DNA of 64,000 nt, from assembly GCA_030765065.1 (NCBI GenBank), contig CM060984.1, forward strand, positions 82,795,988 to 82,859,987, in the 5' to 3' direction. Position 1 is the first letter of the stretch; each line of letters opens with the position of its first letter. Made by a program: the position numbers and the translations under genes. This stretch comes from Deroplatys truncata (lineage: Eukaryota > Arthropoda > Insecta > Mantodea > Mantidae). The notes below the pieces were generated by a model. That model was not told where the DNA came from. It did no database searches and saw only the letters and a program-made list of their open reading frames with translations. Shown here piece after piece: positions 1 through 64,000 of this stretch.

Positions 1-28
1 ATATCGAGATGTCAAACTTATTGGTATT

Positions 29-913
29 ACTTTCTCTACTACGTACAGTAAGTAGGGGAAGTATTGCATTCCGCCCAAAAATTCGATACCGAGATTTCAC
101 CGGAAATACATGTTTTGAGACCTCCTGAATCCAAAAAAAGCATTTTTGGAAACATGTCCGTGTGTGTGTCTGTGTGTGTGTGTGTCTGTGTGTGTGTGTG
201 TCTGTGTGTCTGTGTGTGTGTGAACAGCATAACTCAAAAACGAACAGTCGGATAAACACCAAACTTGGTATTTAGGTTCAGTATCTTCCAGAGATGCGAC
301 ACGAAGGTTTTCAAGAAAATCCCCCCACCCCAGACTACCCTTTACATGGAACATTTTTCGAAAATTTTAATTTTCTCAAAAATGGCTCTAACGATTTTGA
401 TGAAAATATCATATGTTTAAGATAATATCATGAGAAATGAAATGTATATCTCGAATTTTCTGGGAATGTCTCCAAAAGTATTCTTCATTCTGAACGACTT
501 TTGCATAACTGGTAAACTATAAGAGATAGACAAAATTTTACTACACAAAAAATATAGATCGCGTTAAAATACACAACTTATGTCATATACATTTCTTTTG
601 TTGAGTGAACCGTTTTCGAGATATTGCTTGTTATTTCCTTAAATTTTGCAATACTTATACTTTTTCTCAAATTCGTTATTCATTTTTTTATGTCCTGGAC
701 ATGCAAAGAGAATGGAATGCGCCACATAGCAACCAGCGTTAAAATATTTGACTATCGCTTAAAAGCTACCATATTCCCCTTGCATCTACAAGAAAATTAC
801 CAATAAGATTGACATTTCGATATCTCGATTAACATGAAGCATATGGAGAATAGGCGTTTGTAAAATTAGATTGTACAAGAGTAGAGAAAGTCATGTGAGT
901 GTAACACATCAGA
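29..913 (+). mobile_element. HINE-like repeat, full copy
   Basis: Runs from ACTTTCTCTACT at 29 to ATCAGA at 913 followed by a T run. It has the TG microsatellite at about 160-220, then a long AT-rich body, then AGTAGAGAAAGT, then a hairpin with arms TCATGTG and CACATCA. It sits inside a minus-oriented copy: the host sequence breaks off at 28 and resumes in the T run at about 914-921, so the insertion point is a run of T. Confidence 0.8.
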
Positions 914-1681
914 TTTTTTTTCTTGTAGATGCAAGGGGAATATGGTAGCTTTTAAGCGATGGTCAAATATTTTAACGCTGGTTGCTATGCGGCGCATTCC
1001 ATTCTCTTTGCAAGTCCAGGACATAAAAAAATGAATAACGAATTTGAGAAAAAGTATAAGTATTGGAAAATTTAAGGGAATAACAAGCAATATCTCGAAA
1101 ACGGTTCACTCAACAAAAGAAATGTATATGACATAAGTTGTGTATTTTAACGAGATCTACATTTTTTGTGTAGTAAAAATTTGTCTATCTCTTATGGTTT
1201 ACAAGTTATGCAAAAGTCGTTCACAATGAAGAATACTTTTGGAGACATTCCCAGAAAATTCGAGATATACATTTCATTTCTCATGACATTATCTTAAACA
1301 TATGATATTTTAATCAAAATCGTTAGAGCCATTTTTGAGAAAATTAAAATTTTCGAAAAATGTTCCATGTAAAGGGTAGTCTGGGGTGGGGGGATTTTCT
1401 TGAAAACCTTCGTGTCGCATCTCTGGAAGATACTGAACCTAAATACCAAGTTTGGTGTTTATTCGACTGTTCGTTTTTGAGTTATGCTGTTCACACACAC
1501 ACAGACACACACACAGACACACACACACACAGACACACAGACACACACACGGACATGTTTCCAAAAATGCCTTTTTTGGATTCAGGAGGTCTCAAAACAT
1601 GTATTTCCGGTGAAATCTCGGTATCGAATTTTTGGGTGGAATGCAATACTTCCCCTACTTACTATACGTAGTAGAGAAAGT
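914..1681 (-). mobile_element. HINE-like repeat, right part of the interrupted host copy
   Basis: Minus-oriented copy ending in GTAGAGAAAGT at 1681. Its left part is at the window edge (1-28) and the plus copy at 29-913 splits it. Together the two copies form a near-palindrome of about 1.6 kb. The CA microsatellite at about 1494-1550 is the complement of the TG run of the other copy. Confidence 0.75.
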
Positions 1682-1686
1682 AAAAA

Positions 1687-2197
1687 TGAATAACGAATTC
1701 CCATTTGAGAAAATAAGTATTGAAAAATTTAAGCGAATAACAAGCAATATCTCGAAAATGGTTCACTCAACAAAAAAATGTATATGACATAAATTGTGTG
1801 TTTTAACGTGATCTACATTTTTTTATGTAGTAAAATTTTGTCTATCTCTTATGGTTTACCAGTTATGCAAAAGTCGTTCACAATGAAGAATACTTTTGGA
1901 GACATTCCCAGATAATTCAAGATATACATTTTATTTGTCATGAAAATATCTTAAACATATGATATTTTAATCAAAATCGTTAGAGCCATTTTTGAGAAAA
2001 TTAAAATTTTTGAAACATCTTCCATGTAAAGGGTAGTCTGGGGTGGGGGTATTTTCTTGAAAACCTTCGTGTCGCATCTCTGGAAGATACTGAACCTAAA
2101 TACCAAGTTTGGTGTTTATCCGACTGTTCGTTTCTGAGTTATGCTGTTCACAGACATACAGACACACAGACACACACACGGACATGTTTCTAAAAAA
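1687..2197 (-). mobile_element. HINE-like repeat, partial copy interrupted at its right end
   Basis: Begins in mid-element (…ATGAATAACGAATTC) directly after the A5 that ends the preceding copy. It stops in an A run (GTTTCTAAAAA). The next few bases of its consensus (TGCTTTTTTTGG) appear only at 3975-4022, so two full copies were inserted into it. The final piece ends near 4022, short of the usual terminus. Confidence 0.7.
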
Positions 2198-3083
2198 TCT
2201 GATGTGTTACACTCACATGACTTTCTCTACTCTTGTACAATCTAATTTTACAAACGCTTATTCTCCATATGCTTCATGTTAATCGAGATATCGAGATGTC
2301 AATCTTATTGGTAATTTTCTTTTAGATGCAAGGGAAATATGGTAGCTTTTAAGCGATAGTCAAATATTTTAACGGTGGTTGCTATGTGGCGCATTCCATT
2401 CTCTTTGCATGTCCAGAACATAAAAAAAATGAATAACGAATTTGAGAAAAAGTATAAGTATTGTAAAATTTAAGGAAATAACAAGCAATATCTCGAAAAC
2501 GGTTCACTCAACAAAAGAAATGTATATGACATAAGTTGTGTATTTTAACGCGATCTACATTTTTTGTGTAGTAAAATTTTGTCTATCTCTTATGGTTTAC
2601 CAGTTATGCAAAAGTCGTTCACAATGAAGAATACTTTTGGAGACATTCGCAGGAAATTCAAGATATACATTTTATTTGTCATAAAAATATCTTAAACATA
2701 TGATATTTTAATCAAAATCGTTAGAGCCATTTTTGAGAAAATTAAAATTTTCGAAAAATCTTCCATGTAAAGGGTAGTCTGGGGTGGGGGGATTTTCTTG
2801 AAAACCTTCGTGTCGCATCTCTGGAAGATACTGAACCTAAATACCAAGTTTGGTGCTTATCCGATTGTTCGTTTTTGAGTTATGCTGTTCACACACACAC
2901 AGACACACACACAGACACACACACACACACACAGACACACAGACACACACACGGACATGTTTCTAAAAATGCTTTTTTTGGATTCAGGAGGTCTCAAAAC
3001 GTGTATTTCCGGTGAAATCTCGGTATCGAATTTTTGGGTGGAATGCAATACTTTCCCTACTTACTATACGTAGTAGAGAAAGT
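2198..3083 (-). mobile_element. HINE-like repeat, full copy (first of a tandem pair)
   Basis: Full minus copy from TCTGATGTG at 2198 to GAGAAAGT at 3083. The CA microsatellite is at about 2890-2952. It is followed by AAAAA and immediately by the next copy in the same direction. Confidence 0.8.
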
Positions 3084-3088
3084 AAAAA

Positions 3089-3969
3089 TCTGATGTGTTA
3101 CACTCACATGACTTTCTCTACTCTTGTACAATCTATTTTTACAAACGCCTATTCTCCATATGCTTCATATTAATCGAGATATCGAGATGTCAATCTTATT
3201 TGTAATTTTCTTGTAGATGCAAGGGGAATATGGTAGCTTTTAAGCGATAGTCAAATATTTTAACGCTGGTTGCTATGTGGCGCATTCCATTCTCTTTGCA
3301 TGTCCAGGACATAAAAAAATGAATAACGAATTTGAGAAAAAGTATAAGTATTGCAAAATTTAAGGAAATAACAAGCAATATCTCGAAAACGGTTCACTCA
3401 ACAAAAGAAATGTATATGACATAAGTTGTGTATTTTAACGCGATCTATATTTTTTGTGTAGTAAAATTTTGTCTATCTCTTATAGTTTACCAGTTATGCA
3501 AAAGTCGTTCAGAATGAAGAATACTTTTGGAGACATTCCCAGAAAATTCGAGATATACATTTCATTTCTCATGATATTATCTTAAACATATGATATTTTC
3601 ATCAAAATCGTTAGAGCCATTTTTGAGAAAATTAAAATTTTCGAAAAATGTTCCATGTAAAGGGTAGTGTGGGGTGGGGGGATTTTCTTGAAAACCTTCG
3701 TGTCGCATCTCTGGAAGATACTGAACCTAAATACCAAGTTTGGTGTTTATCCGACTGTTCGTTTTTGAGTTATGCTGTTCACACACAGACACACAGACAC
3801 ACACACACACAGACACACACACACACAGACACACACACGGACATGTTTCCAAAAATGCTTTTTTTGGATTCAGGAGGTCTCAAAACATGTATTTCCGGTG
3901 AAATCTCGGTATCGAATTTTTGGGTGGAATGCAATACTTCCCCTACTTACTGTACGTAGTAGAGAAAGT
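3089..3969 (-). mobile_element. HINE-like repeat, full copy (second of a tandem pair)
   Basis: Full minus copy from TCTGATGTG to GAGAAAGT, then AAAAA, then the resumed host copy (3975-4022). It is very similar to its neighbour at 2198-3083, which suggests insertion at the A5 of an existing copy or rolling-circle production of a dimer. Confidence 0.8.
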
Positions 3970-3974
3970 AAAAA

Positions 3975-4022
3975 TGCTTTTTTTGGATTCAGGGGGTCTC
4001 AAAACATATATTTCCGGTGAAA
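3975..4022 (-). mobile_element. HINE-like repeat, right remnant of the interrupted host copy
   Basis: Continues the copy that breaks off at 2197: TGCTTTTTTTGGATTCAGG and onward to GGTGAAAT, then unrelated sequence. Confidence 0.65.
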
Positions 4023-5245
4023 TAAAAAACCTGTCATCTTGAGTTCCAGACCTGCGATGTCATTTCGTTCTCATTATGCGAATGGTACTCGTAGCGACAA
4101 AGAAGACCTTCAGAGGTGGGAACCACATTAGGCAGAACCATCACCATCACCACTACTACCATCATCTCTGCCATCTGAAAATATGGAGATAGTATAGACT
4201 GTCTTCTAAACGTATGGCAAAGTTTTCGATGTACAGAGCTTTTGATTTTTGTATTTAATTGCTTATTAACTTTTATATTTTGCCAAATATAATTGCATGT
4301 TCCTAAATTGTCCTCATATGAGTCTGAACTCTACTTACAACGCCGATACGAGCAAGAGTTTGGGCTCAGTATTTAGAACAAGATACAGGTATATTTCGAG
4401 AACGATTTCAAAATGGACTATAGACTATATTATGTTATCTGAAATGCTACGACAAACAAATTAAACAAACTAAAAACAACGGTTGTGTTATAATATGGAC
4501 AGGGAAAAATAATTAGTGAACTTCTTTCTACTTAAGGACGGCAGACGAGATTTAAATTTCTTGTGCATTTCATCATGGCATTAAAGTACACATCGGGAAA
4601 ACTGCGTTTCCTCTTTTTGCAATAATAACTTGTTTTCCTTGTGAGATAAACTCACAAATGTAGAAGAATCTATGTAAATCACAAGCGGCACTCCTTATGG
4701 GCGTAATTTTAGCAGATAACGAAAATTGTGCGCTTTGACAATCAAAAGGTGTACATGCAATATGTTTTATACGTTAGACTTGTTACAGGTGATACAGGTA
4801 AAAGCCTGCTGATAAAACAATACGCTTATCTGCTTAAGTGCCATCCAGTACAGGAATGTCTAATTTTCTGTAATAAAGAGTTGGCTGGTATATCCTTACC
4901 TATTCTCTGAATATTAAAAACTACAGCAAACATTCCCGTAGAAACATACGTCTGGAATAAATACAGACCTTAGAGAATATTTTAAACTACTGCTGCAGTA
5001 ATAGTCGAAGGGAGTAATTTATGGTAGCAAGCAGTTACTAAATGGCTGTCTTATAGCACCATACATAAACTAAATGTTTAGATGATAAGTCCTTATCTTC
5101 GTCCAGGTGAAAGTAACTATATTTTACTATTATTTTACTGAAAAAGAAAAGGCAAGACTCGCCATTTGAGTTCCAAAGAGTTACAAAGGGTGTTCAGATA
5201 GGGCCAAGCTTAAAGTTAAGTGTCATTCAAACTAGAAATAAAAAG
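4023..5245. other. Unassigned intergenic sequence
   Basis: No coding frame, RNA gene or repeat that I recognise. Short open frames here lack any family resemblance. A CAC/CAT-rich stretch lies at about 4139-4165. Confidence 0.5.
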
Positions 5246-5501
5246 TATGATGTGTTACATACACATGATTTTCTGTGCCCATTCTTCAATTAACTACTCT
5301 TATATCAGTTTTATTCCTCCATCTGCGTGCTTCATGTTAATCGAGAAAACATGTGTAGAAATGGGTTTATTACATATTTTCTTATAGGTACAATGGGAAT
5401 AGAGAAAATCAGTAGATTTAAGCGCTAGTCAAATTTTTTAAGAGCTGGTCGCTATGTGATGACTTTGAAATTCCGTTCTTTTTCATGACTAGTAGAAAAA
5501 A
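5246..5501 (-). mobile_element. HINE-like repeat, old partial copy
   Basis: Starts with a diverged TATGATGTGTTACAT motif and ACATGATTTTCT, and stops in an A run at about 5495-5501, where the next copy begins. Confidence 0.6.
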
Positions 5502-6106
5502 TCTGATGTGTTACATTCACTTGACTTTCTCTACTCTGGGTATAAAATTATTCTTACGAAAGTTTACTTTCCTATCTACTTTATTTTAATCGAGATAAAC
5601 CTTTCCGGATATAGCTGCATTACACATTTCGTTATAGATACAAATGTTTCAGAACTGGACGCTATAGGCTGCCTTCAAATTAAATGCTTACACTTTCCGT
5701 GACACCAGGAGAAACAGATGAAAATCGACAGGACTTTGAAAGACTGAGTATTGAACAATTCGAACTATTAGTAACGGATGATCAGTTTATCATACAGACG
5801 GAGATGAACACCTAAGCGTGAGTTTGAAGCCATCTGCTTGCCTGGCTAGAAGCCAAAGAAAATTTAGGGATATTAAGATATTTTAATCAAAATTGTTAGA
5901 TTCATTTTTAAAAAAATTGACATTTTCGAAAAGTTGCCCATATAATACGTAGTTTTGGGTGGGGGTGTTTTCTTGAAAATCTTCGTGTCACAGCCTTGGA
6001 AGATGCTGAATTTAAATACCAAGCTTGATATTTCACCGACTTATCGTTTTTTACTTATGCTGTTCACAAACAAATACGCACAGATATGGACCATTTTATA
6101 AAAAAA
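5502..6106 (-). mobile_element. HINE-like repeat, old copy
   Basis: Starts TCTGATGTGTTACATTCAC. It keeps the TTGTTCTTGAAAATCTTCGTGTC-like module near 5970 and an internally shortened body. It stops in an A run at 6100-6106, where a third copy begins, so three same-strand copies follow one another. Confidence 0.6.
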
Positions 6107-7053
6107 TCTTGTTACATTCACATGACTTTCTCTACCTACTATCTTTTATTTTTATGTAGTTTCAACAAAATATTCCTACGAAAGTTTATTTTTCCATATT
6201 CTTACATAACTGGTAAACTTAAAGCGATAGATGAAAACGTAGGTACTACGCAAAAAATGCAGACCTTTTAAGACACCCAATTTATTTTGAATAACTTTTT
6301 TCGTGGCATCAGCCATTTCCAAGGAATTCGTTATTAATAGTTCGATTTATTCAATAGTCATTCTTTTAAAGTGCTGTCGATTTTCAGCTGTTTCTCGGGA
6401 TGTCACGAAAAGAGTATAGAATTTTAAGGCCAGTGTATAACGTCCAGTTCTAAAACATTTGACTGTCGCCATTCCCTTTGTATCTATAACGAAATGTGTA
6501 AGACTTTGCAGAAATTGCCTTATTGCATATTTCCATGAAGGTGCAAGGGGTTTGGGGAAATTCAGTAGGCTTCCTCTTGAAAAAAGTATAAGTATTTGAA
6601 AGTTTAACTAATAACCAAGAATATCTCGGAAATGCTTAACGCTAACAAATATTTTGTTAGATTATTAGCTGCGTGTTTTACATTTTATATGTACTAAGAT
6701 TTTTTTCTTCTCTTACGGTTTAACAACTATACAAAAGTTCTGTTTCCAGAAAATTGTCATTAAATATTTTAAACATATAATGTTTTAATCAAAATCGTTA
6801 GGACTATCTTTTAAAAGATAAACAAATTCGCAAAATGTTTAATGTAAGGAGGAGTTTGGGGTGAGGGGATTTTTGAAAATCTTCCAGTCGAATTCCTGGA
6901 AGATACGGAACTTATATATAAAGTTGGTATTTAACCCACTTTTCGTTTTTTGATTATGCTGTTTACACACAAGGACACACAGACGTTTTTTTTAAAAATG
7001 CCTTTAGGTTTCAGGGGGCCTTAAAACATGCATTTCGGGGAAATCTCGAATTG
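6107..7053 (-). mobile_element. HINE-like repeat, old chimeric copy
   Basis: Begins TCTTGTTACATTCACATGACTTTCTC in minus orientation. From about 6204 to 6516 it reads in the opposite orientation, then returns to minus orientation to about 7053, where it ends short of the usual terminus. It therefore carries an internal inversion or a conversion tract. Confidence 0.55.
6204..6516 (+). repeat. Inverted patch, near-identical to 8818-9121
   Basis: Starts at CATAACTGGTAAACTTAAAG and matches 8818-9121 with about a dozen differences over roughly 300 bases by eye. The rest of the two copies is far more diverged. Both contain GGATGTCACGAAAAGAG and CCATTCCCTTTGTATCTATA. Confidence 0.7.
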
Positions 7054-7185
7054 TATAATTAAAATATAATCAGGCATAATACTGGTCCTCTGCCACATGT
7101 TTCTTTTCTGCAGTGATATCACAAATTAAAACACAAATAACAGTTGTATGATGGAAAACTTTATGCCAGCTCCTAAGCTTGAATG

Positions 7186-7610
7186 CGTTCGAACTATAAT
7201 ATGAAGATTTTCAACAAAATCCCATACTCCAAACTACCATTTACGTGGAAAGTTTTCATTATTTTTATATGCTAAAAATGGCTCAACGATTTTGATTGAA
7301 ACACCATATCTTTAAAATGTATGCGTTACATGGCGAATAAAACGTATGTATTTTTAATTTTCTAGGAATAGTCTGTGAAGTCATTCGGCAGGAATTTTTG
7401 TAATTTTGTGTAACTGGTAAATCACAAGAAATAGAAAAAACATTTACTGCACAGAAGATGTATATCCTAGCACAATTTATTTCAAATAACGTTTTTTTGT
7501 TGTGACAGCTATTTCCGAGGTATTCGTTGCTATTGATTGAATTTTTCTTGAAGTGTTTTCTACATCCAGTTGTTTCCTTTAAATAAACAACTCCTTCAAA
7601 ACCATCACAT
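7186..7610 (+). mobile_element. HINE-like repeat, old middle fragment
   Basis: Plus-oriented body modules are recognisable (GAAGATTTTCAACAAAATCCC, then AAAAATGGCTC, AACTGGTAAATCACAAG, ATTTCCGAGGTATTCGTTG). Neither terminus is visible. The 130 bases before it (7054-7185) are unassigned. Confidence 0.5.
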
Positions 7611-8369
7611 AATGACCTTTTTTGTTTTTTTTATTCTTTTTTTTTATTTGGGACTTGACTATCACGTTCACCCTACTGTATTCCTCTTGTACTTGCAACG
7701 TAATGGGAAATAAAACCATTTCTGTAAATGTTTATGTCGATTATCAAGAAGGAATAAAACAATACGTTTTTGCAGAAGGGTGGGTAGAGAAACTGTCTCG
7801 TTATAACACAATACATTCTATAAATGGGATAAACCGGCTCAAATAGTTTTTAATCTATGTTACATATGAACATTCATAACATGTCCATAGACCGCAAAAT
7901 ATTCGCGTCCATTTTAAAAAATTCTGGTAGCCAAATTAACGGAGAAAGAATTCCCATTTTTAATATGCAAAAAGTACAAACGATTCCCAGATTTTTTCAC
8001 ATTATTAGCTTTACACAGTTTTGGAAGTGTATATTTAAACTTTTTCAAGCGTGCTGCCGTTAATTTTGTTGCTAGAATATTTTAAAGTGAGAGGTATACT
8101 TTCTGTAGTCATTATACATACATACGTACATACATAATACTACATACATCCATGCATACATATACTAACATTACATTACATATGCAACATTCGTTCTAAA
8201 AATGAGATTTTTGACTTCAGGGTAGTCCATTATAACATTTATCAATGTTATACAAAATAGAAGATTACCATTACAAGTTTGGTTACAAATTTTATTATGT
8301 GTATAGATTTACATATTTAACTAGAAATCATCCAAGGTAAGATTAGCAATGCCATTTCGTTTACGGCTT
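7611..8369. other. Unassigned sequence with a CATA-rich simple repeat
   Basis: A T-rich run at 7618-7650 and a degenerate CATA repeat at about 8115-8165. No supported gene; the short open frames are low-complexity or unremarkable. Confidence 0.5.
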
Positions 8370-9252
8370 TGATTACTATACTACATATAGAAATTAGGCG
8401 AAATATTGTATTCCATCCAAAAATTCGATGGCGAGATTTCACCGGACATGTTATGTTTTGAAGCCTGCTGAATCCAAAAAAGCATTCTTAGAAAAAAAAA
8501 GATCGTCAGCTTGTGTGTGTGTATGTGTATGTGAAGAGTATAACGCAAAACGAAGAGTCGAATAAATACCAAACTTGGTACTTAAGTTAAATATCTTCAT
8601 GAGTTGCGACAAGAAGATTTTCAAGTAAATCCCTCCTCCCAAACTACCTTTACATGGAACATTTTTCGAAATTATTAATTTTCTAAAAAATGGCTCTAAA
8701 GATTTTGATAAAAATATAATATGCTTCAGATGTTTACATGAAAAATAAAATGTATATTTTGAATTTTCTAGGAATGGCCTATGAAGTCCTCTTCATTCGA
8801 AAGTAGTTTTGTATAGTCTTGCATAACTGGTAAACTTAAAGCGATAGATGAAAACGCAGGCACTACGCAAAAAATGTAGACCATTTAAGACACCCAATTT
8901 ATTTTGAATAACTTTTTTCGTGGCATCAGCCATTTCCAAGACATTCGTTATTAATAGTTCGATTTATTCAATAGTCATTCTTTTAAAGTCCTGTCGATTT
9001 TCAGCTGTTTCTTGGGATGTCACGAAAAGAGTATAGAATTTTAAGGCCGGCGTATAACGTCCAGTTCTAAAACATTTGACTGTCGCCATTCCCTTTGTAT
9101 CTATAAGGAAATGTGTAATGCAGTCACTTCCGAAAGGTTTATCTCGATTAAAATGAAACAGTTACGAAAATAAGCTTTAGTGAGAATAATAACTTGTATA
9201 TCCACTTATAAGCGATACAGGGTAGAGAAGATAATTTGAATGTAACACAGAA
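8370..9252 (+). mobile_element. HINE-like repeat, old near-full copy
   Basis: Diverged left end (TACTATACTACATATAG), a short TG/TA tract near 8513-8530, the patch shared with 6204-6516 in its second half, and a diverged right end (GTAGAGAAGATAATTTGAATGTAACACAGA). A plus copy follows directly. Confidence 0.65.
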
Positions 9253-9256
9253 TTTT

Positions 9257-9376
9257 ACTTTCCCTACTACGTATACTAAGTAGGGGAAGTATTGTATTCC
9301 ACCCAAAAATTCGATACCGAGATTTATATATGTTTTGAGACCCCCTGAATCCAAATAAAGCAATTTTGGAAACATG

Positions 9377-9420
<44 letters not shown>

Positions 9421-10167
9421 TGTCTGTGAACAGCATAACTCAGAAACGAACAGTCGGATAAACTCCAAACTTGCTATTTAGGTTCAGTATCTTCCAGAGA
9501 TGCGACACGAAGGTTTTCAAGAAAATCCCCCCACCCCAGAATACCCTTTACACGTAAGATTTTTCGAAAATTTTAATTTTCTCAAAAATGGCTCTAACGA
9601 TTTTGATTAAAATATTATATGTTTAAGATATTTTCAGGACAAATAAAATGGATATCTTGAATTTTATGGGAGTGTCTCCAAAAGTATTTTTCATTGTGAA
9701 CGACTTTTGCATAACTGGTAAACCATAAGAAATAGACAAAATTTTACTACACAAAAAATGTAGATCGCGTTAAAATGCACAATTTATGTCATATACATTT
9801 TTTCTGTTGAGTGAACCATTTTCGAGATATTGCTTGTTATTCCCTTAAATTTTTCAATAATTTTCTCAAATGGGAATTCGTTATTCATTTTTTTTGTCTT
9901 GGATATGCAAAGAGTATTAATCTGTGGCAAAGGGAATGGTGCTGCACCTAGCAACCAGCTATTAAGAGATATGTATGTACCTAAAGGCTGTTGTATTTCT
10001 ATATTGCCCTTGTAAATATATATTCCCCTTGCATCTACAAGAAAATTAGCAATAAGATAGAGTCTGCAAATGTTTATCTCGATTAACATGAAGTAGATGG
10101 AGAATAAGCGTTTGTAAAAATAGTTTGTACAAGAGTAGAGAAAGTCATGTGAGTGTAACACATCAGA
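9257..10167 (+). mobile_element. HINE-like repeat, full copy of the longer subfamily
   Basis: Runs from ACTTTCCCTACTACGTA to CACATCAGA, with a TG tract at 9380-9418. It carries the subfamily segment with GTGCTGCACCTAGCAACC and an ATATATTCCCCTTGCATC tail that the copies at 29-3969 lack. It joins the older copy on its left head-to-tail through TTTT. Confidence 0.8.
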
Positions 10168-11075
10168 TTTTTTCAGTCTGATTCTACCTTCCCTAAGATC
10201 AAAATTAACTAGTGGTTGGAGGGAAAACTTCAAGCGCGACAGACACAAAGGTTTTATGATTCCACGTGATGTTTAGTAGAGCGCACACATGTAGAGTCTG
10301 ACCGCAACAGAGCCTTACATCCACGAATCTCGTAAGGCTTCAGGAGACTTAGTGCAAGCTGATAGAATCACGTGCACACGTGTGTTAAAATAAATAGCAA
10401 GTAAGCATTCAGCATTTATAGGCACATTGCTGGTGTAACGGAAATCTTTCCAAAGGTTGTTATTCGAGAAAAGCAAGCCACGTAAGGCGAGTAACTTTAA
10501 ATAATAGTGTTGTACGTGTATAAGGCAATATAGAGGTATACACATAATATACATAGGTTAATGAGGGGAACAAGGAAGTGTAAGTACCTTTCTCCCGTAT
10601 TTCTTACAATTTTAGATAAATTGTTTTATTCTGAAGCCTGAAGCTAATAACTTATCCATTGAGAGGAAGAGAGCATTACTCAACTGTTAATATTAATGCT
10701 GTTGACGGAAATTAACGCAAAACCTCAGAAAATTTGGGTACTTGTTCCAACCTATAGATATTACTAATCACCACCAATTTTAAAACTTGTATCATAAATG
10801 GTATTGGTAAATTAAACTAATTGTGTAATTAGTTAATATGCTATAAAAATGTGATTTTGTGAAAACGTATCTTAAAATAACGAGTAAATAAATGTGAAAT
10901 ACATACCTCATTTAAAAAGCTTTTTGAATTATGAATTTTTCATTCTTAGGAAGAAAAGGTCTGATACATTCCCAAGACTTTTTCTAACAACGACAAGTTT
11001 ACATATTAGTGTATTGCACTATTCATGTAAAAAGTGATTCTTCTATCCTCGCTACGTTACTCATGATATATATTT
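10168..11075. other. Unassigned intergenic sequence
   Basis: No recognised gene or repeat; AT-rich throughout. Confidence 0.5.
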
Positions 11076-11820
11076 ACTTTCTCTTCGCGTACTTAGCAGC
11101 TAGAGAAACTATTGCATTCCAACCAAAAGTTCGATTTCGAGATTTCACCTGAAATGCATATTTCAAGGCCACTGAACCAAAACAGTCCCCATCCCAAACT
11201 ATCCTTTACATGGTAATTTTGGTTATCTGTTATTTTCTCAAATATAGTTCATAAGGATTTTGATTAAAATATCGCATATTTAAGATATTTGCATGCCTAA
11301 TAAAATGTATATCTTGAATTTTCTAAAAATAGCCTTTGAAGTCTCTTTCTTCATTTGCAATAAATTTTACATAATTTTGTATTACTGTAAATCATAACCG
11401 ATAGACAAAAAGCTTACTACACAAAGAGTTTAGGTCTCTTTAAAACACACAGTTACTTAAAATATCTTTTTTGTGTAGCATCAGCCATTTCCGAGATATC
11501 CGTTGGCATTGTTTGAAGTTTTCAATGCTATGTCATTTTGAAGTGCTGCCACCATTCGGTTATTTCTTACGATGCCATGGGAAGATTATAAAATTTCATG
11601 GCCAGTATTTAGCGGTCCGTTTTTAAACATTTGGCTATCGCGTCTCCTTAAATCCGCGTTGTGCCTACAACGGAATGTGTAATGCAACCATTTTAGCGAA
11701 CGTTTGTCCGGAATAACACAAAGTAGATAGAAACATAAAGCCTTTGTAAGTATGGATTGCAGAAGAGATATAAAAATGTAGGTTAGGGGTAGAGAAAGTT
11801 ATTGAGTATAATGCATACAA
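11076..11820 (+). mobile_element. HINE-like repeat, old copy
   Basis: Left end ACTTTCTCTTCGCGTACTTA, right end GGTAGAGAAAGTTATTGAG followed by a decayed hairpin and TTTTT. It lacks the microsatellite and the segment around it. Confidence 0.65.
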
Positions 11821-11915
11821 TTTTTACCTAAGAGTTTTTTTGAAATCAAGGAAGAAGGTTTTGCGAAACACATTCAAATAAAGTTCTAGTGATAGAAAGG
11901 AAGCTATAGGAAGAA

Positions 11916-12231
11916 GGTGTTGTCTCTCATGTATCCCAGTTATAACCGAGGCTGTTTCCTCGGCGACAGGCGTTTTCGTTTGCTTTCAGATTTATTGCAG
12001 CATTCACTTATGCTTTTTCGGCACAAAATGCTCGTTTCGCGAACAATTAGGACGCTTAGACCTAAGCCATAAATGGCACTCCATTTGGTCGAATGCAAAG
12101 ACATCTAGTTAATAGCCTGAAAAGAATTTAGGAAATTCTATTATGATCTAATTTCAGCATCGTCTTTGAGTTCAGCTGCCGCAGTCAGTGAGAACGAAGA
12201 GAGGTTTGCTTCGTTATGAGGAGACAACACC
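11916..12231. mobile_element. Candidate MITE with terminal inverted repeats
   Basis: GGTGTTGTCTCTCAT at 11916-11930 faces ATGAGGAGACAACACC at 12216-12231. The arms are inverted and match except for one extra base. The 316-bp span has no coding capacity. No clear target duplication is visible, so the superfamily is open. Confidence 0.4.
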
Positions 12232-12864
12232 GGTTATACATTTGTTTTATCAAGGCAAAATTGGATATATATGCTATTTTAACAAAGTCGTTAGAAAATA
12301 GTTTTGAGTAAATAGCATATGATGAAAAGTGATCCAAATAAAGTGCTGTTTAAATTACAAATAATTCCATGAACGTTTTTTTATTGCATCCTTAAAAGAT
12401 GCCTCTTAAATGTGAAGTTTGTCATTTATCCACCTTGATTTGTCTCTCTCCCCCTCTCCCTACTTGAACGTGCGTGCGTGCGAGCAGAGTGGAATCGTAC
12501 CTTCGAATTAGGGATGGAATGCAATATCTATGGCCAATTTCACGAAATTTCGTCTGAATATGACGAATGTCAAACTAAACGACTCGTTTATTCTTGACGT
12601 GTCGTCTAAACCTTCTATGTTTCACCATCGTTGATCAAATTGAATTGGCAGCGTGTTTACTTTGACGTAGATACTCCTGTGTTTTAAAACAAACATATTT
12701 TATAGGCTATGAAAAAATTCTATTTGTGCATCCAGTCGATAGTTTCAAGCTTTAATATTGGCTGTGGCTTTCACGTAGTTTCTTGTCGTTTGTTGATTAA
12801 ATAAAAAACGATTGCCAAATAGAACTGTAATTCATACAGTATTCATAGGCCTTCATTTTCATCA
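12232..12864. other. Unassigned sequence
   Basis: A TGCGTGCGTGCGAGC tract near 12470-12485; otherwise nothing recognised. Confidence 0.45.
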
Positions 12865-13002
12865 ATGAAGAAACGAGGATCCAAGTTTTCTTTTGACAAG
12901 ATAACTTCGTTTGTAAGCCTCGTTGCTGATAGAAAAGAGTCAATAGAAAATAAGAAAACTGACGGGATAATATTTCGAGAAAAAGAAAAAGCATGGAAAT
13001 AA
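12865..13002 (+). pseudogene. Myb/SANT-like (MADF/zeste-type) DNA-binding domain fragment
   Basis: A 45-codon open frame with SLVADRKESIENKKTDG followed by REKEKAWK. This is the pattern of helices 1 and 2 of the Myb/SANT-like domain seen in MSANTD3/4 and zeste-type proteins, where 'ENKKTD' and 'KxxAWxxI' are typical. The frame ends just after the AWK motif. Downstream sequence to about 13110 keeps only weak resemblance. Such domains occur in host factors and in Harbinger-type transposons, and neither origin can be decided here. It is probably a decayed copy. Confidence 0.4.
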
Positions 13003-13499
13003 CTTAATAGTTATTTATGCAACGATCCTATAATGGGAGTTATTAAGACGCGAGTGACGGGTTAGTTTATTTGAAGAAATGTCAAAAACAATGAAATCCC
13101 CAAACTTGCGGAAAATTATTAGGCATTAAATGTATAACATGGAACTGATATATCCAAGTATAAACAGTTGTATTGCCTGTTAAAACAGAAATTGGTAAGA
13201 TACAGAGGGGAAAAAAACAAAAACATTTTCGACAATGTGTTTTTAAAGCCTTTGTTACTAAACTTTTGTCAAATGTGAACAGAGATTTATTATAATTTCA
13301 TTGTAAAGAATGAAAACAGTGAAATAAAGTTAATATAAATTCGTATTACTGAATAATCTGTTTGTTTTTCAGTGGCTCTGAATAGGACAGAGCGCAGGCG
13401 CGGAAATCTGTATCGAAATGAACTTCATTTGGATACAAATTTCTAACAGCAAATGAACACATTTAAGTATAGGAGTCGCAAAAACCTACTTCAATTCTC
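13003..13499. other. Unassigned sequence
   Basis: Contains the tail of the SANT-like remnant at most; no other feature seen. Confidence 0.45.
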
Positions 13500-13640
13500 A
13501 TGAGTGTGTGAGTCTGGGAAGTCGGGTTTGATTTCTAGTTTGAAGGTGGGAGTTTTTCTTTACCCAGGATTACTCCCTAACCTCCCTAGAGTTTGAAAGT
13601 ATAAATGGGAGTGTAAATGTGTGTGAATTTAATATTTATA
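13500..13640 (+). mobile_element. tRNA-derived SINE fragment (family 3)
   Basis: CGGGTTTGATTTCTAG resembles a B box. It is followed by a body (ACCCAGGATTACTCCCTAACC…GTGTGAATTTAATA) that matches, in reverse, 21600-21790. The A-box half is decayed. Confidence 0.5.
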
Positions 13641-13680
13641 ATGCGACGGAATTAATGTTATATTTATTTAACATAATTGT

Positions 13681-14728
13681 AGCCCCACGTTTGGGAGCCA
13701 ATTTGTAACAGTATTACTTATAATGTTTGTGTATGTGTGTTTACTTCACATGAAGCCATCTTGTGACGTCATTCATTTGTTCGGTTTGTAGCTCCATCTG
13801 GTGTTAGCAATTTGCAGCAGTGTTAGTGTTCGAAAGAATGCGACTGTTATTTGATTTAATTTTTTTGTTTACTGTCCTCCGGCTAGCTATTATTTCTCGG
13901 TCGAACATGTCTCTTGATCAGAGTGTGTAAACGGAAAGGAATCTTTTATCCAAATATAACACTGATGAAGAAATTTGTTTTATACATTTATTGTCGAACA
14001 CGTTAACTATCGCATTTATACATTGATCTTAACACTCGCCAAACTGAAACTGTTATAATAACTTCTTACTGATCACTTTTAATCCACGTACTTCAACCTT
14101 TTGTATAATTAACCTTACAACACTTTAGATTATTCATAATTCTGCTGCGCGTAACTTGTGAATCGATACCCGACGTTTGCCGTACAAATACTTTCGACGA
14201 ATTGACTGACTGAAGACGACGTGTAGTGTACACAGATTTTTGATGAACTGAACGACTGAAGGCGACGTGTAATGTATTGGGATTTTCGATGAACTGCACG
14301 ACTGAAGGCGACGTGTCATGTATTGAGATTTTCGATGAACTGCACGACTGAAGGCGACGTGTAATGTATTGAGATTTTCGATGAACTGACGCGATCTACC
14401 TCTGACTTGCCTTTTTATACACCCACTCCCCGATATGCCTAAAGATTATAACTGAGTTACTATTGGCTAATAAAACGCGCCAACATTAGCGTCTATTTTA
14501 ATATCCAATGAAAATTATGAATACATATGCTCTAGGGAAATATTCCAGAAGATTCTCAACGGAAAAACGCGCCAACATTACGTAACTTCCTCGTTTCCAA
14601 TAATGATAAACAGCTCACCCCCTCTCACTGTATTATTGCGCGCTATTATTGACAGTTTCAGTAAGGTCGTATAAACTTACTTATCAACAATAATTACAGT
14701 CAAGAAACATCTCAAATCAATGTCACAT
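13681..14728 (-). mobile_element. LTR remnant of a retrotransposon, minus strand
   Basis: On the minus strand the order is: a candidate LTR start near 14728 (TGTGACATT), a CCAAT box (14462-14466), TATAAAAAG (14411-14419), a 46-bp minisatellite, and an end at CTGTTACA (about 13704). The end is followed by a primer-site-like TTGGCTCCCAAACGTGGGGC (about 13682-13701). The same CCC-A-CGTGGGGC motif follows the LTR at 33.9-34.8 kb. I see no coding region beyond it, so it is a solo or truncated LTR, clearly old. The outer boundary is inferred. Confidence 0.45.
14196..14388. repeat. 46-bp minisatellite, about 4.2 units
   Basis: Units of 46 bases begin at 14196, 14242, 14288 and 14334, with a partial fifth. 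Each contains GACTGAAGGCGACGTGTAATG or a close variant. The third and fourth units are nearly identical; the first is most diverged. The array lies just downstream of the TATA-like box of the minus-strand LTR, in what would be its transcribed part. Confidence 0.8.
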
Positions 14729-15352
14729 AAAAATGCATATTCATATTACAATCATTATTTACATTTAAAAATTACTGCATCAATAAAGAAACCCCAAAGT
14801 AAACAAGCCCACAGATTATCTCAATAGTAAACGAGTAAACATTCTGCCGATGAGCAATTGTTCCGAAGGTAAAGATCTCAATGCCATTTAGATGAAATTG
14901 AAAAACCTGAAAATTGAAAAACTGAAAACAATTGAAAATTAAAAAAAAATAAAAAACGTTGAGTTATATTGCGATATAACGGTGTTAAGTGTTTATAACA
15001 AATTCTATTTCCGAGATTCTGTTATACACGTATATATGTATATATATATATATTATAAATTTATAAATATAAATATATATATATATATATGTGTGTATAT
15101 ATTTGCACACTTTTTTGTTGACGATCGATGATAATTATGTTAACTAATGTTATTTACTTAGTCGCTCATTAACTAATTGAAATAGTTGAAGTATCAAAAT
15201 GGCGATCAGTAACGATCTTAAAAATCTGTATATGAATGCTTATTCCATGACCAACTTTATTTTCAAATAAATACCAGATTGATTGAACTCGGACCACCAA
15301 AGTTCATTACCATCAATTAGGAAAACATTAAGAAGTTGCTATCACGACGGAA
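14729..15352. repeat. AT-rich spacer with a TA microsatellite
   Basis: TATA-type simple repeats at about 15030-15092; nothing else recognised. The sequence CAGTGGCGG at 15353 may be the left end of the hAT remnant that follows. Confidence 0.5.
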
Positions 15353-15635
15353 CAGTGGCGGAAGGTCCATTTGCCGTGTTAGTGCGGCTAATAGTTTAAA
15401 AACGATAAATAATGCAGCCTATTTATTAGTTATGTTTTTTCGTAATGCATTAGAATAACAATAAAAATAATAATAGTCTTATATAAACAATACATTCAAT
15501 GGAAATCGCTTTAAACAGGCCAGGCGGTTAAAATGCGTACACCGCACTCTTGTTTGCCTCGTCAGGTAAACCACCACGAGATTAGAACGACAGGAGCGCG
15601 CATGCGCACAGCATGCGGTCGGCAATATCTGCTTA

Positions 15636-16013
15636 GTGCTAGAGCGAGCGGGTTTGCCCAGATGGAAATGCATACACGTGGGAACTTCGTGTGAATTAGA
15701 GAATTTTGTTTTGATAGTGTGTTTTCCCAACTACTGGTTCACTGAAGAAGAAAATAGGATGGGGAACCATTCATTTTCCAGCAGAAGCTTTTCTGACAAG
15801 AAACGGATCATAGATCAAGCCAGACCAACACCTAATTTAAGAAGTGTGATAACAGTAAAAGAAAAGGTAAAGCGCGACAGTTTAATGATATCTGCTATAC
15901 AAATGAAACATGCTTCTGTGGCTGTAAAAAGACATGCTCTTTATATTGTTGGCCCTGCCTTTAGCTTTCAACAGAAAAAAATATTTGAACTACAAAAAGC
16001 GTTAATAAGTTAA
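15636..16013 (+). pseudogene. 125-aa open frame at the front of the hAT remnant
   Basis: Starts in a GC-richer stretch (15490-15680) and ends before the DUF4371-like piece. It contains SFSDKKRIIDQARPTPNL. I do not recognise a domain. By position it could be the N-terminal part of the transposase, or a fused flanking exon. Confidence 0.35.
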
Positions 16014-17051
16014 CAGATATTATGTGCCAAAGAAACCATATCAACAGTCAGTAAACCACTTTAATTAAAAAATAACGTTTCTAAAGTTTGGCAGTATTAG
16101 AATAGAGGAGTTCGTAAGCGTTGCCTTCAAAATCAACCGTGACAGACACAATGAAAATGTCAAAGTAAGAGATGTGTAGTGAGTTGATTAATAGATGCTA
16201 TATGCTTTTTAACAGAGTAAGAACTGTCTTTCAGGGGCCACTTACAGAATGAATTAATTGATTCAGTATCAGCTGTTCTATTAAATAAAATAAAAGAACT
16301 CAAAGAAGCTCCATTTGATGCAGTGGCAGATGATGAGGCTACGATGTAACAAATCTCAGCCTTCCTCTTGTTACGTTACATCACAAAAGATGATGTTCAC
16401 GAGAGATTTATTAGGTTCATTGATGTAAGTACTAATCGTGCTTTCCTTTCTGAACATGTTTTTAATTTAATCAGATATGAGTTTTAGCTTGCTGACAAAA
16501 TAGACGCTCAAACTTCGACAGGTGCTCTATTATGGCTGGAGCATACACTGGGTTGCAACAATTAACTCTTGCAAAGTATGAATCAGCTCACAAGCTAAAC
16601 TTAGTACTAAAACAATCAGTTGATAGAATTAAGTAATGCAAGGTATTCTTTGAAGCTGTGTCTGCATTTTCAGCTTTTTTCTCAGATCTTCAAAGAGGGA
16701 GGCTGCCTTTGATGCTTTTACCACTTTTAGCACTCCGACATGCTGAATATATTCAGAACATTTGGTTGAACTAATTTCGGATGTAAAAGAGGACCCGAGG
16801 AAATTCTTCAAACCATTCATTGACACAGAAGGATGGGATGGTGAAACCAGAGTCTGTTCAAGAGGTTTTTATGCTATACTTCATGATTTTGACTCCCTTT
16901 TCCTTTTTAATTTATTCTCATCTATACTTCCTCAAGCTAAACTCTTATTTAACAGTTTATAATGCAAAATCAACGACATAAACTATTGTACTGCAAAGGT
17001 CAACGAATTCAAGAGATTTATGAATGACAAACGTGATAAATTTTATTTGTT

Positions 17052-17306
17052 TTGGAAACAATGCTTAGAGGATTATTCATTTTTTCAACAAATGAAGATG
17101 AAGTTCGAGCTAAAAGGCATCGAGTTACAGATATTGCAAACGATAAAAAGAAATCATACTGCAGACTGTATTTTGACGTACTGGTTGGGCACATAAACAA
17201 CCGGTTCTCTAAACTCCATAAGCTAGAATTACTTGCACTTTTGGATTTTGAAAAGTTTGAATCGTGCACAGCCTCTTTTCCTCCACGGCCATTCAGTCTT
17301 AATTAG
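17052..17306 (+). pseudogene. hAT transposase middle piece
   Basis: 84-codon open frame (…DVLVGHINNRFSKLHKLELL…FEKFESCTASFPPRPFSLN). The 'D.L...I..RF' pattern is typical of the stretch between the catalytic RNase-H parts and the dimerisation domain in ZMYM1-like hAT proteins. Confidence 0.5.
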
Positions 17307-17720
17307 AAATATGTGGCGAGTATTTCAGTACTGGGATACTTAAATCAGATCTTTCAACTATTTATGCATAGAAACCCCACATATTACAACTTCACATATA
17401 TTTAACATCTTCTGGGTTAAATGTAGTATTATTCGAAGTTATTAACCTTTGCTCTCCAATTTTGACGATTCCTGCCACTAGTGTCTCTGTGAGAGATTTT
17501 TTTCAGCAATAAAACGAATTAAAACGCATTTAAGAAGCTTCCAAAATCAAGAAAGTTTTTCAAAATTGTAATTTATTCCTATTGAGAAGAGTGTCTTGAA
17601 AAGCTGCAAGCAAAATCCAGGGTTCCATGACCCTTATAAATATCTTTGTTGTCAAGAATCGCCGTATTCAGCTGACCTACAAGATGTAGGAGCCAGATAT
17701 GAGTGGGGGCTTAGGTGGGT

Positions 17721-18386
17721 TTTAAAAAGCATGTTTATTTTAGATACTAATTATTCATAAATATTGTTTAATTCATGCTTCTAAAAACTGAGCTCGTGCT
17801 AACACTTCGGAAAGGATCACGCTCTGTCACTTTGGCGGAAAGCTTTGAGTCAGAAATTGAAAAGACGTGGCAAATGGGGGGTGCCTCTCTGATTCCTAAG
17901 AAATCCAAATCAAATGTTCCAATTTTCCAGTTCATCTCAATGTTCAAAACTAAATTACAGAGTAATGAATAAAATGTTAGTGAGAGGTTATGTTTAAACG
18001 AATAATACGAGGTTACGTTGCAAACGTGTATTAATTATTCTTTTTCAATCGTACATTTTTGTTGAAAACATTACCAGTTTGGTAAGAAAAGCTGTTCTCC
18101 TCTCGTGAACATATCAGCTTTCCAGTATTTGATCTACATCTTGGTGTGAGCGAGGAGACAAGGGATACCCGACCGCAGTCAGAAGAGAAGGTGAGTGAAC
18201 TTCTTTCCACTTGCTCCGACGTTTTGTTGTGATCATGTAGGCCTACTCTACGTTGACAAAGATGGGCTATGTTTGCCGAGCTTGCCGAGTACATACTAAT
18301 GATTTGTGAAATAAATATCTGACATCTTTGAATATGCCCATGTAAATCTCATGGCCACTGCCACTGGTAAGGAACATTGTGAATGA

Positions 18387-18451
<65 letters not shown>

Positions 18452-19316
18452 GAGACATCTAGTAAGCTAGCATGTTCTTTTCCTGACGCCAAGGAGATAG
18501 GAGTGTTCAGAGTAAAAAGCTACTAAAGTTTGAGGGTCTGCCTGGAGAAGCCAGACTATGTGTAATAGGGCAAAGCGAGCCCTACCACTATTTATCCATT
18601 TGAAAAATTGTATAATAACAGAAAAGCGCACCCTATGCAGGGTTAGTTAGTTTGAACAAAACTTCATTTAGAGATTCAAGCCCATGAGCGCGCTTTATAA
18701 TGTATCTCTCACAGGTCTGGTTGGAAAATATAGTTAGTATACACTTTAAATATACCTACTGGGAATGATAGTTTGCATTCCTTGTTGGACTTAGGCCAGT
18801 AAGTGAAGATGAAGGTTATTCGGTTAGTTTCGCTGGTATGCTAATTTGAAAACCAACATTATGCGCGAATTCAATGCATATTAAGAAATAAAAACATAGG
18901 TAAAGTCAGAGGAAAGGCTGAAATGGTAAAAATCCAACTAAAATACCTATGAATATATTCCATGTATATAATAATTAATACATTACAAGCTTATGGCTGT
19001 GATATGAGTAGCACCTATACGCTGCAAAAACTGCAAAACAGGTGGGAAGTTAGATTAGCGCAATGAATTTGGAAAAACCGACTCCTCAGGCATATCACGA
19101 TGGATATTTATGAAAAGACACGATAGTCCTAAAAAGTTATTAACTTATTATGTACTTAATATTTTCAAATAACCTTGGGTTGCCTTTTTATCGGTTGCAC
19201 TATCACTAAAATCCAACACCCTTGGAGATAAACACCACAACAATTTGGAGGATAACACAAGGGAAATGGCTTGGAGGTTTGACTGGCGAAGTCAGAAATA
19301 AATAATTATTTACGTC
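17721..19316. other. Mostly unassigned sequence with a TTA microsatellite
   Basis: A TTA microsatellite of about 64 bases lies at 18387-18450. The GCCTGGAGAAGCCAGACTA segment near 18540 and GACTGGCGAAGTCAG near 19275 may be relics of one repeat. No gene is supported. Confidence 0.5.
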
Positions 19317-19538
19317 TTACTGTTTTTGCCATTCGGGATTCGCAACATCTGTTAGCTCTTGACCAAGATGTGTCATATTGTGCAAAATGCCCTTGTGCAC
19401 CGATTCTACAAACATTGACATTTTCCCCAACTTCAGCAATGTGATCCTGTTAGCGAGGCCAGCACGAAGGCGAGTAAACTCTACAATATACAGGTCAAGG
19501 TAACAGTCTTCTCTTTCTGGGGCAGGAATCTGCTCCAT
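19317..19538 (-). CDS. Unidentified open frame, possible host exon
   Basis: A 73-codon minus-strand frame that is balanced in composition and free of repeats, unlike its surroundings. It has a leucine/basic pattern (FTRLRAGLANRITLLKLGK, then ILHNMTHLGQELTDVANPEW). The last codons lie on a good donor-like sequence, AACA|GTAAGA, so the apparent stop may be intronic. Upstream, CAGTCTCAG just before ATG could be an acceptor. I do not recognise the family. It could be an exon of a host gene on the same strand as the ChaC gene at 27.8 kb, or a fragment of a processed copy. Confidence 0.35.
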   Translation of the reverse strand: MEQIPAPEREDCYLDLYIVEFTRLRAGLANRITLLKLGKMSMFVESVHKGILHNMTHLGQELTDVANPEWQKQ

Positions 19539-19727
19539 ACTGAGACTGTGCTACGTGCACATCCATACTGTTTAATGCTGTTTTTAGTTATATTTCAAAA
19601 ACAAAAGCATAATCTATATCCTTAATTACAGACACCAACAAATAATACTTATCTAACAAACTCTAAGGGGATACGTGGATGAAATCTTAAACTTGTGTAT
19701 TTTGCAACTAAACAGATTCAGATTTGT

Positions 19728-19869
19728 ACTTTCTCTATCACTTTTCTATGGTAGGTAAAAAAAGTATCGCATTTCCAAAATTCCATCTCGATATAGTTCG
19801 GAAATACACATTTTGTAGTCCCCTGAAACCAGAAGAAAGCATTTTTAGAAAAAATGTCCCTGTATGGGT

Positions 19870-19911
<42 letters not shown>

Positions 19912-20445
19912 AGGAGAGAGAACAGTACAACTCTAATTGGTATTTAAGTTCTGTATCTTCCAAGGATGTGACAGGAAGGTTTACAAGCTTCCCCCCCCCC
20001 CAGATTACCTTTGACCATGGAAACTAAAACTTACTTTTTATTTTCTAAAACATGGCTCTTAGTTGATTTAAATATATTATGCTTAAAACATAGGTTACAA
20101 ACTTGTAACATGGAATATTTTCGAAAATGACTAACCTTACAAAAAATGTATTTGTAAAAATTGTGTATTTTAATGAACCTCTCAGCTTTTCTGTAGTAAT
20201 TTTTTGTCTCTCTCTCTCTTATGATTCCCCAGCTGTGCAAAATTCTACAAATAAAGAGAACACACAAGTTTTGCAAAGAAAATTAAAGATGCACATTTAA
20301 TTTATAATTTTAATATTTCAAATATATTATATTTTATTTCGAATGTATTTTAATTCAAATCGTAGAGCCGTTTTTGAGAAAAAATATCGAAACATAAAAA
20401 TTGTGCAGGTAACAGTCTTCATTTTTTGTTCAAAACATTCAAAAT
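19728..20445 (+). mobile_element. HINE-like repeat, old chimeric copy with GA tract
   Basis: Left end ACTTTCTCTATCAC, then ATTTTTAGAAAAAATGTCCC and a GA microsatellite (19871-19912) in the slot held by TG in other copies. From about 20150 the sequence reads in the opposite orientation (TGTGTATTTTAATG…TCTTATGATTCCCCAGC) and ends at GTGTATTTTCGG near 20445. The whole is thus a fold-back structure. Confidence 0.55.
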
Positions 20446-20473
20446 GTGTATTTTCGGTTTTCTTTCCTTTTTA

Positions 20474-21310
20474 GTTTCTCTCCACTTACCGATAGCAGCT
20501 AGAGAAACTACTGCATTCCAATACAGTTTGATATCGAAACTCCATCGAAAATACTTCTTTTGAGATCCAATGGACCCCTAATCAATTATTTTTAGAAGAA
20601 AAGGTGTGTGTGTGTGTTTCTCAGAGAGAAGGAGGGAGAGAGAGAGAGAGGGGGGAGCAGCGTGTTTCGGATAAATACAACATTTCGCACCTTAAGAGAC
20701 ACTATTTAAGCACGGCAAACACTTCCAAGAAAATTCCCCCTCCCCAGACTACCGTTTAAATAAAATGTTTTCGTCATTTTTATTATAGATTTTGATGAAA
20801 ATGTTACATGTTTAATGATAAAATATATATCTTGAATTTTCGTGAATTTCCCATGAGATTGCCTATATTAGATCCAATTTTGTATAACGTTATATAACAA
20901 GGAAATCTTAACCGATAGACAAACGCTTCTACAGGGAAAATGTAGAAGTCACCAACACATTTAAAATACACAATTTTGTTAAATTTTGTTCGTACCGTTA
21001 TACGTTTTCGATACATTACATGTTGCAAGTTTAGACCTTTCCTAAGCGTCATTGACGGATTGATTCTTGCTTCGCCCCCCCCCTTTACTTTCTTTCCATC
21101 ACAAGAGCTTGTCACTAAGAATAAACATTTGGATGCCTTTTCCGCAGATTGAAACCTTCTTGCATAATTTGATACAATAATACATAGGTAAAAATATATT
21201 TGAACGTAACTTGGAGAAGAATTATATTTATAAATACTGTAATATACCTATAATGAATGGATGTGGATTTCTTGTTGATAGAGAAAGTCGTGTAAAGCAT
21301 TACATCAGAA
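20474..21310 (+). mobile_element. HINE-like repeat, old copy with GT and GA tracts
   Basis: Begins AGTTTCTCTCCACTTACC and ends GATAGAGAAAGTCGTGTAAAGC…ACATCAGA. The microsatellite slot (20606-20655) holds GT followed by GA runs. Confidence 0.65.
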
Positions 21311-21559
21311 TATTTTGTATAATTTCATGGAAATATGATTTAAGGTGACGAAGAAGTTTAAGCTACACAAGAGAGCGCACTGAAAGCACAATGGAACGCA
21401 CATGAATTCAGCAAGACGGAACGCTGCTTTTGTACCCATTACAGCCATTACCCATTATTGAACGATCATCCTGTTGAACCTTTCTGAGACAGTATTTTTT
21501 TTTGGGGGGGGGGTTCATTTCTATAGACCCTGAACTGCTATGGTCATATCGGGGACTTT

Positions 21560-21795
21560 GACTGAAACATTTGATGGTGTTTTTACTCTTTGAACCTTCA
21601 TGTTGTGTTACTCTAGGTTTTCGTCGATTTTAACTTATTTCGCGCCCATTCACTCTCATATCCACACTTCCAGATTATGGAGAGTAGGGAATAATCCTAA
21701 TTAAAGAAATATTCTCACCGCCCGGCCGGGAATCAAACCCGGATCGCCGTTTGAGAATAGTGATGTTTTATCAACCATGGAGCTTTCAGCAAATA
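21560..21795 (-). mobile_element. tRNA-derived SINE (family 3)
   Basis: On the minus strand GGGTTTGATTCCCGG at about 21727-21745 fits an RNA polymerase III B box. It is followed by AGGATTATTCCCTACTCTCC and GTGTGGATATGAGAGTG, the same body as at 13500-13640. Confidence 0.55.
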
Positions 21796-22388
21796 TACTT
21801 GTTTAATCCAGCCACCTGCATTCTTGTTTTGAAGCGGTGTTGGCTGGTTGTCAGCAATAAGGGTTCAAGGTCTTCAAGATGCCATCTAATGTTATGTCTA
21901 TGACATAGATGGCGTCTTTCGTAATAAAGTCATGAGTTGCAATAAATGGGACTTTGGTCGAATTTTTCAAGGTTATTGATGAATGATTTGGTGTTAAAAG
22001 GGTAGGTCATTACGCGTAAACAATATTCGACCTTCACCTTTTGTATGTAAACTATGACTTCGGGATCTTTTTGAATAGTGATTATAAATTTTGCGTAATA
22101 TCTGATACACTTTCTACAAAATTTGGAGCATAATAATCTCTATGGCAAGAAACTTGGCGAACAAATAAGGAGATTGCTTCCAAAATGTATCTGACATTAT
22201 TTATATTACAACTCCCCTATGTACACGTATACAGAGCGAGGGATTTAAAACTATCATTTTAAATATCTTCTCTAACATTATTATTGTGGTCAACGAGCTG
22301 ATTTCGGTAGACTGAAGAGCACATAAGGGCTAACAAATATAGACCTTACAGAAATAGTGTGAATAAGAAAAGAGATAGTTTACAACTC

Positions 22389-22434
<46 letters not shown>

Positions 22435-22598
22435 ATGAGATTAAAACAAATCTGACTAAATAAAACTAAAATATAATGGGTTTTTACCTCATGTTTTTAA
22501 TGTACATATTTTAAAGATTAAATTAATATTAGGGTTTATACACACAAGTTTAAGAAGCTTCGAATAATTCATTTGGAACAAAGAAGATGGAGAAAAAA
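21796..22598. other. Unassigned sequence with a TA microsatellite
   Basis: A perfect TA run of about 40 bases at 22391-22430; no gene seen. Confidence 0.5.
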
Positions 22599-23195
22599 TC
22601 TGATGTGTTACATTCACATGCCTTTCTCTAACCTCTATTCTTATTAGTGGGTGTACAAATTATTCTTACGAAAGCTTAGTTTTATACCTACTTCATTTGA
22701 ATCGAGATAAACCTTTGCACATATAGCTTACATTACTCATTTCGTTATAAATACAAAGAGAACAGCGATGGTCAAATGTTTAAGAACTGGACGCTATACA
22801 TTGGCCTTAAAATTTCATACTGTTTCCATGAATCGAGAGAAACAATTGAACGTTGACAGGACTTTAAGAGATTGACAAACAATTGAACAATTACAACCAT
22901 TAACAACGGATATCTCGGAAATGACTGATACCACAAAAACGTTATTGAAATAAATTATGTTAGTGAGATTTACATTTTTGTGTTTTCGTCTACCGCTTAA
23001 CGTTTACCAGTTAAACAAATTCTACAAAATTCCTCCCAAATGAAGAGGACTTCACAGGCTATTCCCAGAAAATTCAAGATATGCATTTTGCCATGTAAAT
23101 ATGTTGAATGTGTGGTATTTTAATCAAAATCTTCAGAGCCATTTTTGAGAAAATAGAAAATTTCGAAAAATGATCGATGTAAAGTTTGCTAGGGA
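22599..23195 (-). mobile_element. HINE-like repeat, partial old copy
   Basis: Starts TCTGATGTGTTACATTCACATG after an A run. It is complete through GAGCCATTTTTGAGAAAATAG and breaks off near 23195, before the microsatellite and the AGAAAGT terminus. Confidence 0.65.
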
Positions 23196-23321
23196 CGTTT
23201 TCTATGGAGTGGGGGCGCTCTTCCAAGCAGGTAGGGGTTTAGCTACTGGAACGAAGTAGTGTTTACTTGGCATGAATCCTTTGTATTGTTTTATTTTCTT
23301 CTGTCTGTCTCTGTCTCTCTG

Positions 23322-23352
<31 letters not shown>

Positions 23353-24020
23353 GTATTGTTTCATTAAGAATTCATGAAACCAAAGACATCCATAAAGGGA
23401 GGGATCTAATGGGGCACAAAATCAACAAACCGAAATATCTCTCTTAGGTATAAAGTTGAATTGATTTGTTTTTTTAATTTGTCACATAGCAAAAGTTTGT
23501 AAGCACTACGTTTAAAAAAAATTCTATAAATTACAACATTTCTTTAGGATGAATACCTAAGAAGTTACAAGCTTTTCGTTACTGGCACACGTAAACCTAT
23601 TAACACGAGATACAGTATACTTTCCGACCGCATAGCAAGCTTAAGAAAGAGGCACAATTTTGTGCAGTGTTAAACCTATAAGCTATATTTTAATTTTTGT
23701 TAACACCTCAGAAAAAACAATGCTGTTGTTGGTTTCCAAACCATCACAAAACATATAAGATGTACACAGAGGAGAAAGAAGGTTAAAGTGATCGCGGGTA
23801 GAGGGACTGGAGAAAGAGGAAATGATAGTGATGGAAAGCGAGGGAGAAGTAGAGAGACCGGATGTAGGGGAAAGTGAGAGAAATGGGAGAGGGAGAAGCA
23901 TGAGAAAGCAGGAGAGGTAAAGGATTTACGCATTTAAAGCAATGATATTAATAATAATAATAATAATAGTAATAATAATAATAATAAAAATAATAATAAT
24001 ATTCGTCTAAGGTTAACAAA
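23196..24020. other. Unassigned sequence with simple repeats
   Basis: TCTC-rich tract at 23300-23352, purine-rich GA/GGAGA stretch at 23765-23920 and an AAT microsatellite at 23946-24001. The two minus-strand frames across the purine stretch are low-complexity shadows. Confidence 0.55.
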
Positions 24021-24925
24021 TCTGAGATGTTACATTGACATGATTTTCTCTACCCTCTATCGCTTACTATTATATACTATAGGTATACTAACTATTCTTA
24101 TTAATGCTTATTTTTCTATCTACTTCACTTTAATCCAAATAAACTTTTTCAGAAATAGTTACACAACACATTTCCTTAAAGTTACAAAGGGAACAGCGTT
24201 AGTCAAAACATTTATGAACTGGGCGTTTTATGTGGTCTTAAAATTCCCTAGTCTTTCCATGACATCGCGAGAAACAACTGAATGTTGAAAGGACTTGAAT
24301 GTCTAAGTAATGAGCAATTCGAAACATTAATAGCGGATATCTCGGCAATGGCTGATGTCACAAAAAGATTTATTTGAAATAAATTGTCACAAAAACATTT
24401 ATTTGAAATAAACTGTGTATTTTTAAGAGATTTACATTTTTTGTGTAATAAGTACGTTTTCGTCTATCGCTTAATGTTTACCAGTTATACAAGATTATAC
24501 AAAATTCCTTCCGAATGAAGAAGACTTCAAAGGCTAATTCCAGAAAATTCAAGTTATACATTTTGTCATATAAATATCTTTCATATATGGTATTTTAAAC
24601 AAAATCCGATGTTTCAGAAAACAAAAACATTCGAAAATTTTTCCATTTAAAGGGTAGTTTGCGGTGGGAGATTTTCTTGAAAACCTTCTGTCGCATCTTT
24701 GGAAGTTACTCAACCTAAATACCAAGTTTGATATTTATCCTACTTTTCGTTTATGTGTTATGCTGTTAACAGATACACATATACATACACACACGGACAT
24801 TATTCTAAAAACGATTTATTTGGATTCGGGGGGCCTCAAACATTATTTCCGGTGAAATCTCGATATCAAATTTTTGGGTGGAATGCAATACCTTCTCTAC
24901 CTACTAGGTACGTGGTAGAGAAGGT
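24021..24925 (-). mobile_element. HINE-like repeat, near-full copy
   Basis: Runs from TCTGAGATGTTACATTGACATG to GGTAGAGAAGGT. It has only a short CA tract (24773-24794). A direct repeat of 42 bases sits at about 24357-24420 (CACAAAAA.ATTTATTTGAAATAAA twice). Confidence 0.7.
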
Positions 24926-24968
24926 AAAAAAGCTCGTAACTCCAAGTAAAAGTTAAGAGATAAAGTTA

Positions 24969-25245
24969 TCCTCCGTGGTCTAGGGGTACCGTGCTAGCCT
25001 AGTTCTCGAGGTCCTTGGTTCAAACCCGTCGGAGGGCGATTGATTTTTTCGGGCGTAAAAATGTTTAACATATTTCCTTCGGAAGGGAAGTAAAGCCGAT
25101 GGTTCCGTGTCGTAGATTTACGGCACGTAAAAGTACCTCAAGCATGATAGAGGCTTCTGAGCGAAATATCAGGTCTTTCACGCCCAATATAGAATGGGAC
25201 GTTAAGGACCATAGCAGTTAAAGAGCGTCCATAAATAAACTCAAT
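24969..25245 (+). mobile_element. tRNA-derived SINE (family 2), full head
   Basis: The head resembles a tRNA: TGGTCTAGGGG (A box, 24976-24986) and GGTTCAAACCC (B box, 25017-25027), closed by CCGTCGGAGGG pairing with CCTCCG. The body contains GTGTCGTAGATTTACGGC and CACGCCCAATATAGAATGGG, shared with 54366-54590. The tail is A/T-rich. Confidence 0.7.
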
Positions 25246-25455
25246 TTAATTTAAAAGCCAAAGAGTTTTATAAGCTAAACACAATTCTAGAGTATTGTGG
25301 TTTGTAAAATGCTATTAAATCAGTTAAAGTATTTATAAAACGTTCTCATTTCGAATCATTTTGTGTGCTTTTCTGAGTTTTATGTAAACTTTTCTTAGGA
25401 CATATTTAAGGTGGTCATTATCATCTTTTAAAACCTCAGAGTAACACAAAATCAC

Positions 25456-25976
25456 ACCCAGCGAGATGGCTCCGGTGGTTACGTCTGTAACCCGCATTCG
25501 AGAGGTCGTGGGTTGGATTCCCATGGCCGATTATTTTTACTTTCGGGGGTTTCCCCCAGTCGCGAGGCGAATGCTGGGAAGGATCATTGCATCCCCCGAA
25601 TTTCCTGTCCTCTATTTCATCTCCATTCTCATTTCACTTCATTTTTTATCTGCTTGGTTTTTTTCAGGGTTGCAAGTGTCGGCGGGTGGTCTCGGTGTGT
25701 ATATGGCAGGGGAAATTGGATGCCTTCATCCCCCTGACTGCGAACGGTCTCCGGGCCCAGAGCCCCCTCCTGGGAATGTTTAAGCCTACAGGAGGGAGGG
25801 TCGTCGGCTGCACCAGCTAGTACCCGGGGAGTTCAAATCTGTAAATGATAGGGACAGGCAGATGCCTGTCGTGCCTCATAGTCCGGCCGCCCTCCCTCCC
25901 CATTAGGGGCTAGGCACGAAAGATCTGCTTAGGTCGAGGTGTTATGTTCCCCTACGCTTCTAGTCCTATCCTAAGG
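25456..25976 (+). mobile_element. tRNA-derived SINE (family 1) with target duplication
   Basis: Flanked by CAAAATCAC at 25447-25455 and 25977-25985. The head AGCGAGATGGCTCCGGTGG and GTGGGTTGGATTCCC fit A and B boxes. The long GC-rich body (about 520 bp in all) matches the minus-strand copy at 53600-54139. Open frames of 74-105 codons across it are by-products of its composition. Confidence 0.75.
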
Positions 25977-25985
25977 CAAAATCAC

Positions 25986-27567
25986 CCTTTTTTTATCAAA
26001 ATATTTCTTCAATACCCAGTTCGTAACATTTTACTGTTGACTTTTATAAGCACTAAAATGTTCAACTCCTTTTAGCTTCTACATTCATTTACCAAATTTG
26101 ATTTACTTTTTCAAATATAATCTACAATAAATGGGAAGTCTTTCCCAGCTATTTTATTAAATTATGATAAAAGTAGTGTTTTCATAAGCAGAATTGGCTT
26201 TCAGTTTTCTAAAATTTTGGAACTATAAGACTGCTTAACATTTTTTAAATGCACCTTAGAAGGTATCATTTTCTCCGAGCTAAGTAAGATTGCCACAAGA
26301 ATTAGGTTTAATAAAAGCAAATAATGGGTTCTTTCAAATATTCCAATCTGTAAAATCGTAACACCTGTGACTGAAAACAGTCACTGCCACTATAATAAAT
26401 TATTTTATTGTTATTCATGCAAGCAACTGAACCATTTTGATACAGTTCCGCACCATCCATGGAGATGGACATTCCAAATGGTCATCAAGAAAAGATTCAA
26501 ATTAATTCTGTTAATGTTTTGCGAAACCACATTTACAGTACGCACTGACTTTGTGTATATTTAATTTAAATGGATATAGTTTATTTTTATTATGTTGTAT
26601 ATTCCATTGTTAGTCCGTAGTGATAACTTATTAAATAATTTGTTTTAAGTATCTTTCATCAAATAATATTTTTGTTGCTGTTTATTTGTTTTGTTTTTAT
26701 CTGTGGACGCTGATGACATGAAATTGAAATGTTAATTGGGAAAGGTAATTTGAAAGGAAATCCAGGCCTAAATTTAAGGTATCTCCCGAAATTTGCCAGT
26801 TGTAAGTACTGAGGAAAACTGGAAGAAACCTCAGTCAGGATGTACGGTCGTGGCGGGTTCTCGAGTGGATGGATGTCTTAACGACCATGACTACCTGTGT
26901 TGATTATAAATATAATATTGAAATCCTTATTGTAATAACATTTTCATGAAATTTTTATCATTAGTACAATGATGGTGAGTTAAGTAAATGGTTACTTTAC
27001 TACTTAATATAAACGAGAAAGAAAAAGTTGCACTGATATTTAACATTTGTTGTTGAAAAACTAGCAGACATTTCTTTAAAAAAAGAATCGAACTATTTAT
27101 GTCGTTCTTGAAAGTCTCAAAATTACATTTTCAGTTAGAAATGTCCAGTGGTTCATCGCAAGGGCCACTGTGATAAAATGAACAATTAACATCTATAAAC
27201 TTACTAAACAATTATTTCTCGAAAACGGTTCATCATAAGTCCACATAACATTTGTGTTATATTGTATGACCTGGTCAAACAGGTTGACAGATTTAGAGTT
27301 ATATATTTTAGGATTTTTATAGATGCATTGACTTAAACAAAACAAACTTAAAAAGTTAAAAAAAATACATACAGCCACTTCAAAGATTAGCGTACTTTAA
27401 AACGTTTATGAAGAAGTCGAAATTAGAGAGTACCTAGTTGAGATTTATTGAAAAACATTATTATTATTATCATCACTATCATTGCAACAGGAAATCTTTC
27501 GAGACAGTAAAGTCATCGAGTAAAGCGAGGGCAAAAATGCATCCGCAATTCCGCCTTACATAAACAC

Positions 27568-27640
<73 letters not shown>

Positions 27641-27776
27641 GCAATAAACCAAACTTTTAAGAAACTTAAACTCCTCTTTGTATTACTTCGAGACGAGAGC
27701 CAAATTTATGACGAGGGCAAAATTTCACGTAACTAAAGTATGAACTGTCAAAAGTTACAATTACCGACCCAATTAC
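25986..27776. other. Presumed start of intron 1 of the ChaC gene; otherwise unassigned
   Basis: No later ChaC exon could be recognised here or further left. A short repeat-like stretch (GAGGAAAACTGGAAGAAACC near 26810) resembles a SINE body. An AAT microsatellite lies at 27568-27641, only about 140 bases from the splice donor. Confidence 0.45.
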
Positions 27777-27944
27777 CTTATTTTCTGTCCCTCTGTGGGT
27801 GGTGTTTCCTTGCCAGAACTTCCTGGAATAGCCATGTATGTATCCTGTGACGGAATTCTCGAACTCGAAGCCAGGATGCCAGCATAAGGAGCCATATCCA
27901 AACACCCAGAGCCCGCTGGATGCGTCTTCTGAATTCGGCGGCAT
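27777..27944 (-). CDS. CHAC1: ChaC-type glutathione-specific gamma-glutamylcyclotransferase, exon 1
   Basis: 56 codons from ATG (27942-27944) to a consensus donor (AATAAG|GTAATT, phase 0). Residues 12-21 read LWVFGYGSLC. This is the conserved substrate-binding loop with the YGSL motif that starts the gamma-glutamylcyclotransferase fold. It is followed by WHPGF, GYIHGYSRKFWQGN and THRGTENK, the ChaC hallmark. Family members cleave the gamma-glutamyl bond of glutathione in the cytosol, giving 5-oxoproline and Cys-Gly. The catalytic glutamate lies in a later exon that I cannot see in the window, either in a long intron's far side or beyond the left edge. The exon ends where 'PGRV' would follow in relatives. 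ChaC1 versus ChaC2 assignment is uncertain, hence the symbol is provisional. Confidence 0.85.
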
Positions 27945-28240
27945 GAGTGGAAGCTTGTGTTGGGATGAAACTGTTGGTCAGCTCAACATGCCAGAGAGAC
28001 GTCTACGCCGGCCGAGTGTCACTTTGCTACAGTTGACGGAAGAGGTGGGGCACGCGCTACATTGTGCATTGACTTTTCTCGCGGGTGCGCGCGTCGTGTG
28101 ATTGGTCAGACGAGCGGGGGAAGTCAGCTGATGCAACACATGCTACGAGTTTCAGCCTTGCCACGCGGTGACGTTCTGTCTGACGTAATAACAGCTGTGA
28201 AGCATACTTGCACTCGGAAAATTCATTACGCACACCAATA
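27945..28240 (-). promoter_or_regulatory. GC-rich promoter region of the ChaC gene
   Basis: The 300 bases upstream of the start codon are rich in CG, unlike the AT-rich surroundings. They contain a CCAAT box on the minus strand (28101-28105) and TGATGCAAC (28129-28137), which fits the C/EBP-ATF response element consensus TGATGXAAX. Further up are TGACGTT (28169-28175) and TGACGTAAT (28181-28189), which resemble ATF/CRE sites. Vertebrate CHAC1 is an ATF4 target through a CARE and an ATF/CRE site; the parallel here is inference. The transcription start is not identified. Confidence 0.5.
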
Positions 28241-28558
28241 TACGAGCATTATTCAGGACGTTCCCACCAAAATCGAAAAGAAGCGAACATTCGTTAAGAA
28301 ATTCGACTCACTTATGTTTTTAAGGAAGTGGCACATATCAACATTATAATCATGTATATTCTTATTTATTAGTAAGGTGTAATAAGTTTTACCATGCATT
28401 AAAATCCTAACAGATATTCGTGCACTGTTCGTGATATTACTACCACAACCGTCTATTTCTGTTGATGTCAGTAAAATTAAAGATACCAAGTCTCTTAAAA
28501 TTGTCAAATAATTATATATTTTACAATTATTGTTCCCTCAATTTCTCCCTCCATTTTT
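28241..28558. other. Unassigned sequence between promoter and repeats
   Basis: AT-rich, no recognised feature. Confidence 0.45.
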
Positions 28559-28704
28559 ACTTTCTCTACCACCTACTCACAGAAGGCAGAGGAAGTATTG
28601 TATTCCACCCAAAATTTGATATCAACATTTCAGCGGAAATGCATGTTTAGAGAGAATAAGAAAATTATTTTTAGAAAAAAGTCCGGATGTGTATGTGTGT
28701 GTGT

Positions 28705-28752
<48 letters not shown>

Positions 28753-29462
28753 GAGAGAGCAACGTAACTCAATAGACAAATGTTGGATAAATACCAAACT
28801 TGGTATTTAAGTTCAGCATCTTCCAGAGATGAGACATGAAGATTTTCCAAAAAAAATCCTCCCACCGCAAGCTACCTTTACATGGAAAATGTTTCGTTAT
28901 GTTTGATTTTCTCAAAATTAAAATACCATATAATATTTGAGATGTTTATAAAATAAAATAAAATGTATATCTTGAATACTGTGAGATCACCAAGTCCTCT
29001 TTATTCGGAATTAAATTTTTTAAATGTTGTATAACTGGTAAACTAATAGAAATAGACAAAAACTTTAAAATGTGGATCTCTTTAAAACACACAACTTATC
29101 AAATAAATTTTGAGGCATCAGTTATTTCCGAGATATCCGTCGTATTGGTTTGAATTTTTCAATGCTCTGCCATTATTTGGTCGTCACAATTCAGTTGTTT
29201 CGCGCAACGTCGTGGAAAAGGTATAGAATTTCAAAGCCATCATAAAAGTGTCCAGCTTTTTAAAGATTTTACGTATCACTCCAACTTCTTGCATCCCCCT
29301 TTTGCAACGAAATGTGTTATAAAATTATTTCTGTAATCGTTTATCTCGATTAACATGAAGTAAATAGAAAAATAAACTTTTGCAAGAATAGTTTGTAGAA
29401 ACCATAGGTATGAAAATAAAGCCTGGTGGCTAGAGAAATTTGTGCGAATTCACAGCATCAGA
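28559..29462 (+). mobile_element. HINE-like repeat, old full copy with GT and GA tracts
   Basis: Begins ACTTTCTCTACCACCTACTC and ends in a decayed GCTAGAGAAATTTGTG…CATCAGA. The microsatellite slot at 28690-28757 holds GT then GA. It is followed through TTTTTT by a younger copy in the same direction. Confidence 0.75.
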
Positions 29463-29468
29463 TTTTTT

Positions 29469-30371
29469 ACTTTCTCTACTACGTATAGTAAGTAGGGGAA
29501 GTATTGTATTCCACCCAAAAATTCGATACCGAGATTTCACCGGAAATACATGTTTTGAGACCCCCTGAATCCAAAAAAAGCATTTTTGGAAACATGTCCG
29601 TGTGTGTGACTGTGTGTGTGTCTGTCTTTGAACAGCATAACTCAGAAACGAACAGTCGGATAAACACCAAACTTGGTATTTAAGTTCAGTATCTTCCAAG
29701 GATGCGACACGAAGGTTTTCAACAAAATCCCCCCACCCCAGATTACCCTTTACATGGAAGATTTTTCGAAAATTTTAATTTTCTCAAAAATGGCTCTAAC
29801 GATTTTGATTAAACTGTCATAAGTTTAAGATATTTTTATGACAAATAAAATGTATATCTTTAATTTCCTGGGAATGTCTCCAAAAGTATTCTTCATTGTG
29901 AACGACTTTTGCATAACTGGTAAACCATAAGAGATAGACAAAATTTTACTACACATAAAATGTAGATCGCGTTAAAATACACAATTTATGTCATATACAT
30001 TTTTGTTGTTGAGTGAACCATTTTCGAGATATTACTTGTTATTCCCTTAAATTTTTCAATTCTTATTTTCTCAAATGGGAATTCGTTATTCATTTTTTTG
30101 TCTTGCATATGCAAAGAGTATTAATCTGTGGGAAAGAGAATGGTGCTGCACCTAGCAACCAGCTATTAAGAGATATGTACGTGCTTAAAGGCTACTGTAT
30201 TTCCAAATTGCCCTTGTATATATATATAGCCCTTACATCTACAAGAAAATCAGCAATAAGAGAGACTCTGCAAATGTTTATCTCGATTAACATGAAGTAG
30301 GTGGAGAATAAGCGTTTGTATAAATAGTTTGTACAAGAGTAGAGAAAGTCATGTGAGTGTAACACATCAGA
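29469..30371 (+). mobile_element. HINE-like repeat, full copy of the longer subfamily
   Basis: Both ends intact (ACTTTCTCTACTACGTA; AGTAGAGAAAGTCATGTGAG…CACATCAGA). A short TG tract at 29600-29625. The segment with GTGCTGCACCTAGCAACC is present. A good reference copy for the family. Confidence 0.85.
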
Positions 30372-31788
30372 TTTTTTATCTAATACCTCACAATGTCACC
30401 GACGTATCATTTAAAAAACTAACAGAGAAATACGAGTACATTTGAGAAGTCCTAAAAACTGAGGCACTAACCAGGATATTCAGTAAAATCGTTGATAATT
30501 CTTGACAGATAAATTTTGATAGTTTTTCCTTCATCAGACTAAACCCATTTTCAGCGTATTTTAAGTTTATACCACCAAAAATGTACTCTGTTAAATGTAT
30601 GTAAAATAATGTTGTTAATGGCACACACCGCACGAGTAAAAGATAAATCCTGAAAACACCGGAACACTAAAGAGTAATGTCCGTTGTTATTTTTGCATAT
30701 TGCAAATAAGAATTTTCTCTTCATTGCTTTTGCTGCCAGAATTTTGTTAAAGTTAGGAAAAAAAACTTTCTGAAGTCATTTTAGCTACCCATGAGATTTA
30801 CACCACTCATTGCTCCATGCCGAATCTTTCCAGGACCTTTCAGTCAAATCAAAGTTGAAAAAACCACTGCAACATTCACATATGCTATTTTCCTCAGTCA
30901 CTGTTACTCCTTTTATGGTTATAAGTTATTGCCAGACGTGTTTTCTATTTGAAGGTAGTGGCTTACATTCTTCAAGAATTAAATTTAGTCCTTTTTCCAA
31001 AAGAATTTGGAAGCAGATGTTAATCCTGCTCTAAGGTTACAGCAAAGGACGGTGGAGTTCGAAACATTGTGTACAAAAGATACAATTATAAAATTTAACA
31101 TTATTCTATATATTATTATTTAGCTCAATATATTATTGAACTACAGCGATATTACTGAAGCCCATTACTAAACGAAATTATTAGAAATGAAATAAAAACA
31201 ATCAGCAGTATAACACCTAGAGGTGTTAATGTGCCATCACAGGTGAGGTGACCTTCTATTTTCGTCCTAGTGCTGTGAGAAGTGAATGACCTTCGCTCTC
31301 GTTTGACTCCACCACTGCAGTAGTATGTCCTCTAACGGTAAACTGCCAACATACCTTTGATATTTTCACATCCAATTGTGTGAAATCATACGAATTTGTA
31401 CACTGTAGTTACTATGATACATTTGGGTTCTCGTTACTGAATTTGCCAGCTTCTGCAAAATTCAACCTATTTAGCTAAAGCTTGTATCACAGTTATGTTC
31501 AATATAGTTATAATACAACATTAATTTTCATTGTTCTTTCCAAGAAAATTATTTTATAACTTAATATGGTTCTTTACAATCAAATATTAATTTTGCGTAA
31601 CACTAAACTATTTTCTGTAAGATAATTATAAAACATAAACACTTTTAACCGTCCAATAATAATAAAAATAAAAATAATAATAATAATAATAATATATTAA
31701 ATTAATACAGCTACATTTGATGTCAAGAAACGTCTCTTTAAATCCCATCATCCGCCTTCAAAGAACGTATCTGAAGATTTGAAAAAAA
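30372..31788. other. Unassigned sequence
   Basis: No recognised gene. AAT-type microsatellite at 31657-31694. Minus-strand frames near 30388-31034 are broken and match nothing I know. Confidence 0.5.
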
Positions 31789-32531
31789 TCTGATGCGTTA
31801 CACTCACATGACTTTCTCTACTCTTGTACAAACTATTTTTACAAACGCTTATTCTCCATCTACTTCATGTTAATCGAGATAAACGTTTGCAGAGTCTATC
31901 TTATTGCTGATTTTCTTGTAGATGTAAGGGTAATATATATTTACAAGGGCAATATAGAAAAACATAGCCTTTAAGCACATACATATATCTTAATAGCTGG
32001 TTGCTAGGTGCAGCACCATTCCCTTTCCCACAGATTAATACTCTTTGCATATCCAAGACAAAAAAATGAATAACGAATTCCCATTTGAGAAAATAAGTAT
32101 TGAAAAATTTAAGGGAACAACAAGCAATATCTCGAAAATGGTTCACTCAAAAACAAAAATGTATATGACATAAATTCTGTATTTTAATGCGATCTACATT
32201 TTTTGTGTAGTAAAAGTTTGTCTATCTCTTATGGTTTACCAGTTATGCAAAAGTCGTTCACAATGGAGAATACTTTTGGAGACATTCCCAGAAAATTCAA
32301 GATATACATTTTATTTGTCATGAAAATATCTTAAACATATGATATTTTAATCAAAATCTTTAGAGCCATTTTTGAGAAAATTAAACTTTTCGAAAAATCT
32401 TCCATGTAAAGGGTAATCCGGGGTGAGGGATTTTCTTGAAAACCTTCGTGTCGCATCTCTGGAAGATACTGAACCTAAATACCAAGTCTGGTGTTTATCC
32501 GACTGTTCGTTTCTGAGTTATGCTGTTCACA

Positions 32532-32567
<36 letters not shown>

Positions 32568-32695
32568 CATGTTTCCAAAAATGCTTTTTTGGGATTAAAG
32601 GGGTCTCAAAACATATATTTCCGATGAAATCTCGGTATCGAATTTTTGGGTGGAATACAATACTTTCCCTACTTACTATACGTAGTAGAGAAAGT
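31789..32695 (-). mobile_element. HINE-like repeat, isolated full copy
   Basis: Runs from TCTGATGCGTTACACTCAC to GTAGTAGAGAAAGT in unrelated flanks. Left flank GATTTGAAAAAAA and right flank AAAAATTGAAAG show insertion into an A run without a longer target duplication. CA tract at 32531-32564. Confidence 0.85.
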
Positions 32696-33420
32696 AAAAA
32701 TTGAAAGTATTGCATAACGAGGAAGATTTTAAAGTGGCAACAATAAGGTTATGAGAAATTTAAGTTTGAAATTTCACACGTTGTTTCCATTCACCTATAC
32801 AAGTCTTTAAATTACCAGAATTGTAATTAAATGATGATTCCTTGATGTTTAAGCATGCCTTTCTATGAATATTTTAAAAAAGGTATCTATTTTTATGAAA
32901 TTTTATGGAAAATTCAGATCGAGAATCCTTTAGGGAGAAGGAAGGGCAGCGAGAAAAGCTCAGCTCCCTCCATGGTCAGTATTTGTCCTGTTTTAATTCC
33001 CTTTGATCAGAGAGGGTAGATCGTTTCAGCTGCACCTATTACAGTCACTGGATTGAAGTCGTGGGGATTTACTACCGAGGTATTCTAAATTGTTGCCATT
33101 GGGTGTAAATTTGAAAAACCTAAGTTTAACAATCGCAGGATTTTACTACCCATGATCACTTATTTTCATATCTATACATTAAATTGTATTCTGCTCATCA
33201 TTAAAAAGTTCCTTAGAGTTGGCTTTAGTTAACATATTTTGCACTCTCGTGTTTTTATATGCCTCGCTGGTGATACCGAGAGTCGAAAAGAAGTAAAGCA
33301 CACGTTTGGAAACAACTCAAATATTTCAGGGGTTGAAGTTCGCCGACAAACTAATGACAGATTCTTATTTATAATTCATTCAATATCTTGCAAACAAACT
33401 GCATGCACTGTCTATGTGTA
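32696..33420. other. Unassigned sequence
   Basis: Nothing recognised; one 60-codon frame at 33239-33421 has no family resemblance. Confidence 0.45.
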
Positions 33421-33850
33421 AAACTTCTTCTTCTTCTTCTTCCACTTATTAGCCTGTTACGTCTCCGAATTGGTCTTCCATCTCTTGGTAGGTTTCCTGT
33501 TTCTCCAGCCTCTGTTTATACTTCAAAGATCTTCTTGGGTATCTTTCTTCTGGCATGCGCTGTACGTGTTCCAACAATTTATTTAAAAAAGCTGACAATT
33601 TTGTTCATTTATACTGTATATGTTTAATTCATGTCCTATTGTTTTATTTTTTATTCCATATTCCTTTGTCACTCCCATTACTGACTTCAGACATCTCATT
33701 CCGGTTGCTTGAATTCTGCTTATATCTCTCTTCTTTAAAATCCAACTTTCGCTGCCATATGGGTGTAGCCATTGTTTTATAAAATTTAATAATTGTGTCT
33801 TTCCTTGTTTTGTTTTTAAATGTGCTTCTTATGGTGACACATATCTGGTT
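33421..33850 (-). mobile_element. 5'-truncated LINE, 3' end of reverse-transcriptase ORF
   Basis: The minus strand encodes, across several frames, the end of a non-LTR reverse transcriptase: PYGSESWILKKRDISRIQA, then CLKSVMGVTKEYGIKN, HELNIYSINE and a decayed GRPTKRW-like close. This order (YGSE.W, MR.L…GVT, N.I..EL.I) is common to RTE/R1-type insect LINE fragments. The 3' end carries a GAA-type tail (33423-33442). It is a dead, 5'-truncated insertion. Confidence 0.7.
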
Positions 33851-33922
33851 AAATCGTTATATTTTATTTAGGATATCCTGTATGTGTTAAACGAATAACA
33901 TAATTCAACAAATGGTAAAAGC

Positions 33923-34780
33923 TGAGGCAGTATTTTTCAACACTTAAATGATTTTAGTCAAATTATATAATATAATTTCAATAACAGCCCGCCTTAAAGC
34001 AATATGTGTATGTAACAATATATAAAAAGTGTATATTACAGTCATTGTATATGTTTATATTATTATATGCATGCTTAATAATGTTATGTGAATGTATTAC
34101 GTCATTTAATAATGTAGAAGCAGCTGTGAGAATAATAGGTTAAAAGTTGCTATCAATGAGTTAACCTTGAGGCAATAATGAATTAAAAAGTTTAATAATG
34201 CTACTGGTAATTCTTGGAGCAGCAATAATGTAATTTTTGAAACAGTTTATAAATAGCCAATCAACAACCAGAAAAAAACTTAAGTTAAATAAAAGTAGGA
34301 TTAGCTAATCAAAAACTGAAACGGAGCAAAATTTACAAATTCAGAAGTCAGTTGCTAGTAGACAGCGTTCCTAACCGGACGCGAGACGCGTCCTTGAGAA
34401 GTTTAATACGTATTCAGTGGGAGACAAAAATAGTTTACGTGTTAAAAAGTGCAAGTAATTAATAAATAATCTAACAGTTCTCTATATCAGTGAAGTGTTA
34501 TTTAAATCTTGTCAAGAATTAACAAAAGGAATGAAGTAAAAATTATAATCGGTGTAAGTCTACATTCTTAGCCGCACCACTCTCTGCAAAGAAATTCATG
34601 TCCCTAACAATAATACTGACGCATCTGGGGCAAACATAAATATATAATATTTAAAGAAACAGTCAAATTACAAAGTTAATATTTTTAAACTTGGGGCGAA
34701 GGCTTCCGGAAACTTTTTACCTTACGTGCGGTTGCAACTACTTCAAGTTCCGCTCCCCAACATTCGAAATATAATACAAC
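33923..34780 (+). repeat. 5' LTR of an LTR-retrotransposon fossil
   Basis: About 858 bases that recur at 37316-38179 in direct orientation with roughly nine-tenths identity by eye (for example GCCCGCCTTAAAGCAATATG in both). It is followed by a primer-site-like AGCGCCCAGCTGCGTGGGGC at about 34832-34851, preceded by a similar ACGTGGGGC motif about 35 bases upstream. Confidence 0.75.
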
Positions 34781-35249
34781 CTACTTCAAATTAGCGTTCC
34801 ATACGTGGGGCAGAAACTTCGTTTCTCAAATTAGCGCCCAGCTGCGTGGGGCTAGTACAGGCGAGAATAGCTGAAAAGAAGAGATCAACGAACTTCAGAG
34901 AATTTCAGTAAACTTAAGAAAAACTTCAGAGAACTTCAGAAAACTCCAGTGAACTTTAGAGAACTTAAAAATCATCAACATCCCCATCCAAGGACAGCAA
35001 CAATTCTTTCAGGAGTACGGGGCACGCAGTCAACAATTCAACTACAATCAACGAGGGAACACCAGAACAAAAAGGTTTACTAACAGCCGGAACAAAAGGT
35101 CAGAAAGTTCCAATACTTTAAATGTAATAATTGTCAAAATAGTTAAGAAAATATATTGTTATTAAGATAATTTCATGCTGTAAAGAAGCGGTAAATTAAA
35201 ATTGAGCAATTCCAAACCAAATATAACATAAGAAGGTTTACAAAATAAA

Positions 35250-36660
35250 ATGGAAACAGAAAACCATGAAAATATAGAAGTAGGAGAGGATAGGTCAGCT
35301 ATTACAGATTACAATGTAAATTTACAATCAGAGCTAGAGGAAACAAATAGGTTGGATGCAGAAGAACAGTGATCTGTAAATTCACAGGCAGGTATAGAAA
35401 AAGATAGCAGTAGTATGCAAGGTCAATCACCTTTACATATGTTAATGCAGGAAACAACAAAAGAAAGAAACCCTCACACATCTAGCCAACAGAACAAGAA
35501 AACTTATCACAACAAAATATTATGTGGCTTCTAAAAGCAATAACTGAAAGGAACTGAAAGTAATGCAGATTTAAATAATAAGTTAACTGCACAAAGTAAT
35601 AAGATAGAGGAAATGAGAGGAGAGTTAAAAGAAACTAGTACAGAACTGAGAGTAGAATTAAGTAAAGAATTTAATAATAAGTTAACTGAAACTAATACAG
35701 AGCTATCTATTATAAAAAAGGTTCTAGCTAAACAAATAGAAAATTGTATGAAAGAAAGCAAAGCTGAAATTAGGAGGTTAGAAATAAAACTAGAACAATC
35801 TTTCAAAGCACTTCAAAAAGATATAGATTTAAAAGTAAATAAAGGTTGCAATCAGCTAGAACAGATATTATCAAGTCATATTGATAAAAATATAACAGAA
35901 ATGGAGTTGAAACTTACTAATACTAAACAGGGTATTTGTAATAAGTTAGATAAACAGGGTGAAGAATTAAAAACAATGGTAGAAAACGCAAATGCAGATC
36001 TTGTACAAGTACAAATAGATTTAACAGTGGAAATAAATAAAATGCATGAAATGGCTAAAACAAATGCAGATGCAATAAAAGAAGCAAATGCAGGGCAAGG
36101 ACAAGTAGAGTCAATGATAAATGAAATTAAAGATAAAGTACAGGGAAGTAGCAAAGAAATTGATAAACTTAGAAATAGTTTTGAAAATTTAAGTACCAGT
36201 GTACCAAAGGTAAATACAAATGTTACTACTTCTATAAATGCTAATCAAGTACATGACAATAATACAAGTGCAGAAAGAAGTGTATCACCTTTGTTAACTA
36301 ATAATACAAGAGACTCTACTGCTTTTTCCATAGCATCAGTCTCTCAAACACAAAACAATAATGATGACACACATGTGCATGTACCAAACCAAATGTCAAA
36401 CTATTATTCCGTGCTTAATGAATTACCATTACCTTATTTTAATGCTTCCTAAAGTCCAGTACAATTTATTCATGATTTAGTAGAATATTTTAATTGAAAA
36501 ATGTGCCTGAAGCATTAAAAATGGTACTTGTTAGGAAAGCTTAGATAACAAAACCTTAGAATGGTTACATATGGTAGCAGACAGTGAAATGAATTTTGAA
36601 ACATTTAGAGTTTTATTCATGAATAAGTTTTGGAAGACAACTGTGCAACATAAGATTAGG
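35250..36660 (+). pseudogene. gag-like region of the LTR fossil
   Basis: The longest uninterrupted stretch (35613-36452, 279 codons) is a heptad-rich coiled coil with many E, K, N and Q, then an N/S/T-rich linker and LNELPLPYFNAS. Downstream sequence keeps the pattern of a retrotransposon gag capsid-type domain. In life it would assemble the particle. The region as a whole is broken. Confidence 0.6.
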
Positions 36661-37315
36661 GCAAGTCTAAACAGTCTGTGGCACAAGAAGAAAAAGAAAA
36701 TGAAAATAAAGTATCTGTGACATAAAAGGGGAAAGCAACGTAATTTTAAAAAAAGTAGTATAATAATATGTTTACTAAATGTAACAAATTGTCAATATAA
36801 CAAAAGAGAGTTTAGATAAAAAGATATAATAGAAGAAAAATCATTGTTAGTAAGAAAAACATAATAAATCTGAATAGCAACTGCAATTATATTGTATAAG
36901 ATATAAATTATTAGAAATTGTAAGAAAGATAAAAATGTTTAAGAAATAAGTTGTAAAGAAAGGGTAACAAGTGTTAATATGTCTAATTAAGTGTTAAATG
37001 TCTAGCAAATAAAATGCTTAATAGTGGCTATGTTAGTGAATAAACAAACTTCACTCAGGTCATTGAACACCAGATCATTGAACTTACGCCAGGTCGTTGA
37101 CCTTAAAGTGTCGAACAAGTGGAAGAACAAAATAAATTATTCTGCTATACACGAGTGTAGTGAAAAACCAGTGAGTGTTAAATAAAAGTGACAGTGAAAA
37201 ATAGGAAGTGTAAAAAAAGGTTATGTTTCTTTCTTCCAGGAGGCTTTCAGACTATGTTTAAAAATTTAAAAGAACAAAAAAAAAAAAAATTAAATGTTTC
37301 TAAAAGGGGGAAATT

Positions 37316-38179
37316 TAAGGCAATATTTTTAAACACTTCAATGGTTTTAGTCAAATTATATAATATAATTTCAATAACGGCCCGCCTTAAAGCAATATGT
37401 GTATGTAACAATATACAAAAAGTGTATATTACAGTCATTGTATATGTTTATATTATTATATTCGTGCTTAATAATGTTGTGAATGTATTACGTAATTTAA
37501 TAATGTAGGAGCTGTGAGAATAATAGGTTAAAAGTTGCTAACAATGAGGTAACCTTGAGACAATAATGAATTAGAAAATTTAATAATGCTACTGGTAATT
37601 CTTGGAGCAGCGATAATGTAATTTTTGAGACAGTTTATAAATAGCCAATCAACAACCAGAAAAAAAATTTAAGTTAAATAAAAGTATTCTATTGGAGTAG
37701 GATTAGCCAATCAAAAACTGAAATAGAGCAAAATTTACAAATTCAGAAGTCAGTTGCTAGTTGACGGCGTTCCTAACCGGACGTGAGACACGTCCTCGAG
37801 AAGTTTAATACGTATTCAGTGTGAGACAAAAATAGTTTACGTGTTAAAAAGTGCAAGTAATTAATAAATAATCTAACAGCTCTCTATATTGAAGTGTTAT
37901 TTAAATCGTGTCAAGAATTAATAAAAGGAGTGAAGTAAAAATTATAATCGGTGTAAGTCTACATTCTTAGCCGCACCACTCTCTGCAAAGAAATTCATGT
38001 CTCCAACAATAATACTGATGCAGCCGAGGCAAACATAAATATATAATATTTAAAGAAACAGCCAAATTACAAAGTTAATATTTTTAAACTTGGGGCGAAG
38101 GCTACCGGAAACATTTTGCCTTACGTGCGGTTGCAACTACTTCAAGTTCGGCTCCCGTACAGTTGAAATACAATACAAC
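37316..38179 (+). repeat. 3' LTR of the LTR-retrotransposon fossil
   Basis: Direct repeat of 33923-34780. It is preceded by a purine tract (AAAAGGGGGAAA, 37302-37313) where a polypurine tract is expected. It ends near CAATACAACA. Confidence 0.75.
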
Positions 38180-38231
38180 ACCACCACCATAAAATAAACG
38201 TTCCTCATAGCTTAATTTGCGCCTCGTGTTT

Positions 38232-38483
38232 ACGTTCTCTACCACTTACCTCAGAGGAAGTATTGTATTCCATCCAAAAATTTGACATCGAGATTTTACC
38301 GGAAATACATGTTTTGAATGCAAAAACGAGAATTTTTAGAAAAACGTCGCTATGTGTGTAAAAAGCGTAATACATATTAGATAAATATCAAACCTGATTT
38401 TATTTAAGTACCTTCTAAGGATGTGACACGAAAATTTTGAAGAAAATTTCCCTACTCCAACCATCCTTTATATGAACATTTTT
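38232..38483 (+). mobile_element. HINE-like repeat, left part of an old interrupted copy
   Basis: Begins ACGTTCTCTACCACTTACC and stops at GAACATTTTT. Sequence that can be its continuation resumes in a T run near 41011 and runs to about 41500, after three younger copies. Confidence 0.6.
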
Positions 38484-39097
38484 ACTTTCTCTACTTCGTA
38501 TAGTAAGTAGGGGAAGTATTGTATTCCACCCAAAAACTCGATACCGAGATTTCACCGGAAATACATGTTTTGAGATCCCATGAATCCAAAAAAAGCATTT
38601 TTGGAAACATGTCCGTGTGTGTGTCTGTCTGTGAACAGCATAACTCAGAAACGAAGTCGGATAAACGCCAAACTTGGTATTTAGGTTCAGTATCTTCCAG
38701 AGATGCGACACGAAGGTTTTCAAGAAAATCCCCCCACCCCAGACTACCCTTTACATGGAACATTTTTCGTAAATTTTAATTTTCTCAAAAATGGTTCTAA
38801 CGATTTTGATTAAAATATCATATGTTTAAGATATTTTCATGACAAATAAAATGTATATCTTCAATTTTCTGGGAATGTCTCCAAAAAATTCTTCTTTGTG
38901 AACGACTTTAGCATAACTGGTAAACCATAAGACATAGACCAAATTTTACTACACAAAAGATGTAGATCGCGTTAAAATACACAATTTATGTCATATACAT
39001 TTTTGTTGTTGAGTGAACCATTTTCGAGATATTGCTTGTTATTCCCTTAAATTTTTCAATACTTATTTTCTCAAATGGGAATTCGTTATTAATTTTT
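38484..39097 (+). mobile_element. HINE-like repeat, truncated at its right end
   Basis: Starts ACTTTCTCTACTTCGTA and breaks off in the T run of GTTATTAATTTTT, where the next copy starts. Its right third is not found on the far side of the chain, so a deletion between T runs is likely. Confidence 0.7.
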
Positions 39098-39267
39098 ACT
39101 TTCTCTGCTACGTATAGTAAGTAGGGGAAGTATTGTATTCCACCAAAAATTCGATACCGAGATTTCACCGGAAATATATGTTTTGAGACCCCCTGAATCC
39201 AAAAAAAGCATTTTTGGAAACATGTCCGTGTGTGTGTCTGTCTGTGTGTGTGTCTGTGTGTGTGTCT

Positions 39268-39315
<48 letters not shown>

Positions 39316-40064
39316 CTGTGTGTCTGTGAACAGCATAGCTCAGAAACGAACAGTCGGATAAACACCAAACTTGTTATTTAGATTCAGTATCTTCCAAGGA
39401 TGCGACACGAAGGTTTTTAAGAAAATCCACCCACCCCAGACTACCCTTTACATGGAACATTTTTCAAAAATTTTAATTTTCTCAAAAATGGCTCTAACGA
39501 TTTTGATTAAAATATTATATGTTTAAGATATTTTTATGACAAATAAAATGTATATTATGAATTTCCTGGGAATGTCTCCAAAAGTATTCTTCATTGTGAA
39601 CGACTTTTGCATAACTGGTAAACCATAAGAGACAAACGTTTACTACACAAAAATGTAGATCGCGTTAAAATACACAATTTATGTCATATACATTTTTTTT
39701 GTTGAGTGAACCATTTTCGAGATATTACTTGTTATTCCCTTAAAATTTTCAATACTTATTTTCTCAAACGGGAATTCGTTATTCATTTTTTTGTCTTGGA
39801 TATGCCAAGCGTATTAATCTGTGGGAAAGGGAATGGTGCTGCACCTAGCAACCAGCTATTAAGAGATAAGTATGTGATTAAAGGCTACTGTATTACCAAA
39901 TTGCCCTTGTAAATATATATTCCCCTTACATCTACAAGAAAATTAGCAATAAGATAGACTCTGCAAATGTTTATCTCGATTAACATGAAGTAGGTGGAGA
40001 ATAAGCGTTTGTATAAATAGTTTGTACAAGAGTAGAGAAAGTTATGTGAGTGTAACATATCAGA
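39098..40064 (+). mobile_element. HINE-like repeat, full copy
   Basis: Both ends intact. A long compound TG tract (39229-39327) makes it the longest copy. Ends CATATCAGA, then TTTTT and the next copy. Confidence 0.85.
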
Positions 40065-40069
40065 TTTTT

Positions 40070-40198
40070 ACTTTGTCTACTACGTATAGTAAGTAGGGGA
40101 AGTATTGTATTATACCCAAAAATTCGATACCGAGATTAAACCGGAAATATATGTTTTGAGACCCCCTGAATCCAAAAAAAGCATTTTTGGAAACATGC

Positions 40199-40261
<63 letters not shown>

Positions 40262-41010
40262 TGTCTGTGAACAGCATAACTCAGAAACGAACAGTCGGAT
40301 AAACACCAAACTTGCTATTTAGGTTCAGTATCTTCCAGGGATGCGACACGAAGGTTTTCAACAAAATCCCCCCACCCCAGGATACCCTTTACATTGAAGG
40401 TTTTTCGAAAATTTTAATTTTCTCAAAAACGGCTCTAACGATATTGATTAAAATGTCATATGTTTAATATATTTTCATGACAAATAAAACGTATATCTTG
40501 AATTTTCTGGGAATGTCTCCAAAAGTGTTCTTCATTGTGAACGACTTTTGCATAACCGGTAAACCATAAGAGATAGGGAAACTTTTACTGCACAAAAATG
40601 TAGATCGCGTTAAAGTACACAATTCATGTCATATACATTTTTTGTTGTAGAGTGAAGCATTTTGGAGACATTGTTTGTTATTCTCTTAAATTTTTCAATA
40701 CTTATTTTCTTAAATGGGAATTCGTTATTCATTTTTTTGTCTTTGATATGCAAAGAGTATTAATCTGTGGGAAAGGGAATGGTGCTGCACCTAGCAACCA
40801 GCTATTAAGAGATATGTATATGCTTAAAGGCTACTGTATTTCTATATTGCCCTTGTAAATATATATTCCCCTTACATCTACAGGAAAATTAGCAATAAGA
40901 TAGAGTCTGCAAATGTTTATCTCGATTAACATGAAGCATATGGAGAATAAGCGTTTGTAAAAATAGTTTGTACAAGAGTAGAGAAAGTCATGTGAGTGTA
41001 ACACATTAGA
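40070..41010 (+). mobile_element. HINE-like repeat, full copy
   Basis: Starts ACTTTGTCTACTACGTA and ends ACACATTAGA with TTTTTT. An uninterrupted TG run of about 60 bases at 40201-40260. Tandem with the copy at 39098. Confidence 0.85.
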
Positions 41011-41500
41011 TTTTTTGTTTTGCTTTTCTTTTCAAAAGTGTAAAATATATTTATGACAAATGAAGTTTGTGTACTGAATTTTTCGGGAATGCTGATGTAG
41101 TCCTCTTCATTTGAAATGATTTTATATAACTTTGTATGCTGGAAAACCAAAAGAGATAAGACAAAAGCTTACTTCACAGAAAACGTAGATCTCTGTAAAA
41201 CATACAATTTACTTTGAATAACTTTTTTGTGGCACCATGTATTTCAGATATATCCGTTGTTATTATTCCGAATTTTTCAACATTGTCATTTTTGAAGTGC
41301 ATTTTTGATTATCGCGTCAGTCTCCACTTAGAAACGAAATGTGTCATGTAACTAATTCTGCAAATGTTTATGTCGATTAATTGAAGTTGATAGAATATAG
41401 GCTTTGGTAAGAATTGTTTGTAGAAGCTGTATAAAAATAAGGGATATTGGGTAGAGAATGCAACAGTGTTGTGAATGTAACGAATATAACAAAAAGATTT
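41011..41500 (+). mobile_element. HINE-like repeat, right part of an old copy
   Basis: Old, diverged body (TTTATGACAAATGAAGTTTG…GGGTAGAGAATGCAACAGTG…GTAACG). Most likely the continuation of the copy that starts at 38232. Confidence 0.5.
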
Positions 41501-41964
41501 TCCGTGACAGCAGCGCAGAATTCTGATAACGATTTAGGTTTCTCTCCGGATATCCTTAAGGAAAGCTCTAACTATAACATGTTAACATGGGGGAATGTTG
41601 ATTTAAGCGCTTGTTAAATCTAGCCACTGTGTAGGTTTTACGGCCAGTTGACATTTCTGTTAGTGTTCTGCAGACTTTTAATAGCGATAATAATAATGAT
41701 GGTGATAGCGATGGATTAGCATCAAATGTGAAAATATGTATACCCCAAGAGCTGCCAGACATATTCACTCAGGTCACTGAAATGACTAAGGAAAGACTAG
41801 TGGATATTCAGATTGCTGCGCTTTCTTTCTCTTTGGAAATACATCAGATTTATTACTGAAGTGCCTGTTAACAATGAGTTCAGAAGTAACAGCCCTCCGT
41901 CCCCCCAAAATAAAACAAATATTGATTCGTTATATTTATATGATTTTCTTTAACCAGTACATGT
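41501..41964. other. Unassigned sequence
   Basis: No recognised gene or repeat. Confidence 0.45.
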
Positions 41965-43173
41965 ATTATCCTCTACTACATATAGTGAGTAGGGGAAGTA
42001 TTTCATTCCACCCAAAAATTCCATACCAAGATTTCATCGCCAATACATGTTTTTGAGCTCCTAAATCCCCCCTAAAAGCACTTTTATATCGTATGTTGTC
42101 TGTGGGTCTGTGAACAACATAACTCAAAAACGAAAAGTTAGTTAAATACCAAACTTGGTATCTTTCAAAGAGGTGACGCGAAGATTTTCACGAAAATTCC
42201 CCCACCCCAGACTAACCGTTACATGGAATACTTTTGGAAAATTTTGATTTTCTCTAAAAGTCTCTAACGATTTCAATTAAAACATTATATATTTAAGATA
42301 TTTTCGTGACAAATATAACGTATATCTAGAATTTTCTGGGAATGTTCCCAAAAGTCTTCTTCATACTGAATGGTTTTGGTATAACTGATAAACCGTAAGA
42401 GATAGACAAAATTGTTCTACACAAAAAATGTATTCATTCATTATCTGTTTACCCTCTCTCGTGTAGGATTTACACCCCCCAGGACTTACAGGCGGGTGCC
42501 TGGGGTCAGAGGCCCGTCGAGGAGCAGACACTCATGGATCAGACAGAATATCCAGGATGGGTGATCAGCCCGATGCCTGGTATGGGAAGAAGGAAGTAGA
42601 TGAAGCGAAATGTTGGTGAAATGGATGAAAGGAAAGGTGATGATGGAGCAGTTGGTGGAAACCGGGGAACCCGGAGATAACCCGCCCAGACGCCGCTTCG
42701 TCCACCACAAATCCCACATGCAGATCCTTGGGATTGAACCCGGTCCGCCTCGGTGGGAGGCGAGCGGTCTAACCACTCGGCCACGGCGCCGCCACACAAA
42801 AAATGTAGATGTCGTTAAAACACACAATTTATGTCATATGCATTTATTTTTTGAGTGAACCATTTCCGAGATATTCCTTGTTATTTGTTTGAATTTTCCA
42901 ATATTTATACTTTCTCAAATGGGAATTCATTATTCGTTTTTTTAAGTCCTAGGCATGCAAAGAGAATGGAGTGCTCCACGTAGCAGCTAGCTCTTAAAAG
43001 ATTTAACTGTCGCTTAAAGCCTACCATATTCCCCTTACATCTACAAGAAAATTATCAATAAGATAGTTTCTGCAAATGTTTATCTCGATTAACATGAAAT
43101 AGATGCAGAATAAGCGTTTGTAAAAATAGTTTGTACAAGAGTAGAGAAAGTCGTGCGAGTATAACACATCAGA
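41965..43173 (+). mobile_element. HINE-like repeat, full copy interrupted by a SINE
   Basis: Starts ATTATCCTCTACTACATATAG and ends GTAGAGAAAGTCGTGCGAG…CACATCAGA. It has no long microsatellite, only GTCTGTGGGTCTGTG. The SINE at 42433-42793 splits it, with 14 bases of the copy duplicated at the insertion. Confidence 0.8.
42433..42793 (-). mobile_element. tRNA-derived SINE (family 4) with 14-bp target duplication
   Basis: On the minus strand it starts GGCGGCGCCGTGGCCGAGTGG (A box TGGCCGAGTGG) and has GGTTCAATCCC (B box), so the head is Leu/Ser-tRNA-like. It ends in an AATGAATGAA tail. ACACAAAAAATGTA flanks it at 42419-42432 and 42794-42807. Confidence 0.85.
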
Positions 43174-43179
43174 TTTTTT

Positions 43180-43756
43180 ATACAGCTTATACAAACGATT
43201 CTTGCAATAGCTTATTGTTCTGTCTACTTCAGGTTAATCGAGATAAACGTATGCAGAAATAGTTTCATTGCCTATTTTGTTGTTGGTAGAAAAAGCATAC
43301 AGGAGGCTGAAGCGATAGTCAAGTGTTCAAAAGTCGGATTGCTATATGCTGGCTTCGAAATTCCATACGTTTCCATAAGTTGTGTTCTGTGACAGAACTT
43401 CAAAAAATGACATAATAATGAAGAGTTCATACCAACAACAACGAATATAGCGGAAGTGACTGATGACACAAAAAAGACATTTGTCACAAATTGTGTTTTA
43501 AAGAAATCTACATTTTTGTGTAATAATTTTTGGTGAATCTCTTACTGTATACCCACTACAGAAAATTATGCAAAAAGATAGAAGAGGTCTTCAGGCTATT
43601 AGCAGAAAGGAACCATTTTTGAGAAAATAAAAAATAACAAAAATGTTCCATATAAAGAATATTTCAGGGTGGAGAATTTTCTGAAAAAGTTCATATCACA
43701 TCCTCAGAACGTTCTGAGTTTAAATTCTAGGTTTAGTACCTATGTGAGTTGTTTTT
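43180..43756 (-). mobile_element. HINE-like repeat, left part of an interrupted copy
   Basis: A minus-oriented body begins without its usual start and stops at TTGTTTTT. It resumes at 44598 (AGTTATGTGTTCACAG) and ends near AACT at 44764. Confidence 0.65.
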
Positions 43757-44591
43757 ACTTTCTCTACTACGTAAATTAGATATCGAGATTTCACCGGAAA
43801 TACATATTTTGAGGCTCCTGAATCCAAAAAAGGCATTTTTAGAGAACGGTCTGTGTGTGTGTCTGTGAACAGCATAAATAAAAAACAAAGACCCGAATAA
43901 ATACCAAACTTGTATTTAGGTTCAATATCTCTCAAAGACACAACACGAAGATTTTCAAAAAAATCTCCCAACCCCAGACTACCCTTTACATGCAAAAGTT
44001 TTCGAAAATTTTGATTTTCTCAAAAATGCCTCTAACAATTTTGATTAAAATATCATGCATTTAAGATATTTTCATGACAAATAAAATGTTTATCTTGAAT
44101 TGTCTGAGAATGTTCCCAAAAGTCCTGTTCTTTCTGAATGGATTTTCAATGACTAGTAAACCGTAAGAGTTAGACGACATTTTTCTGCACAAAAAATGTA
44201 GATCTCGTTAAAACACATAATTTATGCCATATACATTTTTTGTTGTTGAGTGAATCATTTTCAAGACGTTCTTTGTTATTTGTTTGAATTTTCCAATACT
44301 TACACTTTTTCTCAAATGGGAGTTCGTTATTCGTTTCTTTTGTATTTTTTTTATTCATTTTTTCTTAATGTCCTGGACATGCAAAGAGAATGAAATGCTC
44401 CGCGTAGCAACCAGCTCTTAAAAGATTTGACTATCCTTAAAGCGTACCATATTTCCTTTGCACCTACACGAAAATTAGCAATAAAACGAACATCTCGATA
44501 TCTCGATTAACATGAAGTACGTGGAGAATAAGCATTTGTAAAAATAGTTTGTACAAGAGTAGAGAAAGTCATGTGAATGTAACACATAAGA
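43757..44591 (+). mobile_element. HINE-like repeat inserted in opposite orientation
   Basis: Plus copy from ACTTTCTCTACTACG to ACACATAAGA. It is flanked by the T run of a minus-oriented host copy, which shows use of a T5 target. Short TG tract near 43853-43864. Confidence 0.8.
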
Positions 44592-44597
44592 TTTTTT

Positions 44598-44764
44598 AGT
44601 TATGTGTTCACAGATACACGGACGGACAGGTAGGTATATAGACCTTTTTGTAAAAAGGTATTTTTAAGGTTGAAACGTGTATTTTCGGTGAAATATCGAT
44701 ATCAATTTTTTGTTTGGAGTACAATAATTCTTCTTACCTACCACAGGTAGGTGGCATAGAAACT
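44598..44764 (-). mobile_element. HINE-like repeat, right remnant of the interrupted copy
   Basis: Continues the copy at 43180-43756 through ATTTTCGGTGAAATATCG to the terminus GGTGGCATAGAAACT. Confidence 0.6.
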
Positions 44765-44855
44765 AAAAAGGAGCATTCTTTTTTAAATGTAACTTGTGGA
44801 ACGATTGGCGTTGAAGAATAAAATTTATTTCTGAAACACAATAACTTAAAAAAAG

Positions 44856-45851
44856 TTTGATGTGTTAAATTCACATGACCTTCTCCACCAAATTTTCTAT
44901 AAATAATTACTGCAAAAGCCTGTTTTTCTGTCTGCTACCGTGTTAGTTGGGATGAATAATTGCGGAAATGTTTTAATTACATGTTTCATTGTAGGTACAA
45001 GAGGGATACGGGAGGCTAAAGCAATAGTCAGATATTTTAAAAGCTGGTCTTTACATGATGGATTTGAAATTTCACCTTTTGCATGATCACGATTAACAAA
45101 CGAATAACGATTTAGCACTTAAAAGCGTATAAACTATTTTGAAAACTCAAACCAATAACAATGAATATCTCGGAAATGATTAGTGTCACAAGGTGTACGC
45201 CTGCTTTACCGAGATCTACATGTTTGTGCGATAAGCGGCTCTCTTGCGGCTTACCAGTTATTAGAGAAATATACACAAATACACATTGCATTTAGATTTA
45301 GAATGAAAAGGACTCAGGAAATTCAGGACATGCTTTTATTTGTCATACAGATATCTTAAACTTCTTCTTCTTTCTCTGTTTAACCTCCTCTTATGTAGGA
45401 CTTACACCCCCCCCCCAGGACTTAAAGCCGGGCGCCTGGGGTCAGAGGCCTATCGAGGAGCAGACACTCATGGATCAGACAGAATATCCAGGATGGGTGA
45501 TCAGCCCGATGCCTGGTATGGGAGGAAGGAAGTAGATGAAACGAAATGATGGTGAAATGGGTGAAAGGAAAGGTGATGATGGAGCAGTTGGAATGAATGG
45601 CGGGGGAAACCGGAGAACCTGGAGAAAACCCGCCGCTTTGTCCACCACAAATCCCACATGCGTATTCCTGGGATTGAACCCGGGCCACCTCGGTGAGAGG
45701 CAGCGGTCTAACCACTCGGCCACGGCGCCGCCCTATCTTAAACTTATGGAATTATAATCAATATCCTTGGAGTCATTTTTGAGAAAGAAGATACTGAACT
45801 TAAATACCAAGTTTGGTGTTTATCTAACTTGTCGCTTTTTATTTATGCTGT

Positions 45852-45916
<65 letters not shown>

Positions 45917-46025
45917 CTTAAAACTGCTTTTTGAGGGGGGGGATTCAGGATACCTTAAAACATGCATTTGTTAACAAAATTTGGGTGGAATACAATTCTT
46001 GTATACCTTACTGCTCAAGTAAAGG
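44856..46025 (-). mobile_element. HINE-like repeat, old copy interrupted by a SINE
   Basis: Starts TTTGATGTGTTAAATTCACATG and ends at a decayed CTCAAGTAAAGG. The microsatellite slot (45849-45913) holds CA followed by GA. The SINE at 45364-45733 splits it. Confidence 0.7.
45364..45733 (-). mobile_element. tRNA-derived SINE (family 4) with 12-bp target duplication
   Basis: Same family as 42433-42793. TATCTTAAACTT flanks it at 45352-45363 and 45734-45745. The A box (TGGCCGAGTGG) and B box (GGTTCAATCCC) are intact on the minus strand. Confidence 0.85.
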
Positions 46026-46488
46026 AAAACGGACCGTTCTCCAACAGATACGTATGTTAAGACACACATGTATACAACGGTAGGACAGGACGAGCGAGGT
46101 TGGCAGAGTCAGGTGTGTTGGGTTTCACGAGTGCACGGGAGCGAGACTACTCTCTCCTGTTTCCAGCTAATGGTTTGCGGTTTGTCAGGAACACTCCGGT
46201 TACCCCGACATGCGATACCACACTAAGTCTTCTAAGTGGAAGATCCACAACCTCCTCCTTCCACCTCTGTTTTTATAATCATCAACCCGACCACAAAGAC
46301 GCAATTTGATCAGCGACATAGCTCAACAAACAGTTGTTTATGTGTGAATTTCTGTGCACAGATGTCTAGCCCAACAGGTAGAGTTATAATAAATGAAATG
46401 CGAATTTCCAAAGGGTTTTTTGTCCACAATTTTCAATAGATACTTTGATTCAGTCTTCTTTTTTTTTTTTTAAGGGTAACGTTTTGAC
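46026..46488. other. Unassigned sequence left of the hAT element
   Basis: Moderately GC-rich, with open frames of 67-69 codons that match nothing I know. GTTTTGAC at 46481-46488 is the left target duplication of the hAT element. Confidence 0.4.
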
Positions 46489-47102
46489 CAGGCAGGCCCA
46501 ACCGTAGCCCGTGTGAGTTAGTGAACTGTGGATTCTGAATACTTCCACCTCCTTGACGTGAGAGGAAAGGTCGCACGGACATGCTTAGCCTGCTAGCTGT
46601 TCGATGTCGTATTTATGATATCATTCATAAAGTTTAGTCGTAGTGGCGGTGGCCTTATGACTTTACGTTTTGCATTGACGTACTCAATGATGTTCAGACA
46701 TTTATTTCATCAATCATGGGAAGTGGAATATTGTTGGAAACGACCAAGTAAAATGCTTAATTTCTGCATAATATTTGAAGTTGAAGTCTCAACGCAATAT
46801 TAAACGACATTCCGAAAGGTATTATAATTCTGACTACGGACAACACTTTCTTTCAGGTATGACATTTAACAGTACTGAAATAGCACTGGAAACATTGATT
46901 TTGTTTATTTATGTTTGCATATTTGTATAATTCTATATTTGTTTTCATTTGTAGTTGAAGCTAAATTACAAAAATTAAAGATTGTGAAAGAATCTACTGG
47001 TCAAGTTCCAAACACCGGGAATATCTTAAGGACTTCATCTCGAATTACGGAACAAATATGAAAAGATATGAAACCGTTAAATGAAGGGGAGTTCATAAAA
47101 CA

Positions 47103-47351
47103 ATGTGTGATTTCGGGGCTGAAGAAATTTGCCCTAATTTCATAAACGCTTTTCAGTCGTTAAGTCTTTCTCGAAATACTGTTATAAGGAGGATCGAGGA
47201 ACTGGGGTGTGACATGCTAAAACAACTGCAGGAGAAAATAAAATCGTTAATTTGTTTTTCATTAGCGTTAGATGACACTACAGACAGATGCAATGAAGCT
47301 CAACCAGCAATATATTTGAACGGGATTGATATTGTCTTAATGCGTTTTTGA
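47103..47351 (+). pseudogene. hAT transposase piece 1 (catalytic start)
   Basis: 82 codons with LSLSRNTVIRRIEELGCDM and SLALDDTTDRCNEAQPAIY. This is the first RNase-H acidic motif region (the D in 'ALDDTTD') of GTF2IRD2/ZBED-like hAT transposases. Followed out of frame by EELLDVVSLQNKTCREDTL. Confidence 0.7.
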
Positions 47352-47459
47352 AGAGCTTTTAGATGTAGTTTCTCTTCAGAATAAAACATGCCGCGAAGAT
47401 ACACTGCTGGTCATAATGTTGGATGCAAATATGAGCTTCCCTAGTTTAAACTTGTCAGT

Positions 47460-47760
47460 GCCGCAACCGATGGAGCACCATCTATGAAAGGGCAAGGAAA
47501 TGGATTTATTGGTAGGCTGAGTCAATTTTTACAGGTTATTGATGTAACTTCGGAACTGTTACGCATTCATTGTATAATTCATAGGGAAGTTTTATGTACT
47601 AAGTCAATTACTCTGAATAATGTTATGTCCCTTGTAGTGAAGTGTGTGAATTTCATTAGTTCTAGCCCCCTCTGCCATAGACAATTTAAGAATTATTAGA
47701 AGAACTGGGATCTGGCCATTCACAAGCACCATATTATTGTCATATAAGATGGTTGAGTAG
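47460..47760 (+). pseudogene. hAT transposase piece 2
   Basis: Contains SAATDGAPSMKGQGNGFIG (the 'TDGAPSM.G...G' second acidic motif), LRIHCIIHREVLCTKS ('HCIIHQE.LC.K' CxxH motif) and, in another frame, YHIRWLSRGAMLTLSF-like sequence near 47735 ('VRWLSRG.vL'). All are diagnostic of this hAT group. Confidence 0.75.
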
Positions 47761-47911
47761 AGGTGCCATGTTAACACTTTCTTTCCAATTACGTAGCGTG
47801 ATCGCTAGTTTCATGAAAGGACGGGTAAGTATTACTGATTCTTAATATTCATGCAAATGGTCCATATATTTATGGTTATTATTTCAATGAAATAATTATT
47901 GCGTTTATTTC

Positions 47912-48112
47912 TTGCAGGGGAATGAACTATTGGAACTGACTCAATCAGAATGGCTATGTGACCTTGCGAATATTTTGATTACAACTTTGCAGGGTAAAGA
48001 TAAAACAATGGTGGATTTAGTTGACGCCGTTAATACGTTCATGACGAAACTCTCTCTTTGGCAGAATCAGCTAGAAGTTGGAGATCGGTATCATTTTCCT
48101 TCCTTGGATTGA
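47912..48112 (+). pseudogene. hAT transposase piece 3
   Basis: 66 codons: LTQSEWLCDLANILITTLQG, then KLSLWQNQLEVGDRYHFPSL. In relatives this is the helical insertion ('W..DLAFL.D.T.HLN.LN…K..LW..QL…HFP.L'). The frame ends where foreign sequence begins. Confidence 0.7.
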
Positions 48113-49590
48113 TCTTCATTACACAAGTTACCCTTCTAAAAAGTGTGCTGTTATGTGTTCGTATTATGTTTTGTAACTGTGTTATACCTCCAGCCAGTCA
48201 CTTTACGTTGCTTGTCCCCTTGCTTAACGCACTCTTTGGTGTTCCTTTTTTTTCTCCTCTCTGCTTTGCGTGCGTGGCATGTGCTTTGGCTGTACGCGGT
48301 GAGTGGTGGATTTCTGTCGCATTGCTGGGTTAGCTCTCTGCCCGGCAATACGTCATTCTGATCGTGGAAGTTTTTTTGGAATTGATTTAAGGAACTTCTT
48401 TTGTAATATTTTTGTGGATCGTCCTTATGTAAAGGTAGGCTTTGTTATCAATTTCTATCTTGGTAATGATGGGTGAATTTTGGGGCGGAAAACGTAATGT
48501 GTGTTTTAGACACGAATTCGTAAAGTGACTGGCTCTTGAAATTGTTCATATGTTTAGTGTGTTTTGGTTCTTTTGTTTTGTCAAAATTTAATACTGGGTT
48601 TAAATGAGTGCAGAAAGTGGAACACACTTCTATCTTATTGGCTTCTCCACCTTTAAGACGTTTAAGAGTGCTTTCACTTATAAGACAACTAATTAGCTGT
48701 TAAAGTAAAACTCTCAATCCATCATTTGTCATTGTCTCAGAGAGAAAGAGATAAAATACAGGGAAACAAAATACTAGGAAATTCTGGAATATAAGTTATT
48801 TGTGTGTAGAAGGCAAAGAAATGCAAGAATCAACTCATTCTTTATACAACTTATTCAAAGTATCATAAGAATCAGGAAAATTTAACTTTAACCACAAAGT
48901 ACTACTGACTTTCTAGCTGAGTTATATTTTTAATACGTGATTTTCAGTGCACGGTTAGTTTGAAGTTACAGAAATTGTGTTGTGTTAATTATGGGAGCAG
49001 TAATTGCAGTCAAGAACCCTACCATGCTGAACTTTGAAAAACTGAAAACAGTTGTGTTGGAAAGTACTTCTAGCTCAGCTGGACTTTGAAGCTGGCTGTT
49101 CCTAGAAGTTCATAAAAATCTGTTTGGGTCTTGACTAGATAAGCATCATTACTATTTGGGAGACCAAATCGTTCACACAAGAAAGGGACAAGTAATGCTT
49201 CCAGGTTCCACTGTATTTTACAGTTTAAGAAAAGGTACCCGTTTATAAAATATTGGTCTGATGTTTATAGTGGCCTTGTTTGTTGAATTTTTGTTTTACT
49301 TAATTTTTGCTTTTTTAAAACTTGCCTTAGTGCTCGGCTCATTTGATGTTTTGGTTTGTTTACTTTTATTTAATAAAAAAGAGAGAGAAACAACTTATCA
49401 ATAGTAGTATATTTTTGAGAGTTCTGGTTTCCCATCTTATACTTTTTTCCCCCTACGGCACTGTTAGGGCTTCCCGTTTCGCTTGGCCGGGGTTCCCTAA
49501 CTCAGTCAAACCTTCTTAAGCGTCTGCATGGTTTCGCTGCCTTGCTCCAGTTTTATGTTTTGGGAGAAACAGTGGAATCATTGCAAAAGA
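48113..49590. other. Foreign insert in the hAT element, with a 15-bp perfect inverted repeat
   Basis: Nothing hAT-like in these roughly 1.5 kb. GCCAGTCACTTTACG (48193-48207) and CGTAAAGTGACTGGC (48519-48533) are exact inverted repeats 340 bases end to end, a possible MITE. The remainder is unassigned. Confidence 0.5.
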
Positions 49591-49610
49591 TATACTGATA
49601 TTATACGCAA

Positions 49611-50087
49611 TTGTATGTCAATTGTGAATCACAATTCGCCGACCTGAAAATGCTTAACTGGAAAATTCGCCTATTTACTCCTCTGAATTTCCCTTGCGGT
49701 GAGGCTCCACATAATCTCCAAAAGGAATTACTTGAATTACAGAATTCTACTACAATTAAATTTTCTAATAAAGAAGGGTGTGAGCTCTCTAAATCACTGC
49801 CCTGTGATAAATTTTTACAATTGCGTGTGTTTACAATACATGTAATGGTAATCTTCGGATCCACATACATTTGCGAGAGAACGTTTTCCAAAATGAGTTA
49901 CATTAAAAGCCAATGTCGTAATAGGATAAACGATGATTACTTGGTGAGTCTTCTGAGACTTTGTACGTCATCAAGTATCTATCCGAGACCTTGTAGGTCA
50001 TCAAGTATCTATCTGAAACTTTGTACGTCATCAACAGCAAATATCGATAACCTTGTTAAAAATAGGATGTGCCAGAAAAATCATTAA
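49611..50087 (+). pseudogene. hAT transposase piece 4 (dimerisation domain)
   Basis: 158 codons. FTPLNFPCGEAPHNLQKELLE and VIFGSTYICERTFSKMSYIKS, then RNRINDDYL, are the hAT C-terminal dimerisation domain ('FGSTYiCE..FS.Mk..Ks..R.rLtDe.L'). The tail has a tenfold-residue repeat from a 30-bp triplication. Confidence 0.75.
49956..50035. repeat. 30-bp tandem repeat in the transposase tail
   Basis: Units at 49956, 49986 and 50016 (last one partial, 20 bases). They encode ten-residue repeats LCTSSSIYPR / PCRSSSIYLK / LCTSST, in frame. Confidence 0.8.
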
Positions 50088-50324
50088 GGGAAATGTGGCG
50101 TACAAACGGCACGATTATCCACGGTGTATTGTATTAATTATATTTAAAGAACATCACAGTGGTTCAAGCTACCATGAAACTCGGCAAACATACCCCATTT
50201 TTGCAACGTAAATAGGCTTGTATGCTCACAATAACATGTCGGGGCGGGTGGACGGAGGTTCACCCACCTTCCCCTCTTCCGACTGCGCATGGGCATCCCT
50301 GCTTTTGACTGTCAGCATTCTTAA

Positions 50325-50707
50325 GTTCTTTGAAGTACTCTACTTCACCAAGAAATAGATATAGAAATTTCACCGAAAACACTTGTTTTGATGTCCCTCT
50401 TAATACTAAAATATTATTTTAAAAAAAAGACCTGTATCCATGTATGAGATAGTGAGAGAGAAATAGAGAGAGGTAGAGACAGACAGAGACGAAAAAAGAA
50501 CAGCATAGCTTGTAAACGAAATGTTGGATAAACACCGATCTTGTTGTTTAAGTTTAGCTTCCAAAAAACGAAGATTTTCAAGAAAATTCACTTATCCCAA
50601 ACTGTCATTTACATGAGGATTTTTCGTTATTTCTTTGCTTTTTTAATGGCTCTAATGCTTTTGACTAAAATAACACATGATATTTGTGTGACAAATAAAA
50701 TCTATAA
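50325..50707 (+). mobile_element. HINE-like repeat, old copy split by an LTR element and a SINE
   Basis: Left part of an old plus copy (ACTCTACTTCACCAAGAAATAG; GA-rich tract at 50450-50490). Body modules continue at 53368-53599 after the Gypsy fossil and at 54154-54360 after a SINE, ending AAATAAGCTTTTGTAAGAA. Confidence 0.6.
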
Positions 50708-51080
50708 TGTAACCAAATCTGCGTGATGCAGTCAGCCATGCCATCGATGAAGCTTTTGAGTGCGGAGACTCGAGAAAGCAAACACGTATTGGTAGACGGT
50801 CAAGTATTGGAAGAGGATTTGACTAACTACTCTTCGAGAAAGTGCGGCATCTGCATTCTGGCAAATTCTGAAACACTGCATTAATGTGTCTCCTAGCAGG
50901 AGGAGATTGTAAAAAAGGGCAGAAAATAAATGTGAGTCATTTAGAGATAGTTGCGAACGAGTTGCGATCGATTTGTAGGTCACAGCTAAAGAGTGAGGCT
51001 TGCGTAATAAATAAGCTTTCTTACGAGTTAACTGGGTTTTCATTTGTCACAACTGGTGTCAGGAGTGGGATTGAAGATGG

Positions 51081-51480
51081 AGGAGGCGTTGGTTAATCTC
51101 TTCGTCAGACTCGACGAAATGAAGACGAATATGAAAACCGTAAATGAAAACTTCACCACGCAGATGGATAATGGGATGACTGGAATAAAGGAAGCATTAT
51201 CGGAGAAAATAATGCAATAACTGGCCGGTGTAGAGAAAGAACTGAAGCACCAAGATGCACGGGTTAACGCCTTAAATGACCTGGTGGAACGTATTAACGT
51301 CTTGGAAGGAAGAGTCGACGCAGCGCAAAGAAACTGAGGCTATGGTAGCGGTGGAAATCGCAAGATTCACGGATTTGAGCGTCGAAGCGCCAGGACGCGA
51401 CAAAACATCTATGCCCATCAAGCCACCCAATTACGACGGAATGTCCACTTTTGGACTCTTCCGTCAGAAACTTAGCTCAT
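51081..51480 (+). pseudogene. gag-like part of the Gypsy fossil
   Basis: A coiled-coil-like start just after the primer site (EEALVNLFVRLDEMKTNMKT), then KPPNYDGMSTFGLFRQKL, a pattern typical of Gypsy gag regions in arthropods ('P..FDG...W..F..QF'). Broken. Confidence 0.55.
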
Positions 51481-52219
51481 AACCCATGGATACCAGAGGA
51501 GAAAACTGTTCGCTAGGCGCCAGGAACGGGCGGCAGAAGTTTTAAACGCGATTCTGACATCGGCTGCAAAATCGACTGCTCTCTAAAACTGATTCGGAAC
51601 TATCACTTTATCGCAGCAAGACATCTGGTGAAGGACTGTTCAAACCGCACTGAGGAACAGGCAGAACATCGAAGAGGAAGAGCTACTTCTATGCGGATGC
51701 CACGTCACGATGACCCTACCCAAGGGAATGTGGTCACAGCATTAAGCTAAAGGAGAAAGAGCGTGTAATAATTGTCCTCAGTTGTTCGGTTGTGTCTGCT
51801 GATTGGGATAGCACAGGCCTGAGGAAGGGAACTACAGGCGAACGCCGACTTGGGCCCTCTTCTGAAAACTCGAGAGAGAAAGGAGGTCAAGCTGGGCAGA
51901 CATCACACCAAAGGTTAACTTGTATAAGTCCTACTGGGCCCATTCGGACTTATTGAAGACCAGAAAAGGTGTGCCGTTCAATGTGGGAGTCACCTGATGG
52001 GAAGACCATGTACTTCCTCGGAAGAAGGCGAATGAGATCCTGATGTAAATGCATTCAAGGACTTCAGAAGGACATCTGGGCCCCAAACTAACAGTCGACA
52101 ATCTCCGAGCAAGCTTGCGGCTACAGGCAGACATTGAGAAATGACGCCGTCAGTGTCAGGTGTGTGCAGCGAGTCTCGGCCCACAGAGTAAGTATCGGGG
52201 CCGCATGCAACGGTATAGC

Positions 52220-52680
52220 ATGGGATGACTTTTTGAACGAACCTTCAACGACGTAGCTTTGCTGTTTACTGCGTCCGACTGGGGAAACTATCAGTTGACA
52301 TCATAGATTATTTCACCAAGTGATCAGAAGTGTACGCCATCCCTAAACAAGAACCAGGACTACGTTGTGGAGGACCAGTTCTGTCGTTTTGGGATACCAC
52401 TAGAGCTCTGTAGAGACCAGGGCGTCAACTCAGAGTCCAACTTGATGAGAGAAGCATTGGAGCGGCTTGTAGTGCACCAGACTGGCACCAGACGGCACAA
52501 TAGAGTGTTACATCAAGACCCTAGAAAAACTTCCGAAGAGGGTTATCGCCAGTTACTAAAGGGACTGGGATATCAGGGTGTCGCTTTTCATGCTGGCCTA
52601 CTGCTCGTCAACCCTAGCAATACTACGTTGATTACAGCAATCTTGTGTTTGACAGAGAACTGCGTCTTCCATGCGCCCTG
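52220..52680 (+). pseudogene. Integrase-like part of the Gypsy fossil
   Basis: FGIPLELCRDQGVNSESNL fits the 'FG.P..lhsDQG..FeS.l' stretch of Gypsy integrases. LVDIIDYFTKW-like sequence near 52290 would precede it. Broken. Confidence 0.6.
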
Positions 52681-53599
52681 AAGTACCATGGAGCAGAGCA
52701 GCCAGCAACCGAGTACGTAGAGGACCTTGTGGACCATTTTGAGAATATCCACCAGATGTCCCGATAGCACATCTGGGCGGCGAGCGATTGCATGAAGACC
52801 TGTTAAGACCAGCAAGCCAAAAGCTAAGGTTTTCAGCAGGGTGCCCTGGTGTGGTTGTATCACCCTACCGGACCAAAGAGCGTTACCCCAAGTTTCAACA
52901 ACTCTGGCAAGCACTTACCCTGTGGTGAAGAGAATAACTATGTAGTCTACCGCATCCAGAGACCGCCACTGTAGTGGTACATATGGATCGCCTAGCCAGA
53001 GCAGTGGGAGGAAGCAGTGTGGCCACATCCGCGTGATACAGAATGTCTTAGTCATCGAGGAAGCTCTGGGTGCGGGAGATTCGAGAAAGCAAACCCGTAT
53101 TGTACATTAGACCAAACATTGGAAGAGACTGACTAACCTTCGAGACAGTTCCCCATCTTATTCTGGTGAATTCTGGAATATTACATACACGGTCTCCCTA
53201 GCAGCAGGGGGCTATAAAAAGACGGCAGGAAATAAATGTGAGGTAGTTACTAAATAGTTGCGAGCGAGATACGAGGAATTTGTAAGTCAGAGCTGTAAAG
53301 CGAGGCTTGTAACGCATTTCGCGTATTAAAAAAGGTTTGTTACGAGTCAACCGGGGTGTTTAACACAATATGTTGAAAGTTCTGTGAATAGCATGTAAAC
53401 GCCTCTTCGTTCGGAAAAATGTTGTATTGCTTTATATAACTAGTGAACCATAGGAAATAACAGAAGGCTAAACACATAAAAAATGATGTAGATATTTTTA
53501 AAACACACAATTTATATTAAATAGACTTATTTTGTGGCATTAACCAACTTAAAGGTATTCATTGTTCTTGATTTGTGTATTTATGTTTTTGAAATGCTA

Positions 53600-54139
53600 G
53601 GACAAGAACTAATTGCGAAGGGGAACTTAGCATCTCGACCTACAAGATCTTTTGTGCCTGAAGCTCCTGACGGAAGCCCCCGGGAGGGACGGGTAAGGAG
53701 ACCAGGAGGCACGACAGCAAAAGGGCAGTGTTCCTACCTTTCCAGATTCAAACTCCCTCGATAGCAACCGGTACAATCGGCTCCCCTGCACCTGCAGGCT
53801 TCCATATCCGACTGGGGGGACCAGGGCTCGGAAATCGCCTCCATTCTGGGGGAAGAAGTGTTACATAGAGCATTATTTTCCCTTGCCATGCAACGCCGAG
53901 ACTCCCGTCGACACTGCAACCCTGAAACAACCAAGCAGATGAAAGTGAAGTGAAATGAGAATGAAGATGAAATGGAGGGACAGGAAATTTGGGGATATAA
54001 TGAACATTCCCAGCATTCGCCTAGCAACCCGAGGAAACCTCCTAGAAAATTATGGGTCAGGAAGGTCGGCCGCGGGAATCGTAACCACGACCTCCCGAAT
54101 GCGGGCCACAGACGTTACCGCCTGAGCCATCCCGCTCGG
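53600..54139 (-). mobile_element. tRNA-derived SINE (family 1) with 14-bp target duplication
   Basis: TTTTTGAAATGCTA (53586-53599) and TTTTTGAAGTGCTA (54140-54153) flank it, differing at one base. Minus strand starts CCGAGCGGGATGGCTCAGG with B-box-like GGTTACGATTCCC. The body matches 25456-25976. Inserted in the old HINE-like copy. Confidence 0.8.
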
Positions 54140-54365
54140 TTTTTGAAGTGCTAATTCATTGTACATTTGTTTCTTGTCACGTCGTACAAAGAGAGGATTT
54201 TAACACCAACAAATTGGACCCTGCTTTTATAGACTTGAACATCACTTTAATCTCCTATATTCCTCTTGTACCTACAAAGAATTATGTAATAAGACTATTT
54301 TTGCAAACGTTTATCTCGGTTAATATGAATAGATAGAAAAATAAGCTTTTGTAAGAACCTGGTAC

Positions 54366-54590
54366 AGGGCGCTGCATTTTTTCGGGCGAAAAAGCCTTAT
54401 CAAAGCCTCCTTCGGACGGGAAAGTAAAGCCGGTGGTCCCGTGTCGTAGATTTACGGCTCGTAAAAGAAACACAAGCCTGATAAATATGCCCCTAAGCAA
54501 AAGTACTGATCTTTCACGCCCAATATAGAATAGGACGTTAAGGACCACAGCAGTTAAAGAGCGTCCACAATTAAAAAAAATAATAAAAAA
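54366..54590 (+). mobile_element. tRNA-derived SINE (family 2), 5'-truncated
   Basis: Shares TTTTTTCGGGCG, CCCGTGTCGTAGATTTACGGC-type blocks, CACGCCCAATATAGAATAGG and GTTAAAGAGCGTCCA with 24969-25245 but lacks the tRNA head. It has an A-rich tail at 54571-54592. Confidence 0.7.
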
Positions 54591-56015
54591 ACCCACATGC
54601 TTTCTTACAACATGTGAAGAAGGGACATAACAGTAAACGACAGCAAGTAGAGAATGTCGATTTTATGGAACATAATTTTTTTGTTTGAAACATATCGGTA
54701 AATTTCAGACAGAATGCATTTGCACAGGTACTAAGTATTATTAGTAGTTATAAAATGGGCGTTCAAACGCACTTAATATGCAGGAATATAAACCTTTTAT
54801 TGGCAGCTGAGGTCATAAATTTTGTGACGTACAATGGAAAGGTTGACAGGTATGTAATTAAGGTCTTCCATCACCTGTCAACATGAACAATGGTGTAATA
54901 AATTATGCTTTGTAACAAAAGAACAGACACTAGTCTCCCCATTCCATTTCCCGCACACGTGATCGTTAGGAAGATCTCACATGTAGCAACCTCCTCCCTC
55001 ACTGCATTCCATTCTCTCCAAACACGTGCACCTGGCAATAACAAAGAGCCAGACTGTCGCTATACCCCCTTCTGGGCAAGCTTCATTAACAGAGAACACC
55101 TGGGCGCAATACATTTTCGTACTCGACAGAGAGGGTAACCATACAACCGCGCTGGACAACGGGCAATAAATCATGCTTTGTTATAGTCTCCGGCATTATA
55201 GAGCCATCCCCGTTCCACGATGCAAGCTTCGTTTACCTGCTAGGCAATAAATCCCGCCCGCTCGACCTTGCCGTCATGGAACCAGCTTTGCCCTCGGGCA
55301 GCCATCATGACATAGCATGTAGTTCTCTCCAAGAGCACCCGAACCTGCACAACGACCTACGAGAATCACCGAACATAGTTATACATGAAAATATTAAGTG
55401 TTATAATGCTGGCATATTAACTGCTTTATCTAATCGATTTGGAGATGTTGCTTTATTAATAGCAATTTCATGAATATTAAATTTTGGGAGATGAAATTAT
55501 ATTTTTTATTTACACTGTATATTAACTAAAAATGAAATAACTCTCTGATTTTGCTTCTACTGTCTCTTTCAAACAGCGATATCAAAATATGTGTTTTACC
55601 TATATTAAACCCCTGTGTATACTTAGATATACTTAGGTCTGTGTTCGACTCTTACTGCAAGCAAAAGTTTAATGTTTAATTGCTAATGAAAGAATAATAA
55701 TTCGATAGGGAAAACATTATTATGACATTATCAGAATTAATGAAAGGCGTTCTCGAGTATTCAGGGATCAGAGTTCGAGTCTTAGTGTGGCGAAACTTAA
55801 ACGTTTAATAACTAATAGAATAAGTAACATAGACGAGTTTGGGCAAATCATGTTAATTTTTATATATTATTACCATGTTTAATGTAGGGTATTCCTCGGT
55901 ATGCTGAGATCCTAGCTCCAATCTTACCCATGCGAAACTAAGGGAGTATCGACGGTCAGATTAAAATGTATTTAACAAATATAATTATTTAAATTAAACC
56001 CTGATGTATACTTAG
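54591..56015. repeat. Repeat-rich non-coding stretch with degenerate tandem units
   Basis: AATAAATTATGCTTTGT (54899), AATAAATCATGCTTTGT (55166) and AATAAATCCC (55246) start loosely similar blocks. GAACCTGCACAACGACCTACG (55343) recurs at 56333, and TTTCAAACAGCGATAT (55568) at 56424. Three stretches near 55640, 55780 and 55910 share a B-box-like TTCGAGTCTTA…AAACTTAA pattern. No gene is visible. Confidence 0.45.
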
Positions 56016-56620
56016 GTGTCCCGAAGACTAAACCCGATTCTTTATTTTCTTTCTTCTTCTCTCTTTTTCTTTCTATCTCTTTCTTTCTTCTTGACCTGCA
56101 TACATCGATCATTCATATATACACATGCACATACACAGAGCCATTACACATACATATACACACATACACCGGTGCACGCTCAAACACACACATGTACACA
56201 CATACACGTACACACATACACCTACAAACATACACCAGCACACTTACACACACATACACGCGCATACATACACACAAACTCCAGTGCACGCACATACACA
56301 TACATAGAATACCTACACTTCCTCCAAACACACGAACCTGCACGAAGACCTACGAGAATCACCGAACATAGATATACATGTACAATGTATTCTAACTCTC
56401 TGTTTTTGCACCAATTGTCTCCTTCAAACAGCGATATAAAAAACTATTATGTGCATTTCTCTCTATAATAGAAGTTATCATTCTCTCCCCCTCACTGCAT
56501 CCCTCGCCACCAAGATCTTCTCGATTCTCCTGCATAGCGAAAATACACATTCCTCCCCGCCCTACAGAGCGTTTTCCCCCACCGATCCTCTCTGCATGTC
56601 ATTACATGTGACGGAAGAAC
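56016..56620. repeat. CACATA-rich simple repeat and flanks
   Basis: Degenerate CACATA/CACACA repeats at about 56110-56310, preceded by a CTTT-rich tract. The 150-codon frame across it is H/T-rich low complexity and not supported as a gene. Confidence 0.6.
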
Positions 56621-56629
56621 AAGTTTTCT

Positions 56630-57590
56630 ATCCAGTGTATATAAGGAGCCCCTTCTTGCACTGCTCTGAATATTATTCGAAGTGTAATCGAGCCGATAAT
56701 ACGATGGACGATTTTTGGAGCGAATGTGAAGAAGAGTCATACCATTATACATATTATCATAAAGAGTCGAGCAATGGCATCATGCACTCTATAGTGTGAA
56801 ACATGCCATCCTATCATGACCAGATGTCTTCACGATGTATATGCACAAACAACTGCCCAGTCTACAAAAAAGCGTGATGTAAGTACAGATTGTTATTCTT
56901 GAATGCAATTTCTAAAGAAAGTGTGCAATTGTTCTCTAAAGAAGAGTGAAAATAGAATTACTCATTGTTTTGTATCTCTTCTTTTCCAGGGATACTGATT
57001 CCGAAAGTGATGGTGAGATAGACAGCGTCATTTCAACCCACACCTCTCTGTGGCATTCAGAGTACTGCAATGGATATACTCACTCTGTAGTGTGTGCAAA
57101 GCTCGAGGTGCACGACCAGATGACGCCATAATTCGCATGCAATGAGAGCTGCAGTGTATTCCTCTTCAGGCAGAGAAATTTAAGGTAAGGAGCACTTTTA
57201 AAATATATAACACAATTGAACATTGGTATCACTATATAAGTAACCTCAGAGATCATTAATGTAGAAAATTAATTGCGTAGGCAATACTAACATGCAATGC
57301 TATTTCGATACATAGCACTACAGTACAGGGGTATCTAAACGTAACTAACCCTGGAAATTATTGTGTCGTTGCAGAATTCAAATGACGACACCTGCACCTA
57401 AAACCGAGATAGATTCGGGTGATAAAGAATCAGAAGGTATAGTGGAATACCCGCTTACAGCGCAGCGTGCTAATCATATACATGAACAGGAGTCCAATCC
57501 ACAGGCGGTCGGGGATCAAACACCGACAACCTCAGAACCTTTCCCTGGCAAGCCGGCAGAACTCAGGAAAACATTGACCTGAGTATTTTC
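56630..57590 (+). other. Exon-like units with TATA box, donors and acceptors
   Basis: A TATA-like GTATATAAGG at 56637-56646 precedes an open start MDDFWSECEEESYHY at 56704. Splice-like signals follow in order: donor GTAAGT (about 56878), acceptor TTCTTTTCCAG (about 56980-56990), donor AAG|GTAAGG (about 57183), acceptor GTCGTTGCAG (about 57366-57375). The last unit reads MTTPAPKTEIDSGDKESEG and is acidic and hydrophilic. The first two units resemble one another (NG..HS.V, HDQM, C…C.V), so the unit is duplicated. I do not recognise the protein. It may belong to the Polinton-like fossil on its right, or be a separate gene. Confidence 0.4.
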
Positions 57591-57699
57591 ATATCTAGAA
57601 AAATCTTTGTTTCATTTCACTGTAACCTAACAAAATACAATTCTTTTCAGGCTACCTGCACTTAGAAATGCATGCTTTCTAAAACTTTTATTAGGTAAT

Positions 57700-58268
57700 G
57701 TTTCAGACGTTGCAATAAGGGGAAGAAGAAGAGGAACAGCTTTGCAGATCTGCAAAGGAGGCTGACGAACTTGGAGGATAGAATAACAAGCATCGACACC
57801 CCAAGAAACATACCGGCCAGAAGCGACTGCCTAGACGTCTTCATCTCAGAAGCCACAACGATAAGATAGGTTCTTCTAGGATCTACCAGTGCTTATAGTG
57901 AAAAACACAGACAAATTTGTATACATGGCAATGCAAGTCTGGGACATAATTCGAGAGAGTCTCCCTATATTCAAAGCATTCCTCCATTCGAGAAAGTACC
58001 CACGAATGGAATATTACGAAAATATTGTTTTCTCTTATAATGTCATTGCTTATATGGAAGCGTCCAAAATAAGATTTTGAACACTAATTTAAATGATTGT
58101 GAAATACTTTTAAATAGCGATGAAATTTGCATCCTAAAAAGACTTGAATCGTTTATAGATTACCATTTAGGTAACCTATCTGTTGCAAGTGTAACACCAT
58201 ATGCTGGAACGAGGAGTTGGAGGAGGAAAGAGGAGGATTGTATGATAAAAATAATAAAAAAAGAATGA
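57700..58268 (+). pseudogene. Unidentified protein pieces at the left of the fossil
   Basis: Open stretches include LQRRLTNLEDRITSID (coiled coil), FKAFLHSRKYPRMEYYENIV and NSDEICILKRLESFIDYHL. They look like one former protein of unknown role. The stretch 57889-58268 is close to the capsid-like gene but on the opposite strand. Confidence 0.4.
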
Positions 58269-58640
58269 ATGTGTGCTTTTACATGACTTTTTATTGATTA
58301 AAAGTTCTTTCATTCCTAATGAAAAAGAAATCCTTACATTACAATGATTAGTTTAAAATATAAACTGCATCACATGACTCAGAGGCTTGTATGTAAACAT
58401 TTTATCATGAATTATTAAACAATACAATGAGGTCTGTGCAGGGATAGTTGCACTAGCCTGAATTTCTATTCTGATGATGACAGCCCCATTTAAAACTTCC
58501 TCTGGTTGATGCGAGCAATCAATAACAAAGAAAATCTTGTCTCTCCAATAAAAGATAATTCTCTTTTTCATAATAAGAGTTTTAAAGCTTTCAGTACATA
58601 TCATACAATAATGCAAATCTCGAGTTTCCAAAGTCCAAAT

Positions 58641-59621
58641 TCATGTCATGTCACTATTAAGATAAAGCCTCCAATTAGTTATGTTACAACGATCAAAAAG
58701 GGAACAGTCTTTAGATGCATTACTCGATCTTAAAGTCTGAGCGCCCAAAATGACAAATCTTGGCTTCTCCATTATTGATGTGGTGGCGACATTCCAGGTG
58801 AATGGTTTCGTTTGCGGCACAGTAGGCTGAGTATGCAGATCCATAGCCCTAAATGGGAGATACAGCGGTTTGTCCGACTTGTCAATCTTGAGGATTTCAA
58901 CCTTTTCAGCATCAGAAAGTCGAATTACAGGCATTCTCCACTCGATTCGTACAAGTTTAACAGTGGCATTCTCTTCACCCTGAGCTGCTATAACACAGTT
59001 TTTAGAGTCCTTGGATCGAATCAGCGCCAACCCAAACTTGCTATTGAGTATGAGTTCTTTGTGGTCGTCAGCAAATCCCAGAAGCATCGAAAGCGGTACT
59101 ATAGCATTGAAGGACTCTATTTGCTGCATATACAATGTCCATATCTTCTCCAGGATAGCACCAGCATTCAGCAGACGATCAGATTCCATTGGGTTGAGAG
59201 CAGCATAGTTGCGTAAAGTTGATGCGATCCCTGGGTTTCTGTTTCGATCAATACTTGAGCCGTTCATATCCAGCCGGATCTCCTCAAACATCAATTCAAT
59301 AGCGTTATAGGCAACCTTTGCAGTAGTAGCTGCTCCATTAGGTTTAGTAATACTCCCCTCGATGTATAGATAACGTCGATTAAGTAATGTATATAAATCC
59401 TCAGCTTAACAAGGGATTCTAATCTCGTCATTAGAGTCTAAAGCTGATGTAGTATACGGCAAAAATACATGTTCCTCCTCTTTAGTGATCTTGTCGTGAA
59501 ATCTCGGTGTCTCAGTAACATTGAAGATGTCTATGATTGTAGGATTCTGAAGCCCAATGCCTGGAGGAACTGACGATTTAGCGATGTTAACCCGCTGGGT
59601 GTCAAAGGCAGAGTATGACAT
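58641..59621 (-). pseudogene. Double-jelly-roll capsid-like protein of the Polinton-like fossil
   Basis: The long piece (58641-59294, 217 codons) contains VRIEWRMPVIRLSDAEKVEI, LYLPFRAMDLHTQ and EKPRFVILGAQTLR…FDRCNITNWRLYLNS. This order is typical of the 'double jelly roll-like domain' proteins of insect Polinton-like elements. The piece at 59406-59621 (SSVPPGIGLQNPTI, FLPYTTSALDSNDEIRI) has the N-terminal character of the same family. In life the protein would build the particle shell. Broken. Confidence 0.7.
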
Positions 59622-59669
59622 GGGCGTCGTATCACTCCATTATTATATCCTCGACGTCGCTGACTTCTT

Positions 59670-60400
59670 CTATAATCTATTGGCATTGCAACGAATGTAA
59701 AGTCTTATGCTTATATATTCGTTTCTAAACTCAATGATATTACCGTTGTGGTCCACCACACGAAGACCAATTTGCTCTATAGCATTGGTGTTTATGATTG
59801 GAAGGTAAATTGGATTTGACGGCTCTTGAGAAATATGATATCCAGGCGGAACAGATGGGAAAAGCACATAGATCGAGTGTCCATTCTACCGTCGATGAAA
59901 GAGCCTGTTGCATTACTGCACTCGATTCGTATGATGCTCACCTTAAATATATTCACCAGAAATCAGAATCAGCCAGCTGATTAGCTGCAATAACTTTGTC
60001 ACTGAAGCCCAAGAGCAATGCTATAGAACGACCATTAGAAAAATCAATGGTGAAAGGACATTTAATTTCCGCCTTCATTGTGTTATTATTAGGTCTAATA
60101 AAGAAGACATTCTCATCCATCCCTAGCTTATCTCTATGTATTCATTAATATCAGCAATCTCGTAAGTTCCATCGGGTATATCAACGATCTTAATTTCATC
60201 ATTGTGTATGTAATGAAATGGAAATTATTCTGATCAACATTAGGAATGGAATAGAAAGTTTCAAAATTCAATTGAGCAATCTCATAATGACTCTTTGGAT
60301 CTATCTGAAGAGGGGGATTCAGATATGTAATAAGAACAAATTCGTTGCCCCTGGCAGCAATAGTGTAACCCATTGCGATAGAAATTGCAAGCACAAGTGC
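59670..60400 (-). pseudogene. Penton-like / minor capsid protein of the fossil
   Basis: The N-terminal piece has LNPPLQIDPKSHYEIAQLNF and FETFYSIPNVDQNNFHF. The middle has NNNTMKAEIKCPFTIDFSNG and LLLGF. The C-terminal piece has INTNAIEQIGLRVVDHNGNI with RLYIRC. This pattern accompanies the double-jelly-roll gene in related insect elements. Broken. Confidence 0.65.
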
Positions 60401-60760
60401 CCACAGATGACTGAGCTGAAACTCTGAAACCTCCTAGTGTTATACAGCACCTTAACGCCTCTGAGGTACCTTTCTATCTCTTTTGGAGGTTTCAAGTTTC
60501 CAAAGCTATCGAAATAAAATGACACGTTGCCTCCTTCTTTATAGCAACCCAATGAGCGCCTTCATTCGCTGAAGTATCGAGATTGACAATAATTCTCTCG
60601 CTGTAACGCGGTCTTGAAGGTAGCTGACCAATCATGTATACAACTCTAAAATGAGGAATCTTTAAACGTGGGACATACAAGTCGAGACCTATGGTACTCA
60701 ATTTTTTTCCGGGACAGGTATAGGGCTCTGCGGGAGCTTTTTGAATTCCCTTTCTTGCTC
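60350..60760 (-). pseudogene. Adenain-like cysteine protease of the fossil
   Basis: FRVVYMIGQLPSRPRYSERI, then IVNLDTSANEGAHWVAI (the His motif), FYFDSFGNLKPPKEIERYL (the Asp motif) and ICGHLCLQFL (the Cys motif) are the signature of Polinton/adenovirus-type maturation proteases. Broken. Confidence 0.75.
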
Positions 60761-60799
60761 TCCTCCTCTTCCTTTCGGTGTTCCTCGCCTTATCCTTCT

Positions 60800-61260
60800 T
60801 CACTCGAATGCCTTTCCCTCTTGGTTCAATTTCTCTGTTATGTCTAATTTCGGCCAGTAGTTATCTGCAGCCTTTTTCTTATTTACGGCTGTAGCAATTT
60901 GTGCTCCACCTCCGGCGGCGGCACCTAGGGCTGCTATAATTGGTATGAGAGGCAGAAATCCTCCTCGTTACTTCTTGGATCTAGCACCAACAGTCACCTT
61001 TTCCTTCATAATTCTTGTTACTAGTCGCCCAGCCAAATTTTCGCCTAATGTAGCATCAGATGATTGCATTCTTTTCAGCCAAGATTTTGTCTGCAATGTT
61101 TCTCGAGCCTGAGTCGTTATGCTTGGCGTAGGCAATGTCGTGAAGTTCGCACGAGAGGTTCCGGGGTCTCCTCTCTTTAATCCTTTTCTAGCTTTGTCCC
61201 AGGTGCGCAGTATCTCTATCCTGGTAAATGTGCTTCAAATGGTAGCCGGTTAATGAGAGT
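60800..61260 (-). pseudogene. Small membrane/capsid-associated protein of the fossil
   Basis: The minus strand reads GFLPLIPIIAALGAAAGGGA followed by QIATAVNKKKAADNYW, a hydrophobic Gly/Ala segment and a basic tail. This occurs next to the protease gene in related elements. Upstream pieces (LPTPSITTQARETLQTKSWL) have no known domain. Broken. Confidence 0.5.
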
Positions 61261-61411
61261 TAATTGAACCGGAACCTCTTGTGACCTTAACCTCATTAGT
61301 TCTCCTGGTATACTAATTGATTTTATTGCTGCATAGTTCTTTTATACTCTGTCATTGCTTACATTCATTAGCATATATACATCAAGTGTGATTTATTTTA
61401 TTTTAGTTGCT

Positions 61412-61975
61412 ATGATGGAGCTGGTGAAGCAAGATTGCTCGCTGCCTATTCAGGTGCTACACTTTGAAAGCGACTTTAGACGGATCGTCACTGAAAGCTG
61501 TTATCTGGCAATGTTAGAGCGCTAATTCTAGTCCGCTCCAGTGCTGGAAAAACAAATGTATTACTCAATATAATACTTTACGAGAATGGACTACGTTTTG
61601 AAAACGTGTATATTTATTCAAAGTCGCTATACCAACTAAGTATCAATATCTCATTAAACTGCCTGAAAACATTGAGGCTATAGAAGTGTATACTCATGAA
61701 GACGGAGAAAGCGTCTTGCATCCGTCGGAAATTAAAGAAAATTCAATCTTTATATCTGACGTTGTCGTCACAGAAAAGCAAGACAGGATTGCCTCCATTT
61801 ACAGCATGGGCAGACACCGAAATGTGGATTCTATATATTGACAGGTTTGGATCACAGAGGACTGCACCAGTGAAAAGGTCGCTACATCAGTTCATCATAA
61901 ACAGAGATGGAAAACGAAATTACCAATTCAGGAACAAGAGACTTGCATTGTTCAAGATCCTAAGGCGGACGACGA
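61412..61975 (+). pseudogene. Packaging ATPase (FtsK/HerA-type) of the fossil
   Basis: Pieces of the family pattern are visible in order: SGKTNV-like P-loop remnant near 61540, LYENGLRFENVYIYSKS, IKLPENIEAIEVYTHEDGES, HPSEIKENSIFISDVVV (Walker B region) and QDRIASIYSMGRHRNVDSIY. In Polintons this ATPase pumps DNA into the particle. Broken. Confidence 0.65.
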
Positions 61976-61994
61976 CGCAAGCACTAAACGCTAC

Positions 61995-62678
61995 GTGGAT
62001 GAGCTTACGTTTTCTACTGAAAATCGAATGCAGCAGTTCATAGAAAAAACGACATATCAGCGCATGGGCGAACTTCAAACTACGCTTAGGGATCACATCC
62101 AGAAGTCGCTAGACGTGCAACATGACGCTCTAATGGAATATCTGAATAAAAATACCCCTAAACGCGACGATGGAAACAGCATCATGCTGGACACTATAAG
62201 AATGAAGATAATGCTACCACCTCAAGAGGATCGTGACGTACCGAATAAGAAACATATATTGGAATATATAAGTGCAAGAACACCAGCACTCGATTCACAC
62301 GGTAATGTTTCATTTAAAAATAGAGGACAAATAGTAGTAGCAGATGCTGTCAATGACAGCAATGGAGCAACAAAAAACTTTATTAAAGTTCTCGTGGGAA
62401 GGAAAAAAAATGAAATACAGCAAGGTTTAAACAGCAGACATGGTACAATAAGTACCACTGTTACAGGAACAGTCGGAAAATACATGGAAACTATGTCGAA
62501 CCGTCAGAAATCAATTGATAAGCATCTGACAAGCGCAATGGATAATGTTAATACACTTAAATTACAGATGAGAGTCATAAATGCATTAGTAGAGGAAATG
62601 AGAGGGGAGCACATAATTGCATTGCAGTCGTTGTCTTTCAGGGGTAAATCGCAGAGGTACATGTTAAAACAGGTCTAG
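61995..62678 (+). pseudogene. Coiled-coil protein of the fossil
   Basis: 227 open codons with heptad-like stretches (ENRMQQFIEKTTYQRMGEL; NVNTLKLQMRVINALVEEM). Comparable proteins follow the ATPase in related insect elements, function unknown. A further piece at about 62690-62930 (ANRVWDGHFINIELKIFYKL) may be its end or a separate small gene. Confidence 0.45.
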
Positions 62679-62959
62679 AATACCACAAATCAAGTGTAAA
62701 TGGTGAGATAATTTCCTGCTATATGACGTAGCCAACACCTCCTACTGTAAGACCTGATACATTATTTGAAATAAATAAGAAGTCGGTTAGAGCTCTGCCT
62801 GCACCAATTGCAAATGGCATTAGACTATGCTTCACTGCTCCTGCAAATCGTGTGTGGGATGGTCATTTTATAAATATCGAGCTGAAAATCTTCTATAAAC
62901 TGAAGACAGCTAAATAAACAGGGTATATATTAATGCGAAAGTCTAATTTCAGTGTCATT

Positions 62960-63706
62960 TCCAGATGGGCAGCAAGAGCATACGACTTAAAGAATCTGTA
63001 GCTATGCACACGACGGCTATAAGAGAAAAGTTACGCTCTCTTAAAGGCCAGAAGTTTGAAACCCAGAGCGTGATGAGTGAAGCTCATCAACCATTGACAG
63101 ATCCGCTTCAAGATATACTTGAAATACAGAAAAAAAAATAATACAAGCTAGGTAGAATCACCGAAAGATGAGAAACTCTACAACTACCTTAATAAAATTC
63201 TAAGGATATAGATTCATGGGGTACGATATGAGGATGGTAACTACATGATCGGGAACAAGATCATTGATTTCATCAATAATAAAGTTCGAATAGGCGACGA
63301 AACGTATGAAACCACGCCTGGTTTGAAGGAGCTCATCTTCAAGAGAATACTTGAAATGCACACATACACTGAAGATGACATTGAAATCTACAGTAGAATA
63401 CTTAAAGCCACACATGTTCATCAAAGAAACTTCAGTGAGCACGGGCAATTGGGATCGGGTAATTCCTACAAGTATAAAAACATTATACGTCCTCTTGTAA
63501 GGAAACACAAGAGATTAGAACTACAGTGGAAAGAACATTACCCTAATACGAGACAAGACTACATCTACGAGTACTGGACCGACCCTAAAGGTCTGGTGGA
63601 TCGCCTGAGGCTACTTATAGCATCCCGAGACGCCGGTAATAACAGTCATACTCAAGAAATTGAAGAGATTATTCAAGAACTAAAAGCGGCAATGATTATA
63701 GCATGA
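62960..63706 (+). pseudogene. DUF8207-type protein of the fossil
   Basis: The long piece (63245-63706, 153 codons) has IGNKIIDFINNKVRIGDETY, TTPGLKELIFKR, YTEDDIEIYSRILKAT and DPKGLVDRLRLLIASRDAGN. These match the domain that precedes the integrase in many insect Polinton-like elements. Function unknown. Broken upstream. Confidence 0.65.
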
Positions 63707-64000
63707 CGGCAGTGAAGCAAAATATAGTAAGCAAACTCTATGCTCCAGAGCTGAGAAACTTCATGCGTCAAAAGATTATCGGCAAGGGACTCCATGACCT
63801 GGTGCAGATCGACTTGGTGGAGATGATACCGCATGCAAAAATCAATAGGAATTTCAAGTACATCCTTGTTACAATCAACTTCTAATCCAAAATGGCATAC
63901 GCGAGACCGCTAAAGTACAAGAAAGGACTTCAAGTTGCATAGGGTATGGAAGATATACTGCAAGACATGGTATCCCCACCCAAGAACGTCCAGAGTAATA
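63703..64000 (+). pseudogene. Integrase (rve type) of the fossil, start only
   Basis: Overlaps the preceding frame by four bases. GKGLHDLVQIDLVEMIPHAK and FKYILVTINF are the start of the retroviral-type integrase core, where the D of 'QIDLVEM' is the first acidic residue. AYARPLKYKKG and PPKNVQS further on continue the pattern. The rest lies beyond the window. Confidence 0.7.

Follow-up and report, generated by a model that had tools for sequence, protein, structure and literature searches.

HINE/DINE-1 elements, as portrayed in the parts of PMC4067079 and PMC7492417 that concern them, carry subterminal inverted repeats of about 12 bp, with a 5′ inverted repeat nested within the left of these, a microsatellite after this 5′ inverted repeat and a hairpin at the 3′ end, and they occupy T-rich targets with no target duplication and a variable number of T at their borders. 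A single frame of Helentrons, according to the relevant part of PMC4067079, encodes Rep, a PIF1 helicase and, at its C-terminus, an endonuclease, and these elements have the same ends as their HINE. Helitron2/FoHeli elements are described in the corresponding portion of PMC5148889 with asymmetric terminal inverted repeats and hairpins, and Helitron2 inserts after TTTT. Tandem and composite Helitrons, according to passages of PMC4067079 and PMC7492417, form head-to-tail arrays with inner copies truncated at the 3′ end, and distantly related copies directly adjoin one another. The elements analyzed here resemble these systems in the features just listed.

One repeat family makes up 33% of the window, by which we mean the whole stretch of 64,000 nucleotides that was analyzed, from a eukaryotic genome of 4.29 Gb. 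A profile built from the eight full copies (881-967 bp) was run on the window and returned 45 fragments covering 21,264 bp, which we merged by hand into about 33 insertions. The original prediction, that about 27 copies share one layout, was therefore near the mark in number, but not in layout, since most of the insertions are fragments that lack the whole of it. The coordinates given there for four full copies (29469-30371, 31789-32695, 39098-40064 and 40070-41010) proved exact. These repeats are, judging from their sequence, very probably HINEs, which belong to the Helentron group of rolling-circle elements and are not autonomous: the family ends fit the HINE/DINE-1 plan, the hallmarks of which were tested and found, and elements encoding Rep, helicase and endonuclease with the same two ends are present in the genome.

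Ends, coding capacity and target sites of the HINE family

The right 12-mer AGTAGAGAAAGT is exact in all eight full copies, while the left 12-mer ACTTTCTCTACT is exact in five and has one mismatch in the other three. The full copies thus have the predicted subterminal inverted repeat of a left-end sequence and its exact complement, 12 bp in length where at least 11 identical bp are expected of a family member. The distance from the right repeat to the HINE end is 22 bp; this complementary 12-mer forms the 3′ end together with a short hairpin and a tail of about six T. We also found a 12-bp hairpin at the left end, overlooked previously, which is nested in the left repeat as in DINE-1 and shows compensatory changes: its 12 pairs are formed in 94.6% of cells, and three of them have changed on both sides. 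Neither the paired cells nor the covariation score was matched by any of 500 shuffles, and the number of pairs changed on both sides was matched by 13 of 500. The palindrome near the 3′ end was present as predicted between the right 12-mer and the right end, with 6 of 7 pairs. Over 18 right ends the six pairs were formed in 92.4% of cells and their covariation was not above that of shuffles; the folding energy was likewise no better than in shuffles, and this hairpin is weak. A microsatellite was found as expected, although not in the core but in the left fifth of the element, at about position 125-195 of 900.

The ends of the family are ACTTTC and CAGA followed by T, and insertion is in T runs, unlike canonical Helitron1, with its 5′ TC, 3′ CTRR and insertion between A and T. 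No recognized gene is carried by the HINEs. No start-codon frame of at least 120 aa lies inside the full copies except 9784-10248 (-), which extends beyond the end of its copy, and among the stop-to-stop frames (minimum 62 aa) located in the first 57.5 kb but not in the family, 143 in number, the 125 that were scanned gave no match to Rep, helicase or nuclease. A literal text search of 5.39 million papers with four end sequences of the family matched 11, which were not transposon-related by title; as far as this literature goes, the HINE family may be undescribed. Exact patterns gave 0 matches outside its own genome, in viral contigs and in other genome contigs, and a protein scan of viral contigs gave no match to the jelly-roll fragment.

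At least four Ts precede 13 of the 20 left ends examined, all 13 of them among the 16 that keep the terminal motif, against a chance rate of 1.7% of positions. At three sites compared, the insertion had gone into a T run, read on the strand of the element, and had added about 6 T. Comparison of three nested sites with uninterrupted paralogues showed no duplication other than of T, in agreement with the prediction, and the same was true of 20 of 20 further full copies elsewhere in the genome. The 13-bp direct repeat CATCAGATTTTTT that flanks the copy at 29469-30371 was considered as a target duplication and rejected: it is the 3′ end of the older upstream copy.

These data bear on two other classes of element. 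A MITE, or some other cut-and-paste element that has terminal inverted repeats and depends on a DDE transposase, would also be short, non-coding and present in high copy number with 12-bp inverted repeats. Such an origin is nevertheless extremely improbable: the right repeat sits inside the end rather than at the tip, no target site duplication other than of T is found, and the long relatives with the same ends encode Rep, helicase and endonuclease. We give equally little credence to a retroposon on the opposite strand, whose poly(A) tail, acquired via target-primed reverse transcription, would appear as the T6 tail. On the minus strand the element is indeed bounded by A runs, but the lack of a target duplication, the sharpness of both ends, the covarying hairpin at one DNA end and the Rep-helicase partner all argue against it.

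Helentrons with the same ends in the same genome

The original prediction called for a search for an autonomous Helentron with the same two ends, and such elements were found in the same genome. They have a single open frame, some 2,300 codons long, that encodes a protease-like domain, Rep, PIF1 helicase and an endonuclease; the protease-like N-terminal domain recalls the OTU proteases reported in part of PMC4067079. The one copy measured is 10.4 kb long from an outer left end and 9.8 kb from an inner one. In copy B, Pfam recognized Helitron_like_N (3.6e-28) and PIF1 (8.9e-29), together with a modest match to Exo_endo_phos_2 (2.1e-6) that emerges only from a search restricted to the C-terminal region; the sequence motifs agree with Rep, helicase and a C-terminal endonuclease, as in Helentrons. 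Pfam reported no DDE-type transposase in the one Helentron frame scanned. There are 152 Rep matches in the genome and, among the matches listed, at least 18 lie in open frames of 2,000 codons or more and contain no stop. Neither the internal DNA nor the protein of the Helentron gave a match in the window.

The family right end was present in all 15 long copies examined and the left end in 14, the left side of the fifteenth being outside the sequence read. Over their last 60 bp, Helentron and HINE match at 44-46 positions (five HINE copies compared), below the 80% identity that part of PMC4067079 uses to define one subfamily. By sequence, the two would thus belong to the same family under the 11-bp rule and to different subfamilies under the 60-bp rule, and a closer partner may therefore exist. 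Moreover, no match to HINE profile positions 788-900 was found in the long element, which means that the HINEs did not arise from it by simple deletion. The low similarity of the last 60 bp suggests the possibility that another rolling-circle element, either an endonuclease-free Helitron2 or a Helentron of another subfamily, moves the family, and that the long copies have no more than the ends in common with it; the best-scoring Rep matches in the genome also belong to another, decayed-looking class. However, Helentron and HINE share their left 760 bp and their last 34 bp, in both cases at the tips, and the long copies are young and open-framed. We therefore regard another mover as quite unlikely and favor these Helentrons as the probable source of the enzyme. 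Their enzyme and the absence of a target duplication point to rolling-circle transposition as their likely mode of movement.

Nested copies and doubled left ends

In the window, family members are often inserted into one another. A full subfamily-1 copy (29-913, +) occupies a T4 run on the opposite strand of a subfamily-1 copy (918-1681, -; profile 1-812), the left end of which is joined to position 629 of an interrupted subfamily-2 copy (1682-2195, -; profile 116-660). The upstream piece of the latter lies at 3970-4023 (-; profile 66-119), and between the two pieces is a head-to-tail pair of full subfamily-1 copies, 2198-3083 (-) downstream and 3089-3969 (-) upstream, in a T5 run at position 119 of the split copy. 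The full subfamily-2 copy at 9257-10167 (+) stands at the 3′ T run of an older copy that ends in T4 (8371-9252, +) and is 71% identical to it. Similarly, an old copy at 28559-29462 (+) has a 3′ T6 run that borders its downstream neighbor, the full subfamily-2 copy at 29469-30371 (+), to which it is 69% identical. An old copy at 38233-38482 (+) and 41032-41482 (+, right pieces) is split by the composite 38484-41010, which consists of a subfamily-2 left module only (38484-39097, +; profile 1-629) joined at a T run to the left end of a full subfamily-2 copy (39098-40064, +), followed head-to-tail by another full copy (40070-41010, +) that is 92.6% identical to it. The right part missing from the first module was first read as a deletion; an origin by choice of ends is equally plausible, because doubled left ends occur elsewhere. 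Derivation of both 629 junctions in the window from one composite was considered and rejected: their hosts both belong to subfamily 2, but the inserted copies come from different subfamilies.

The remaining copies illustrate the range of ages and contexts. The full subfamily-2 copy at 31789-32695 (-) has non-family flanks. Old copies at 11076-11819 (+), with both ends, and 24021-24925 (-) retain the 5′ hairpin, which is recognizable in the first and in the second a perfect 12 bp with compensatory changes. An older copy with both ends at 43757-44591 (+) lies between pieces of an opposite-strand family copy, and the copy at 41966-43173 (+) has a damaged left end and an unrelated repeat inserted at about 42437-42791.

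A doubled left end was found in all 12 long copies in which it was readable. Using the substitutions that separate the two HINE subfamilies of the window, the outer left modules carried 13-14 subfamily-1-like and 1 subfamily-2-like diagnostic substitutions (12 of 12), as against 3-4 and 32-33, respectively, in the inner left modules (4 of 4 tested). The autonomous element thus bears the end type of one non-autonomous subfamily on a doubled, mosaic left end. Genome-wide there were 6,953 exact head-to-tail junctions and none in the reversed control. One possible mechanism has Rep begin at a left end, copy the strand and finish at a right end; where one copy is nested in another, the outer left end, which belongs to the host, could be used with the inner right end. 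Such a choice of ends would account for the doubling of left and of right ends and for the capture of the outer module. Alternatively, the doubled modules may have arisen in place by unequal recombination between nested copies rather than by transposition from outer and inner ends. Identities of 92.6% and 96.3% between the paired full copies of the window, and of 94.2% between its joined left modules, are sufficient for this, and it could account for the composite 38484-41010. On the other hand, 12 long copies at separate loci carry the same doubled-left junction, and the composite therefore moves as a unit, although this does not show how it first formed. On balance, we consider recombination in place somewhat unlikely and prefer end choice as the source of the doubled modules. 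Slippage was rejected as the origin of the repeated right modules of L016, which it fits poorly, the modules of about 220 and 280 bp alternating.

The long copies adjoined family sequence in 12 of 15 cases, often at a T7-8 run at position 629, and thus the elements may supply their own landing sites. The position-629 test counted 7 of 11 long copies, one of which (copy K) is doubtful; with only runs of at least 6 T as targets and five such runs assumed per element, the excess falls to P = 0.002. A HINE right module directly follows 8 of the 15 long copies, which might reflect the spread of a single nested composite rather than repeated targeting. With copy H set aside, identities among the other seven host right modules are 93-99%, closer to the 99.5% of the Helentrons themselves, and the host left modules are 92.2-97.8% alike. 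Nevertheless, the Helentron 3′ parts average 99.5% identity against 91.6% for all host right modules, and the host right module of copy H is only 77-81% identical to the others, making a single composite unlikely and repeated targeting the preferred reading.

Like the reduced excess at position 629, several further results weigh against self-targeting. The family is itself rich in T runs, with 50% of those of at least 5 in the window, and the location of 9 of 10 young insertions in family sequence therefore gives P = 0.01, or P = 0.04 counting only runs of at least 6. Four of the 10 stand at the 3′ T run of another copy, an excess that falls to P = 0.003 with only runs of at least 6 T as targets. 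In contrast to these 4 of 10, among the 20 full copies elsewhere the script flagged none at such a site, and one (L019) was seen by eye to lie at another copy's 3′ T run, which is interrupted.

Genome share and comparison with known systems

The 12-mer and its complement occur 267,484 and 270,276 times in the genome, compared to 1,038 and 974 times for the reversed control. Sampling gave a family share of 19% (interval 10-28%) and k-mer scaling gave 14%. A point against so large a share is that, although the first 16 random stretches contained 23.7% family sequence, in the 13 stretches added later it made up only 618 of 13,000 bases. Taken as a whole, the estimates suggest that the family occupies a very large share, very roughly a seventh, of the genome. 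Self-supplied T runs would have helped it to get there. Taking these observations together, we tentatively propose that the family carries its own landing sites in the T runs of its tail and of position 629, that nesting multiplies the ends and that free choice among them continually builds composites, the Helentron itself being such a composite with a captured HINE left module; it is quite possible, if short of probable, that this loop drove the family to its share of the 4.3-Gb genome.

The kind of element is already known, and the points of interest are the scale of the family and the captured left end. With the HINE, its likely enzyme source and many young open-frame Helentrons in one genome, end recognition and strand-specific targeting of T runs could be tested in the laboratory. 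The estimated share is above the figures of 6% and 6.62% that part of PMC4067079 gives for all Helitrons in a bat group and a butterfly, and within the 7-20% that helitrons as a whole make up in the repeatomes of grasshoppers, some species of which likewise have a top repeat cluster with a helitron annotation (PMC7486953).

Compared with the described systems, and to the extent that the portions of the sources cited above cover them, the family differs in several respects. Its 3′ repeat is closer to the end than in mite HINEs, where the distance is 38-60 bp. Unlike the Helentrons of PMC4067079, the long copies have a doubled, mosaic left end and 63-bp tandem repeats within the stretch of the frame, and an endonuclease domain, absent from Helitron2 as described in PMC5148889, is present in the long copy that was read. 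Finally, in contrast to the tandem arrays described in PMC4067079 and PMC7492417, of the four head-to-tail pairs in the window, two consist of copies only 69-71% identical to each other, and reading past one end signal therefore does not account for these two.

Copies, ends and target sites of the HINE family

A profile search assigned 21,264 of the 64,000 bases of the window to 45 fragments of one HINE family, a short non-autonomous repeat originally credited with about 27 copies. Joining the fragments by hand yielded approximately 33 insertions, eight of them full copies of 881-967 bp. Three of these (29-913, 2198-3083 and 3089-3969) constitute subfamily 1, with pairwise identities of 96.3-99.3%, and the remaining five constitute subfamily 2, which are 92.3-94.8% identical to each other; identity between the two subfamilies is 87.8-89.6%. 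In the aligned copies, the left terminus ACTTTCTCTACT lies directly 3′ of a T run and the right terminus ...AGTAGAGAAAGTCATGTGAGTGTAACACATCAGA directly 5′ of one. Young and old copies share a microsatellite slot, filled by GT units in the young ones and by AG units in several of the old.

The first 12 bases of the left end pair with 12 bases downstream to form a 5′ hairpin. In 16 left ends (14 distinct; the other four of 20 had damage or truncations and were omitted), 94.6% of cells were paired and compensatory changes were found at 3 pairs; the covariation score was matched by none of 500 shuffles, and the number of compensatory pairs by 13 of 500. The 3′ hairpin of the original prediction was retained, being intact in 92.4% of cells among 18 right ends, although its covariation in these ends was not above that of shuffles.

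Since the HINE family nests in itself, uninterrupted paralogues could be used as stand-in empty sites. The pair at 2198-3969 splits ...GCATTTTTGGAAACATG... 3′ of its T run, at a site where 11 other copies compared carry T5 (10 copies) or T4 (one); copy 29-913 splits ATTTTCTTG on the opposite strand; and the block at 38484-41010 splits the T run of an old HINE copy, as judged from one comparison copy. All three nested insertions duplicated only T and gained about six T each, in agreement with the predicted insertion into T runs without a longer target duplication. We further sampled 24 full copies from 20 stretches elsewhere, a non-random set that came from the listing of a search with the 12-mer (the subterminal inverted repeat of the family) and lies wholly in the initial 9.1 Mb of contig C1. 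Four of these copies are satellite members with a two-base AA match at their borders; none of the other 20 showed a non-T duplication, and runs of 4 or more T adjoin the left end of 16 of them and the right end of 18. Near the start of the same contig (G000:C1, ~20-120 kb), the fetched stretches L001 and L002 contain a tandem array with a period of ~3,408 bp. The units read there hold an 832-bp HINE with a left border lacking a T run, and the array is this satellite, which has absorbed a HINE. In stretch L011, the HINE copies at 1323-2182 and 8709-9566, 7.4 kb apart, share their flanks and represent a duplicated segment already containing the insertion.

The window also contains other elements. 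A second short interspersed repeat is present in two copies that are 86% identical (42437-42791 and 45368-45730), the first of which splits HINE copy 41966-43173, while the repeat at 25456-25957 and 53615-54140 (72% identity) resembles a tRNA-derived SINE, judging by its putative boxes. Direct repeats of ~870 bp (33925-34780 and 37318-38179; 92% identical) enclose 2.5 kb, in which a 302-codon frame is coiled-coil-like; no enzyme domain was recognised in 33925-38179, which resembles an LTR-type element. Virus-like element fragments occupy 58353-63706, including a double jelly-roll protein match on the minus strand (58641-59294; PF21738, 4.4e-57) around which the frames have no Pfam match. The ChaC match on the minus strand at 27666-27977 (PF04752, 1.6e-20) is probably a host gene exon, and the frame at 49599-50087, for which there was no Pfam match, is one that we take to resemble the C-terminal part of a hAT transposase. 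A 46-bp tandem repeat (4.3 copies) lies at 14192-14389.

Helentrons with HINE ends and a doubled left end

The window lies on contig C10 of a 4.29-Gb eukaryote genome, presumably that of an insect. The 12-mer occurs 537,760 times on both strands of this genome (reversed control, 2,012), in which at least 152 matches to the Rep domain PF14214 were found (150 of 291 candidates scored). Among the matches listed, 18 are free of stops and lie in open frames of 2,000 codons or more, and two of these copies that were read through are 98.9% identical across a 7-kb core. One long element, copy B, has a single frame of 2,324 codons matching Herpes_teg_N (1.9e-9), DUF6570 (4e-17), Helitron_like_N (3.6e-28), PIF1 (8.9e-29) and, when its C-terminus was searched alone, Exo_endo_phos_2 (2.1e-6); against PDB sequences, the C-terminus gave a chance-level match only. 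We assume that Herpes_teg_N is a protease-like domain, and we read RGSPHEHMFFW, YIIKY, GDFNFD and SDHKPI in this frame as HUH, Y2 and nuclease motifs. Tandem repeats of 63 bp are found inside a stretch of the Helentron frame (~3030-3854 of L035, which holds copy B). Rep, helicase and endonuclease, all carried by copy B, make up a Helentron as PMC4067079 describes it.

We fetched the ends of 15 long copies. Frame length was the main criterion in picking them from the listed matches: 14 of the 15 reach at least 2,000 codons, as do four listed matches that were left out. All 15 carry the right end GGTGTAGAGAAAGTTATGTGAATGTAACACATCAGA with 5 or more T behind it, and 14 carry the HINE left end, that of copy P being outside the letters fetched; the search for a Helentron with the same two ends, proposed originally, was thus successful. 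Counted from the inner left end, the first 760 bp of copies A and B correspond to positions 1-787 of the HINE profile, and the last 34 bp of all 15 long copies, copy A among them, correspond to positions 901-934. The last 60 bp of copy B are identical to five HINE copies at 44-46 of 60 positions. Under the rules in the available part of PMC4067079, by which a family shares an identical subTIR of at least 11 bp and a subfamily 80% of the last 60 bp, the long copies and the HINEs are the same family and different subfamilies. We infer that the protein of this Helentron moves the HINEs, and replication would be by rolling circle.

All 12 long copies with the junction in the fetched letters start with two left modules, in which positions 1-629 are followed by four T and another left end. 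Among 13 copies (these 12 and copy J, partly read), identity between outer modules is 97.3-100%; the outer module of copy K, the assignment of which is doubtful, is 92.9-95.0% identical. Sites of substitution between subfamilies 1 and 2 of the window served as diagnostic sites: the outer module resembles subfamily 1 at 13-14 of them and subfamily 2 at one (12/12 copies), and the inner module resembles subfamily 2 at 32-33 and subfamily 1 at 3-4 (4/4 copies tested). The likely origin of this layout is that a subfamily-1 HINE received a Helentron in its T run at position 629, after which transposition from the outer left end would have produced the doubled mosaic left end; the choice of end would create such composites. 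The window contains two junctions of the position-629 type, 1681/1682 and 39097/39098. At both, the host piece belongs to subfamily 2, and since the inserted copies are of different subfamilies, these are probably separate events. Doubled right modules (a full element plus ~655-934) were seen in L003, L009, L014 and L016, with three extra right modules in a row in L016 and one short extra in L004. The segment G000:C1:19824422-19831893, where four head-to-tail junctions recur at intervals of exactly 2,481 bp, is a tandem array including HINE pairs.

Landing within the family and share of the genome

HINE sequence adjoins one or both sides of 12 of the 15 long copies (A, C, D, F, G, H, I, J, K, M, N and O); it is absent from the flanks of copies B and E, and copy P was read on the right side only. 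A HINE right module from position 630 lies directly 3′ of eight long copies, and a left module directly 5′ of six of the 13 with a readable outer border. The host right modules have a mean identity of 91.6% (range 77.5-99.1%; 93-99% without copy H), which is less than the 99.5% of the Helentron 3′ ends, and therefore most long copies look like separate landings in HINEs. A binomial test of self-landing on 11 of 14 copies (before the last assignment) gave P = 0.001-0.006, the reference being the 35-42% of A/T runs that fall in the family in 16 random stretches. Each HINE copy has only 3-4 runs of at least 6 A or T (four copies looked at), including position 105 (A6-7), 625-655 (T7-8) and the 3′ tail, and most of this preference may therefore be a matter of run length. 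Among the 10 young left ends of the window, four lie at the 3′ T run of another copy (P = 2e-6 to 0.003, depending on which run length is assumed). Two of these head-to-tail pairs join copies that are only 71% and 69% identical, which counts against one-template read-through for those pairs. Exact head-to-tail junctions number 6,953 genome-wide, with none in the reversed control. Self-supplied T runs may have caused the expansion.

In 29 stretches at arbitrary coordinates, the family share was 19.1% (bootstrap 10-28%; 53 kb), or 13.4% when only matches of at least 200 bits were counted, and the reversed control gave 48 bases. The spread is wide, since the first 16 stretches gave 23.7% and the 13 added later 4.8%, and the sample is slightly rich, its nine 12-mers predicting 728,000 compared to the 537,760 found. 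Scaling the family bases per 12-mer of the window to the genome count gives 602 Mb, or 14%, if the ratio holds elsewhere. Very roughly, the family thus accounts for one seventh of the genome, and the window, 33% of which is family sequence, lies above the average.

Relation to known elements

This kind of element is already known; for the present family, sequence comparison shows the ends, hairpins, target, lack of non-T duplication at the compared sites, same-ended Helentrons, doubled mosaic left end, self-nesting and large genome share. A search confined to the literature, on end sequences, Helentrons, tandem Helitrons and genome share, returned no description of this HINE family. Nor did the accessible parts of the literature compared, which also included PMC7992393 and PMC5148889, contain a Helentron that has a HINE-type module from a different subfamily as its outer left end. 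The large share has a precedent in grasshopper repeatomes, where, in the available text of PMC7486953, all helitrons together make up 7-20% and the top repeat cluster of some species is annotated as helitron. Tandem Helitrons with 3′-truncated inner copies are mentioned in the accessible part of PMC7492417, and Thomas et al. (PMC4067079) already raise the possibility of tandem arrays, neighbouring insertions and composite transposition.
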